Shown: positions 1 through 64,000 of the stretch, one piece after another
Position numbering within the stretch: the stretch's first letter is position 1
Layout: the number at the start of each line of letters is the position of its first letter
Origin: Ulva prolifera
Lineage: Eukaryota; Chlorophyta; Ulvophyceae; Ulvales; Ulvaceae
Direction: 5' to 3'
Length of the DNA stretch: 64,000 nucleotides
Assembly: GCA_023078555.1 (NCBI GenBank)
Contig: CM041199.1
Coordinates: 7,073,315-7,137,314, forward strand
Notes under the pieces: model-generated
Seen by the model: only the letters and a program-made list of their open reading frames with translations
Told to the model about the DNA's origin: nothing
Database searches by the model: none
Made by a program: the position numbers and the translations under genes

Positions 1-502
1 AACTTGAAGGAAAGCTGTGGCTGCTAGATACGCGGATGCGCGGTCGGGCACCTTCTACCCCCATGTTGAGAAATTGACCTCTGCGCCATCTCGCAATGAT
101 GCGTGTGCAGGGAGCCAGTCCTGCAAGCATACAGAAGCAATGTGCTGGTGTACATACATGTCGCCGGCGGTGCCGGTGCGTGTATGCGCTGTTGAGTGCC
201 AAAACGGTTTGAAGGCGTCGACATGCGCACTGTACCTTCAGCCAGATGTTTGCAGGTCCAATCTCAACCCGGGATCAGCTTCAGGATCATCAATCAGACA
301 AGGACGCTTCTCGCGTGCGGGTGTGTGTCTGCCATTATCTCACGGCTTGCAATCCGGCCGTGGCAGCCTCGACAACAGCTGCAGTTGACATGCAGGTCAT
401 GTTGCGCTGGCATCCGCAACTGAAGTTCCATCAGAGCAGGTCCGGCATCAATATTCCTGATGATAAACGTACACGTTGCATGTGTGCTCGCAAGTGGGCT
501 GT
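1..502. other. 5' flank of purL, nothing recognised
   Basis: I see no recognisable gene here. Reading frames on both strands are short and of low-information composition. It may hold the purL promoter and 5' untranslated region, but no specific element can be pointed to. Confidence 0.4.
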
Positions 503-3500
503 ATGCGTTTGGCTCCGACTGCCGGAATAGCTGCGCGAGGCCGACGTACATCTGCTCCACAATCGGGCCTGACGATCCAGTCGATCTCCTTTGCTGTGCA
601 GGATGACCGCATTCAAAATCTGGTATCTGCTGCCGACGTAGCTCAGCTCTTCCGAACTCCTGGCTTGTCGGAGTCTGCTGCCGCAGCTCTCAAGCAAGAA
701 GCCCATGATGCTGGTCTCACATCTATATCTGATATCTCCATGGAGATGGCACGCCCCTTCAAGCCTTACAAATGCCACAAAATGCTAGTGTACACTGAGG
801 CTGCAGCAGATGGCATTGAGTGAGTGTGCATCAGCGGATTGGTCCTGCATGGAAGCTGATGCACTGACACGCCACGCAGAGCAGCCCCGCCGATCACCAA
901 CATATACAGCAGAATATCGATTTCACATCGTTCGAAGGGTGATGATGTTATGGTGGTTCCTGCTTGCATGCGTCTCACCATGCCAGAGTGATCCGCCACA
1001 TATCAGCTCATCGCTGCTGAGACAGAATTTGTACCAGGGTGCCATAGTCGTGTCTACATCTGCATCATGAAGCCACCGGAGCTCACGTGCCAACATCCTG
1101 CTGCAGTGCTTCAACATCGCAGTGGCAGCTCCACTCACCGAGTCAGAGGCGCAGACGTTGCTGTGGCTCCTCTCAGAGACGTACGAACAGGAGCTGCTGA
1201 CTTCCACAAGCACTCTCCGCCAGGCAGGTGTCGTCGAGGTCGGACCGCGCCTGAGCTTCAGCACAGCATGGAGTGCCAACGCAGTCTCAATCTGTGCCTC
1301 CTGTGGCCTCTCCAAGGTCACTCGAATCGAGCGCTCCCGAAGGTGGGACCCCTTCCTGATGGATTCAAACATAATACGGCTGTTGCACTGCTCTCCAGAA
1401 TTGCTTGTAGCCCTGGCCTCGTATCGAATTTTCAGTGGCTGTCTTTTTGCGCCGGACTGAGACTATTGACATAGCTTACGGGTTCTCGTTAGCTCCGGGT
1501 TTGCCAGTGGCACAGCTTTCGCTCCGGCAACAGCTGCACTGACCGTGGATCCTGTGGCGCAGGTATGCACTCACCGGTGAGGTCACTGACGAGCAGCGCA
1601 GCCAGTTTGCAGCCATGGTGCATGACCGCATGACCGAGGAGGTCTACCTGGCGCCTCTGGCCACCTTCAAGGTCCGCTCCAGAACATGCTGCCGCTCGTG
1701 TACTCAAGAAGGACTCAACAAGCAGCGTATCAACCGTATGCACTGAACCACACATCAAGGACTCTCCAACATTGAACCATCTGAGTCCACGTTCCGACCT
1801 GTTATCGGGGGTGTCCACCTCGAGCCCTGCCTGGTGTCACAGTAATCAATGTCCGACGTACATGCATGCAGCTGCGCCTGCTGTTCCTGTGTCTGTTGCA
1901 GAGCTGCTACCCCACTGTTGCTGGGTCTGACACACTGCAGCATCTGCTTTCGATCGCTGCTGGCCGAACGTTCCTGTCTCAGTTCACTGCAGCACCGACT
2001 GCTCCTGTTTTCGATCGCTGCTGGCCGAACGTTCCTGTATCAGCTCTCTGAAGCACCAGCTGCCCGGTAGCGGCTATCTGTCAGGCAGCTCGTCCGTACC
2101 TGCACATCTGCCACAGCTCCACCCCACTGAATTCCTGCGCTTGTCACGGGCACCATCTCAGATCAAGCCTTGTGCTGTCCAGACGCTGTGAACCGAGGGC
2201 CCCTCACAACCGGCACTCATCCATAGCTGTCACAGCAAACATGAGACATGTCGGTGTGTGCTGCGTGTTGCTGGCCGCGTGGGTGTGCGGTCCCCCTGGT
2301 TGTTGCCCGCGGGGCTACCTGCCTCGCCCGCTGTTTCCTTGTGACACAGCAGCCATGAGACACGTGGCGTGTGGCCCTCATCATCCGCAGCTGTTGCAGA
2401 GCTGTGTGAGGATGCTGATGCATGGTTCTGATGCATGTGACTCGACTGTGCGTTCCTGGGGCTGCGCATGTGTCGGCCGCAAAGCGGCGCTACTAATCGA
2501 CGACGTCTTGTCGCGGCACCAGCGATGTATGTATATGTGTGCTTTGTCTGCTGCAGGTAAAGTAAAAGTAAATCTCAATTTACTGAGCCGTGTCCTATTG
2601 GACATTGACAACTCCGAGTTAATGGGACCACATGTGCCGATGCAGGTGGACCATGAGCCGGAGCCCGTGCGGGAGGTGCCCCTGCTGAGCGAGGGCATGG
2701 CGGCACTGGAGGCCATCGACACCGAGCTCGGCCTCGCGTTTGACGACTGGGACAAGCAGTACTATTACAACATGTTTGCGTGCGCCCCCCTCCCCACCTC
2801 TCAGCCCCACTGCTGACCACGCTGCTCACCCTGGTGGGCAGCCTCGTAGTATGCTGTTATGCTCTGCAATGCAACGGCCCTAGCATTCCTTGATTACACG
2901 TTGATCACGCGCTGTTCACTCTGGCGGGCAGATCCCTACAGACATTAATCTGTGTTCGTCTGGCTGCCGGACACGACCAATACCAAGCAGTGGCTTGCAC
3001 CTCTGACCGATTGACGTGGGCCACAACGCGCAGATGTCTGCGGCCGTCTCGCACATGGGTATGCTGTTGCCGTCTGCACATGCATTGTCTGCCACAGCAT
3101 TCTCTTTGTGCAACAATCCTCTCCCCAGTGATGTCCTGTCCAAGATGGTCGAAATGACACACATCCTTCCATATACTTTGGCATGCATGCATGCACATGT
3201 GGCCACGCGGTGACCCCGCCTGCCCGCCCTGCAGCAACGACCTCGGCCGCAACCCCACGACCGTCGAGCTCTTCGACCTCGCGCAGTCGAACTCCGAGCA
3301 CTGCCGCCACTGGTTCTTCGGCGGCCGGATCTCGATCGACGGCACCCCCCAGCCACAGACGCTCTTCTCCCTCGTCAAGGAGACCTACAAGGCGAACCCG
3401 AACAACTCGGTCATCGCGTTCAAGGACAACTCGTCCGCGATCGTCGGCAGCGACGTGACGCCGCTGCTGCCGGCGGCGCCGGGGGGCCCGAGCGCGCTCG

Positions 3501-6500
3501 CTCCGACCTCCCGCACCTGGGACCTCCTCCTCACGGCGGAGACGCACAACTTCCCGTGCGCGGTCGCGCCGTACCCCGGCGCCGAGACGGGCGCCGGCGG
3601 CCGCATCCGGGACACGCACGCGACCGGCACCGGCTCGATCATGGGTGCTGCGAGCGCGGGCTACTGCGTCGGGAACCTCCAGGTGCGGGTGCCGCGTGCT
3701 GTCTGCTGTGTGCTGTGCCGCGCTGGGAAGTCGTGGGGGTAGCGGTGCTGAGGTGTGGTTCCCTTTTAGCACCTGGTGCAGGTGGCTTGAGGTGTGTGTG
3801 CAGGGAACCGTCTTGACCGACACGGCATGCATGAGGGCCTGATCAGTCAGTGGTAGTCTGTAGCGTTCTATGTCGGTACTTGCCCTTTGGATCCCTTGGC
3901 ACGGACTGCGTGCCGCGGTGCTGTCGCCTGCGGTGGTGTTCGGCCGGCGCTGGTCCATCGAGTGCAAGCCGCTTGCACCCACTTGATGCCAGTCCATACG
4001 ATCACATGTTGTCGCGCCGCCGCACTAACACAAGCAAAGGCCGCTTACATCCTCATGGCCGCACACACGGCAGGGACTTGGGCTTGCAGCCCCCCGCTCA
4101 TGCACTGTGCTCGGTAATGCATGCTCCGCCGTCCACATAGTGTGTGCGGGTCGGGAGCAATGGCGCTGCCTCGCTACCTCTCCATCCCCTCTCCGCCGCA
4201 CACTCATAGACACCTGTTCTCAGCCTTCGCAACTCGCTGCTCTCACCTGCGCCGCCCCGGCCTGCAGATCCCGTCCCACGACCTGCCATGGGAGGCCACC
4301 GGCGAACCCTACCCCGCCTCCCTCGCCTCACCCCTCCAGATCCTCCTCGAGGCCTCCAACGGCGCCTCCGACTACGGCAACAAGTTCGGCGAGCCGCTCA
4401 TCGCCGGCTTCACCCGCACCTTCGGCCAGCGCCTGCCGAGCGCGGAGCGCCGCGAGTGGATCAAGCCGATCATGTTCAGCGGCGGCTTCGGCCAGATCGA
4501 CCGCGCCCACCACGACAAGGCCCCTCCGGAGGTCGGCATGCTCGTCGTCAAGATCGGCGGCCCGGCGTACCGCATCGGCATCGGCGGCGGCGCCGCGAGC
4601 TCGGTGCCGGGGGGCACGCGCGGCGGGGACGGGGACCTCGACTTCAACGCTGTGCAGCGGGGGGACGCGGAGATGTCGCAGAAGCTGTGGCGAGTGGTGC
4701 GGGCGTGCGTCGAGCTCGGTGACAAGAACCCAATCGTCCAGGTGCCCGTCTGCTTCCTCTCGCTGCTTTTCAGGCAGTGCCGCGCTGGGTTCGACTGCGC
4801 CGGTCGTGTGTTGGAGTCCGGCGGTTCCACGATCGGCCGAGGCGTGGAGTTGAGGGGTGTTTTCTGTACGTGTGGCACTGAGTTTGGCGATTCCACAATT
4901 GTCCGAGTGCTGTGGAGTTTTCCATCTCTGGTGCACAAGTGGCAGCCAGAAAGTCGCGCAGCATGAGGGCCACATGCTGCGCGCTGCACACCGCGTGCAC
5001 TATCGAATTCGCGGCGACGGGCTGGCACCGTTTTGTAGCATTTTGACCCGTCTCGGGCGACTGCCGTCAACATCTTCACCTGCAACACTCGCACACACAT
5101 CCAAGCCTTCCACTGGGGCCACGACCAGCACCATCGCCTCTTCGTTCGTGCTCGACTGAACGCTCCCCACAACACTTGCGTGCGCATGCGGTGCAGCTGC
5201 ACGACCAGGGCGCCGGCGGCAACTGCAACGTGGTGAAGGAGATCATCTACCCCCTCGGTGCGGAGATCGACATCCGCGCGGTGAAGCTCGGCGACGAGAC
5301 GATGTCGGTGCTCGAGATCTGGGGCGCGGAGTACCAGGAGAACGACTGCCTGCTCGTGCGGGAGGCGGACCGCGGCCAGCTCGAGGAGATCTGCGCGCGC
5401 GAGCGCTGCTACATGCAGGTGCGCGCTGCAGCGTTGGGTCATCTGGGCCGATCACATAGAACAATTCCGAGTATTCGGATCTAATTTTGGGGTGGCAGCC
5501 CTGGAAAGTCCGACCCAACACCGGCGCGCTGTGCATCCCCATCTGGCTGCTTAGTTTACATCAACGTGAATGGCAGACTGCACACGTGCCCAAGTTGTGC
5601 GCTGCTACATGCGCGTGTATTTTTGCATCCCCGAGGCCGCTTCTGGCTGTTGAAAGAACAAATCCACGAATCTTGAAGCTGAAGAAGGAGCTGCACCCCT
5701 GCTCTAGCTGCGCTGCTACGTGTGGGTGCGGCGAGTGTTCCCAGATCTGGGCCTCAGAGGGCGCCACTGTCCATGACCCCGCAGCCGTGGAAGCCCACAC
5801 AATATGGCGACAGCATCGTGTGGACTTTGCTTTGCCTGAGCAGATGCAAGGGACGTCCGGGGGTTTGTGCCTGGTGACTCCGGGGGCACAATGCTGCTGA
5901 GTTGATATGACAGCCGGGGCCGTGCCGCAGGCGACCTGTGCGCCGCCTGCTCGGACAAACAGGCACAACCAGGCGTGTAATATGCTTCCTGTTTCGCGGC
6001 TCATCGCAATTGATCCGATGCCTCCATCAGTGCAGCTCAATCCGGTTTCTGCCGATGACGTTACATCAAACAAGACCCCTGGTTTTCAGCGTTCAGCGCA
6101 GTTGTCCATGCCGAAACAAGCGCGGCCACGTCATTATCATGCATACATGTATACGCCGTCCTCATGTGCGCAGAGGTGGGCGCTCCGTCGTGCAGGTCAT
6201 CGGCTCGTGCAACGGCAGCGGCAAGATCGTGCTGAAGGACTCGCAGGCGCCCCCCGGCACGCCCGTCGCCGTCGACCTCAACCTCGAGACCGTCCTCGGC
6301 GACCTCCCCCAGAAGTCGTACGACTTCCCGGAGTACAAGACCGACTGGGCGGCGGCGCTGGCGCTGCCGGAGGGCGAGACGGCGGCGGCCGCGCTGCACC
6401 GCGTCCTGCAGCTGCCCTCCGTCGGCTCGAAGCGCTTCCTCACCACCAAGGTCGACCGATGCGTCACCGGTGCGTCACCGCCCCCCCCAGGTCGAAGCGT

Positions 6501-9500
6501 GTGGTGGTTCGAAATGCAATTGTCTTGTGGTGATGCTCATGTTTTTCTCTGGGAATCCCAGACTGGGGTGATTTGTGGTTGCCTTAGGATGCGGAGGGGT
6601 GTGTACTATGGCGGTGTGCCTGCTCCGCCTGGGTTGGACGCACAGAGCCAGAACTGTTGCTGCTGAAAGGCACAGTCAACACCACCACCACCGCCTGCGT
6701 ATGCTTCACGGTCGGCGATGTTCTCCTGCGTCCTGCAGGCCTTTCACTGAGCTGCAATTCTAGCTGCTGTAACTCAAACTCGCCATATTTCCACTTTTGT
6801 TGAAGTTATCCTGCGTCCTGCAGGCCTCGTGGCGCAGCAGCAGTGCGTCGGGCCGTACCAGCTGCCCATCGCGGACGTCGCCGTCACGGCGCAGGCCCAC
6901 CAGGGCTCCCTCACCGGCCTCGCGACGTCCATCGGCGAGCAGCCGCTCAAGGGCCTGATCGCGCCCGCCGCGATGGCGCGCCTCGCGCTCGCGGAGGCGC
7001 TCACGAACCTCGTCTGGGCGCCCGTCACGGCGCTGCAGGACGTGCGCGCGTCTGTCAACTGGATGCATGCCGCCAAGGTGTGCCGCCGCTCCGCCGCCGG
7101 ATGGGATTCAAGGGGGATGGGGGGGAGGTGTTCTTGCATGTGGGGCGCCGCCGGCGTGGATCTGGCCGCTATCTCTCGCTTCTGTCGGCCGACACCTGCG
7201 CTTGATCGGCTGCAGCGGGCTGCTGTCATGCTGAGGAGAGTCCGCCTGTGAGTGTGTGTGCAGCCACTCCTGCTGGCTGTGGCCGATACACAGATGAATC
7301 CGTTCAACACTGAGCGCCCCGCACCCTGCCGTGCAGCTTAAGGCGGAGGGCGCGGCGATGTACCGCACGGCAGAGGCTCTCCGCGACGCCATGATCGCCC
7401 TCGGCGTCGCCTGCGACGGCGGCAAGGACTCGCTGTCCATGGCGGCGCCCGCCGGGGGCGAGGTCGTGATGGCCCCCGGGAACCTCGTCATCTCGGCGTA
7501 TGTCGGCTGCCCGGACGTCACCAAGGTCGTGACCCCGGACACCAAGGCCCCCGGGAACTACCTCCTCCACGTCGACATCTCGAAGGTGCGCCTGCTCCTA
7601 CAGACCAGGTCAGATCTCGTGGCTCCACGCCGCAGTTGCTACGCACGCATGTACGTCATGCGTGGGAGGGCTATTGGCGTCCTGCAGCGTAGCTGCGGCG
7701 GGAGCGGGGATGGTGCCTAGCTGCATGCTCTGTTGTTCAGCCCTTCTAGGCTCCGGGCGCCGCCCTCATTGAGGTCCCCTAGTGGAAGTGAAGGCGAGAT
7801 GGTGGACCCGTTGGACGTGCCCCCGAAAACGCCCCCTAGACAGGCGGATGATACATCCTTTGTGTAGTCACCAGCCCACTCACCTCGCAGTAGCCGTCAT
7901 GCAGTCACCCCTCATTGCTGCCCACCTATACAACTCCCTCCCTGCCTCTCCTCCTCCTCCTCCTCCATCATGGCAGCTCCTTGTACAGCCGCAGCCCATC
8001 AGCTGTGCACCATGACGTCCACAGCACACGCCAACCCTACGGCCGTGCTCCCGCACCGATGCACCCCTTACGCCACTGTGCAGGGCAAGCGGCGCACCGG
8101 CGGCTCGGCGCTGGCGCAGGCGTACGGCCAGCTCGGCGACGAATCCCCTGACGTCGACATGGCCACCCTGAAGGCCGCGTTCGACGTCACGCAGAGCCTC
8201 GTCGCCGCCGGCCGCGTCGCCTCTGGCCACGACGTCTCGGACGGCGGCGTCGCCGTCACCGTCCTCGAGATGGCCTTCGCCGGCCTCGCGGGCGTGAAGG
8301 TCGACCTCCCGATGGCTGACGCGCCCGACGCGGCCGCGGCGCTGTTCGCGGAGGAGCCAGGGCTCGTGCTGGAGGTTTCGGCGGAGGACAGCGGAAGCAT
8401 CCGCAGCACATACGAGGACGCGGGCGTGCCGTGCAGCATCATCGGCGCGACAGTGGATGTGCAGCAGGTGCGCCGCTGTGTGCAGCATCTCTGTGCGCTG
8501 GGCCGGCAACAGGTCATGACATCCACTGATACGCTGGCCGGTGCAGCATCTCTGTGCGCCGCACAGTGTGCGGTCTCTGTGTGAGGCTGCACCTGCAGTT
8601 CTTCGGCTGCGGAGGGCTGGCGCTCCTGAGCCGCCTCCTTCTCGGCGCAGTAGGCGCGGATGCGTGCGAGGATCGTCTGCGCAGGCTCCCGCAGCCGGCC
8701 GATGCGCTGCTGCGCCGCCATCGCCACCCACGGTGCCGAGGCGTCGACCTCGCAGGCGTGGAATTCGAGGCGCTCAAACGTGTCGTCGTCGTCAAACAGC
8801 CGCGCCACAAACGCATCCCCGCGCACCTGCACCGCATCCGCCGCGCATCTGTGCAACCCACAGCTTCAGGGGAAGCGCTGGTCGCCTTGTTGCAAGAATT
8901 GCGGAATGTCTCGCACATATGCTTCATGAACATGGCAAAGGCATAGGCCACTCGCTCACAAAGGCCATTCCATGGTTCGCCTGTTTTACCCTTGCCCATC
9001 AAGAATTCCACACGCACATGCCTGCAGGTCCACATCAGCGTCGGCGGCTCGCTCGTCGTCGAGGGCCCGACGGCGGAGCTGCGCGACGTCTGGGAGTCGA
9101 CGTCGTTCGCGCTCGAGCGGCTGCAGGCGGCGCCGGAGGTGACGGCGGTGGAGCGGGAGGGCCTGCGCTTCCGGGTGCCGCCGCAGTGGCGCATGTCGTA
9201 CGTGCCGGAGTGGACCGCCGGCATCGGGCCGAGCGGGGGGCCCGTCGGCGCGCTGCCCGCTGACGCCCCCCGCGTCGCGATCCTCCGCGAGGAGGGCTCC
9301 AACGGCGACCGCGAGATGGCGGCCGCTGTGCACGCTGCGGGTGCGGCGCCCCCGGTGGCCACCTGTGCGGTCACATGCATGGACGTGCCTCCCTGCGTGC
9401 GTGACCTTGGAGCTGTCCTGGCGCTTGTCGGAAAGTGCACTTTCGCGCAAATGACACATGTACATGAAGCTGCTGTCCTGAAACTGCATTTCAACAACAC

Positions 9501-11683
9501 ACAGATGGTGCTCCGCCGCACAGCAGCGCTGCAGCATGCGTCCATCCATGTGATGGGCCGTGAGGACGACGTTCGAGCATATCTGGCTGCGATGCTTTGC
9601 AGTCCATCTCAGCGTTCTGCCACACAGCCGCCTGTGCTTGAGTAGATATGATTTTGATTTGCTGGTCTCCGTCAAGCGAAGCGCTGGCTGCATGAGCGTG
9701 TGTCTGGGCGCGACTGACACGTCGGCCCCCAAGTGCCAGTGAAAGCCAGGTTCAAGCTGACTCAGCTTGACGGCTGAGGAGGCCATTCTATGAGCCCCAC
9801 CGCCGAGGAGGCCATTCCGTGCGGTGCGGCGCAGGGATGCAGCCGTGGGACATCACGATGTCGGACATCCTCGCCGGCCGCGCCACCCTGGACACCTTCC
9901 AGGGCCTCATCTTCGTCGGCGGCTTCTCCTACGCCGACGTCCTCGACTCCGCGAAGGGGTGGGCGTCGGCGGTGCGCTTCAACGGCGCCGCGCGCGCGCA
10001 GCTCGACGCCTTTGCCGCGCGCCCGGACACCTTCTCGCTCGGCGTGTGCAACGGCTGCCAGCTCATGGCGCTGCTCGGCTGGGTGCCGCGGGGCGCCGGC
10101 GGGGGGGTGCTCGAGGGCGCCCGGCAGCCGCGCTTCGTGCACAACGCCAGCGGTGCGGCCTGCCCATGTCTGCGAGTCAAATTGCGACTGCGGCCCCAAG
10201 TGTTTGACGGTGTTCGTTGCAGTGTTTTTGTTGCTACCCGGCAAAGGGCGAACGTCTCCGTTAATGTGCGTGGAATATTGGCCCTTACAAAGATTATGTG
10301 CGAACGTTGTGCGGACGATTCTGCACTGGGCTCGTGCCAGTGCATGCTCGCATGCATACATGTGTACATACTGTTGACGCAGCGCGACTCTGAGCACACA
10401 GCGGTGCGGCCTGCCCATGTTTGCAGTCAAATTGCGACAGTGGCCCCAAGTGTTTTGACGGTGTTCGTTGCAGTGTTTTTGTTGCTACCTCGTGAGAGTC
10501 GAATGTCTACGTTGCTGTGCGTGGAATACCGTCCCTTACAAAGATTATGCGCGATCGTTGTGCGGACGATTCTGCACTGGGCTCGTGCCAGTGCATGCTC
10601 GCATGCATACATGTGTATATAATGTTGACATACAGAACTCTCAGCACACAGTGGGGAATATTGCTCCCAACGACATCTTCAGCCGAGGCCGCCGCACACA
10701 TCTGCCTTGCCACTGCAGCAGTGCATGGAGCACATGCATGACGCCACTGGCCCGTGAGGTTCAGAACCGACTCGTATGCAGGCCGGTTTGAGTGCCGGTG
10801 GAGCACGGTGCGCATCGAGCCGTCGCCGGCGGTGATGCTCGCGGGCATGGAGGGCAGCAACGTCGGCATCTGGGTCGCACACGGGGAGGGCCGCTGCCTC
10901 TTCCCAGATCCCGACGTGGAGCTCGCGGTGCTGGAGGGCGGCCTCGCGCCGCTGCGCTACTCCGACGCGCAGGGCCGCGCGACCGAGACGTACCCGCACA
11001 ACCCGAACGGCTCCCCGCACGGCATCGCCGCGCTGTGCTCGGCCGACGGCCGCCACCTCGCGATGATGCCCCACCCCGAGAGGTGCGCCACACCTCACAC
11101 CTGCCTGCCTGCCGGCGTCTGTTGGAGCATCACACAAATAATGTCGATGAACATGTCAGATTGTTTATGCAGAAGCTGCGAAGATTGTTTGTGTTGAAGC
11201 CGGTGCATGTTGTTGATGTCCTCTTGAGGATGGCCTCGGGATGGCGTCGAGTAAATCAGAATCCTGACTGCTTTACACGTGGACAGTGTGGCTGCATGTG
11301 TCGCCCTGTATGCAGACACAGACGAGGCCCTGCCGCAGCAGTGCCACGATGCTTGCTGCTGCATCTTACTCATGTTGCGTAGCTCACATGTCATGTAATT
11401 CGCTGCACGATCTTCTCAAATCTGTCGATCAAAGAATGCGTCTGGATCTACAGAGAGTATGTGGTGTAGTTCTATGCTTTCAACGCATCTGCGCATGTGT
11501 GAGGACGCTCTGGGTGGCCGATGTAGCTAGGCGGTGAGCCGAGTATTGCGTGTATGCAGGTGTTACCTGGAGTGGCAGACTCCGTGGCATCCGAAGGACG
11601 TGCCGCTGCAAGCGGGCGGCCCTGGCCCGTGGCTCAGGATGTTCCAGAACGCCCGCCAGTGGCTGCAGACGGCGAATGTGTGA
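503..11683 (+). CDS. purL: Phosphoribosylformylglycinamidine synthase (FGAM synthase), plant type, multi-exon
   Basis: Converts FGAR, ATP and glutamine to FGAM, step 4 of de novo purine synthesis; plastid or mitochondrial in plants. Exons: 503-~748, 1107-1342, 1563-1671, 2646-2773, 3235-3682, 4268-4741, 5197-5418, 6196-6469, 6824-7077, 7337-7585, 8084-8467, 9028-9340, 9835-10152, 10782-11082, 11560-11683. Exons 2-15 keep phase throughout and give 1277 residues plus stop. Seen motifs: CFNI, VEVGPRLSF, AAMVHDRMTE, NPTTVELFDLAQSNSEH, AETHNFPCAVAPYPGAETG, HDQGAGGN, DGGKDSLSMA. The C-terminal glutaminase has GVCNGCQLMALLGW (nucleophile Cys) and MMPHPER (His, Glu). The chosen start (503) gives an Ala/Arg/Ser-rich leader like a transit peptide. 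Exon 1 resembles the plant N-terminus (LFRTP, ESAAAAL), but its donor is uncertain: a GC donor near 749 fits best. The donor after 2773 is also weak. Confidence 0.93.
1672..2645 (+). other. purL intron with 61-bp tandem duplication
   Basis: This 974-bp intron lies between the exon ending in TFK and the exon starting VDHEPE. Around 1945-2055 a segment containing CGATCGCTGCTGGCCGAACG occurs twice, 61 bp apart, with a few differences. The intron ends in a short dispersed element that carries the acceptor actually used (see 2557-2642). Confidence 0.7.
2557..2642 (+). mobile_element. Introner-like short dispersed element at purL splice acceptor
   Basis: An 86-bp sequence starting GTAAAGTAAAAG and ending CCGATG. 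A second copy on the minus strand at 23645-23730 differs at about 6 of 86 positions, and a more diverged relative lies at 16159-16262. Here it is flanked by CAG on both sides, as a 3-bp target duplication would leave. The left CAG follows a pyrimidine-rich stretch and looks like the older acceptor. The right CAG is the one needed to read into the VDHEPE exon, because the element carries stop codons. The start in GT and the adjoining AG give it intron ends, as in introners. Whether it moves is inference. Confidence 0.55.
5429..5523 (+). mobile_element. hAT-like miniature inverted-repeat element in purL intron
   Basis: A 95-bp element with terminal inverted repeats CAGCGTTGGGTC and GACCCAACACCG, flanked by a perfect 8-bp direct repeat GCGCGCTG (5421-5428 and 5524-5531). 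The 8-bp target duplication and CAG...CTG-type ends fit non-autonomous hAT transposons. Three relatives lie at 27986, 34646 and 45037. It begins 10 bp after the 5' splice site of the intron following exon 5197-5418, so it landed beside the donor without removing it. It has no coding capacity. Confidence 0.75.
6724..6827 (+). repeat. Duplicated splice-acceptor region in purL intron
   Basis: The 19-bp sequence TCCTGCGTCCTGCAGGCCT occurs at 6724-6742 and again at 6809-6827, with 66 bp of less GC-rich DNA between. Each copy holds a CAG|GCC acceptor. Only the second reads in frame into the exon starting GLVAQQQ. An insertion or an 85-bp duplication at the old acceptor explains it. Confidence 0.65.
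8593..8826 (-). other. Exon-like antisense coding segment nested in a purL intron
   Basis: Inside the purL intron 8468-9027 the minus strand reads 78 open codons bounded by an acceptor (GGTGCAG before VRGDAF) and a donor (CTGCAG then GTGCAG), both phase 0. The segment is as GC-rich as the purL exons and encodes an acidic, protein-like stretch: VRGDAFVARLFDDDDTFERL, then FHACEVDASAPWV and a charged helix-like region ending AAEELQ. I do not recognise the family. It may be one exon of a nested gene whose other exons lie outside, or a stray exon copied into the intron. A chance open frame is less likely because both splice signals coincide with its ends. Confidence 0.45.
10150..10651 (+). repeat. 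251-bp tandem duplication spanning a purL 5' splice site
   Basis: Copy 1 (10150-10400) and copy 2 (10401-10651) are clearly similar, sharing GCGGTGCGGCCTGCCCATGT at their starts and long identical stretches such as the one around GTGCGGACGATTCTGCACTG. The duplicated unit begins with the last 3 bases of exon 9835-10152, so the donor AGCG|GTGCGG is present twice. Only the first donor keeps the documented reading frame; the rest has become intron. Confidence 0.8.
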
Positions 11684-13243
11684 GTGTTACATGCACGGGG
11701 CAGGCGCTCTAGTGCGGGGGGTGTGGCATTGGTGTGTCACATCACATGTTGTGCGAGGCGGCTGCCAGTCACATGTGGTCAGCTGGCCTTGTTATCGTGT
11801 TTTCGTGCAGTCTGGGGAGTTTATGCAATTGCCTCCTGAACGTAACATTAAAGCAGCAGTGAATATGTTAGTGCTTTGGGGGCCTTGCTGTGTGGTGGTG
11901 AGGCCAGTGTGTAGGATTCCCTGTGACAGATGCCACAGCAGCACAGCATAATGATCCATGTATTGCAAGGCCACAGTCGGCGAGGCAAGTAGATAGCACC
12001 ACCACTGAGAAAATGCACAAGAACACAAACGCCACGACCATCAGTGGATGCGGGCACAGCAGGTCAAACACACATGCTGCATGTGCAGCTGGATCGAAAC
12101 AAGCCTGGGGTGCCATGATGGGGATAAGTGCAAATGTGCGCATGCCTACATACGCCTACCCCAGGCACACTCCAGCATGCATCCGCACACAGATTACATC
12201 GCATTGGGCTGCGTACATGTCTTGCGTGAATTACAGCTCAGACCTGTACCATGGGATGTATGCTTGTATGTATGCACTATCACGTAGCCCTATTCATCTG
12301 GACATTGATGTGTGCATCGTTTGAGGTGTGGTTTTGAAGCAGTCAGATAGGTGGCCACCAGTGCTCATGCAGCATGCAGCACCACATTCGCACGCAACAC
12401 GGGCCTCGCAGTGAGCCAGTGCGGCTTGCATTCAAATATGACGCACCAATGCGGCCTGATGCGCAAAGTGTCAATTGCGCAGCTTTCAGCGACGACCTTT
12501 CCCAGCGCTGTCTGGCTTTCAGCGTCGAATGGTCACTTGGTAAACATATAAAAAGCTTGAACTGACGTCCACGATCATCGGAGGCCACGATTGCTGCAAT
12601 CCATCGGCCTGCACGCTCCTGGTCGCTAAGTTGGGTCCCAGCAAGTTGCATCGGAGCTCTGGCTTCATGGTTGCACGCCACGTGAGTGAAACACCAAGCA
12701 GGAAGCGGTTTCGCAATCACATCGATACGCATTGCTTCGTCTATTATCGGTATGTGGTTTCATACTTATGTACCTCAGCCATCTGCAAGTTCTTGCAGTT
12801 GTAGATGGTACAGTGGCTGCCATTTCAACAGCAGCAGCAGGTTCTCGATGCTCAGCAACCATTGCAGGCGCTTGCTCACGGGCGTGTACTCCAGGTCAAT
12901 GGTGTCACGATCAGGCCGGCGTTATTCTAGATCAGGAGTGCATAAACTGACCCAAAGAACGTAGAATTGCAGTGTTCAGGCTCAGCATACACACTTAACA
13001 ACATGAGTCAGGGGCCCACGCACGAGTATAGGAACATCTGATGGTAAGCAATACTTGGATCGGGCTTCTCATGACGACATGCTCACACACTAATTACAAG
13101 CACGTCTACTCTGTCTAACTACTATCTAAACTCTTCAGCAAGCCCAGCAGCTGCACTGTCACATCAGCAGAACAGCCACGACCTGTTCCACATGCGCAGC
13201 GAACTGTTTCCCCCTCCTCACATCGACCACCCCGGGGCAGGCA
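11684..13243. other. Intergenic region between convergent purL and kinase genes
   Basis: No convincing gene. It should hold the 3' ends of purL (+) and the kinase (-). Stretches of it are repeated in the downstream units (for example near 35280-35760, 36240-36320 and 50440-51010), which shows that this intergenic DNA was part of the tandemly duplicated unit. Confidence 0.5.
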
Positions 13244-15229
13244 TCACTGCTCCGGTCTGCACGCTGACCACCTGACACACCACAGGAACGGCAGCAAGAC
13301 AGTCACCAGACCCCGTCGCCACCGAGGCCACCGCCGCCCCCCCTCACACCTGAAGCCCATCCCCGCACCCTCCATCTCCACAGACGCAGATGATTCCGAC
13401 GACGCAATCTCTTGCCCGCCATCCTGTCCCTGCTCAACCCAGGACCCCCTCCCACCACCACATGCCGGCGTGGTCGCATCTACGCCGAAACCATGCTGCC
13501 GAGTCTCTAGACCAGCCGATCGTGCACCAGCCTCAGCTGCGCGATCACCCACCCCTGCTGCTGCACATGGCAGCGCCAGATCGAGAGGCCTCAGCGCAGC
13601 TGCCTGGCGGAGCATCTCGTTGAGGTCCCCGGGGGATGCGGCCGGGGACGACAGCGTGGAGGAGACAAACATGTTGGCGGCAGCAGCGGAGCGCCGGCAG
13701 GGAGACGCGGCGAGCGCGGAGCCGACGTCGCTGCCGCCCTCGAGCCGAGGCGTCTCTGCCGTGTCCACAGAATGCAGGAGCTGGAGCTGGGGGGAGTGGG
13801 GGCGGAGGGGCGGCAGCTGCGAGTGCAGGTGCCACGGTAGCGCGGGAGCGGCGCTTAGGGGGAGTGTGGAGGGCTTGAGGGGCTCGTTGCTGCGCTCTGA
13901 GGGGGCCATGGACAGCGGGATGGGGTCGGTCAGCATGGATGCGGATGAGCCGCGGCTGAGCTCTGAGGCACTCGCCAACTCAGGAATGGGGTCGGCCAGC
14001 GTGGATGCTGAAGAGCCACAGCCGAGATCAGAGTCACTCTCTGATTGTGGGATGGGGTCGGTCAGCGTGGACGCCGATGAGCCGCGGCTGAGCTCCGAGC
14101 CATCCTCCGTCTCCGGAATGGGGTCGGTCAGCGTGGACGCCGATGAGCCGCGGCTGAGCTCCGAGGTGCTCGCGGACTCCGGGGCGGGGTCGGACAGCGT
14201 AGCTGCCAGCGCCCCTGGTGGGCAGCACTCCGGGACGCCGCCGACTGGCGTCTGCAAGCGTGCCCACCACGCATGATACACCGCCGATGAGTCATCGCGT
14301 GCACATGGGGCCTCCTGTAGACCCTGGCCGCGCCCTGCGGGGGCGGGGGCGGGGGCGGGTGCGGGCGGCGCCCCTAGACACATCGCGCCCGCGAGGGCCG
14401 GGCCGGGGGCACCACGTGGCCACACCCGCAGCCACTCCCCGACGCTCGGCCGATCGCTCAGCTCGGCGCTGAGCGCCGCTGTAATCAGCGGCGCAAGGTT
14501 CGCCGGCAGCCGCGGGGCGAGGCCGCCTGCGTCGTGCAGATCTCGGACCTCCTCAGAGCGCAGCCTGAGAATCAGCTGCACCGCGACGTTCGCCAGCGGG
14601 AAGGTGTCGAGGGTCGGGTTGGGCTGCACGCTCCTCCCAGCCTCCAGCTCATTGGGCCTGTAGGTGCGGGTGCCGTAGGGGCCGGTGATGGTGTGCCGGC
14701 CGGGGCAGTCTCCGACGACTGCAGCGATGCCCCAGTCCGCGAGGCCGATGCGGCCGTCGGCGCCGCAGAGGATGTTGGACGGCTTGAGGTCGCAGTGGTA
14801 GACGCCGCGGGCGTGAGCGTACGCGAGGGTCTCGAGCAGGGCGCGGATGACGGCGTGGTACTGCGCCGGGGGGAAGAGGGGCGTGGTTGCGGAGGGCTCC
14901 GGGAGGTTTTGGTCGGCGGCGTGGGCGAGCTGCCTCACAATACACTGATCGAGGGTGCAGTGGTAGAGCTCGTAGAGGACCGCCTTGACAGTGCGGCCGT
15001 CGGGGCTGCCGGCCCAGGAGAGGACGTCAGGCATGTGGGGGGCGTCGGGGAGTGCGAGGCGGGCGGCGAGCTCGACCTTGAGCGAGGCTGCAGCTGCCGG
15101 ATTGTGGGCGAGCTTGAGGGCGCCGGTCATGATCTGGTCTGTGTGAGTGAGCAGCTTGACATGGTGTACCTGCATGTACGAGCGCCTCATGAAAGTCTCT
15201 GAGCCGATTATCGTAGCTATGTCGAGCAC
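13244..15229 (-). CDS. Ser/Thr protein kinase with C-terminal 22-residue repeats
   Basis: A 661-residue open frame. The N-lobe has a degenerate glycine loop (IIGSETF, residues 7-13) and a likely ATP lysine in GALKLA (K39). The catalytic loop is HCDLKPSN (145-152) with Cys where RD kinases have Arg. The metal motif is DWG (165-167) instead of DFG, followed by GTRTYRPNE (186-194). The tail is Ser/Pro-rich: a PAPAPA run, then four to five copies of a 22-residue repeat with core SRGSSASTLTDPIP (DNA period 66 bp, 13915-14195). It ends in a short hydrophobic stretch (VTVLLPFLW). The first codon at 15229 is GTG and the frame stays open upstream, so a 5' exon past an acceptor near 15250 is likely. 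Target unknown. Confidence 0.8.
   Translation of the reverse strand: MLDIATIIGSETFMRRSYMQVHHVKLLTHTDQIMTGALKLAHNPAAAASLKVELAARLALPDAPHMPDVLSWAGSPDGRTVKAVLYELYHCTLDQCIVRQLAHAADQNLPEPSATTPLFPPAQYHAVIRALLETLAYAHARGVYHCDLKPSNILCGADGRIGLADWGIAAVVGDCPGRHTITGPYGTRTYRPNELEAGRSVQPNPTLDTFPLANVAVQLILRLRSEEVRDLHDAGGLAPRLPANLAPLITAALSAELSDRPSVGEWLRVWPRGAPGPALAGAMCLGAPPAPAPAPAPAGRGQGLQEAPCARDDSSAVYHAWWARLQTPVGGVPECCPPGALAATLSDPAPESASTSELSRGSSASTLTDPIPETEDGSELSRGSSASTLTDPIPQSESDSDLGCGSSASTLADPIPELASASELSRGSSASMLTDPIPLSMAPSERSNEPLKPSTLPLSAAPALPWHLHSQLPPLRPHSPQLQLLHSVDTAETPRLEGGSDVGSALAASPCRRSAAAANMFVSSTLSSPAASPGDLNEMLRQAAALRPLDLALPCAAAGVGDRAAEAGARSAGLETRQHGFGVDATTPACGGGRGSWVEQGQDGGQEIASSESSASVEMEGAGMGFRCEGGRRWPRWRRGLVTVLLPFLWCVRWSACRPEQ
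13915..14195 (-). repeat. 66-bp tandem repeat array in kinase tail
   Basis: Blocks containing GGGGTCGGTCAGCGTGGA recur every 66 bp, at about 13919, 13985, 14051, 14117 and 14183 on the plus strand. This encodes a 22-residue Ser-rich repeat on the minus strand. The last block is more diverged. Confidence 0.8.
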
Positions 15230-16158
15230 TGGGAGTGTAGGGGCGATTGCTGACTGCCTGTATGTGTGCTGTGGACTCTTGTGTAATTATTGCCAGCTCT
15301 CCCCAAGCCACAGGAGAGGTCTTCGAAGAACTCTGTGACACTGAAGCACTGTCGCTGTTGCAAGTGTGATTGCGAAATCCGGAACGCGCGAACAACTTGA
15401 ATGCAGTCGCAAGCCAGACTCTTCGTTGATGTGGGACCAAGTTGGGAGAGCTGTCGGCCGCGATGCAGCAGAGCAGCTTGCGTGTCCGAGACACCGACTT
15501 GGTGTACTAGCTGGGACGACGTCTTCACCACCGGATCCAAACTAAGGGCCAACGAGGGCTATCAAGACCCAATGTAAGATGCAAGTAAGATGCTGTGTGT
15601 TGAAGGTGATGAGGCTGATGTGGCGCGCATCGGGTGTAGCCTTGCAACACAGCGAGCAACGAGCAACGCCGAAGTCAAACTGGTTTGCAGCACAGACGCT
15701 TACTGGTTAGCACGCAACGGACATATGAGAGATCTGTTCATATTTTGCGCTGCATTGCATCGCCTTTGTGCACGGACATCTCCACGTGTGGACATCTCTG
15801 GGCGCTGTGACCTCCAGGCGCTGCGCTGTGTACACGTTTTCAGCGAGACCCGTCGGCTTTTGCTCCCAGTCCTGACGGTATCTCTGAGATGAAACTCATT
15901 TCAGCGGGAATCTTGGCGGCCGTAACGCGACGAGCGAAGGATATCTGTGGTGGACTACCGGCGTGCTTTGATGGCATGCTGCTTGCATGCAGATAACCAG
16001 ATATCTCATACATCGATTTACACAACCAGATGTCTGGATCTACCTCAAGGCAGGCGCACCGCGAATGTGCCTCTGTGCACATGCATGTACATACATGTGT
16101 ACGTACGTAGTATACTGCCATGGCAACGCGTGACAGGCAGCACGGGAGGTGCCACAGT
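15230..16158. other. Kinase 5' flank, nothing recognised
   Basis: May contain upstream kinase exons on the minus strand around 15230-15550, where the frame is open, but no start or donor can be fixed. Nothing else is recognised. Confidence 0.35.
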
Positions 16159-16262
16159 GTAAAGTAAAGTAAATCTGCACGTTCGAACGTGAGCGCTCAG
16201 AATTCTGAGCCGGATCCTGTTGGACATTGGCAACTCCGAGAGGACGGGACTACATAGGCCGA
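16159..16262 (+). mobile_element. Diverged copy of the introner-like dispersed element, with palindromes
   Basis: Starts GTAAAGTAAAGTAAATCT and shares the inner block TGTTGGACATTGGCAACTCC with the copies at 2557 and 23645. It carries two perfect 14-bp palindromes: CACGTTCGAACGTG (16178-16191) and CTCAGAATTCTGAG (16196-16209). The other copies have a short hairpin GTAAAT...ATTTAC at the corresponding place. It lies in intergenic DNA and has no AG at its end, so it is not acting as an intron here. Confidence 0.5.
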
Positions 16263-19200
16263 AGGGGTAAACCACCTGGCCGTGGAAACCGTGACCCCCA
16301 TCAGACGGCCGTGTACTAGTAGGCAGCAAATGTGCGAGCCCAAAGTTCAATCCGCACTGAAATGTAGAGCAGGAGATCTCGTTCAGCGCATGCATGGATA
16401 GTATACTATAGTACCATCCTGTTCAGCCCAGCCTGGGACTCCTGAGGACATGCACATACATATGTGCACCTCCCATATGCATGTGTCCAACAAACCCATG
16501 GGCATGCCCAGATATTTAAATTTTAAATGGGTGCATGCGCAGGTGCATGGTAAGAAAGGCTTAGGGGCTCAGGGGCTCTACAGGGGCTCTACGTATACGA
16601 ATCGCGATATCGCGCGACCAGCTTTTGCTGTATCATGGGGTGAGCGCGCCACCGGGCCCGCGGTAGCACACCTTTAGCATACAGCGGCCCGCTGCCGCCA
16701 TCGCCATGTATGTGGCCATATCGATGATCATGATGTCCACCTCTTGCCGCACCTTGCTGCTGGAGCTCCAGCGGGCCATGGAAATGGTCATGACATGATC
16801 AGCGCCATCACACATGCGCCAGCCACGCCTGGAAGCTCTAGAGAGGTGGTGAAAGGGGAGTTGCCACAGGTCATTCATGGGGCATGCGCTCAAGCGCCGG
16901 ACAAGGTGTGCCGAGAACCTGATGCAACATCATGATGCTACACAGCGTTTTCCCCTGCTTCTTGCTTGCGGTGCTACCTGCCTCGCTTGCTTTGTCCTTG
17001 TAACACAGCGTGTAGTGAACATGCAATTCGTGCTCTTGCTCAGCCATGGTGGTGTGATCTTAATTACTGGAGCCTTACTGGTGCAAGATCCAGTGACAGG
17101 CATTAATGTTTCGTCCAGATGGGCATGTCTGCACACAGCGGTGTGTTTCTCTGTGTACAACTACGTATACGTAGCTTCAATTCGTAGCACACCTGAGGCT
17201 CAATGTGAATCCTGGTGCCTCGGTGCAGGCTTCAATGCACTCACAACCTGGTATGACTGCTGCAAGCACATTCCGGGCTGGACTTGTTGAGACGTTGGAT
17301 ACTGCCCAGTGCACTGGTGGTGTGATCGTGTGTGCTGTGGCTCATGCATGTACATGCTGCCGCCATGCCACAGTTTGAGAGCAGGTGTTACAAGTGTGCA
17401 GTCGGAGAGGCCGTTGGCACTGCCGAGGAGACGCACAAGCACAACAAACAACACCACACGCTGTCTCACGCAATACCCGGTCCACAGGCATTTGTGGCAT
17501 TCGTGGGCAGCGGTGTATTGTGTGATGTTGGTGCCTGTGTTTGCAAGTACTTACGTATGAGCTCTGCTTCCGACTTGTGCAGGCCAAGATCATTCCCGGC
17601 GGCGTTGTTGCAAAGCGGCGCCTGCGCAGTAGCGCCGGAGCTGCCATGGCTACAGGTGAGCACCACCCAGCGGTGCATGGAGGCGCCTCGACGCTGCTGT
17701 GCCCTCTGTGCCGGCATTGGTGGGTTGCTTGTTCTGCGGGCCCCGGGGCATGCTGGTTGTGGCCTGGGTGTATTTTGATGAGTAGACGACCGTGTCCTCG
17801 CGCTGGCCTGCTGTTGCTGCAGACACACGGTGTCACTCGACTCGCCTTCCGAAGAGTCTGTGTCCTCATTTCATTTTCATACCATCGTTGGCACGGCTGC
17901 GGGACCTCCCACAGCATACGCGAACGGGGCCACCATGCACCAAGACACGGCTCCGCCCGGCCACTGCCGGGTGCAGGATGTGCTGCCTGCGGCGCCCCCA
18001 GCGCCGCTACACGCTGACGCCCTCCCCACAACCGCAACAGCGCACAGCCGTGCTGCGCAACACGCAACACACTCCCCACCAACGTCTCCGCACGCAGGAC
18101 ACCAGATCTGCTGGCCAGACCACACCGTGTCAGGGCCACAGGCAGGACAGACGGGGACCGGCGGATCAGGCACAAGCATGCGCAACGCTTGAAACTCTGA
18201 AGAGCCAAAAATGGCAGGGCAGCGGAGACCACAGGGAGACGGCGCTGGGCAGCCTGATGCTGATGCCACATGGGCGACGGAAGCAACTTGTTTAACAAGT
18301 GTCAAAGGCTGTAGAACACATACGTGACGACGTGGCTATTCAGATCGACACAGCCACAGAACTGGTGCTGGCGTATGTGAGCTGCAGACACCAATCACAT
18401 CAATACCCAGCGCCGCACGATAATTTTTGTGCCGAGATCGACAGGTGGATGCAGGGACGCTGAAACTTCTTATGCACGTGAATCGCTCCTGCCACCAGGA
18501 ATGAATCGCTACTGCCTCTAGTCAGGAAACGTGAATGAGCGTGAATTAAATGCCAATATTACAGCAAAGCCTACCAATTGCATGATGTGGTCATGGGTAG
18601 CGCTTGAGCTGACATCTGACCTGCTCGGGAGCCAGAACGGCTGAACATCGACGTCAAGCTGACCGGTTGGGTCTCGACTCGGGACAGTGCGCGTGCCAAC
18701 CTCTTCATGTATTGGCCCATGTAGACGGACCACATTCAGAAGGCACATATAAATATGATGGTCGCTCTGAATCGCGGTATGTGCGCCAATGCCAGCTCTG
18801 CTATGTCTAGAGACACGGCGGTTACCGAATCTGTCGGCATGATCACAGCGTCGATTGACCAGGGATGCGACTTGCGATTTACGTGAGCCTGAGCATCATT
18901 CAGCGGTGCCAGACTTCGCAGAACGATCAAGCTGGCAATGCTCGTGCAGATTGGGCAGCCGTGCCAGACACATGACAAGCTGCGAGGAGCTTTTGCAATG
19001 CAGTCCCCTTGCATTTGAAAGTGCTCATTAATGCAGCAGGGCGGCAGAGTGGTATGTTACTGGTGTCTTCAGGCGAACGGACAACAGTGAAACATCGCAT
19101 GCATGCAGGCTCGCACGGCCAGCACGGTGCACCGCGGTGAGGATGTCAGACATCCGATGTCTCACACATCATGTAGAGACCTGAGTGGGCAACCGTCGAG

Positions 19201-19775
19201 GCACGACTGAAGCAGACAATCGGCACTTGGCTGGAGGTACCGAGCGCTCTTCTTGGCCAAGCTTGAATGGCGATTCCGTGCCCTAGCACCAGATCTAGAG
19301 AGAAGTCGTACATGAACGAGCATAATTCGCCGTGAATGCCTGTGGACATCAGCTAGCAATCGACGTCCCTTGCATCAGATCTGAAGCTGCTCCACCCGAT
19401 AGGCCATGCTATCAAGGCGGTTTTCTGACGCAAGCGAGGACAGCTGCGAAGCTGGCAAAACCTAAAACGCCCTATTTAGCAGAATTCTTCGTCCACTTTT
19501 CAATTATATCTCTGTAGAGTTCTTATTTGTGGTAGGCCATCCTCTCGGAAACTGATGCTTTGCGTGCAAGCACCGACTGCAGCGCTCTGCTTGACCGTGC
19601 TTGCTGAGGCGCCACATCGACTCAAAGTCAAATGGGCTTTCAGATTCTGCTGACGCGCGACGGACTCATCTGTAATGCGAATGGGCCGTTCAGTCCAGCT
19701 CCTTGAGGTCGAGACAGACGCTCTTTCTGCGCAGGCATACGTTCTGCAACGCCAAACGTCCGCAGGGCGACACGG
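16263..19775. other. Spacer upstream of OPR-RAP copy 1
   Basis: No recognised gene. From about 17.3 kb onward the DNA is homologous to spacers in units 2-5 (27.4-29.9, 36.8-38.5, 44.4-46.9, 51.5-53.8 kb). A short dispersed repeat with core GCTACCTGCCTCGCTTGC lies at 16973-17008. A conserved CACATATAAA motif occurs near 18744 and at the matching place in every unit, about 1 kb upstream of the OPR leader exon; a promoter role is only a guess. Confidence 0.45.
19146..19349 (-). CDS. Small unrecognised open frame conserved in all five units
   Basis: A 67-codon minus-strand frame in unit 1. Homologous frames lie at 29184-29567, 37626-38210, 46174-46437 and 53001-53531. The core is SFMYDFSLDLVLGHGIAIQ. 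Between units 1 and 2, four of five differences in the core fall at third codon positions and are silent, which hints at coding. However, the longer N-terminal part seen in units 2, 3 and 5 is not open in unit 1. No family is recognised, and the frames could be a by-product of recent duplication. Confidence 0.25.
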   Translation of the reverse strand: MSTGIHGELCSFMYDFSLDLVLGHGIAIQAWPRRALGTSSQVPIVCFSRASTVAHSGLYMMCETSDV

Positions 19776-22700
19776 GTGTATCGTGTAGCTGTTGCTGTTG
19801 CGCATCCTCAACATCCAAGAGACTGCTGTGACATGTTCCTGCAAAGTGGGGGACGGGGGCATGTCGCCTCCCCCTCCGCTGCGGTCTCACGGCCGCGGAC
19901 CGTTGCCGCAAGAACGGTGCACACTCTCGCTCCAGTCATTCGGACGCGCATCGGCGGACCTTCGCGCCAAATTATGTGTTACCTTCGTGCCACAAACAAG
20001 CGCTACGGTGGAAGGAATCCAACCACAAAGCCCCAGAAAGGTGAGCTTGCACGTATGTGTTCACCGCACCTCTGCCTATGACCGTCACTGCTCGAGCCCA
20101 GATCGCCTGCGGCCGGCAGAGCAAGAGTCTCCGGTGAGTATGGAGAATAGCATCTTCTCATTGGTGTCGCAAGCATGCATATGTGCACGCTGCTCTGTGC
20201 CTGAGCCTGCACGACTGAAGGCCTAGGTGGTCAGCCAGCTTGCTGCTGCACGCTGGAATAACAGACTTCACTGTCACTGGAGTACGTAGGTGGTAGAGGC
20301 AAGTATAGGAGCTCCAAAGAGCCGCCCACCAAGTCCCTGCAGGAGTGCCTGAAGCAAGCAGAGCGAGTGCATGATGCCACAGCCAAGCGACCTGGGGCCC
20401 CCGGTTGGTGCATGCGGGACTTTGCAGCCCTGCCTCGAGGGGCCATCCAGAAGTCTGACGTGGCAGCCTCCGTCCAGGCAGTCACTAGCGTCCTGTCCGG
20501 CGCCCAGAGCGATAGCTTCCACAACAAGCCTGCCCTGCTGTCCAACCTCGGCAAATTTATCCAATCCCAGCCGCCCCTCCGCCAACACCTTCGTCGCGAC
20601 CAAGAGCTCCAGCACAACATCTCTAGCCTATTTGCCATCGCTTCAGCAGATCCGGATTTGTTCTGCAACGCGATTGATGTGTCGCAGCTAGCCACAGCGC
20701 AGCTCAAGCTCAGCCTATACAGCAAAGATTTCTGGGCAAGGGTTGAGCGCTCAGGGCTGGATGGCTTGCCTGGGCGGCAATTCAGCAATGTTGTGTACGC
20801 CTGCGCGAAGCTCCATCAACAGCTTGGCGCGCCACGGTCATCAGTGACTCTTCAGCAATACGTGTGGCATGCTCTCCAGCGGCACGACCATGAGATGCTT
20901 GGCCAGATGAACGCATTCGGTCTGTCAAATCTCTTGTGGTCATTTGCGACGCTGGAGCTGGTAGTCCCTGCTGAGACGCAAGATGCACTTCAGTCCGCCA
21001 CCGTCCGGCTTGCTCCAACCATGGCAGCCCAGGCTGTTGCCAACATCTGGTGGTCATTTGCGAAGCTGGGGCTGTCGGTCCCTGCTCAGACGCATGATGC
21101 ACTTCAGTCTGCCACCGTCCGCCTTGCTCCAGCCATGGTACCACAGGATGTTACCAACATCTGGTTGTCATTTGCGACGCTGGGGCTGGCGGTCCCTGCT
21201 GAGACACATGATGCACTTCAGTCCGCCACCGTCCGCCTTGCTCCAGGCATGGTACCACAGGCTGTTGCCAACACCTGGTGGTCATTTGCAACGCTGGGGC
21301 TGGCGGTCCCTGCTGAGACGCATGATGCACTTCAGTCTGCCACCGTCCGGCTTGCTTCAGGAATGGTACCACAGAACGTTGCCAACATCTGGTGGTCATT
21401 TGCGACGCTGGGGCTGGCGGTCCCTGCTGAGACGCATGATGCACTTCAGTCTGCCACCGTCCGCCTTGCTCCAGCCATGGTACCACAGGCTGTTGCCAAC
21501 ATCTGGTTGTCATTTGCGAAGCTGGGGCTGTCGGTCCCTGCTCAGACACATGATGCACTTCAGTCTGCCACCGTCCGGCTTGCTCCGGCCATGGTACCAC
21601 AGAATGTTGCCAACACCTGGTGGTCATTTGCGACGCTTGGGCTGGTAGTCCCTGCTGAGACGCATGATGCACTTCAGTCTGCCACCGTCCGGCTTGCTCC
21701 GGCCATGCCGCCACAGGCGGTTGCCAACACCTGGTGGTCATTTGCGACGCTGGGGCTGTCGGTCCCTGCTGAGACGCATGATGCACTTCAGTCCGCCACC
21801 GTCCGGCTTGCTCCGGCCATGGTACCGCAGGCTGTTGCCAATACCCTGTGGGCGCTCGGTCTGAACACATTGCAAGGTGAGATGCAGTTCGAGCACTGGC
21901 CACAGGCTGACAAGGCAATTGTGGAAGTAGCAGCTCGGCTTCTGCAACTTTATAACGCTGATGAGGCGTTGGCGCCCAAGGCATTGCGCCAGGTGCACCC
22001 TAATCTCCCCTCATAGGTTTGTCCGTGTACATGACTTAGTTGAACTGTCTGCGTCTCTGCGTCTCTTTGTCTGTGCCTGCACCTGATACAAAGTGCAGTG
22101 CCAGCGGCCGCTGTTGTACAGAGCATGGATAAGCAGTTGTGGTGAGGCAATGCAACAACTGCTGCGGCTGCAGGTGCATGTAGTATCAGAGCTTCTTAGC
22201 CTAGAGCGGCACCTGGGCCCAGAAGGCCTGCCCCTTCTACAGGACTGCAAGGCGGCGACCATTCAGCATGTGGCTGCTGGGGCACTTGATGGTTCTGGGC
22301 AGGAGAGGTCCATCGGTGCTTCGCATGTGGCCATTCTCAAAGAGCTCCGCAGTCTGCCAGAGGTTTCTGAATTTGATGTCACACCCGAGGTGCGCCAGCG
22401 CATCAGCCACAGCGGCTCATACTTTCTCTCCATGCAAATCATTGCACAACATGTCGATGCTTGATGGATGGACCTACTGACCTTCATGGGATCGCACGTG
22501 AGAGATAACCAGTCACATCCAAGTGTTGGCTCTTTGCAGACTGCTGTGCGCTTGTGTGTCTGACTGTGTTGCAATGCGCCGATGTATAAGTGGCGTGCAT
22601 ATGAGCTCCGACCTTGTCAGCCTATAGCTAGCTGTGCCACGCATGGAGGGCACACCCAACCCAGACTCGCAGTTGCCACGGGTGACTCGTAAATCAATGT

Positions 22701-22990
22701 GAAATTGCGTGCAGGCGATCGTGGGTGACGGCTCGAGGCGGGTCGACATCCTGATACAGGGCCGCGGCGTGCGCATCGCCGTTGAGGTCGACGGGCCCTC
22801 GCACTTCATAAAGGACGCCACAGGGCAGGCCGTGTGCGAGACAGGCAGCACCGCGCTGCGTAATTGGCAGCTGCGCGAGTGGGGTTACGCTGTACTGAGC
22901 GTGCCAGTGATGGGCAAGTCACCTGATGAGCTGCGCAGCGCAAAGCACACAGCGTGGTTGTTGCGAGAGCTGCAGGCGCGTGGCGTTTGA
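19776..22990 (+). CDS. OPR-repeat RAP-domain protein, copy 1
   Basis: Predicted organelle RNA-binding protein of the OPR-RAP class, a family used in organelle RNA stability, processing or translation. Model: leader exon 19776-20040 (Arg/Ser-rich, transit-like, starts MYRVAVAVAHP), mini-exon 20102-20133, repeat exon 20265-21992, exon 22174-22389, RAP exon 22715-22990; about 838 residues. The repeat exon has 8 full 38-residue repeats (core WSFATLGL...DALQSATVRLAP) and a degenerate ninth (WALGL). The RAP exon has RRVDILIQG, IAVEVDGPSHF and the closing WLLRELQARGV. A 7-bp deletion relative to other copies puts the usual acceptor (20226) out of frame. An AG at 20264 restores phase, so this copy may splice there or be impaired. 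Confidence 0.72.
20941..21850 (+). repeat. 114-bp tandem coding repeats, OPR array of copy 1
   Basis: The string CATTTGC recurs every 114 bp from 20941 to 21739, giving eight 38-residue repeats. They are nearly identical in DNA. Differences cluster at a few codon positions around the WxSFAxLxL motif. Arrays of the same unit lie at 31615-32641 (10 repeats), 39700-40500 (8), 48070-48760 (7) and 58665-59240 (6). Confidence 0.9.
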
Positions 22991-23307
22991 TGTGACGGGT
23001 GCGAGACGAAGCCATACCCAAACACCAGAGGTGAATGCATGCAGTGCGGGTCTTTCTTCTACAATCGCGTTGCCGCCTGTGCATAGTGTGAGATATTGCT
23101 CGTCTCGAGACCTCCGGCCGATGATCAGTCTCAGTACTGCCACATTCGTAACTACTGCAGCAGTAAACGGTGAAGTAAACAGTTGTTCACCATCTCTAAG
23201 CTCTGCATGGTACGTTTTTCCACGCCGCCCGACGATGGCAGTTTCTCATCTCTTGTGCATGCGTTGTGTGCGGTGCCCCTGGTGCCCACCTGTGTGGTCA
23301 CATCATG
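22991..23307 (+). pseudogene. Unit 2 start: decayed purL exon 9028-9340 3' end and donor
   Basis: After the RAP stop of copy 1, about 200 bp of unique 3' flank passes into DNA that resembles the end of purL exon 9028-9340 and its donor. The block GTGCGGTGCCCCTGGTGCCC at 23268 matches 9341 onward, through GGTCACAT. The exon part is heavily diverged. The match breaks at about 23307, where a 1.7-kb segment absent from unit 4 begins. Confidence 0.55.
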
Positions 23308-25018
23308 CCCGGCCGGCCGGCTGCGCCGGTGCGGAATGTAACCTCATGTCGCGTCCGTCGTCCGTCATACCCATGCGCCACCCCCATGCATCCAGTGGGC
23401 AGTGGTAGGTGTCGATCTCGTGACCACAGGAACGCACAATGCCGGCGGTAGTCCAAGCAGACCAACAAGTATAAGCTTGTAGGTTGAGCTGTGCACAATG
23501 GTGATGTAATGATTGCACCTGTCGCTTCAATAAAAGACCGCAGGACTACACCGCCCTCCGTCATGTACGACCAGCCCTTCAAAGACCCGATCAAGTTGAA
23601 CTGGTCTTGAAGGGTGGTGCAAGCATTCAGGACGGAGTCGCTGACATCGGCATATGTGGTCCCGTTAATTCGGATTTGTCAATGTCCAATAGGATACGGC
23701 TCAGTAAATTTAGATTTACTTTTACTTTACATCGGGGCGGGCGGCAAGGAATCGACGGATGTACGCCTGCGCTGGCCATGTCTTCGGTTCCCGATCGTAC
23801 CAGTCTGGAAGCTTTGCCCCCTTGCACTGGATACGGCCTGATTGCACAAATGTATCGCGATTAAGATTAAGTTGGAAGCCTTTCTCGTGGGCACGCAGCT
23901 GGTTCTCAGTGCAGTTTCACGATTGCAGCGCGCCTGCTCCACACGCCAGGCTGCGCGACTATCTCTCGGTCATCCATGGCTTTGCCGACAGGAAACAATG
24001 CGACCAGATTCCAAAACCTGGAGTGGCTTGCAACAAAACATAGCTGACTCCACACCGGACGCGACAATTGATAAGTCTCCGATTGAAAGACGCAGCAGCA
24101 TCATATGGACTCATGGCATCTACACACGTATCTTGTGTCACACAACTGGATGTTTCCAGTGTCACACGACCCGGGCAAGGTTTAGCTCGTAAACCACCCA
24201 GCCTTTGATACTGATGTGAGCAGCCAGCCATATACTGCTAACTTAGTCTGTGATTAGTGTGTTGCTCACTGCACAATGCTTCCTGAGCAATCCAGGCAGC
24301 GCAATAGCATGTACATCAGCAGGAGAGCTAAATACTTGACATCACACTTCTATGGTGCTTGTTTCGTGCAGTGTCGCTTCCAAGAAGGCTGCAGGTGGTG
24401 TGCAGCAACCCATATATGTCAAAACTGCTGCTGAACCGCCCACAGCACCACCAAATACCAAGACAACCTCGTTATGGGCCATGTATAACTATAATGGATG
24501 TTCTGAGCCCAATGGGCGAGCGCTGGCCAGCGTTGGGCAAAACTTGTCTTCATGCCCAGCCATGCATACGACGGAAAAGTGCGACTTTGCCCAGCGACTT
24601 GAAACAAAGATGCAGTGGCACCCAGGAGGCTTTAATTAGTCTGTAGACGTTCCCAGCGCTTTCCAGAGCGTTCTGAGGTGCCCGCGCTCCCGGTGGACGT
24701 GCATGAGGGCTGAGTGCCCACCCCCCTTGCTAGGTACACCCGAAGAAGCTGCCAACAGATCGCGATGCAGCACAGTGTGCCTACAGACTTACGAAGACTT
24801 ATGACAGCAAAAGCTGCGCATGACCTGTTGTGCTCGCCCCTGTTGCGGGCATGCCGCAGGTTGCAGAGCGGCAGCCGCAGCATGCGCAGTCATGTGTGCC
24901 GCGCCTGCAACTTGTGACTGTGCAGACTCCATGCATAGCCGCCAGTTCGATCTGTCATGTTGCTCACTCATGAGCAAGTCGGCTCTCTGGGCGGAATGTG
25001 TGTGTGTGTGTGTGTGTG
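23308..25018. mobile_element. 1.7-kb segment present in unit 2, absent from unit 4
   Basis: Unit 4 reads straight from GGTCACATCATG (ending 42065) to GTTGTCGACAGACAATG. Unit 2 has about 1711 bp between the same two sequences. The segment has no recognisable gene, contains the minus-strand introner-like copy at 23645-23730 and ends in a (TG)n microsatellite (about 24999-25018). No clear terminal repeats or target duplication are visible, so it could be an insertion in unit 2 or a deletion in unit 4. Confidence 0.5.
23645..23730 (-). mobile_element. Introner-like short dispersed element, minus-strand copy
   Basis: Reverse complement of the purL intron element at 2557-2642, with the same 86-bp length and about 93% identity by eye. 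It starts GTAAAGTAAAAG and ends CCGATG. It lies within the 1.7-kb unit-2-specific segment. Confidence 0.65.
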
Positions 25019-25349
25019 GTTGTCGACAGACAATGTCTCGGTGCATGCGTGGCACAGGAGCAGTCTGGATAATTGGTGGTCAGAACAGTAGCGGGCTGAT
25101 CCCACCTCTGAGGAGGGCTGCCAGGCTTGGGTTGCATCTACGTCCATCAACACACAGACACTGCCAGCAGCTGCCTCTCTGCCGCAGCATGACCCCGCCC
25201 GTGTGATGGCGCCATGGCCATGACTTCGATGTCAGATCGATGACACTTGGCCGCAACGCTGTGCAGCCCGACTGCCGTAGCCCCCGAACGTCCGGCGACC
25301 GATGGAAACATAAACAGCTTCAGAGGTGTCCATCCTAGCTGTGTGGCGC

Positions 25350-26840
25350 TGTGCAGGCATGCGGCTGTGGGGCATCACGATGTCGGACATGCTCACCGGC
25401 CGCGCCATGCTGGGCAGCCTCCACTCTGTGTCGGCGGCTGCTGGTACACCGACGTCTTCCACTCCGCGAAGGGCTGGGCATCGGCAGTGCACATTATTGG
25501 CAGCTGGTCTCCTTTGCCACGCCCCAGTTACCTTCTCGCTTGGCGCGTGCAGCGGCTACCAGTTTGCATGGGCAAGTTCAATTGTCGTATAGAGCGTCAG
25601 CGCACACAGTGGGCGGGCCTGCCTCAGCGTGTCTCTCAATCTAGAGTTCCATTATCCCACTGAGGGTTTCTGCGAAGGAGGCCGGATCGAGTGCCGGTAG
25701 ATCACGGTTCTAGTCGTGCCGGGAGTGACGCTGGCGGGCATGGAGGGCAGCAACGCCGCAACTGGGCCGCGCACGGGGAGGGCCGCTGCGTCTTCCCGGA
25801 CGCGGAATTGGAGCTGGGGGTGCTGGAGGGCGGCCTCGCGCCGCTGCGCTACTCTAACGCGCACGGCTGCGCGACCGAGGCGTACCCACACAACCTGAAC
25901 AGCTCCCCGCACGGCATCGCCGCGCTGTGCTCCGCGGACGGCCGCCACCCGCGCGATGCCGCTCTACCCTTCAACAGGTGCAGTGCGCATTCTGAGAACA
26001 CAACAGTCAGTATTGTTCTCAGGGCAATACCGTATACCGCCAATACCGGTGACCAGGCGCATTGACAGCAGCGCGGTTCACCGTCTACGTGCAGCAACTG
26101 TCCCGAGTAAACTGTGCAAGCGACCCGCAGCATTGCACAGTCAACTTTCGATGTTCGCCACATCAACCTGCCTGAAGACCTGATGGAATGCATGTGAAGC
26201 TGGTAACCTCCTGAGCACAGTGTGTTGCTGCATGCTGACTCCGGCACGTCCTACGTCGCTTAATGCACTCTCCAGCACTCAATCTGCTATTTCTCAGCCG
26301 CCAGCCAGGCACTGGTCAATAGGAACGGTTCAGCGGAGCTGCAGTGGCAGTGGAGAAGTAATGGCCCCCATTACCACCGCGGCTAGGAACAGTATTGTTT
26401 AATCAACCCCCCCAAAACTTGTGACAGACTAGTACCAGTTAGTCAAAGCTCTGATCAGCTTGTATCATTGTTGTACTTGTTTGTCAATGGCATCACCGCC
26501 GCTTGGCTGCCGCCGCCGCAGATGCGGCCCTGCCACTCGTTCCACGTCCCTGGGCTATCGCCATCATGATGATCCAGTGTCATGCTTGCACAATGATGTT
26601 GCACCTGCTGGCCACTGCATCTGCTGGGGGTGCATGTGTGTGGCATATTCCAGGCGATCGTGTGCGCCGGTACGGGCATGCTCTACTCTGCTTCGCAGCT
26701 GAGACTGAGCGGGCTGTGGTGTGCGTTCAGGTGCTACATGGAGTGGCAGACACCGAGGACATGCCGCTGCAGGTCGGCGGCCCTTGTCGCTCAAGATGTC
26801 CTAGAATGCCCGCCGGTGGCTGCAGTCTGTAAATGCATGA
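25350..26840 (+). pseudogene. purL C-terminal fragment, unit 2
   Basis: Three decayed purL exons in parental order. 25358-25560 matches exon 9835-10152 (GMRLWGITMSDML at its start) but is frameshifted, and the glutaminase motif is spoiled (GACSGYQF where the gene has GVCNGCQL). 25684-25978 matches exon 10782-11082 (GMEGSN, VLEGGLAPLRYSN, SPHGIAALCS), with an early in-frame stop. 26733-26833 matches the last exon (MEWQTP). The upstream two thirds of purL are absent, so this cannot make FGAM synthase. A near-identical copy is at 42399-43860. Confidence 0.88.
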
Positions 26841-27985
26841 GTGTTGAACGCATGGGTTGAGCAGCACCAGCGGGGGCGGGGGAGTACTGTGTTACAAGGA
26901 CAAAGCAAGCAAGGCAGGTAGCATACAAGTTGACATTCCTCGGAGTGTTCCAATAAAGAGAACAATACAATGTGTCGGGGTTGGCATACACATTGGACAA
27001 GACAAAGCATAAGCCTGGGCACACAGGTAGAGGGACGTCGCACGACAACTCAATGCTTGCGGCGGGCCTCGCATGTCAAATGCATGATCACTCACTAATT
27101 ACAAGCACGCCTACTCTGTGTCATTCCTGTCTACTTTCTCTAGCAAAGCCGGCAGCTACACCACCACATCAGCCAAACAGGCCCATCCTGGTTCGCGTGT
27201 GCAGTGCATGTGAGCTGTAGTGACTGTACGCTGTAGTGACGCTGTAGAGATCCTGATGACACCTTTCCGCTGCAAACGTCAGAGGCAATCGTCCATCTGG
27301 GTGTGGATGTGTGCTCACTGGTACGCTTTGCTGCAGCTCCAATCGCGTTTTTTGTGGCGTGAGACGCTTAAGCGCCTGTTTAATTGTGGGGCAAGACGCT
27401 CAGTGCGAGACCTGGAGCACTGCTGGTGCATGTGCCTCAGTGCACGCTTTCTCACAAGCAATCATGACTGCTGCAGACACAGTCACGGGCCGGGTGCACA
27501 CGGCGGATGTGTACGCGGGGCAATGCCCAAATGTAAACAACAAGTGTGTAAATCGTGTACGCTTTTGTCCATGCATGTACACGACGCCTCCATGTGGTAC
27601 GTGTGGAAGGAGGGTGTGTTGGGGTGTTGGTTGGTATGCTTGTCAGCCTAGGCTCTGGATTCTACTTGTGCCAGCGGTATGATTAAGTAAGGACTGCTTT
27701 GCTCTGTACAAGTGCTGAGGGGTGTCGTGAACTGCCCGGCCTGCTGGCTGTGGCTTGGGTGTATTGTGGTGAGTAGATGACCGCACTCTGGGGCTGCTGA
27801 CCGGTCCTGCTGTTTAACTCGCCTCCCTGTCTTTGCCCTGGTAGCCCTCCTTGGCAGATCCGCAAAGAAAGCACCGCACACGCGGCCGCAGTACACCAAC
27901 ACACAGCCCCGCTCAGCCACTGCGAGGCACATGGTGTGCACCCTACGCCGCCCCCAGCTCCTACACCCGAACGCCTCCCCCACAC
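26841..27985. other. Unit 2 spacer with purL/kinase flanking DNA
   Basis: Holds DNA homologous to the purL-kinase intergenic region and kinase 3' flank (about 26950-27210), then spacer shared with other units. A short dispersed repeat (minus-strand, core GCAAGCAAGGCAGGTAGC) lies at 26889-26926. No gene is recognised. Confidence 0.45.
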
Positions 27986-28087
27986 CAGTGTTGGGTCATC
28001 GGGCCCGATCACATCGAACAGTTCCGAATATCCAGGTCCATTTTTTGGGTGGCAGCCCTGAAAATTCTGCAAAGGGACCCAACACTG
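27986..28087 (+). mobile_element. hAT-like miniature inverted-repeat element, unit 2 spacer
   Basis: A 102-bp element with perfect 12-bp terminal inverted repeats CAGTGTTGGGTC and GACCCAACACTG. It is flanked by CCCCACAC on the left and TCCCACAC on the right, an 8-bp target duplication with one mismatch. Same family as 5429, 34646 and 45037, and shared with unit 4 by duplication. Confidence 0.78.
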
Positions 28088-29883
28088 TCCCACACCCGCA
28101 ACAGAGCACAGCCGTGCTGTGCAACACGCAACACACCAACGCCTCCACACACAGCACGGCCGATCTGCCGTGCACACCACGGAGTATTTGGGCCATGCCA
28201 CAGGCACGACAGCCCGGTGACTGGCGGAGCAGGCACACGCAGCGCCACGCTTGGTAGGAGCAAAGAAAGCAGGGTAGCGGAGACCACTGGGAGGCGGCGC
28301 AGTGTGAATAGAGATGGGTGCCCCGGCACTGATGTCAGATGGCCAGCGATAGCCACGTGTTGAGGATCGTGTCAAAGGCCGTGGACAAGTTTCCTTCGTG
28401 ACGATGCGTCTGGTCGAATCCAGAGCTGGTGCTGGCATATGTGAGCTGCAGACACCGATCACATCGACATCAAGCGCCACAGGATTTTATTTGTGCCAGG
28501 ATCAATTTGTGGATGTAGGGACGCTGCAGCTTCTTGTGCACGCAGATGTCTCGTGCCAGTAGGAATGAACCGCTACTGCCTCTAGTCAAGGAACGTGATT
28601 GGGCGTGAAATAAACGCCAGTATTACAGCAACGCCTATCAGTTGCAAAACGTTGTCATGCGCAGTACTTGAGCTGACATCTGACCTGCTCGGGAGCCAGA
28701 ACGACTGAACATCGACGTCAAGCTGACCGGTTGACCGGTTGGGACTCGACTCGGGACAGTGCGCGTGCCAAGCCTCTTCATCTACTGGCCCATGTAGACG
28801 GCCCACATTCAGAAGGCACATATAAACATGATGATCACTCTAATTGGCGGTATGTGCGCCAGTGCCAGATCTGCAGCTGCGGCGTTGCAACTTGCGAGTC
28901 TCTGCAGGAGCAAGCTATGTCTAGAGACACGGCAGTTGCCGTGTCTGTCGGCATGATCACAGCAAGAATAGATCAGGGATACGACTTGCGATTTACGTGA
29001 GTCTGAGCATCATTCAGCGGTGCCAGGCTTCGCAGAAAGATCAAGCTGGCAATGCACGTGCAGGTGGGGCAGCCGTGCCAGATACAAGACAAGCTGCGAG
29101 GAGGTTTTACAATGAAGTCTTCTTGAATTGGAAAGTGCTCATTAATTGCAGCAGGGCGGCAGAGTGGTGTGTTACTGGTGTCTTCAGGCGAACAACACCA
29201 TTGAATCACAGCATGCATGCACGCTCGCAGGGCCAGCCCTGGCTGGAACAGCGAGCATGTCGAGACATCCAATCTGACACATCATGTCGAGACTTGAGCG
29301 GGCAACCATCGTCGCACTGAAATAGACAATCGGCACACGGTTGCAGCTGCCGAGCGCTCGCCCTGGAAAAGCTTGAATGGCAATTCCGTGCCCAAGCACG
29401 AGATCTAGCGAGAAGTCGTACATGAACGAGCATAATACGCCGTGAAAGCGTGTGAAAATCAGAAATCGTCGATGTCCTATGCATCGTCTCAGAAGCTGCT
29501 GCATCAGATAGACCATGCTTTCAAGGCTGTTTTCTGACGCCAACGAGGACAGTTGCGAAGCTGGCAAAACCTAAAACGCACGATTTAGCAGACTTCTTCG
29601 GTTATTGTGCATTTCATTCGCTGTGGAGTTCCTATTTGCGGTAAGCCATCCTCTCGGCAACTGACACTTCGCGTGCAAGCACCCGCTGCAGCGCTCTGCT
29701 TGACCGTGCTTGCTGAGGTGCCACATCGGCTCAAAGTCAAATGGGTTTTCAGAATGAGCAGACGCGCAACATCCAGATGCATACTTTGTTTGGGGTATTC
29801 AGTCCAGCTCCTCGAGGTCAGACAGACGCTCTCCTTGCGCAGACACACGTTCTGCAACGCCAAACGTTCGCAGGGCGACACGG
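28088..29883. other. Spacer upstream of OPR-RAP copy 2
   Basis: Homologous to 18.2-19.8 kb in unit 1. Contains the conserved CACATATAAA motif (28816) and the unit 2 version of the small minus-strand open frame (29184-29567). No gene is assigned with confidence. Confidence 0.4.
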
Positions 29884-32800
29884 GTGCATCGTGTAGCTGT
29901 TGCTGTTGCGCATCCTCACCACCCAAGAGACTGCTCTGGAATGTTCCTGCAAAGTGGGGGACGTGGGCATGTCTCCTCCCGCTCCGCTGCGGTCTCACGG
30001 ACCGTTGCCACAAGAACGGTGCACACTCTCGCTCCCGTCATTCGGACGCGCATCGGCGGACCTTCGCGCCAAATTATGTGCTACGTTCGTGCCACAAACA
30101 AGCGCTACGGTGGAAGGAATTCAACCACAAAGCCCCAGAAAGGTGAGCTTGCACGTACGTGTTCACTGCACTTCTGCCTATGTGCATCACCGCTCGAGCC
30201 CCAGATCGCCCGTGGCCGGCCGAGCAAGAGTCTCCGGTGAGTACGGAGAATAGCATCTACTGATTGCTTTCGCAAGCATACATACATGCATGCGGTGTAT
30301 GTACATGGATGAGGTGTTCAGGGCAGTGGCCCAGGAGAAACTGGGGGACATCATGTTTATGCCGCCGGGCGACCCTTTGTGCATAGGAGATGTGTCGGTT
30401 GTGAACCCCTGTGCTGGTTCCTATTGCGGCCGTGCGGCCCGCGAGGACGGGGGTGCTGCGGAGACGCGGGACGTGCAGAAACGCACTGCTTATCGTTTGT
30501 ACGACCCTGCTGCGTATAGTTTCGTGCCGTTGTCGCATGAGACGCATGGTCGCTTGGGGCGGCCTGCCATGAATCACTTGAATCGGCTGGCGGAGGTTGC
30601 GTCTCGGTGTGGTAAGGTGACCCGTGCTTTGTTTGTGACGAATGCTCTGCGCCGGTTGAGTGTGGCGTTGTGCAAGGGGAATGCTCTTGTGCTCCGTGCC
30701 GGGCTTCAATCTTTGGCTGGCATCACCGGTAGGGCTGTGGTACGTGCTCGTGCCCGGCCTAGTGCCATGACTGCGTGAGTGGATATGCGTGTGAATTCCT
30801 AGCGATGGCTCGCTGCCCGGCCTCTGTCCTTTGTAACTACATACATGCACGCTGCTCTTTGCATTATCCAGGCCTGCACGACTGCGGTCCCAGGTGGTCA
30901 CCCAGCTTGCTGCTGCCCCAGGCACTCTGGAACACCAGATTTCAGTCTTACTGGAGTATGTAGGTGGTAGAGGCAAGTATAGGAGCTCCAAAGAGCCGCA
31001 GACCAAGTCCCTGCAGGAGTGCCTGAAGCAAGCAGAGCGAGTGCATGATGCCGCAGCCAAGCGACCTGGGGCCCCCGGTTGGTGCATGCGGGACTTTGCA
31101 GCCCTGCCTCGAGGGGCCATCCAGAGGTCTGACGTGGCCGCCTGCGGTCAGGCAATCAATAGCATCCTGTCCTGCGCTCAGAGTGATAGCTATAACCAGA
31201 AGCCTACCCTGCTGTCCAACCTCGGCAAATTTATTCAAGCCCAGCCGCCTGTCCGCCAACACCTTCGTCGCGACCACGAGCTCCAGCAAAACATCTCCAG
31301 CATATTTGCCATCGCTTCAACAGATCCTGATTTGTTCTGCAACGCTATTAATGTGTCACAGCTAGCCACAGCGCAGCTCAAGCTCAGCCTATGCAGCAAA
31401 GATTTCTGGGCAAGGGTTGAGTGCTCAGGCCTGGGTGGCTTGCCTGGGCGGCAATTCAGCAATGTTGTGTATGCCTGCGCGAAGCTGCATCAACAGTCTG
31501 GCGCGCCACGGCCATCAGTGACTCTTCAGCAATGCGTGTGGCATGCTCTCCAGCGGCACGACCATGAGATGCTTGGCCAGATGAACGCATTCGGTCTGTC
31601 AAATCTCTTGTGGTCATTTGCGACGCTGGAGCTGGCAGTCCCTGCTGAGACGCAAGATGCACTTCAGTCCGCCACCGTCCGGCTTGCTCCAACCATGGCA
31701 GCCCAGGCTGTTGCCAACATCTGGTGGTCATTTGCGAAGCTGGGGCTGTCGGTCCCTGCTCAGACGCATGATGCACTTCAGTCTGCCACCGTCCGGCTTG
31801 CTTCAGGAATGGTACCACAGGCTGTTGCCAACATCTGGTGGTCATTTGCGACGCTGAAGCTGGTCATCCCTGCTGAGACGCATGATGCACTTCAGTCTGC
31901 CACCGTCCGGCTTGCTCCAACCATGGTACCACAGAATGTTGCCAACACCTGGTGGTCTTTTGCGACGCTGGGGCTGGCGGTCCCTGCTGAGACGCATGAT
32001 GCACTTCAGTCTGCCACCGTCCGGCTTGCTCCAGCCTTGGTACCACAGACTGTTGCCAACACCTGGTGGTCGTTTGCGACACTGGGGCTCGCGGTCCCAG
32101 CTGAGACGCATGATGCACTTCAGTCTGCCACCGTCCGGCTTGCTCCGGCCATGCCGCCACAGGAGGTTGCCAACATCTGGTGGTCATTTGCGACACTGGG
32201 GCTGGTGGTCCCTGCTGAGACGCATGATGCACTTCAGTCTGCCACCGTCCGCCTTGCTCCAGCCATGGTACCACAGGCTGTTGCCAACATCTGGTTGTCA
32301 TTTGCGAAGCTGGAGCTGGTCGTCCCTGCTGAGACGCATGATGCACTTCAGTCCGCCACCGTCCGGCTGGCTCCGGCCATGGTACCACAGGATGTTGCCA
32401 ACATCTGGTGGTCATTTGCGACGCTGAAGCTGGTCATCCCTGCTGAGACGCATGATGCACTTCAGTCTGCCACCGTCCGGCTTGCTCCAACCATGGTACC
32501 ACAGAATGTTGCCAACACCTGGTGGTCATTTGCGACGCTGGGGCTGGCGGTCCCTGCTCAGACGCATGATGCACTTCAGTCTGCCACCGTCCGCCTTGCT
32601 CCAGCCATGGTACCACAGGCTGTTGCCAACATCTGGTTGTCATTTGCGAAGCTGGACCTTGTCGTCCCTGCTAAGACGCATAGCGCACTTCAGTCTGCCA
32701 CCATCCGGCTTGCTCCAGCCATGGCATTGCAGGACGCTGCCAACATCCTGTGGGCGCTCGGGGTAGATGCAGTGCAAGGCGAGAGGCAGGGCGAGCACTG

Positions 32801-33759
32801 GCGACGTGCTGACAAGGCGATCGTGGAAACAGCAGCTCGCCTGTTGCAACTCTATACTGCTGTTGAGGTGTTGGCGCCCAAGGCATTGCGCCAGGTGCAC
32901 GCTAATCTCCCCTCATAGTTCTGTCCGTGCACACAATTGTCGGGGTTTCTGCGTCTCGTTGTCTGTGCCTGCACCTGATACAGAATGCAGTGGCCTGTGG
33001 CCGCTGGTGTACAGAGCATGGATGAGCAATTGTGGGGAGGCAATGCATCAACTACTGCGGCTATAGGTGCATGCAGTATCAGAGCTTCTTAGCCTAGAGC
33101 GGCACCTGGGCCCAGAAGGCCTGCCCCTCCTACAGGACTGCAAGGCGGCCACCATTGAGTATGTGGCTGGTGGGGCGCTTGATGGAAAAGGTGCCGGGCA
33201 GGAGAGATCCATCGGTGCTTCGCATGTGGCTGTTCTGGAAGAGCTCCGAAGCCTGCCAGGGGTGTCTGAATATAGAATCACACCTGAGGTGCGCCACTGC
33301 GTCGGTTGGTGCACTCATACTGCGTGGTGTCTGTATCACCGCGCTGCAATGTGCCAATGCATATGGGTCATGCATATGGGATCCGATCTTGTCAGCCTAG
33401 CTGTGCCACGCATGGAGGGCACACCCCATCCAGACTCGCAATTGCCGCGGGTGACTCATAGTCTAGTATGCTATGGCTTGCAGGCGGTCGTGGGCGATGG
33501 CTCGAGGCGGGTCGACATCCTGCTACAGGGCCGTGGCGTGCGCATCGCTGTCGAGGTGGACGGGCCCTCGCACTACATCAAGGACGCCACAGGGCGGGTT
33601 GTGCGCGAGACAGGCAGCACCGCCCTGCGCGACTGGCAGCTCCGCGAGTGGGGGTACGCTGTACTGAGCGTGCCGGTGACAGACAAGTCGCCTGCGGAGC
33701 TGCGCAGCGCGGAGCACACAGCGTGGCTGCTGCGCGAGCTGCAGGCGCGTGGTGTTTGA
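29884..33759 (+). CDS. OPR-repeat RAP-domain protein, copy 2 (largest repeat array)
   Basis: Model: leader exon 29884-30142 (MHRVAVAVAHP, transit-like), mini-exon 30205-30236, repeat exon 30894-32894, exon 33067-33288, RAP exon 33484-33759; all phases agree and give about 929 residues. It carries 10 full 38-residue OPR repeats plus the terminal WALGV unit, the most in the cluster. RAP motifs: RRVDILLQG, IAVEVDGPSHY, REWGYAVLSVPV. Exon 4 is two codons longer than in the other copies. The last intron (33289-33483) is 195 bp with no in-frame stop, so retention would add 65 residues. A truncated LINE lies in intron 2. Probable role: organelle RNA maturation or translation; RNA target unknown. Confidence 0.82.
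30291..30837 (+). mobile_element. 5'-truncated LINE in intron of OPR copy 2
   Basis: Carries only the restriction-like endonuclease end of the LINE at 54260-57890, starting at GATGAGGTGTTCAGGGCAGT (30308) and differing at few positions. It has the same 3' tail and the stop ending at 30778. A 12-bp target duplication TACATACATGCA flanks it (30279-30290 and 30838-30849). Sixteen bases (30291-30306) at the 5' junction match neither flank nor LINE and may be filler. Same strand as the host gene; there is no poly(A) tail. Confidence 0.85.
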
Positions 33760-34200
33760 TGTGACGGTTGCGAGAGGAAGCCACAGCTTAACACCAAAGA
33801 TAAACACATGCGGTGCGGATCTTCCTTCTACAACGGCGTTGCGACCTTTGCACAGTGTGAGATATGTTCGTGTGTCGAGACCTCCGGCAGATGAGCAGTC
33901 TCGGGTTCTGCCACTGTCACAAATACCGCCACATTCAACTTGACAGGCAGCCGATGTGATGGCACCAGGGCTTTGATTGCAATATCCGATCGGTAACATT
34001 CGGCTCCAACGCTGTGCAGGCTCCTTCTGCGTTCTGCCACACACAATGGCCGGAGCTCGCGTAGCTTCGTTCCGCATGTTGTCCTCGTCTTCTCCTTCAG
34101 GTTCTCGTATTGCGGCTCCATATGCGTGAGGCTGAGCCCGTCTAACGTGAACCCTAAAGATCCCGCCAACAACCAGTGGGTAAACAGCTCCAGCGGTGTC
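33760..34200. other. 3' flank of OPR copy 2 and diverged purL intron DNA
   Basis: Stretches such as TCTGCGTTCTGCCACACA (34027) match the purL intron before the glutaminase exon (near 9610). This marks entry into the unit 3 purL fragment. No gene. Confidence 0.45.
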
Positions 34201-34219
34201 CATCTTGTGCGGCGCTGTG

Positions 34220-35070
34220 CAGGCACGTCACGATGCCGGACTTCCTCGCCAGCCGCGCTTGCCTGGACAGTCTCATGGAGTCTTCTTTGCCTGCGGCTTC
34301 AGGTACGCTGACGTTCTCGATCCCGCAAACGGTTGGCCTCGACGGCTTGCTTCAACGGCAGCTCGCCGCCTTTGCCGCGCGCCCAGATACCTTCTCCCTC
34401 GGCGTGTGCAACGGCTGCCAGCTTGCATACGCAAGTGCAATCGCTGCTTGTATATAGAGCATGAGCGTACCCAGTGAGCGGGCTGCCTCAGCTTGTCTCG
34501 CATTCTAGAGTTCAGCTGCGCAGTGAGGATGTCTGCGGAGGAGGCAGGTTTGAGTGCTGGTAGAGCACGGTGTGCCTCGATCGTCGCCGCCGATGATGTC
34601 CACGGGGGTGGGGGGCAGCAACTTCGGCATCTGGGTGGTGCACGGCAGTGTCGGGTCGCTTTGCAGCATTTCCAGGGCTGCCACCCAGAAATTATACCTG
34701 AATATTTGGGACTGTTACATATGATCGGGCCAGAAGACCCAACCCTGGAGCACGACGAGAGCCTCTGCCTTTTCCTGAGCGCCGACGTGGAGCTGATCGC
34801 GGTGCTGGGCGGCGGCCTTGCGCCGTTGCGGCTCTGGCACGCAGGGCTGTGCGACCAATGCGTGCTCGACGTGCGGATGATCATGTGTTCCGGTTTGTGT
34901 GTGCTCTAAAGCGCCGAAGCAGCCGAGGCTGAGCGGGCCGCGGGGTGTGCAGGTGCAAGCTGTAGTGGCAGACTCCATATCATCCGCGGCAAGTGCCGGT
35001 GCACGCCGGCGACCGTGGCTTAAGGAGTGTCCAGCACGCCTGCCAGAGGCTGCACTGGGCGTAAGTATGA
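34220..35070 (+). pseudogene. purL C-terminal fragment, unit 3, interrupted by a hAT-like element
   Basis: 34220-34432 matches purL exon 9835-10152 and keeps FSLGVCNGCQLA but has lost part of the middle. 34545-34900 matches exon 10782-11082 (FGIWVVHG, then DVELIAVLGGGLAPLRLW) and is split by a 102-bp transposon at 34646. 34950-35063 matches the last exon. Shifted frames and missing upstream exons make it non-functional. It is more diverged from the parent than, and not identical to, the unit 2/4 fragments, so it is an older or independent copy. Confidence 0.85.
34646..34747 (-). mobile_element. hAT-like miniature element inside a purL pseudo-exon
   Basis: A 102-bp minus-strand copy, ends CAGTGTCGGGTC and GACCCAACCCTG. 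Flanks GTGCACGG and GAGCACGA are an 8-bp target duplication with two mismatches. It interrupts the pseudo-exon between the codons matching VAHG and the codons before LFP of the parent gene. Confidence 0.75.
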
Positions 35071-38000
35071 GTGTTGAGTACTGTGCTGTGACATGGAGTG
35101 AGCGGCCCCTGACGGGGCGTTGGGTTACTGTTCAACGCGGCTGCTAGCTATAGGGCGTCAGTTGACAGCGGCAGCGTGCAGTCTGGGGACTAGATGACCA
35201 GCTGATAGCACGTGACTTCAGAGCTTGGTGTCGGCTGTGCAATTCTGAGCTCTGTGGATTTTTTGTTGTGTGATGGTGAGGCCAGAGATCGCACCTGTGT
35301 GGCAGTTTTAACAGCCCGACACCGTGCTCCATGTTCAACGCTGTTGACATCAGCCCGGGATGCCAGGTTTCTCACTTTGTAGGCATGGCAGACGTTCTCA
35401 AGGCGACCAGGAATTGAGACACATAGCATCACGCGCCTGCGTGCAAATGAGCCCGCATGTGAATGAATACGCTGCATGCGTAATTCATGGCTCAGCCACT
35501 TGTGCGTCGTTGATGCATGCTCTTCAGCAAATCACCGCGATGGCCACCAGTGCAGCTGCAGCACCACGATTGCGTGCAGACTAGTCCACAGGAGTGGCCT
35601 CGCAGCGAACAGGCACTTCCTTCAGCTACATTCGGCTCTCCATGGTACGAGGGGTGTCAGATGTTGAGTAATCAACTGCACACCTTGCGCGCTGACAATC
35701 AGTTTGGCCTTCAGCACCAATGTCGAATGGTCGCGTTTATGGAATCACAGAAGCTAGAAACATAATATTCGCGATTACCGGAATCTGTAAAAACTGGTGG
35801 TCATCGGCGTACGCGCTTCTGGCGGCTACCTCCAGAGAAGCAATGTGTCAGGAAGTTGCGTCGGGACTAGCATGTGAGAGTGAGAGCACTCGTTCTGCAC
35901 GCTTGCTCGCCGTGCGCCGGATGAGCAGGAAGCTAATTCGAAGCTCCATCAGCTGCTATGTATTCAGCTGCAGCAGACAATCCTCAACAGTCAACATCCC
36001 TTCAAAGTGCTTGCTTTCAAGCAATCATCCCCGTTCTTACCTGTCGCAGGACGCAGGACATGTTTCTCCCAAGTAGACACTGTATGGTGATCGAGGAGAA
36101 GGTGTGGTCCAATAAAGAGAACAATGCAATGTGTCGGGCTTGGCATACACACTGGACAAGACAAATCATAAGCCCAGGCACACAGGTAGAGGGACGCCGC
36201 ACGACAACTCATTGCTTGCGGCGGGCCTCGTATGTCAAATGCATGATCACTCACTTATCACAAGCACGCCTACTCCGGCAAATCACTATCTATTCTCTCT
36301 AGCAAAGCCAGCAGCTACACCATCACATAAACCAAACCGGCGCCACCTGGTTCGCATGTGCAGCACGCACGGTCCCGACGCCCTCACATGCACCATCCCC
36401 ACAGCATTCATCACTGCCCCGTTCTTCGCGCTGACTGCCTGACACACCACAGTGACGGCAGCAAAGCAATCACCGCACCCCATCGCCATCGACGCCGCCG
36501 CCGTGTCCCCTCCCTCCCGCAGCCCGTCCCCACACCCTCTATGTCTGCTCAGCCACCGTGGTCGTCCTCACACCCTCCAGGTCAGGACTTTCACCGTCTC
36601 ATGTGCAACTCCCATGTTCAAGCAACACATGCACGCACGTGCGCAGATGCATGGCCGGGGAGGCCCATGCTGCAGGTGCCTTACGACTCACACCACCATG
36701 GGGCTGGCACGATACCCGTGGCAGCACGACCACAGCCTCCCCGGTGCCTCAACTGACACATTAACCTGTAGCCGTGCTGCGCACCACGCAACACACCAAC
36801 ACCTCCACATGCGCCAGGCCCGATCTGCCGTCCACGCCACGGAGTGTCAGGGCCGTGCCACAGGCAGGACAGCCCGGTGACTGGCGGAGCAGGCACACGC
36901 AGCGCCACGCTTGGTAGGAGCAAAGAAAGCAGGGCAGCGGAGTCCACCGGGAGGCGGCGCAGTGTGAATAGAGATGGGTGCCCCGACACTGATGTCAGAT
37001 GGCCGGCGATAGCCACGTGTTGAGGATCGTGTCAAAGGCCGTGGACAAGTTTCCTTTGTGACGATGCGTCTGGTCGAATCCAGAGCTGGTGCTGGCATAT
37101 GTGAGCTACATACACCGATCACATCAACATCAAGCGCCACAGGATTTCATTTGTGCCAGGATCAATTTGTGGATGTAGGGACGCTGCAGTTTCTTGTGCA
37201 CGCTGATCTCTCGTGCCAGTAGCAATGAACCGCTACAGCCTCTAGTCAAGGAACGTGACTGGGCGTGAAATACACGCCAGTATTTCAGCAACGCCTACCA
37301 ATTGCAAAAACGTTGGCATGCGTAGTATTTGAGCTGCCATCTGACCTGCACGGGAGCCAGAACGGCAAAACATCGACGTCAAGCATACCGGATGGGACTC
37401 GACTCGGGACAGTGCGCGTGCCAAGCCTCTTCATCTACAGGCCTATGTAGACGGACCACATTCAGAAGGCACATATAAACATGATGATCACTCTAATTGG
37501 CGGTGTATGCGCCAATGCCAGCTCTGCAGCTGCGGCGTTGCAACTTGCGAGTCTCTGCGGGAGCAAGCTATGTCTAGAGACGCGGCGGTTGCCGTATCTG
37601 TCGGCATGCTCACAGCGAGGATAGATCAGGGATGCGACTTGCGATTTACGTGAGTCTGAGCATCATTCAGCGGTGCCAGGCTTCGCAGAAAGATCAAGCT
37701 GGCAATGCACTTGCAGCTTGGGCAGCCGTGCCACATACATGACATGCTGCGAGGAGATTTTGCAATGCAGTCTTCTTGTATTGGAAAGTGCTCATTAATT
37801 GCAGCAGGGCAGCAGAGTGGGGTGTTAGCAGTGTCTTCAGGCGAACAACACCATTCAATCACAGCATGCATGCACGCTCGCGGGGCTGGAACAGCGAGCA
37901 TGTCGAGACATCCAATCTGACACATCATGTCGAGACTTGAGAGGGCAGCCATCGTCGCACTGAAATAGACAATCGGCACACGGTTGCAGCTGCCGAGCGC

Positions 38001-38526
38001 TCGTCCTTGAAAAGCTTGAATGGCAATTCCTTGCCCAAGCACGAGATCTAGAGAGAAGTCGTACATGAACGAGCATAATACGCCGTGAAAGCGTGTGAAA
38101 ATCAGAAATCGTCGATGTCCTATGCATCGTCTCAGAAGCTGGTGCATCAGATAGACCATGCTTTCAAGGCTGTTTTCTGACGCCAACGAGGACAGCTGCG
38201 AAGCTGGCAAAACCTAAAACGCACGATTTAGCAGACTTCTTCGGTTATTGTGCATTTCATTCGCTGTGGAGTTCCTATTTGCGGTAAGCCATCCTCTGGG
38301 CAACTGACACTTCGCGTGCAAGCACCCGCTGCAGCGCTCTGCTTTACCGTGCTTGCTGAGGTGCCACATCGGCTCAAAGTCAAAGGGGCTTTCAGAGTGA
38401 GCAGACGCGTAACATCCAGATGCATAATTTGTTTGGGCTATTCAGTCCAGCTCCTCGAGGTCAGACAGACGCTCTCCCTGCGCAGGCACACGTTCTGCAA
38501 CGCCAAACGTTCGCAGGGCGACACGG
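35071..38526. other. Unit 3 spacer: purL 3' flank, kinase remnant and OPR upstream DNA
   Basis: 35080-36230 resembles the purL-kinase intergenic DNA (for example the GGCCACCAGTGC...GCACCAC block at 35539 matching 12352). 36235-36600 is the kinase 3' end (separate entry). 36780-38526 is the OPR upstream spacer with the CACATATAAA motif at 37470. The long minus-strand frame 37626-38210 is the unit 3 version of the conserved small frame. No firm gene. Confidence 0.45.
36400..36600 (-). pseudogene. Kinase 3'-end remnant, unit 3
   Basis: Matches 13230-13400, the last codons and flank of the parental kinase, including GCCTGACACACCACAG and GACGGCAGCAAAGCAATCAC on the plus strand. The kinase domain and Ser-rich repeats are missing. 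A similar remnant is at 51125-51320. Units 2 and 4 keep only flank beyond the stop. Confidence 0.6.
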
Positions 38527-41500
38527 GTGCATCGGGTAGCTGTTGCTGTTGCGCATCCTAACCACCCAAGAGACTGCTGTGGAATGTTCCTGCAAAGTGG
38601 GGGACATGGGCATGTCTCCTCCCGCTCCGCTGCGGTCTCACGGACCGTTGCCTCAAGAACGGTGCACACTCTCGCTCCCGTCATTCGGACGCGAATCGAC
38701 GGACCTTCGCGCCAAATTATGTGCTACGTTCGTGCCACAAACAAGCCCTACGGTGGAAGGTTTTCAACCACAAAGCCCCAGAAAGGTGAGCTTGCACGTA
38801 CGTGTTCACTGCACTTCTGCCTATGTGCATCGCCGCTCGAGCCCCAGATCGCCTGTGGCCGGCACAGCAAGAGCCTCCGGTGAGTACGGAGAATAGCATC
38901 TACTGATTGCTTTCGCAAGCATACATACATGCACGCTGCTCTTGACATAATCCAGGCCTGCACGACTGCGGTCCCAGGTGGTCAGCCAGCTTGCCGCTGC
39001 CCCAGGCACTCTGGAACACCAGATTTCAGTCTCACTGGAGTATGTAGGTGGTAGAGGCAAGTACAGGAGCTCCAAAGAGCCGCAGACCAAGTCCCTGCGA
39101 GAGTGCCTGAAGCAAGCAGAGCGAGTGCATGATGCCGCAGCCAAGCGACCTGGGGCCCCCGGTTGGTGCATGCGGGACTTTGCAGCCCTGCCTCGAGGGG
39201 CCATCCAGAGGTCTGACGTGGCCGCCTGCGTCCAGGCAATCACTAGCATCCTGTCCTGCGCTCAGAGCGATAGCTTTAACCAGAAGCCTACCCTGCTGTC
39301 CAACCTCGGCAAATTTATTCAAGCCCAGCCGCCTGTCCGCCAACACCTTCGTCGCGACCACGAGCTCCAGCAAAACATCTTCAGCCTTTTCGCCGTTGCT
39401 TCAACAGATCCACATTTGTTCTGCGACGCTATTGATGTGTCACAGCTGGCCACAGCGCAACTCAAGCTCAGCCTATACAGCAAAGATTTCTGGGCAAGGG
39501 TTGAGTGCTCAGGGCTGGATGGCTTGCCTGGGCGGCAATTCAGCAATGTGGTGTATGCCTGCGCGAAGCTCCATCAACAGCTTGGCGCGCCACGGCCATC
39601 AGTGACTCTTCAGCAGTGCGTGTGGCATGCTCTCCAGCGACACGACCATGAGATGCTTGGCCAGATGAACGCATTCGGTCTGTCAAATCTCTTGTGGTCA
39701 TTTGCGACGCTTGGGCTGGTAGTCCCTGCTGAGACGCAAGATGCACTTCAGTCTGCCACTGTCCGGCTTGCTCCAGCCATGGTACCACAGGCTGTTACCA
39801 ACATCTGGTTGTCATTTGCGAAGCTGGGGCTGTCGGTCCCTGCTGAGACGCATGATGCACTTCAGTCCGCCACCGTCCGCCTTGCTCCAGCCATGGTACC
39901 ACAGGCTGTTGCCAACACCTGGTTGTCATTTGCAAAGCTGGGGCTGTCAGTCCCTGCTGACACGCATGATGCACTTCAGTCTGCCACCGTCCGGCTTGCT
40001 CCAGCCATGGTACCACAGGCTGTTGCCAACACCTGGTGGTCATTTGCGACGCTTGGGCTGGTAGTCCCTGCTCAGACGCGTGATGCACTTCAGTCTGCCA
40101 CCGTCCGCCTTGCTCCAGCCATGGTACCACAGGATGTTACCAACATCTGGTTGTCATTTGCGACGCTGGGGCTGTCGGTCCCTGCTGAGACGCATGATGC
40201 ACTTCAGTCCGCCACCGTCCGCCTTGCTCCAGCCATGGTACCACAGGCTGTTGCCAACACCTGGTGGTCATTTGCAACGCTGGGGCTGGCGGTCCCTGCT
40301 GAGACACATGATGCACTTCAGTCCGCCACCGTCCGCCTTGCTCCAGCCATGGTACCACAGGCTGTTGCCAACACCTGGTGGTCATTTGCGACGCTTGGGC
40401 TGGTAGTCCCTGCTGAGACGCATGATGCACTTCAGTCTGCCACCGTCCGGCTTGCTCCGGCCATGCCGCCACAGGAGGTTGCCAACACCTGGTGGTCATT
40501 TGCGACGCTGGGGCTGTCGGTCCCTGCTGAGACGCATGATGCACTTCAGTCCGCCACCGTCCGGCTTGCTCCGGCCATGGTACCGCAGGCTGTTGCCAAC
40601 ACCCTGTGGGCGCTCGGTCTGAACACATTGCAAGGTGAGATGCAGTTCGAGCACTGGCCACGGGCTGACAAGGCAATTGTGGAAGTAGCAGCTCGGCTTC
40701 TGCAACTTTATAACGCTGATGAGGCGTTGGCGCCCAAGGCATTGCGCCAGGTGCACCCTAATCTCCCCTCATAGGTTTGTCCGTGTACATGACTTAGTTG
40801 AACTGTCTGCGTCTCTGCGTCTCTTTGTCTGTGCCTGCACCTGATACAAAGTGCAGTGCCAGCGGCCGCTGTTGTACAGAGCATGGATAAGCAGTTGTGG
40901 TGAGGCAATGCAACAACTGCTGCGGCTGCAGGTGCATGTAGTATCAGAGCTTCTTAGCCTAGAGCGGCACCTGGGCCCAGAAGGCCTGCCCCTTCTACAG
41001 GACTGCAAGGCGGCGACCATTCAGCATGTGGCTGCTGGGGCACTTGATGGTTCTGGGCAGGAGAGATCCATCGGTGCTTCGCATGTGGCCATTCTCAAAG
41101 AGCTCCGCAGTCTGCCAGAGGTTTCTGAATTTGATGTCACACCCGAGGTGCGCCAGCGCATCAGCCACAGCGGCTCATACTTTCTCTCCATGCAAATCAT
41201 TGCACAACATGTCGATGCTTGATGGATGGACCTACTGACCTTCATGGGATCGCACGTGAGAGATAACCAGTCACATCCAAGTGTTGGCTCTTTGCAGACT
41301 GCTGTGCGCTTGTGTGTCTGACTGTGTTGCAATGCGCCGATGTATAAGTGGCGTGCATATGAGCTCCGACCTTGTCAGCCTATAGCTAGCTGTGCCACGC
41401 ATGGAGGGCACACCCAACCCAGACTCGCAGTTGCCACGGGTGACTCGTAAATCAATGTGAAATTGCGTGCAGGCGATCGTGGGTGACGGCTCGAGGCGGG

Positions 41501-41748
41501 TCGACATCCTGATACAGGGCCGCGGCGTGCGCATCGCCGTTGAGGTCGACGGGCCCTCGCACTTCATAAAGGACGCCACAGGGCAGGCCGTGTGCGAGAC
41601 AGGCAGCACCGCGCTGCGTAATTGGCAGCTGCGCGAGTGGGGTTACGCTGTACTGAGCGTGCCAGTGATGGGCAAGTCACCTGATGAGCTGCGCAGCGCA
41701 AAGCACACAGCGTGGTTGTTGCGAGAGCTGCAGGCGCGTGGCGTTTGA
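38527..41748 (+). CDS. OPR-repeat RAP-domain protein, copy 3
   Basis: The cleanest copy. Leader exon 38527-38785, mini-exon 38848-38879, repeat exon 38978-40750, exon 40932-41147, RAP exon 41473-41748; phases agree, about 851 residues, no insertions. The leader is Arg/Ser-rich and rich in hydroxylated residues, consistent with an organelle transit peptide. Eight 38-residue OPR repeats plus the terminal WALGL unit are followed by a leucine-rich linker (SELLSLERHLGPEGLPLLQD) and the RAP domain (RRVDILIQG, IAVEVDGPSHF). From about 40.4 kb on it is nearly identical to copy 1, while the upstream repeats differ, which points to exchange inside the repeat array. Confidence 0.85.
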
Positions 41749-41984
41749 TGTGACGGGTGCGAGACGAAGCCATACCCAAACACCAGAGGTGAATGCATGC
41801 AGTGCGGGTCTTTCTTCTACAATCGCGTTGCCGCCTGTGCATAGTGTGAGATATTGCTCGTCTCGAGACCTCCGGCCGATGATCAGTCTCAGTACTGCCA
41901 CATTCGTAACTACTGCAGCAGTAAACGGTGAAGTAAACAGTTGTTCACCATCTCTAAGCTCTGCATGGTACGTTTTTCCACGCC

Positions 41985-43860
41985 GCCCGACGATGGCAGT
42001 TTCTCATCTCTTGTGCATGCGTTGTGTGCGGTGCCCCTGGTGCCCACCTGTGTGGTCACATCATGTAGTTGTCGACAGACAATGTCTCGGTGCATGCGTG
42101 GCACAGGAGCAGTCTGGAAAATTGGTGGTCAGAACAGTAGCGGGCTGATCCCACCTCTGAGGAGGGCTGCCAGGCTTGGGTTGCATCTACGTCCATCAAC
42201 ACACAGACACTGCCAGCAGCTGCCTCTCTGCCGCAGCATGACCCCGCCCGTGTGATGGCGCCATGACCATGACTTCGATGTCAGATCGATGACACTTGGC
42301 CGCAACGCTGTGCAGCCCGACTGCCGTAGCCCCCGAACGTCCGGCGACCGATGGAAACATAAACAGCTTCAGAGGTGTCCATCCTAGCTGTGTGGCGCTG
42401 TGCAGGCATGCGGCTGTGGGGCATCACGATGTCGGACATGCTCACCGGCCGCGCCATGCTGGGCAGCCTCCACTCTGTGTCGGCGGCTGCTGGTACACCG
42501 ACGTCTTCCACTCCGCGAAGGGCTGGGCATCGGCAGTGCACATTATTGGCAGCTGGTCTCCTTTGCCACGCCCCAGTTACCTTCTCGCTTGGCGCGTGCA
42601 GCGGCTACCAGTTTGCATGGGCAAGTTCAATTGTCGTATAGAGCGTCAGCGCACACAGTGGGCGGGCCTGCCTCAGCGTGTCTCTCAATCTAGAGTTCCA
42701 TTATCCCACTGAGGGTTTCTGCGAAGGAGGCCGGATCGAGTGCCGGTAGATCACGGTTCTAGTCGTGCCGGGAGTGACGTTGGCGGGCATGGAGGGCAGC
42801 AACGCCGCAACTGGGCCGCGCACGGGGAGGGCCGCTGCGTCTTCCCGGACGCGGAATTGGAGCTGGGGGTGCTGGAGGGCGGCCTCGCGCCGCTGCGCTA
42901 CTCTAACGCGCACGGCTGCGTGACCGAGGCGTACCCACACAACCTGCACAGCTCCCCGCACGGCATCGCCGCGCTGTGCTCCGCGGACGGCCGCCACCCG
43001 TGCGATGCCGCTCTACCCTTCAACAGGTGCAGTGCGCATTCTGAGAACACAACAGTCAGTATTGTTCTCAGGGCAATACCAGGCGCATTGACAGCAGCGC
43101 GGTTCACCGTCTACGTGCAGCAACTGTCCCGAGTAAACTGTGCAAGCGACCCGCAGCATTGCACAGTCAACTTTCGATGTTCGCCACATCAACCTGCCTG
43201 AAGACCTGATGGAATGCATGTGAAGCTGGTAACCTCCTGAGCACAGTGTGTTGCTGCATGCTGACTCCGGCACGTGCTACGTCGCTTAATGCACTCTCCA
43301 GCACTCAATCTGCTATTTCTCAGCCGCCAGCCAGGCACTGGTCAATAGGAACGGTTCAGCGGAGCTGCAGTGGCAGTGGAGAAGTAATGGCCCCCATTAC
43401 CACCGCGGCTAGGAACAGTATTGTTTAATCAACCCCCCCAAAACTTGTGACAGACTAGTACCAGTTAGTCAAAGCTCTGATCAGCTTGTATTATTGTTGT
43501 ACTTGTTTGTCAATGGCATCACCGCCGCTTGGCTGCCGCCGCCGCAGATGCGGCCCTGCCACTCGTTCCACGTCCCTGGGCTATCGCCATCATGATGATC
43601 CAGTGTCATGCTTGCACAATGATGTTGCACCTGCTGGCCACTGCATCTGCTGGGGGTGCATGTGTGTGGCATATTCCAGGCGATCGTGTGCGCCGGTACG
43701 GGCATGCTCTACTCTGCTTCGCAGCTGAGACTGAGCGGGCTGTGGTGTGCGTTCAGGTGCTACATGGAGTGGCAGACACCGAGGACATGCCGCTGCAGGT
43801 CGGCGGCCCTTGTCGCTCAAGATGTCCTAGAATGCCCGCCGGTGGCTGCAGTCTGTAAAT
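41985..43860 (+). pseudogene. purL C-terminal fragment, unit 4
   Basis: Nearly identical to the unit 2 fragment, with only scattered base changes such as GACGTTGG for GACGCTGG, but without the 1.7-kb segment and with a 23-bp deletion near 43080. Pseudo-exons: 42407-42609 (GMRLWGITMSDML), 42733-43027 (GMEGSN, VLEGGLAPLRYSN), 43759-43859 (MEWQTP). The glutaminase cysteine motif is lost and an in-frame stop is shared with unit 2, so the two fragments descend from one already broken copy. Confidence 0.87.
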
Positions 43861-46800
43861 GCATGAGTGTTGAACGCATGGGTTGAGCAGCACCAGCGGG
43901 GGCGGGGGAGTACTGTGTTACAAGGACAAAGCAAGCAAGGCAGGTAGCATACAAGTTGACATTCCTCGGAGTGTTCCAATAAAGAGAACAATACAATGTG
44001 TCGGGGTTGGCATACACATTGGACAAGACAAAGCATAAGCCTGGGCACACAGGTAGAGGGACGTCGCACGACAACTCAATGCTTGCGGCGGGCCTCGCAT
44101 GTCAAATGCATGATCACTCACTAATTACAAGCACGCCTACTCTGTGTCATTCCTGTCTACTTTCTCTAGCAAAGCCGGCAGCTACACCACCACATCAGCC
44201 AAACAGGCCCATCCTGGTTCGCGTGTGCAGTGCCTGTGAGCTGTAGTGACTGTACGCTGTAGTGACGCTGTAGAGATCCTGATGACACCTTTCCGCTGCA
44301 AACGTCAGAGGCAATCGTCCATCTGGGTGTGGATGTGTGCTCACTGGTACGCTTTGCTGCAGCTCCAATCGCGTTTTTTGTGGCGTGAGACGCTTAAGCG
44401 CCTGTTTAATTGTGGGGCAAGACGCTCAGTGCGAGACCTGGAGCACTGCTGGTGCATGTGCCTCAGTGCACGCTTTCTCACAAGCAATCATGACTGCTGC
44501 AGACACAGTCACGGGCCGGGTGCACACGGCGGATGTGTACGCGGGGCAATGCCCAAATGTAATCAACAAGTGTGTAAATCGTGTACGCTTTTGTCCATGC
44601 ATGTACACGACGCCTCCATGTGGTACGTGTGGAAGGAGGGTGTGTTGGGGTGTTGGTTGGTATGCTTGTCAGCCTAGGCTCTGGATTCTACTTGTGCCAG
44701 CGGTATGATTAAGTAAGGGCTGCTTTGCTCTGTACAAGTGCTGAGGGGTGTCGCGAACTGCCCGGCCTGCTGGCTGTGGCGTGGGTGTATTGTGGTGAGT
44801 AGATGACCGCACTCTGGGGCTGCTGTTTGTTTTGTTTTGACCGGTCCTGCTGTTTAACTTGCCTCCCTGTCTTGCCCTGGTAGCCCTCCTTGGCAGATCC
44901 GCAAAGAAAGCACCGCACACGCGGCCGCAGTACACCAACACACAGCCCCGCTCAGCCACTGCAAGCTTTGTGCCTAGGCACATGCTGTGCACCCTACGCC
45001 GCCCCCAGCTCCTACACCCGAACGCCTTCCCCACACCAGTGTTGGGTCATCGGGCCCGATCACATCGAACAATTCCGAATATCCAGGTCCATTTTTTGGG
45101 TGGCAGCCCTGAAAATTCTGCAAAGCGACCCAACACTGTCCCACACCCGCAACAAAGCACAGCCGTGCTGTGCAACACGCAACACACCAACTCCTCCACA
45201 CACAGCACGCCCGATCTGCCGTGCACACCACGGAGTATTTGGGCCATGCCACAGGCACGACAGCCCGGTGACTGGCGGAGCAAGCACACGCAGCGCCACG
45301 CTTGGTAGGAGCAAAGAAAGCAGGGTAGCGGAGACCACTGGGATGCGGCGCAGTGTGAATAGAGATGGGTGCCCCGGCACTGATGTCAGATGGCCGGCGA
45401 TAGCCACGTGTTGAGGATCGTGTCAAAGGCCGTGGACAAGTTTCCTTTGTGACGATGCGTCTGGTCGAATCCAGAGCTGGTGCTGGCATATGTGAGCTAC
45501 ATACACCGATCACATCAACATCAAGCGCCACAGGATTTCATTTGTGCCAGGATCAATTTGTGGATGTAGGGACGCTGCAGTTTCTTGTGCACGCTGATCT
45601 CTCGTGCCAGTAGCAATGAACCGCTACAGCCTCTAGTCAAGGAACGTGACTGGGCGTGAAATACACGCCAGTATTTCAGTTACGCCTACCAATTGCAAAA
45701 ACGTTGGCATGCGTAGTATTTGAGCTGCCATCTGACCTGCTCGGGAGCCAGAACGGCAAAACATCGACGTCAAGCATACCGGATGGGACTCGACTCGGGA
45801 CAGTGCGCGTGCCAAGCCTCTTCATCTACAGGCCTATGTAGACGGACCACATTCAGAAGGCACATATAAACATGATGATCACTCTAATTGGCGGTGTATG
45901 CGCCAATGCCAGCTCTGCAGCTGCGGCGTTGCAACTTGCGAGTCTCTGCGGGAGCAAGCTATGTCTAGAGGTTGCCGTATCTGTCGGCATGCTCACAGCG
46001 AGGATTGATCAGGGACTTGCGATTTACGTGAGTCTGAGCATCATTCAGCGGTGCCACACTTGGCAAAAAAATCAAGCTGGCAATGCACTTGCAGCTTGGG
46101 CAGCCGTGCCAGATACAAGACAAGCTGCGAGGAGGTTTTGCAATGTAGTCTTCTTGAATTGGAAAGTGCTCATTTATTGCAGCAGGGCGGCAGAGTGGTG
46201 TGTTACTGTGTCTTCAGGCGAACAACACCATTGAATCACAGCATGCATGCACGCTCGCAGGGCCAGCGAGCATGTCATACATCCGATCTGACACATCATG
46301 TCGAGACTTGAGCGGGCATCCATCGTCGCACTGAAATAGACAATCGGCACACGGTTGCAGCTGCCGAGCGCTCTTCCTGGAAAAACTTGAATGGCAATTC
46401 CGTGCCCAAGCACGAGATCTAGAGAGAAGTCGTACATGAACGAGCATAGTACGCCGTGAAAGCGTGTGAAAATCAGAAATCGTCAATGTCCAATGCATCG
46501 TCTCAGAAGATGCTGCATCACATAGACCATGCTTTCAAGGCTGTTTTTTGACGCCAACGAGGACAGCTGCGAAGCTGGCAAAACCTAAAACGCACGATTT
46601 AGCAGACTTCTTCGGTTATTGTGCATTTCATTCGCTGTGGAGTTCCTATTTGCGGTAAGCCATCCTCTCGGCAACTGACACTTCGCGCGCAAGCACCCGC
46701 TGCAGCGCTCTGCTTTACCGTGCTTGCTGAGGTGCCACATCGGCTCAAAGTCAAATGGGCTTTCAGAGTGAGCAGACGCGTAACATCCAGATGCATAATT

Positions 46801-46897
46801 TGTTTGGGCTATTCAGTCCAGCTCCTCGAGGTCAGACAGACGCTCTCCCTGCGCAGGCACACGTTCTGCAACGCCAAACGTTCGCAGGGCGACACGG
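43861..46897. other. Unit 4 spacer
   Basis: 43.9-45.35 kb follows unit 2 almost base for base; from about 45.35 kb it follows unit 3 instead (GGCCGGCGATAG, TTTCCTTTGTGACG, GAGCTACATACACCG). Contains a hAT-like element at 45037, the short dispersed repeat at 43912-43950 and the conserved small minus-strand frame (46174-46437). No firm gene. Confidence 0.5.
45037..45138 (+). mobile_element. hAT-like miniature element, unit 4 spacer
   Basis: Counterpart of 27986-28087 carried along by the segmental duplication: same ends CAGTGTTGGGTC and GACCCAACACTG and the same flanks. Confidence 0.78.
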
Positions 46898-49800
46898 GTG
46901 CATCGTGTAGCTGTTGCTGTTGCGCATCCTAACCACCCAAGAGACTGCTGTGGAATGTTCCTGCAAAGTGGGGGACATGGGCATGTCTCCTCCCGCTCCG
47001 CTGCGGTCTCACGGACCGTTGCCTCAAGAACGGTGCACACTCTCGCTCCCGTCATTCGGACGCGCATCGGCGGACCTTCGCGCCAAATTATGTGCTACGT
47101 TCGTGCCACAAACAAGCACTACGGTGGAAGGAATTCAACCACAAAGCCCCAGAAAGGTGAGCTTGCACGTACGTGTTCACTGCACTTCTGCCTATGTGCA
47201 TCACCGCTCGAGCCCCAGATCGCCTGTGGCCGGCAGAGCAAGAGCCTCCGGTGAGTACGGAAAGTAGCATCTACTGATTTCTTTCGCAAGCATACATACA
47301 TGCGCGCTGCTCTTAGCATAATCCAGGCCTGCACAACTGCGGTCCCAGGTGGTCAGCCAGCTTGCTGCTGCACCAGGCACTCTGGAACACCAGATTTCAG
47401 TCTCACTGGAGTATGTAGGTGGTAGAGGCAAGTACAGGAGCTCCAAAGAGCCGCAGACCAAGTCCCTGCGAGAGTGCCTGAAGCAAGCAGAGGTAGTGCA
47501 TGATGCCGCAGCCAAGCGACCTGGGGCCCCGGGTTGGTGCATGCAGGCCTTCGCGGCCCTGCCTCGAGGGGCCATCCAGAGGTCTGACGTGGCCGCCTGC
47601 GGTCAGGCAATCACTAGCATCCTGTGCTGCGCTCAGAGCGATAGCTTTAACCAGAAGCCTACCCTGCTGTCCAACCTCGGCAAATTTATTCAAGCCCAGC
47701 CGCCTGTCCGCCAACACCTTCGTCGCGACCACGAGCTCCAGCAAAACATCTTCAGCCTTTTCGCCGTTGCTTCAACAGATCCACATTTGTTCTGCGACGC
47801 TATTGATGTGTCACAGCTGGCCACAGCGCAACTCAAGCTCAGCCTATACAGCAAAGATTTCTGGGCAAGGGTTGAGTGCTCAGGGCTGGATGGCTTGCCT
47901 GGGCGGCAATTCAGCAATGTGGTGTATGCCTGCGCGAAGCTCCATCAACAGCTTGGCGCGCCACGGCCATCAGTGACTCTTCAGCAGTGCGTGTGGCATG
48001 CTCTCCAGCGACACGACCATGAGATGCTTGGCCAGATGAACGCATTCGGTCTGTCAAATCTCTTGTGGTCATTTGCGACGCTGGGGCTGTCAGTCCCTGC
48101 TGACACGCATGATGCACTTCAGTCTGCCACCGTCCGGCTTGCTCCAGCCATGGTGCCACAGGATGTTGCCAACACCTGGTGGTCATTTGCAACGCTGGGG
48201 CTGTCGGTCCCAGCTGAGATGCATGATGGACTTCAGTCTGCCACCGTCCGGCTTGCTCCATTCATGGTACCACAGAATGTTGCCAATACCTGGTGGTCAT
48301 TTGCAACGCTGGGGCTGGCGGTCCCTGCTGAGACGCATGATGCACTCCAGTCTGCCACCGTCCGGCTTGCTCCAGCCATGGTGCCACAGGCTGTTGCCAA
48401 CATCTGGTGGTCATTTGCGACGCTGGGGCTGTCGGTCCCTGCTGAGACACATGACGCACTTCAGTCTGCCACCGTCCGGCTTGCTCCAGCCATGGTACCA
48501 CAGGATGTTACCAACATCTGGTTGTCATTTGCAAAGCTGGGGCTGTCAGTCCCTGCTGACACGCATGATGCACTTCAGTCTGCCACCGTCCGGCTTGCTC
48601 CGGCCATGCCGCCACAGGAGGTTGCCAACACCTGGTGGTCATTTGCAACGCTGGGGCTGTCGGTCCCAGCTGAGATGCATGATGCACTTCAGTCTGCCAC
48701 CGTCCGGCTTGCTCCATTCATGGTACCACAGAATGTTGCCAATACCTGGTGGTCATTTGCAACGCTGGGGCTGGCGGTCCCAGCTGAGATGCATGATGCA
48801 CTTCAGTCCGCCACCGTCCGGCTTGCTCCGGCCATGCCGCCACAGGAGGCTGCCAACATCCTGTGGGCGCTCGGTTTAAACTCATTGCAAGGTGAGATGC
48901 AGTGCGCGGACTGGCCACGGGCTGACAAGGCAATTGTGGAAACAGCAGCTCGGCTTTTGCAACTTTATAACGCTGATGAGGCGTTGGCGCCCAAGGAATT
49001 GTGCCAGGTGCGCCCTGATGTCCCCTCATAGGTTTGTCGGTGTACATAGCTGTCTGCGTCTCTGCGCCTCGTTGTCTGTGCCTGCACCTGATACAAAGTG
49101 AAGTGATCAGTGGCCGCTGCTGTACGTATATATAGCATGGATATCAATTATCGATAAGCAATTGTGGTGAGGCAATGCAACAACTACTAGTACTGCGGCT
49201 GTAGGTGCATGCAGTCTCAGAGCTTCTTAGCCTAGAGCGGCACCTGGGCCCAGAAGGCCTGCCCCTTCTACAGGACTGCAAGGCGGCGACCATTCAGCAT
49301 GTGGCTGGTGGGGCGCTTGATGGTTCTGGGCACGAGAGATCCATCGGTGCTTTGCATGTGGCTGTTCTGGAAGAACTCCAAAGCCTGCCAGAGGTGTCTG
49401 AATTCAAAATCACACCTGAGGTGCGCCAGCGTGGCGGCTATTGCGCTCATTCTGTGTTGTTTTTTAATCACCGCGCTGCAATGTGCCGATGCATACATGT
49501 CATGCATACGATCTTGTCAGCCTCGCTGTGCCACGCATGGAGGGTCGCAATGGCCATCCAGGCTCGCAATGGCCGCGGGTGACACATAGTCTAGTAAGCT
49601 GTGGTGTGCAGGCGGTCGTAGGTGATGGCTCGAGGCGGGTCGACATCCTGTTGCAGGGCTGCGGCGTGCGCATCGCCATCGAGGTCGATGGGCCCTGGCA
49701 CTACATCAAGGACGCCACCGGGCGGGCCGTGCGCGAGACAGGCAGCACCACCCTGCGCAACTGGCAGCTCCGCGAGTGGGGGTACGCCATACTGAGCGTG

Positions 49801-49983
49801 CCGGTGACAGACAAGTCGCCTGCGGAGCTGCGCAGCGCGGAGCACACAGCGTGGCTGCTGCGAGAGCTGCAGGCGCGTGGTGTGTGGTGTGACGGGTGCA
49901 ATAAGAAGCCACACCTAAACACCAAAGATAAACACATACGGTGCGGATCTTCCTTCTACAACAGCGTTGCGACCTTTGCATAG
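46898..49983 (+). CDS. OPR-repeat RAP-domain protein, copy 4 (extended C-terminus)
   Basis: Leader exon 46898-47156, mini-exon 47219-47250, repeat exon 47349-49007, exon 49205-49420, RAP exon 49612-49983; about 845 residues. Seven full 38-residue OPR repeats plus a terminal WALGL unit. RAP motifs: RRVDILLQG, IAIEVDGPWHY (Trp for the usual Ser), REWGYAILSVPV. In the other copies the protein stops right after LQARGV. Here the stop codon has changed and the frame runs on for 32 residues (WCDGCNKKPHL... to a TAG at 49981), adding several cysteines. Whether the tail is used is unknown. Likely organelle RNA factor. Confidence 0.8.
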
Positions 49984-50225
49984 TGTGAGATATGTTCTTG
50001 TGGCCCGAGCTCGTGTAGCTTCGTTACGCATGTTGTCTTCGTCTTCTCCTTCAGGTTCTCTTATTGCGCCCAAGCAGCCGAGACTGAGCGGGCCGCGGGA
50101 TGTGCAGGTGCAAGCTGCAGTGGCAGACTCCATGGTATCCGCGGCAAGTGCCGCTGCACGCCGGCGACCGTGCCTTAAGAGTGTCCAGCACGCCTGCCAG
50201 AGGCTGCACTGGGCGAAAGTATCTC
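49984..50225 (+). pseudogene. purL last-exon fragment, unit 5
   Basis: Only the final purL exon region remains (about 50101-50216, from GTGCAGGTGCAAGCTGCAGT to the ACTGGGCG end), closest to unit 3 (34950). The glutaminase exons have been lost from this unit. Confidence 0.7.
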
Positions 50226-53200
50226 AGGAGATATGAGTGTTGAGTACCGTGCTGTGACATGGAGTGAGCTGCCCCTGACGCGGTGTTGGGTTATTGTTCA
50301 ACGCGGCTGCTACCTACAGGGCGTCAGTTTATAGCGGCAGCGTGCAGGCTGGGGACTAGATGACCAGCTGATAGCACGTGATTTCAGAGCTTGGTGTCGG
50401 CCGTGCAATTCTGAGTTCTATGGATTCTTGGCTTTGTGATGGTGAGGCCAGAGGTCGCACCTGTGTGCCAGTTTTCACAGCCCAACACCGTGCTCCATGT
50501 TCAACTTCTTTGACATCAGTCCGGGATGCCAGGATTCTGATGACGTAAGCGTGGCACACGTGCTCAAGGGGACTGGATCCTACTCGAGACACATAGCATC
50601 ATGCGCCTGCATGCAAATGAGCGTGCGTGTGGCTACATACGAAACATGCCTAATATGTGGCTCAGCCACTTGTGCGTCGTGGATGCATGCTCCTCAGACA
50701 GGCACAGGGATGGCCACCGGTGCAGCACCACAATTGCGCTTGCTCTCAAGCAATCACCCCCGTTGCGGGACATGTTTCTCCCAAGTAAAGTAGACACTGT
50801 ATGGATCCTTGAAGAGTCCAATGAAGAGAACAGTGCAATGTGTCGGGCTTGGCATAAACACTGGACAAGACCAAGCATTTGCCCAGGCATACAGGTAGAG
50901 GGGCGTCGCTCGACAACTGATTGCTTGCGGCGGGCCTCGTATGTCAAATGCATGATCACTCATCACTCACAAATTACAAGCACGCCAACTCCGGCAAATC
51001 ACTATCTATTCTCTCTAGCAACTTGCTTTGAAGCCAGCAGCTACACCATCACATCAACCAAACCGGCACAACCTTATTCACATGTGCAGTGCGCACGGTC
51101 CCGATACCCTCACATCAACCACCCCACAGCATTCATCACTGCCCCATTCTGCGCGCTGACTGCCTGACACACCACAGCAACGGCAGCAAAGCAATCACCG
51201 CAGCCCGTCGCCATCGACGCCGCCGCCATGCTCCCTCACGCCCGCAGCCCGTCCCCACACCCTCCAGCTCTGCTCAGCCACCGTGGTCGTCCTCACACCC
51301 TCCGGGTCAGGACTTTCACCGACTCATGTGCAATTCCCATGTTCAAGCAACACATGCACGCACGTGCGCAGATGCATGGCCAGGGAGGCCCATGCTGCAG
51401 GTGCCTCACGACTCACATCACCATGGGGCTGGCATGGTGTTTAGTGGATCACGTAGCCGCTACTTAAAGGTCGTCCGGTAACAGTGGTAGCATGCAGTCT
51501 GGGCTAGATGATCTGTATATGTGGCTTCCGAGTGTGGATTAAGCCGTGCAGTTCTGAGTCTTGTGGAATCTGGGATGTGTGATGGTGAGGCCGGAGCGCA
51601 TGCTGGTGCTTGTACCTTAGTGCGGGCTTTATCAAAAGCGATCATGACTGCTGCATACAAAGGCCGTGGCCGAGCGGGACTCGTGATGTGTGGGTGGGGC
51701 AATGCCCAACGCACATGTGTTGACATCGTGCGTTGTCTGCTTCATGCATGTACATCATGCCTTCATGTGGTATGTATGGGCAGGTGTGGGTTACGCAGAC
51801 AATGCCGGAAGGGCCGGTAGCACCGCCAGGACAACGAGGAAGCACACGGACAACGCAAAGCACGCGCTCCAGGAGAGCGACAGCCACCTCGAATCCGACA
51901 GATGGGCAGGTGTGTGTGTTGGGGTGTTGGTTGTTACGCTTGTCAGCCTACGCTCTGGTTTCTACTTGTGCCAGCGGTATGATCAACGTAAGACTTCTTT
52001 GCTCTGTACAACTGCTCAGGGGTGGCGTGAACTGCCCGGCATGCTGGCTGTGGCTTGGGTGTATTGTGCTGAGTAGACGTCTGTGCTCTAGGGCTGCTGA
52101 CCGCTCCTGCTGTTTACCTCGCCTCCCTGTCTTTGCTGTCGCAGCCCTCCTTGGCAGAATCACGCTGTGAGCACCGCACGAGGCCCGGGCCGCCATACAC
52201 CAACAAACAGCCCCGCTCAGCCACCGCCGGGTGCAGAAAGGTCAGACTATGCCGCCCCAAGCTCCTGCACCCAAACGACCTCACCCGCAACAGAGCACAG
52301 CCGTGCTGCGCAACACGCAACACCCCAACGCCTCCGCACACAGCACGCTCGATCTCCCGTCCACCCCAAGGAGTGTCAAATCAACACAGCTACAGAGCTG
52401 GTGCTGGCATGTGTGAGCTGCAGACACCGATCACATCAACATCAAGCGCCACAGGATGATTTTTCTGCCAGGATCATTTGGTGGATGTAGGGACGCTGCA
52501 GTGTCTTGTGCACGCAGATCTCTCTGCCAGTAGGAATGAACCGCTACTGACTCTCGTCAAGGAACGTGAATCGGCGCGAATTGAACGCCAATAGTACAGC
52601 AACGCCAACCAACTGCAGAACGTTGTCCTGCGTAGTACTTGATCTGACATCTTACCTGCTCGGGAGCCAGAACGACTGAACATCGACGTCAAGCTGACCG
52701 GTTGACCGGTTGGGACTCGACTCGGGACAGTGCGCGTGCCAAGCCACTTCATCTACTGCCCCATGTAGACGGACCACATTCAGAATGCACATATAAACAT
52801 GATGATGCCTCTAGTTCGCGGTATGTGCGCCAGTGTCAGCTCGGCAGCTGCGGCGTTGCAACTTGCGAGTCTCTGCGGGAGCAAGCCATCTCTATAGACA
52901 CGGCGGTTGCCGTATCTGTCGGCATGATCACAGCGAGGATAGATCAGGGATGCGACTTGATATTTACGTGAGTCTGAACATCATTCAGCGGTGCCAGACT
53001 TCACAGAAAGATTAAGCTGCCAATGCACGTACGTGCAGGTTGGGCAGCCGTGCCACATACATGACATGCTGCGAGGAGATTTTGCAATGCAGTCTTCTTG
53101 TATTGGAAAGTGCTCATTAATTGCAGCAGGGCAGCAGAGTGGGGTGTTAGCAGTGTCTTCAGGCGAACAACACCATTCAAACACAGCATGCATGCACGCT

Positions 53201-53847
53201 CGCGGGGCTGGAACAGCGAGCATGTCATACATCCGATCTGACACATCATGTCGAGACTTGAGCGGGCATCCATCGTCGCACTGAAATAGAAAATCGGCAC
53301 ACGGTTGCAGCTGCCGAGCGCTCTTCCTTGAAAAACTTGAATGGCAATTCCGTGCCCAAGCACGAGGTCTAGAGAGAAGTCGTACATGAACGAGCATAAT
53401 ACGCCGTGAAAGCGTGTGAAAATCAGTAATCGTCGATGTCCCATGCATCGTCTCAGAAGCTGGTGCATCAGATAGACCATGCTTTCAAGGCGGTTTTCTG
53501 ACGCCAACGAGGACAGCTGCGAAGCTGGCAAAACCTAAAACGCACCATTTAGCAGAATTCTTCGGTTATTGTGCATTTCATTCGCAGTGGAGTTCCTATT
53601 TGTGGTAAGCCATCCTCTCGGCAACTGACACTTAGCGTGCAAGCACCCGCTGCAGCGCTCTGCTTGACCGTGCTTGCTGAGGTGCCACATCGGCTCAAAG
53701 TCAAATGGGCTTTCAGAGTGAGCAGACGCGCAACATCCAGATGCGTAATGTGTTTGGGCTATTCAGTCCAGCTCCTCGAGGTCAGACAGACGCTCTCCCT
53801 GCGCAGGCACACGTTCTGCAACGCCAAACGTTCGCAGGGCGACACGG
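50226..53847. other. Unit 5 spacer: purL 3' flank, kinase remnant, OPR upstream DNA
   Basis: 50.25-50.75 kb matches 35.1-35.6 kb. 50.95-51.32 kb is the kinase 3' end and flank, close to unit 3. 51.5-53.8 kb is the OPR upstream spacer with the CACATATAAA motif at 52788. The minus-strand frame 53001-53531 is the unit 5 version of the conserved small frame. No gene is recognised. Confidence 0.45.
51125..51320 (-). pseudogene. Kinase 3'-end remnant, unit 5
   Basis: Matches 36400-36600 and the parental kinase end at 13230-13400 (GCCTGACACACCACAGCAAC). The kinase domain is absent. Confidence 0.55.
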
Positions 53848-54259
53848 GTGCATCGTGTAGCTGTTGCTGTTGCGCATCCTCACCACCCAAGAGACCGCTT
53901 TGAAATGTTCTTGCAATGTGGGGGACGGGGGCATGTCGCCTCCCAATCCGCTGCGGTCTCAAGGACCGTTGCCACAAGAACGGTGCACACTCTCGCTCCC
54001 GTCATTCGGACGCGCAACAGCGGACCTTCGCGCCAAATTATGTGTTGCGTTCGTGCCACAACTAAGCGCTACGGTGGAAGGAATCCAACCACAAAGCCCC
54101 AGAAAGGTGAGCTTGCACATATGTGTTCACCGCACTCTGCCTATGACCGGCACTGCTCGAGCCGCAGATCGCCTGTAGCCGGCAGAGCAAGAGTCTCCGG
54201 TGAGTACGGAGAATAGCATCTACTGATTGCTTTCGCAAGCATACATACATGCACGCTGC

Positions 54260-57200
54260 GGACAAGCCGCAGCGCTAGTCTCTCCTCCCATTCAAGTCTG
54301 TTCACCCACATCCGAGGAATCCATCGCGACGGGCCGAGGCTGCCTACTGCGAAGCTGCACGAACTCAATGCCGCGTACTGCTCTCACTGTGGCATATTGG
54401 GCTCCACCAAGACCCCTAAGGCGCATAAATGTGTGGGAGGTCAGAACAGGAGCTTGAGGTCAGGTCACTGCGTGCTGCCCGCCACACATCCGGCCCGACA
54501 GCCCGCCCCAGCCCAACCCGCCCCAGCCCAGCCCATCCCTGCCCAGCCCGCCCCAGCCCAGCCCGCCCAGCCGCAGCCCGCCCAGCCGCAGCCTGCCCAG
54601 CCTGCCCAGCCGCACCCCCATCAGCCACCCCGTCACTTCACCGAAGCCCCCGCCGCCGCCCACAACACCGCCCAGCCCAGGCCCTCCCGGAAGGTCCCGG
54701 ACACCGTCCATCCGGAGTTCGGCGACGCAACGGCCGAGCTCCTCAGAGATTTCAACGATGCCAGCGACGCGTCAAACATCGACGGAGCACGACTGGCCCT
54801 GGGCCGCGTCCTCGACTTCCCTGGTAAGGTTCTGTCGCTGAAGGGAGGGGACGGCACGGCGCGCCGCGCTCGTTCATGCATCACGCTGTTCATGGACGGC
54901 GAGGAGCCCAGGCTGGCGGAGCCCACTCCGAGCCAGAAGCGCAGAATGAATCAGAACCAGGATCGCCGCCTGGCGGGCTCCGTCCACAGGTCACTGAGCG
55001 ACGGTAATGTCCGCAAAGGCGCGGAGAAAGTGGAGGCGCCGCCCATCGCCAGGTACACCCCGGAAGTGCATGAGGCGCTGCGGCACCTGCATCCCGCAGA
55101 AGCGCTCCCCCCCGACACCCAGCCCGCCGAGCCCGCGCCCCCGCTGCAAATCGACGAGGCGACGCTCCGCGCACTGCTCGACAAGCTGCCGAAGGGCAGC
55201 GGCCCAGGCCTGTCGGGGTGGACGTATGAGCACATCCGGGCTGCTGGCACGGCCTCCACGGCCGCATTCACGGAGATTCACCGCTTCGTGAACGCGGCCC
55301 TCGCCGGCCGGCTGCCACACCTCCCGCGCTTGCTGGACTGCCGCCTCCTCCCGCAGGAGAAGCCACAGGGAGGCGTCCGCCCTATTGCCATTGCAGAGAC
55401 GTGGCAGCGCCTGGTAAGCCTGTGCGCCATGACCCTGTGCAGTGGCCTGGGTGCCTCCCTCGCGCCGCTGCAGGTGGGGGTCGGGGTGCCAGGGGGCGCG
55501 CAGAACCTGGGCCATGCTGCGCGCGCCGTGCTGCAAGCGTGGGACGATGTCGTGCTTGTGCAGCTGGACTGGAAGAATGCATTCAACATGATGTCCCGTG
55601 CAGCCATCTTGGAGGCCGTTGCGTCTCACAAGCCTGCGCTGCTGCCCTTCGCCACCATGCTTTACAGGTTCCCCGCAAATCTCTACATCGAAGGCGCACC
55701 GCCCGGCACCGCTGCAATCACGTCGCAGCGCGGCGTGCGTCAAGGCGACCCCATCAGCCCGCTGCTCTTCGCCCTGGCCCTCCAGGGCCCCCTCCAGGCA
55801 GTGCAGGCCCAGCACCAGCCACCCGGGAGGGAGGTCACGGCCGCCCTCATGGCGTATCATGACGACTGCACCATCGCCGGGCAGCGCGTGGACGCCGCCG
55901 CCGCATTCCGTGCGCTGGTCTCGGCAGCAGAGCCCCTCGGGCTGGAGCCCCAGCTGCACAAGTGCACGGCCTACTCGCGCGACCCCCAGCATGCGGGATC
56001 CGTCGCGGCCGCGCTCGGCATAACGCATGCCACAGAGGGCACCGTCATCACCGGCACGCCCATCGGCACCCCGGCGTTCGAGTCGGCGCACGCGGAAGCG
56101 ACGGCCGACAAGGTGTGCGCCACCATCGAAAAGATGATGCGCTTGCCCCTGAAAGCGCAAGACCAGTTCTTGCTGCTCACGATGTCCTGCCAACGCCGTA
56201 TGCTGCACTACGCCAGGGCGGTGCCGTGGGCGCACATTTCCGATCACATGCGCCGGACGGAGGCGTCCGTCCTGGCTGCGGTGAATGAAATCATGCGCGT
56301 CCCGCGGGACGACACTCGTGCGGCCGCACAAGCCGTCCTTCCAGCGCGCCTCGGAGGCCTGGGCGTCACGTCCACGCCGCAGGAGGTCGCGGACGGAGCG
56401 TACCTCGCTGCAGCGGCGGTGAGCCAAAAGGCGTTCGCAGGAGGCCCCGAGTGCATGCAGCCGTACCGGGGGCCGCACGGGCAACAATTGCAGGAAACCT
56501 GGCAGGCCCTCAACGTCGCTCAGCAGCTCCATCCGGAGCTGCCCGGGCCGGCGAGCGGCGACACCATCGCCAAGGTGTTACCTGGTATGCAGCAGCGTAT
56601 CACTAAGTTGGTTGCCCTGCGCCGCCGGGCGGCTCTGCTTGCCAGCCATGACGTCGCCACGCTCGAGGGTGCATGCAACTTGGCACGGCTTCGCAGCTGT
56701 GCTTGCCGTGCAGCCACCCTTTGGTTGAGCACCCTGCCGCTCTCCCAGGCGCTGCGCATGACTGACATTGAGTTCATGCTGTGCATCAGGTATCTCCTGG
56801 GCATGTCCCCAGCCCCTCCCAATGCGGTCGGCTCGCGCTGCGAATGTGGCACTCTCATACAGCCGCATGATCTCGATCACGCGATGAATTGCACACACAA
56901 TGCGGGGACCTGGACTTCGCGCCACAATATCGTTGAAAAACAATGGCGCGAGATCGGGTCCCACGCGTGTGTGGCATCCACGCGCATCCCGCGCACAGCG
57001 CCGTTCGTCCGCGCGCGGCTCGCGGCCGCATCGAGGCAGATCCATGCTGGCCCGTTGGGCCCGACCCCCCCTGCTCCGCCCCAGCCCGCCTCCCAGGTCG
57101 CGGGCCCTTCGCGTGGGGCAGCCTTGCCCGCGGCGCCGATGCCTGCAGCCCCGCCGCCGCCGCCGACCGCGCGCGCGGACGAGGCGCCGGCACCTACGCC

Positions 57201-57831
57201 TGCTCCGGCCGCCGACGCCGATGCTGGACACAGCGCCCAGATGGGGCGCCACGCGCCAGACGCGGCGCAGGCTGCGGCCCTGGCGGCGGCGGGGGCGCCG
57301 GGTGGTCAGGATCCAGCGGGGCCTGGGGAGCAGGCCGCAGCCGCGCAGGCAACGGCGCTGGATGAGGTGTTCAGGGCAGTGGCCCAGGAGAAACTGGGGG
57401 ACATCATGTTTATGCCGCCGGGCGACCCTTTGTGCATAGGAGATGTGTCGGTTGTGAACCCCTGTGCTGGTTCCTATTGCGGCCGTGCGGCCCGCGAGGA
57501 CGGGGGTGCTGCGGAGACGCGGGACGTGCAGAAACGCACTGCTTATCGTTTGTACGACCCTGATGCGTATAGTTTCGTGCCGTTGTCGCATGAGACGCAT
57601 GGTCGCTTGGGGCGGCCTGCCATGAATCACTTGAATCGGCTGGCGGAGGTTGCGTCTCGGTGTGGTAAGGTGAACCGTGCTTTGTTTGTGACGAATGCTC
57701 TGCGCCGGTTGAGTGTGGCGTTGTGCAAGGGGAATGCTCTTGTGCTCCGTGCGGGGCTTCAATCTTTGGCTGGCATCACCGGCCGAGCTGTGGTACGTGC
57801 TCGTGCCCGGCCTAGTGCCATGACTGCGTGA
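54260..57831 (+). CDS. LINE polyprotein: zinc finger, reverse transcriptase, zinc knuckle, restriction-like endonuclease
   Basis: The frame is open from the element's 5' end to the TGA at 57829-57831, with no obvious start; from a TTG at 54397 it has 1144 residues. Order: an N-terminal finger (CSHC...HKC, 54379-54438); a Pro/Ala/Gln tract of PAQP repeats; reverse transcriptase from about 55200 (GVRPIAIAETW, LDWKNAFNMMSR, GVRQGDPISPLLF); a catalytic MAYHDDC box near 55850, where His replaces the usual residue before DD; a CxC...H...C knuckle near 56838; an Ala/Pro-rich linker; and a C-terminal nuclease (GDPLCIGDVSVVNP, a Lys in VQKRTAY, PLSHETHGRLGRPAMNHL). This layout is known from R2-like and other early-branching LINEs, which often target specific sites. 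It looks intact. Clade not assigned. Confidence 0.88.
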
Positions 57832-57890
57832 GTGGATTTGCGTGTGTATTCCTGGCAACGGCTCGCTGCCCGGCCTCTGTCCTTTGTAAC
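54260..57890 (+). mobile_element. LINE (non-LTR retrotransposon) with restriction-like endonuclease
   Basis: A 3.6-kb element in an intron of OPR copy 5, same strand. The 14-bp target duplication TACATGCACGCTGC lies at 54246-54259 and 57891-57904. There is no poly(A) tail; it ends CCTTTGTAAC. One open frame covers almost all of it. A 547-bp truncated relative lies at 30291. Confidence 0.9.
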
Positions 57891-59408
57891 TACATGCACG
57901 CTGCTCTTGACATAATCCAGGCCTGCACGACAGCGGTCCCAGGTGGTCAGCCAGCTTGCCGCTGCCGCAGGCACGCTGGAACACCAGGTTTCAGTCTCAC
58001 TGGAGTATGTAGGTGGTAGAGGCAAGTACAGGAGCTCCAAAGAGCCGCAGACCAAGTCCCTGCGAGAGTGCCTGAAGCAAGCAGGGCGAGTGCATGATGC
58101 CGCTGCCAAGCGACCTGGGGCCCCCGGTTGGTGCATGCAGTCCTTTGCGGCCTTACCTCGAGGGGCCATCCAGAAGTCTGATGTGGCCGCCTGCGTCCAG
58201 GCGGTCACTCGCGTCCTTTCCTGCGCTCGAAACGAAAGCTTCCACAACAAGCCTGCCCTGCTGTCCAACCTCGGCAAACTTTTTCAAGCCCAGCCACCTC
58301 TCCGCCAACACCTTCGTCGCGACCATGAGCTCCAGCAAAACATCTCCAGCCTTTTCGCCGTTGCTTCAACAGATCCTGATTTGTTCTCCGATGCTATTAA
58401 TGTATCACAGCTAGCCACAGCGCAGCTCAAGCTCAGCCTATACAGCAAAGATTTCTGGGCAAGGGTTGAGTGCTCAGGGCTGGATGGCTTGCCTGGGCGG
58501 CAATTCAGCAATGTTGTGTATGCCTGCGCGAAGCTCCATCAACAGTGCAGTGCGCCACGGCCATCAGTGACCCTGCAGCAGTGCGTATGGCATGCTCTCC
58601 AGGAGAGTGATTATGAGCTTCTCGGCAAGATGAACGCATTCGATCTGTCAAATATCTTGTGGTCATTTGCGACGCTAGGGCTTGCAGTGCCTGCTGAGGC
58701 GCATGATGCACTACAGTCCGCCACCGTCCGGCTTGCTCCGGCCATGGTACCACAGAGTGTTGCCAACATCTGGTGGTCCTTTGCAACGCTGGGGCTGACG
58801 GTCCCTGCTGAGACACATGATGCACTTCAGTCTGCCACCGTCCGGCTTGCTCCGGCCATGCCGCCACAGGAGGTTGCCAACACCTGGTGGTCATTTGCGA
58901 AGCTGGGGCTGGCGGTCCCTGCTGAGATGCATGATGCCCTTCAGTCTGCCACCGTCCGGCTTGCTCCATTCATGGTACCACAGAATGTTGCCAATACCTG
59001 GTGGTCATTTGCAACGCTGGGGCTGGCGGTCCCTGCTGAGACACATGACGCACTTCAGTCTGCCACCGTCCGGCTTGCTCCGGCCATGCCGCCCCAGGAG
59101 GTTGCCAACACCTGGTGGTCATTTGCAACGCTGGGGCTGTCGGTCCCAGCTGAGATGCATGATGCACTTCAGTCCGCCACTGTCCGGCTTGCTCCAGCCA
59201 TGGTACCACAGACTGTTGCCAACACCTGGTGGTCATTTGCGACGCTGGGGCTGTCGGTCCCTGCTGCGACGCATGATGCACTTCAGTCCGCCACCGTCCG
59301 GCTTGCTCCGGCCATGGCACCGCAGGCTGTTGCCAACACCCTGTGGGCGCTCGGTCTGAACACATTGCAAGGTGAGATGCAGTTTGAGCACTGGCCACGG
59401 GCTGACAA

Positions 59409-60784
59409 GCTTACAAGAAAGTTGACCTCCCCAGAGTTGGGGGAAGTGCCCCTTTCGGATCAGGGGCGGGTGGGCTGAGGGCAATAATGCCCCATGCTGC
59501 ATCAGGGGCTGTTGCAGCGTACAGCAGTCCGGGGCGAAACTCGCCCCAGAGCCACAGTTGCAGTCAGGGGCCTTTCTGTGCAGTACAAGCTGGGGCAGTT
59601 ATCAAAGTGGCCACCACATTGCACTAGAAGGGGCACATTGATGGATTGTTGCAGGGGTACCTTAGACAACCAGCAGAATGGACGCAGACGCACAATGCAT
59701 TGGCAACACAAGACGTTGTGTGATCCCAGGAGCATATTTGGTAAGTGCATGGCGCAACCTCGACGTTTGGTGAGAGATAACGCCAGGAGAAGTACACAGC
59801 GGACCAGCTTGCTAAGCCAGCTTGTAAACACGCAGGTCCCCTGTACGGGAACGAAGCAATCATTACTGTTTGCAAATCTGTCGTGTACATGAAGGGCATA
59901 TTGCGAGCGGGCCGAAAGCACGCATGACATCCGAGAGTGCGCTACTCGTTTGACAGTGTCTTCAGGTCACCATTCGACGCCCGAGAGTCTGCCGGTCTCA
60001 TCGGAAGTAGTTATCAAGATAGTGTGCGTCGTTGACACCATCCGGACATTCCCATCCTTCAATGCCGTGCTATTGCCCAGATTCAGCGTGTACTGATGCT
60101 CGTAAGCTCTCGAGTGCAGGTGGCTGAGACTACCGAGAGTGATGCTACGATCGCTGAGCGGGTGGTGACCAAGTGCCACTCTTGACCTATGATACCAGTT
60201 GCTCCATCTGATGAGCCCCTCTTCGCTGTGGAAACTGCCGCATTTGCTATAGACATCTTCGCTTTAGATTGTGGGTAAGTCGCCGGTAAAGACATGCCAC
60301 ATTCCACTCTCCACTTCCACAATTGTTTGCAAAGCACACGTGTGCCGTATACATCATTAATGAAATGCTGTGGGGACATGCAGGCACCGTGGTCACTGCA
60401 AATCTATAGCGGCAGTGGAAATGGACATGAGGTCAGCATCCCATCAGTACCGAATATGCGTCAAGTTCTGTAGCAGGGTCAGTGGTGTGTAATATTTCGC
60501 ATCAAGTCTGCTAATAAGATTTGTAACTCATGCTAGCAGCAGACTCGCCCACAAGACAATTATGCCATAGCAATTCTGTGGAATCCCTCCTGCAACTAGT
60601 CCCGGTTGGGTACTTGTTGCTGTGTGATTGTCTCTAATTTGCACGCCAAATCGTGCATTGGGTCTATGTGGAGCGATGTTGGCACTCTATGCCATGTGAC
60701 AGTACGCTGTGTTACCAATTCATGCAATTGCACAACTTGCAATGCACATCATTGCTCATGTTCAACACTCCTCCATGATATACG
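59409..60784. other. GGGGC-rich flank beyond the OPR array
   Basis: Begins at the abrupt end of OPR homology. 59.43-59.6 kb has many short GC hairpins and a recurring TCAGGGGC motif (59463, 59504, 59562). No gene is seen from 59.6 to 60.78 kb. Confidence 0.4.
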
Positions 60785-62169
60785 CTAACCAAACGTAGAC
60801 ATCTTCAGTGTTGGAACGAAAAACTGTTCGTTCCGAGTGCTCACTAGAGTACAGTCCACCTGGTCTAGTCGCACTCCGTAAGTATAGCCCGCCCCTCCTT
60901 GTACGAGTGGCTTCTTCTGTAGCAACGACGGCTTTCTGAGCCTTTCTCCAATGGATGTGTCCGTATACCGCACTTCATACCCGTGCAGCGGATCTCCCAC
61001 AGGCTGCAGTTCATGCATTTCCCCCAGCAGAAAGCGTGTTTTCCGAACAACTCCATCTGCTGATGTCTCCTGCCACAAGAAGATATCAGAGATCTTCATC
61101 ACTGTGTTGATGGCACCTACTCCGCCTTCTGCATTCCCTTGGCCTCCATCTAGCAGGAATGGCACGTACGCCAAGTAGTCAACTTTTGAAGTCTTGGCCT
61201 CGGTGGTCCTCACGAGGAAGTGGCCTCCCTTACACGAAGCCATCTTACTGCGAAACAACCGGACGCGCGGTTGCCCGTTGGCACCATTGCCACCCAACAG
61301 ACCCGGATTCAGCAGGCCTCCCGCCTCGGACCACAATGCCTCGGTGTCTCCAGCGGCTTTCAGGCTTGTGGCCTGCAGTGCCTGCTTGACCCGTGTGACC
61401 TGCATGAAGAGGACCAGGTGCACAACCACGGACGTGCTCGTTGCAATGCAACAATGGGCATGTACACGGTGTTTGTGGTACACGGCGTTTGTGGATCAAA
61501 ATGAAGAGGGTGTATGGTCCTCACCGCGAGATGGTCATCGCTCACATCTTGAATGGGCCCAGCGAGCCACTCGTCACCCGCAGTGTCGTCCCGGGCACCT
61601 TTTCTGGTGCGTCCTGCAGGGGGGTCGATCTTGTCCAAGAGCGCGGTTGACTGTGGGCAGCAAGAGGCGATCTTGTCCAGTGCTTGGACAGCCAAGAAGT
61701 GATTGGTTCCCACACATTCTGGGTGGCGTGTAGAGCGGTACTTTGTGATTCGTTTGAAAACCTGCATGCACCTCTCGAGCCACCACTCCGCAGCAAATGC
61801 AGTGGGCCCGCAGAGGCGAGCCTGCTCTGCTACGTGTGCCATGCATGTATGCAGTTGAAATGTCATCAGGTGGTTGGTGTCAAAGTGCTCCTGGACGAGG
61901 ACGCTGTACTGAAACAGTGCATCTTGGGCAGCATCAATGTGCTCCGGTTGATGTTGACCTTCTTGATATCGCATGAAGTATACCACTGCAGTGCGGAGAT
62001 GTCCCCACATCTCCAGAATCCTCTCGTCCACTCCCGCTTCATGCAGGGCATAAGCGGATACAGTGTCCGCCCAGGTGAGTTTGTCCTCCATCGTCATGTT
62101 GGAGCCACTGCATGCGCCAGAATGTTTGGAGATAACGGTCAGAGGTGGTAATGCTTGGCAATGCCACAC
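60785..62169 (-). CDS. CACTA/Plavaka-like transposase C-terminal region (two exons)
   Basis: Exon A 62169-61525 and exon B 61399-60785 on the minus strand, joined across a 125-bp intron (donor GTGAGG, acceptor TTCATGCAG) in phase 0; about 420 residues. Exon A has TNHLMTFQLHTCMAHVAEQA, then LCGPTAFAAEWWLER and ITKYRSTRHPE. This resembles the His-rich, GP...ER block in the C-terminal domain (DUF4218 type) of CACTA and related transposases. Exon B has FRSKMASCKGGHFLVRT and DYLAYVPFLLDGG, like the DNA-proximal tail of such proteins. The catalytic DDE part is not seen, so this is a fragment or has upstream exons past 62.17 kb. The 5' end is uncertain; an acceptor near 62107 is possible. Confidence 0.5.
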
Positions 62170-64000
62170 GGTGCCAGCGTGCTGGCCTCAATGCATACAC
62201 CCTGACATGCACACGTACACCTCGCTGCTCAAGCTATTCAGCAGTTGCATCAAGTGCGCACTGGACGATGTCCGGCAGAGCTGCGGTGAAGCATGTGGTT
62301 CCTCGAAGCTCAGCAACTTGCGCTTTTATTGCCTTCCGCGCGTCTCTTGACAGTATAATGTCGTTGCCTTGTCGCAGCGGCACCTTGCCACTCCTCGCCA
62401 TGAGGTACCGGAGGCACCAGCAAGTGAGAATAACTTACCATCAAGACCACCGGTCACAGGTAAGACGACCAGATCACAAAAGCGAGCGGCTTCAGCAGCT
62501 GGCATCAAGCAGACAGAGGCAATTGCAAAGGCACAGAAGCAAACACTCTCAGCTAACACACTACGCCCGAGCAAAGGTGCGTTTCCTCGCCAATGCCGGA
62601 TCATTGATATTCTTCCCTCCACTAGATGATGTGACATGACAATTTTGCCCAAATGCAAGATTCATATTAAATGATCTCATGTACGTACATGTATACAGGC
62701 AACCATACAAACGCAAATTATGGAGCAAGCGGCGCAGATATGGACTTGCCTTGTGCAGCGGTATGTCACCCTTCACTCACAGTAGAGTTCATGTGAGCTT
62801 TCCTGGCGAATGTCGTTTGACTGTGCACGCCTGTCCACGTGGCGCTCGCCACCTGAAGGCCACTTGCAACGAGTGACTGTAAGTCTGATTATGAGTGCTT
62901 GTCACTATGCGGCAGCCGAGCTGAGCCTTGATTCACACTTGCTAACTGATGAGGAATCTCATGCAGAGAATTGCCAGGCGGGGTAGAGGCAAGAAATAAG
63001 TGGCTGGCAGGGTGAAGATCATATAGTCTGACATTGAAGGATGTCAACATGTTCCAACCTTACCCGTGGTCGCTCCTGCACAGCCTGGCAGCCTGCCAAG
63101 GCAGTGCAATCCAGGTTGGTGGCGTGTAGTGGCGTGCATGTTTATCAGTGCCATGTGACTAAATTTTCGGCTAGCTAGAGCCACTTGCAGCCACATAGTG
63201 AACAAGTTGTAAACAACTGGAAGCATATATGCAAGCTGCAATGGTGTGCGTGGCCTGCATTGCGGTGTAGCATCGTTTCCTAGCAATGGCAGTCCATACG
63301 ATTTGTGCCCCTAGGAATGCATGCCAAACCTCACCTGTTGCAGTTAGGGCAGTTTCTGCCCCTAATGTCCACAAAACCGCAACTTGGGCAAGGGCAGTTT
63401 GTACCCCTTGACCATCAGGGGCAGACTTAGACATCTGTAGGTGGCGATTTACGTGTGCACGCGACCTCGTGTAGGAACCTGTTCACGAGTATACGCAAGT
63501 CGAATCAAAGCGGCCAATCACAAATAGACAATAGAGCAATGCATCTGTCATCTACCGTCTTGGAATGGGCACTACAGTCTTTGATGCGGGGAGCTGCCAA
63601 TATCCTACACAGCATGCACTCGCCACACTATCGGGCATCATCTGCCAGGCGTGCGAACTCGCTACAGTTGCGCTCCATCTACGTGTCAATTCTTGATTGC
63701 TAGTCTCCTTAAGTCCGTGATGTAGTGTGGCGGCAACGCATGTGCAACGGACGTTGCCCGTGTTTGCCCCATACAGTTGTGCGGCGTTTGGGGCGGTTTA
63801 CTACTGCTGCACTGCAACAAGTCCCGGCGACCCAAACACTTACAAAACCACTTAAATGTCTTCTATGTGCTTATTTGCATCAACACGAGCCAAACCTACA
63901 CAGCATCCGGCTAGTTGTGTTCACGTACAGCATTTGCCCTTGGCATGTATTGGCCCCAATACATGGCCTAATGTGCCCCAAGTGCTACGCCCAACGGCAC
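62170..64000. other. Right end of window, possible transposon flank
   Basis: No firm gene. Open frames on both strands at 62.3-62.66 kb could be upstream transposase exons or chance. 63.30-63.43 kb has GGGCA...TGCCCC hairpins and CATCAGGGGC (63411), like 59.43-59.6 kb. 63.43-64.0 kb shows nothing recognisable. Confidence 0.35.

Follow-up and report, generated by a model that had tools for sequence, protein, structure and literature searches.

A tandem OPR-RAP cluster with near-identical repeats

Ulva prolifera probably harbors a recently expanded nuclear OPR-RAP family, in which solenoids that would bind organelle RNA would be retargeted by the exchange of repeat units, in the way of NCL or restorer proteins. 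The cluster, on C4, consists of seven tandem nuclear copies (g1 to g7), five of which lie within the window, that is, the whole 64-kb stretch of DNA that was analyzed. Copies g6 and g7 are found past the window end, and the cluster reaches at least C4:7154218. A sequence-only reading had delimited the family at 19776 to 59408; this interval does hold the five window copies but is too narrow for the cluster. When full 38-residue units were counted in frame, g1 to g5 had 8, 10, 8, 7, and 6, in agreement with that reading, and Tandem Repeats Finder supported these numbers with 114-bp arrays of 8.0, 9.8, 8.0, 7.0, and 6.0 copies at 20932, 31606, 39694, 48065, and 58659, respectively. The two cluster copies beyond the window had 12 and 13 full units, and an unlinked, diverged copy, c2, had 10 (pS of 0.46 against the cluster in the N-terminal region). 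Together, the eight arrays hold 74 full units, ranging from 6 to 13 per array.

The very high DNA identity between repeats claimed earlier was borne out, with means of 89 to 94% within one array, of 89 to 93% when the cluster arrays are taken alone, and 83% for the least alike pair within any one cluster array. The array of g7 contains an exact 538-bp duplication whose copies are five units apart. Upstream of the array, g3 and g6 were 99.5% identical over 2,861 of 3,000 bp, with 8 versus 12 units in the arrays themselves. This supports the repeat shuffling that had been suspected: the arrays are remade through block duplication and differ between copies with near-identical flanks. An ordinary OPR-RAP relative was found at C1:5922233-5925161, with an N-terminal region 51% identical and a RAP match nearby. 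Its repeats are degenerate, with a single unit scoring near the amplified one, whereas the cluster units are near-identical. An RbcS exon fragment matched small subunits of plants and algae, with 8q04 as the best match; the best-matching chains are green algal.

Structure and integrity of the gene copies

All the exons described here are on the forward (+) strand. The main exon of g1 (20262 to 21992), delimited by its open frame, its units, and a FAST_1 whole-protein score above the cut-off, encodes a conserved N-terminal region, the 8 repeats (20910 to 21821), and a C-terminal cap. An exon between the array and RAP was placed at 22174 to 22389 from splice sites and frame; its 3' end is a choice of the later of two in-frame donors common to all six modeled copies. 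The last exon (22715 to 22990; PF08373 match and frame) encodes the RAP domain, 91 amino acids followed by a stop. In g3, a first exon (38606 to 38785) is followed by the main exon with 8 repeats (38956 to 40750, repeats at 39668 to 40579; units and gene model), the exon leading to RAP (40932 to 41147; splice sites and frame, the 3' end being set as in g1), and the RAP exon (41473 to 41748; RAP match and frame). For g2, the in-frame gene model gave a first exon at 29969 to 30142, a main exon with 10 repeats at 30872 to 32894 (repeats at 31584 to 32723; units, frame, and FAST_1), and a RAP exon at 33484 to 33759 by its RAP match. For g4, the corresponding features were a first exon at 46977 to 47156, a main exon with 7 repeats at 47327 to 49007 (repeats at 48039 to 48836; units and gene model), and a RAP exon at 49612 to 49884 by its RAP match, in which the 91 amino acids are homologous to those of the other copies and the frame reads on past them. 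Judging from composition, the first exons of g2, g3, and g4 may encode an organelle presequence. Residues 1 to 60 of the modeled proteins are rich in Ser and Pro in 5 of 6 copies, but they are only mildly basic (7 K/R versus 3 to 4 D/E), which counts against import.

The main exon of g5, with 6 repeats (57916 to 59409, repeats at 58633 to 59316; units and insertion ends), is cut at 59409 by an element of about 4.66 kb (unstranded; 59410 to 64000 and on past the window end). The element has inverted ends and a 3-bp target duplication and resembles CACTA elements. The remainder of g5, including its RAP exon, lies beyond the window after this element. A RAP exon is found behind every array, and these exons account for 8 of the at least 13 RAP matches in the genome. 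Since g5 is split and the gene model of g1 has no in-frame join of its 5' end to first exons, these two copies may be broken, as far as the sequence tells. With a related copy on C2 that carries in-frame stops, this could suggest a decaying, transposon-ridden family of pseudogene copies whose variation is drift. We consider this very unlikely, because none of the 74 full units in the eight copies contains a stop codon, the frame is open from ATG to the array in the gene models of g2, g3, g4, g6, and g7, and the regions outside the arrays show, at the level of sequence comparison, constraint, with a pN/pS of 0.24 for RAP and 0.39 for the N-terminal region.

Predicted fold and relation to OPR proteins

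The Pfam FAST_1 score was above the whole-protein cut-off in all three main exons scanned; this score sums weak matches, and no single stretch passes alone. RAP was above the Pfam cut-off in the one last exon scanned. No PPR family was among the Pfam matches of the scanned exons, and the unit has 38 residues, compared with 35 for PPR. W-x-S-F-A was present in 65 of 66 core units and can be compared with the LWALAR motif that PMC5541062 gives for CCS2. At the PPPEW place of the unit, the usual reading is VPAET.

We folded the g3 stretch from 38951 to 40750 with AlphaFold2. The pLDDT was 85 to 96 over residues 271 to 520 and 73 to 83 in the first and last units. In this model, the g3 array is an alpha-solenoid in which each repeat contributes a pair of antiparallel helices, A (unit positions 2 to 15) and B (positions 21 to 37). 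A search of the PDB with the g3 sequence gave no match at an E value of ≤1. When the g3 model was searched with Foldseek, 19 of the best 20 matches came from RNA-editing or mitoribosome entries, among them the Chlamydomonas mitoribosome chain 7pkt_O (E = 2.6e-8). At an E value of ≤0.001, we found 7pkt_O, 7pkt_P, and 7pkt_M, as well as Polytomella mitoribosome chains, all taken by entry and not by protein. OPR proteins occur in the Chlamydomonas mitoribosome, according to PMC8660880. The predicted assignment to OPR-RAP, made earlier from the sequence, is therefore supported, because FAST_1 and RAP score above their cut-offs and the modeled fold is like that of organelle RNA-binding solenoids.

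The variable face could instead bind protein partners, the family being a diversifying protein-recognition solenoid. The arrays are net negative (K+R minus D+E of -5 to -16), which fits such a role and also weighs against the RNA-binding reading: in OPR structures that have been solved, the groove has abundant Lys and Arg, as described in PMC8660880. Two Polytomella ATP synthase chains, 6rd4_2 and 6rd5_3, were also among the 50 fold matches listed. However, the RNA-protein complexes that dominate the best 20 matches and the C-terminal RAP exon behind every array argue for RNA, and for two OPR-RAP proteins, NCC1 and NCC2, PMC8635915 reports an action on chloroplast RNA. Recognition of proteins is therefore improbable in our view.

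Variation is concentrated at a few positions of the unit

Units were numbered from V1, P2, and Q3. Among the 57 cluster repeats, six of the 38 positions (1, 4, 8, 14, 18, and 37) held 66% of the nonsynonymous diversity, and 15 positions were invariant. The changes are thus clustered rather than even over the 38 residues, as the sequence-only reading had it. The residues it had listed correspond to positions 8, 10, 14, 16, and 18; these do vary, but position 4, the most variable of all, was missed, and so were positions 1 and 37. Position 4 had seven residues (A, N, D, E, T, S, and H) in the 57 repeats and was confined to small or polar ones.

The code-like clustering was replicated in the diverged, unlinked c2, where the six positions of the cluster held 67% of the amino acid diversity. 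The c2 array varied at 4 of the top 5 positions of the cluster (hypergeometric P = 0.002); with the top 3 or the top 9 positions, however, P was 0.08 or 0.04, respectively. Also against the reading favored here, two of the six positions were invariant in c2, namely 14 and 18, the latter ranking second in the cluster. D and N occurred at position 4 in both the cluster and c2 on different silent backgrounds, this codon ending in T in 48 of the 57 repeats of the cluster and in C in all nine repeats scored in c2.

On the model, the variable sites lie in two regions: positions 37, 1, 4, and 8 belong to the junction and the half of helix A that follows it, and positions 14, 16, and 18 to the last part of helix A and the loop. 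On a helical wheel, which cannot tell which side is concave, position 8 is turned toward the hydrophobic side, off the exposed side, a point against the reading favored here. Exposed residues of helix B are mostly conserved, with an exception at position 22 (0.95 bits, compared with 0.37 at position 36). Exposure alone therefore fails to explain the pattern of variability.

Positions 10, 14, and 16 were considered as independent code letters and rejected, since they partly covary. L10 and K14 were found together in 11 of 57 repeats, L10 alone in 2, and K14 alone in 4. The W at position 10 was retained in 5 of 5 repeats of the C1 relative, as read by eye. Because L10 and K14 travel together, these three positions appear to be, in part, a repeat subtype.

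Nonsynonymous and silent diversity

Diversity was measured as piN/piS per position and not with a codon-model tree because units exchange sequence. In the cluster, the ratio was 3.26 at position 4, 2.79 at position 18, 2.31 at position 1, 1.99 at position 8, 1.85 at position 37, and 1.22 at position 14, compared with 0.52 for the whole unit. Gene-bootstrap lower bounds at these six positions, which were picked after the data had been seen, were 1.08 to 2.61. The per-codon check proposed earlier thus gave ratios above 1 in the cluster but 0.95 at the same positions in c2.

An alternative is that concerted evolution keeps the units alike under relaxed constraint and that the variable positions are those the fold tolerates, with no selected retargeting. 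The ratio of 0.95 in c2 is what is expected without selection. The six codons that vary most in the cluster also had raised silent diversity (0.228 versus 0.151 overall), so that the pooled ratio would drop from 2.25 to about 1.5. Per site, silent diversity was 0.14 to 0.16 within the two helices and the loop but reached 0.36 at positions 38 and 1, which form the junction. Single four-fold silent sites had a heterozygosity of up to 0.45, close to the values for position 4 (0.46 and 0.52 at its first and second codon bases). Against this alternative, piN/piS was 1.8 to 2.6 when positions were picked in some cluster genes and scored in others, although these genes are linked by sequence exchange and do not count as independent. 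The restriction of position 4 to small or polar residues and the conservation of most exposed helix B positions also speak against it. We regard relaxed constraint as rather unlikely, though it deserves serious weight. Given the c2 ratio, the silent diversity that is also raised at these codons, and how widely silent sites differ among themselves, positive selection was rejected as a firm claim.

Model and comparison with known systems

RNA binding, RNA targets, import into an organelle, and positive selection are putative for this family. In the proposed model, each gene would encode 6 to 13 near-identical OPR units of 38 residues that form an alpha-solenoid, with a RAP domain behind them. 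The protein would enter an organelle, where the solenoid may bind single-stranded RNA at about one base for each unit, and position 4, together with its neighbors 1, 8, and 37 and possibly also 14 and 18, would choose the base. The RAP domain, for which PMC13126933 gives a probable endonuclease activity, would cut or destabilize the bound RNA. New strings of units, and with them new targets, could arise as units and genes undergo unequal exchange and conversion, a mechanism that has been proposed for the NCL family of Chlamydomonas and for the restorer-of-fertility PPR clusters of plants. More speculatively, the family may amount to a library, made by nature, of near-isogenic units, with the OPR base code residing at position 4 (A, D, N, E, T, S, H, or G), helped by positions 1/37 and 18. 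It could then serve the alga in an arms race against organelle transcripts that keep changing, as an OPR-based algal counterpart of restorers of fertility with its own nuclease-like domain.

The basis of OPR specificity was still to be deciphered according to a 2017 paper (PMC5541062), and a 2025 review (PMC12691811) states that it is unknown what precisely the OPR repeat and its PPPEW motif do. Figures in PMC13126933, with a thesis as their source, mark a primary OPR specificity position and three upstream positions. For PPR proteins, PMC5075784 traces the foundation of the code to the frequent substitution of a few residues within otherwise conserved RFL repeats. The family described here gives OPRs the same kind of evidence, and its units, which differ at few positions, are easy to swap and measure and so are useful toward an OPR code.

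The cluster is best read as an algal, NCL-type family of OPR-RAP genes that behaves like the restorer-of-fertility PPR clusters of plants. The NCL (NCC1/NCC2-like) cluster of Chlamydomonas reinhardtii is described in PMC8635915 and PMC13126933 as made of tandem nuclear paralogues with an OPR array and a C-terminal RAP domain behind it, the layout also found here. NCL proteins have 7 to 12 OPR repeats (PMC8635915), a range that overlaps with the 6 to 13 found here, which is wider. Once mutated, NCL repeats acquired new chloroplast mRNA targets, as reported in PMC8635915 and PMC5541062. Units within one protein are near copies in the U. prolifera family, which may set it apart from NCL. Clustered genes, exchange between units and between genes, and diversity at few positions of otherwise conserved repeats are also features of the plant RFL P-class PPR clusters, as described in PMC7380019 and PMC5075784. 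However, RFL proteins are built from 35-residue PPR units and, in the account of PMC5075784, are without an added likely nuclease domain, whereas the U. prolifera family has RAP. The repeat motif of the OPR expansion in Paulinella chromatophora is called degenerate in PMC7729196, in contrast to the near-identical units of U. prolifera.

Extent and organization of the OPR-RAP family

The whole genome (88.9 Mb in 44 contigs, the window being C4:7073315-7137314) was searched for copies of the family. An RbcS exon fragment matched small subunits of plants and algae, consistent with a green alga. The five 114-bp arrays of the window (genes g1 to g5) were found where the sequence-only reading had placed them, and when read in frame, they contained 8, 10, 8, 7, and 6 full 38-residue units, identical to its counts. 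The family proposed there is real and larger than the window: two further tandem copies past the window end (g6 and g7) had 12 and 13 units, and an unlinked copy on contig C2 (c2) had 10. No stop codon was present in any of the 74 full units of all arrays, and a RAP match was found 3' of every array.

In the main exon, a conserved N-terminal region comes first, then the array, and then a cap, which ends at a common donor site in seven of the eight copies, g5 being cut before the donor. The exon that follows is short and was modelled in six copies; two in-frame donors at its 3' end were common to all six, and the later one was chosen. RAP sits in the last exon, where 91 residues are followed immediately by a stop in g1, g2, g3, g5, and g7. 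The stop comes one residue later in c2, and the reading frame continues past RAP in g4 and g6. According to Pfam scans, RAP was above the cut-off in the one last exon scanned. FAST_1 was above the whole-protein cut-off in each of the three main exons that were scanned, although this score adds up weak matches, none of which passes by itself. Judging from splice sites and frame, g2, g3, g4, g6, and g7 each have two small upstream exons that would link an ATG in frame to the main exon; no in-frame join with these exons was found at the 5' end of g1, around position 20206. The first 60 residues of those five copies contain 7 K/R, 3 to 4 D/E, and abundant Ser and Pro. RAP and the N-terminal region are constrained (pN/pS of 0.24 and 0.39, respectively; 0.51 for the cap).

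Amino acid changes are concentrated at a few code-like positions

Units were numbered V1 P2 Q3 x4 V5 A6 N7 x8 W9 x10 S11 F12 A13 x14 L15 x16 L17 x18 V19 P20. The diversity counts omit the opening unit of every array (8 of 74), whose first codons are part of the region before the array, giving 57 cluster units (from the tandem copies g1 to g7) and 9 c2 units. The ratio of amino acid to silent diversity (piN/piS) was 0.52 over the whole cluster unit. By position, it was 3.26 at position 4, 2.79 at 18, 2.31 at 1, 1.99 at 8, 1.85 at 37, and 1.22 at 14, and it was below 1 at positions 16 (0.98), 10 (0.91), and 22 (0.82). A per-codon dN/dS test had been proposed with the sequence-only reading; the variation proved uneven, with fifteen positions lacking any amino acid change among the 57 units. 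Six positions (1, 4, 8, 14, 18, and 37) held 66% of the amino acid diversity, and piN/piS at the remaining positions was 0.21. The earlier claim that changes cluster at a few positions was therefore borne out, and it had listed positions 8, 10, 14, 16, and 18, but positions 4, 1, and 37 were missing from it. Position 4 leads this code-like variation; its residues were A (21 units), N (11), D (10), E (7), T (6), S (1), and H (1).

The c2 copy is well diverged, with an N-terminal pS of 0.46 to the cluster and units averaging 86% identity to cluster units. The six positions chosen in the cluster held 67% of the c2 amino acid diversity. Of the five highest-ranking cluster positions, four also vary in c2 (P = 0.002). 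The overlap weakened when the cut-off was moved, with P = 0.08 for the three highest and 0.04 for the nine highest; positions 14 and 18 were constant in the nine c2 units. When positions were chosen in some cluster genes and scored in others, the ratios were 1.8 to 2.6, but these genes exchange sequence and are hence not independent. Two findings point in the opposite direction. In c2, piN/piS at the six positions was 0.95, and silent diversity at the six cluster codons was itself raised (0.228 versus 0.151), which would lower the pooled ratio of 2.25 to about 1.5. Therefore, the concentration of amino acid change is real, and selection for change at the variable positions is only suggested.

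The arrays are remade

In g7, an exact second copy of a 538-bp stretch lies five units downstream, and units 3 to 7 and 8 to 12 read alike at each of six positions compared. Over 2,861 of the 3,000 bp 5' of the array, N-terminal coding part included, g3 and g6 share 99.5% identity, yet they have 8 and 12 units. These two cases agree with the repeat shuffling proposed from the sequence, and the arrays are indeed remade. On the 3' side, g1 and g3 share 99.8% identity across 1,486 bp. The strings of position 4 residues differ among all eight arrays. The nearest ordinary relative, on contig C1, has degenerate repeats, only one of which scores close to the amplified type, and by this comparison the homogenized arrays look like a derived state.

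Predicted structure and likely function

AlphaFold2 was run on seven aligned main exons. The g3 model had a pLDDT of 85 to 96 over residues 271 to 520 and 73 to 83 in the first and last units. Helix A was predicted at unit positions 2 to 15 and helix B at 21 to 37. Among the first 20 fold matches, 19 were chains from trypanosome RNA-editing or mitoribosome entries, including 7pkt_O of the Chlamydomonas mitoribosome, and one was an ATP synthase chain. On a helical wheel, positions 4, 10, and 14 mapped to the exposed face of helix A, together with the invariant Q3, N7, and S11, and position 8 lay towards its hydrophobic side; exposed helix B residues varied little, except for 22. The variable positions form two groups, one near the beginning of helix A and in its first half (37, 1, 4, and 8) and another at its end and in the interhelix loop (14, 16, and 18). 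Among the residues of PPR proteins, 5 and 35 are described as affecting the base most strongly (PMC7380019), and by analogy only, the first group may be placed comparably. The net charge of the arrays was -5 to -16, whereas solved OPR grooves are described as full of Lys and Arg (PMC8660880), which argues against RNA binding driven simply by charge.

The NCL family of Chlamydomonas likewise consists of OPR-RAP paralogues, with 7 to 12 repeats, in which mutations are reported to have given new chloroplast mRNA targets (PMC8635915; PMC5541062); 10 NCL proteins are termed tandemly duplicated (PMC13126933). According to the same 2026 survey, the OPR repeats of one protein usually belong to different motif clusters, unlike those of the Ulva prolifera arrays. 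Plant RFL genes are described as similarly combining exchange with diversity at code residues (PMC7380019; PMC5075784). We conclude that this is a real OPR-RAP cluster with homogenized repeats and code-like variation led by position 4, and that its products are most likely organelle RNA-targeting factors, a reading we hold with fair confidence, slightly lowered because silent diversity is raised and the N terminus is only mildly basic. We infer the RNA targets, organelle import, RAP activity, and selection.

Insertion in g5 and neighbouring sequences

The g5 gene is split by an element of about 4.66 kb, from 59410 to beyond 64000, flanked by a 3-bp target duplication and bearing inverted ends, which we take to resemble those of a CACTA transposon. 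Inside it, an open reading frame (ORF) on the minus strand (61360-62169) gave a DUF4218 match below the threshold. Directly 5' of g5, at 54397-57831, an ORF of 1144 aa contains a reverse transcriptase domain, and a stretch just 5' of g5 recurs in a g2 intron, between 30236 and 30872. On contig C2, a family relative with in-frame stops (C2:3490398-3491170) lies near the intact c2. An ORF at 13244-15229 on the minus strand, with a partial protein kinase match, includes a 66-bp tandem repeat at 13916-14200, and the left part of the window contains a 251-bp tandem duplication with 90% matches (10148-10629).
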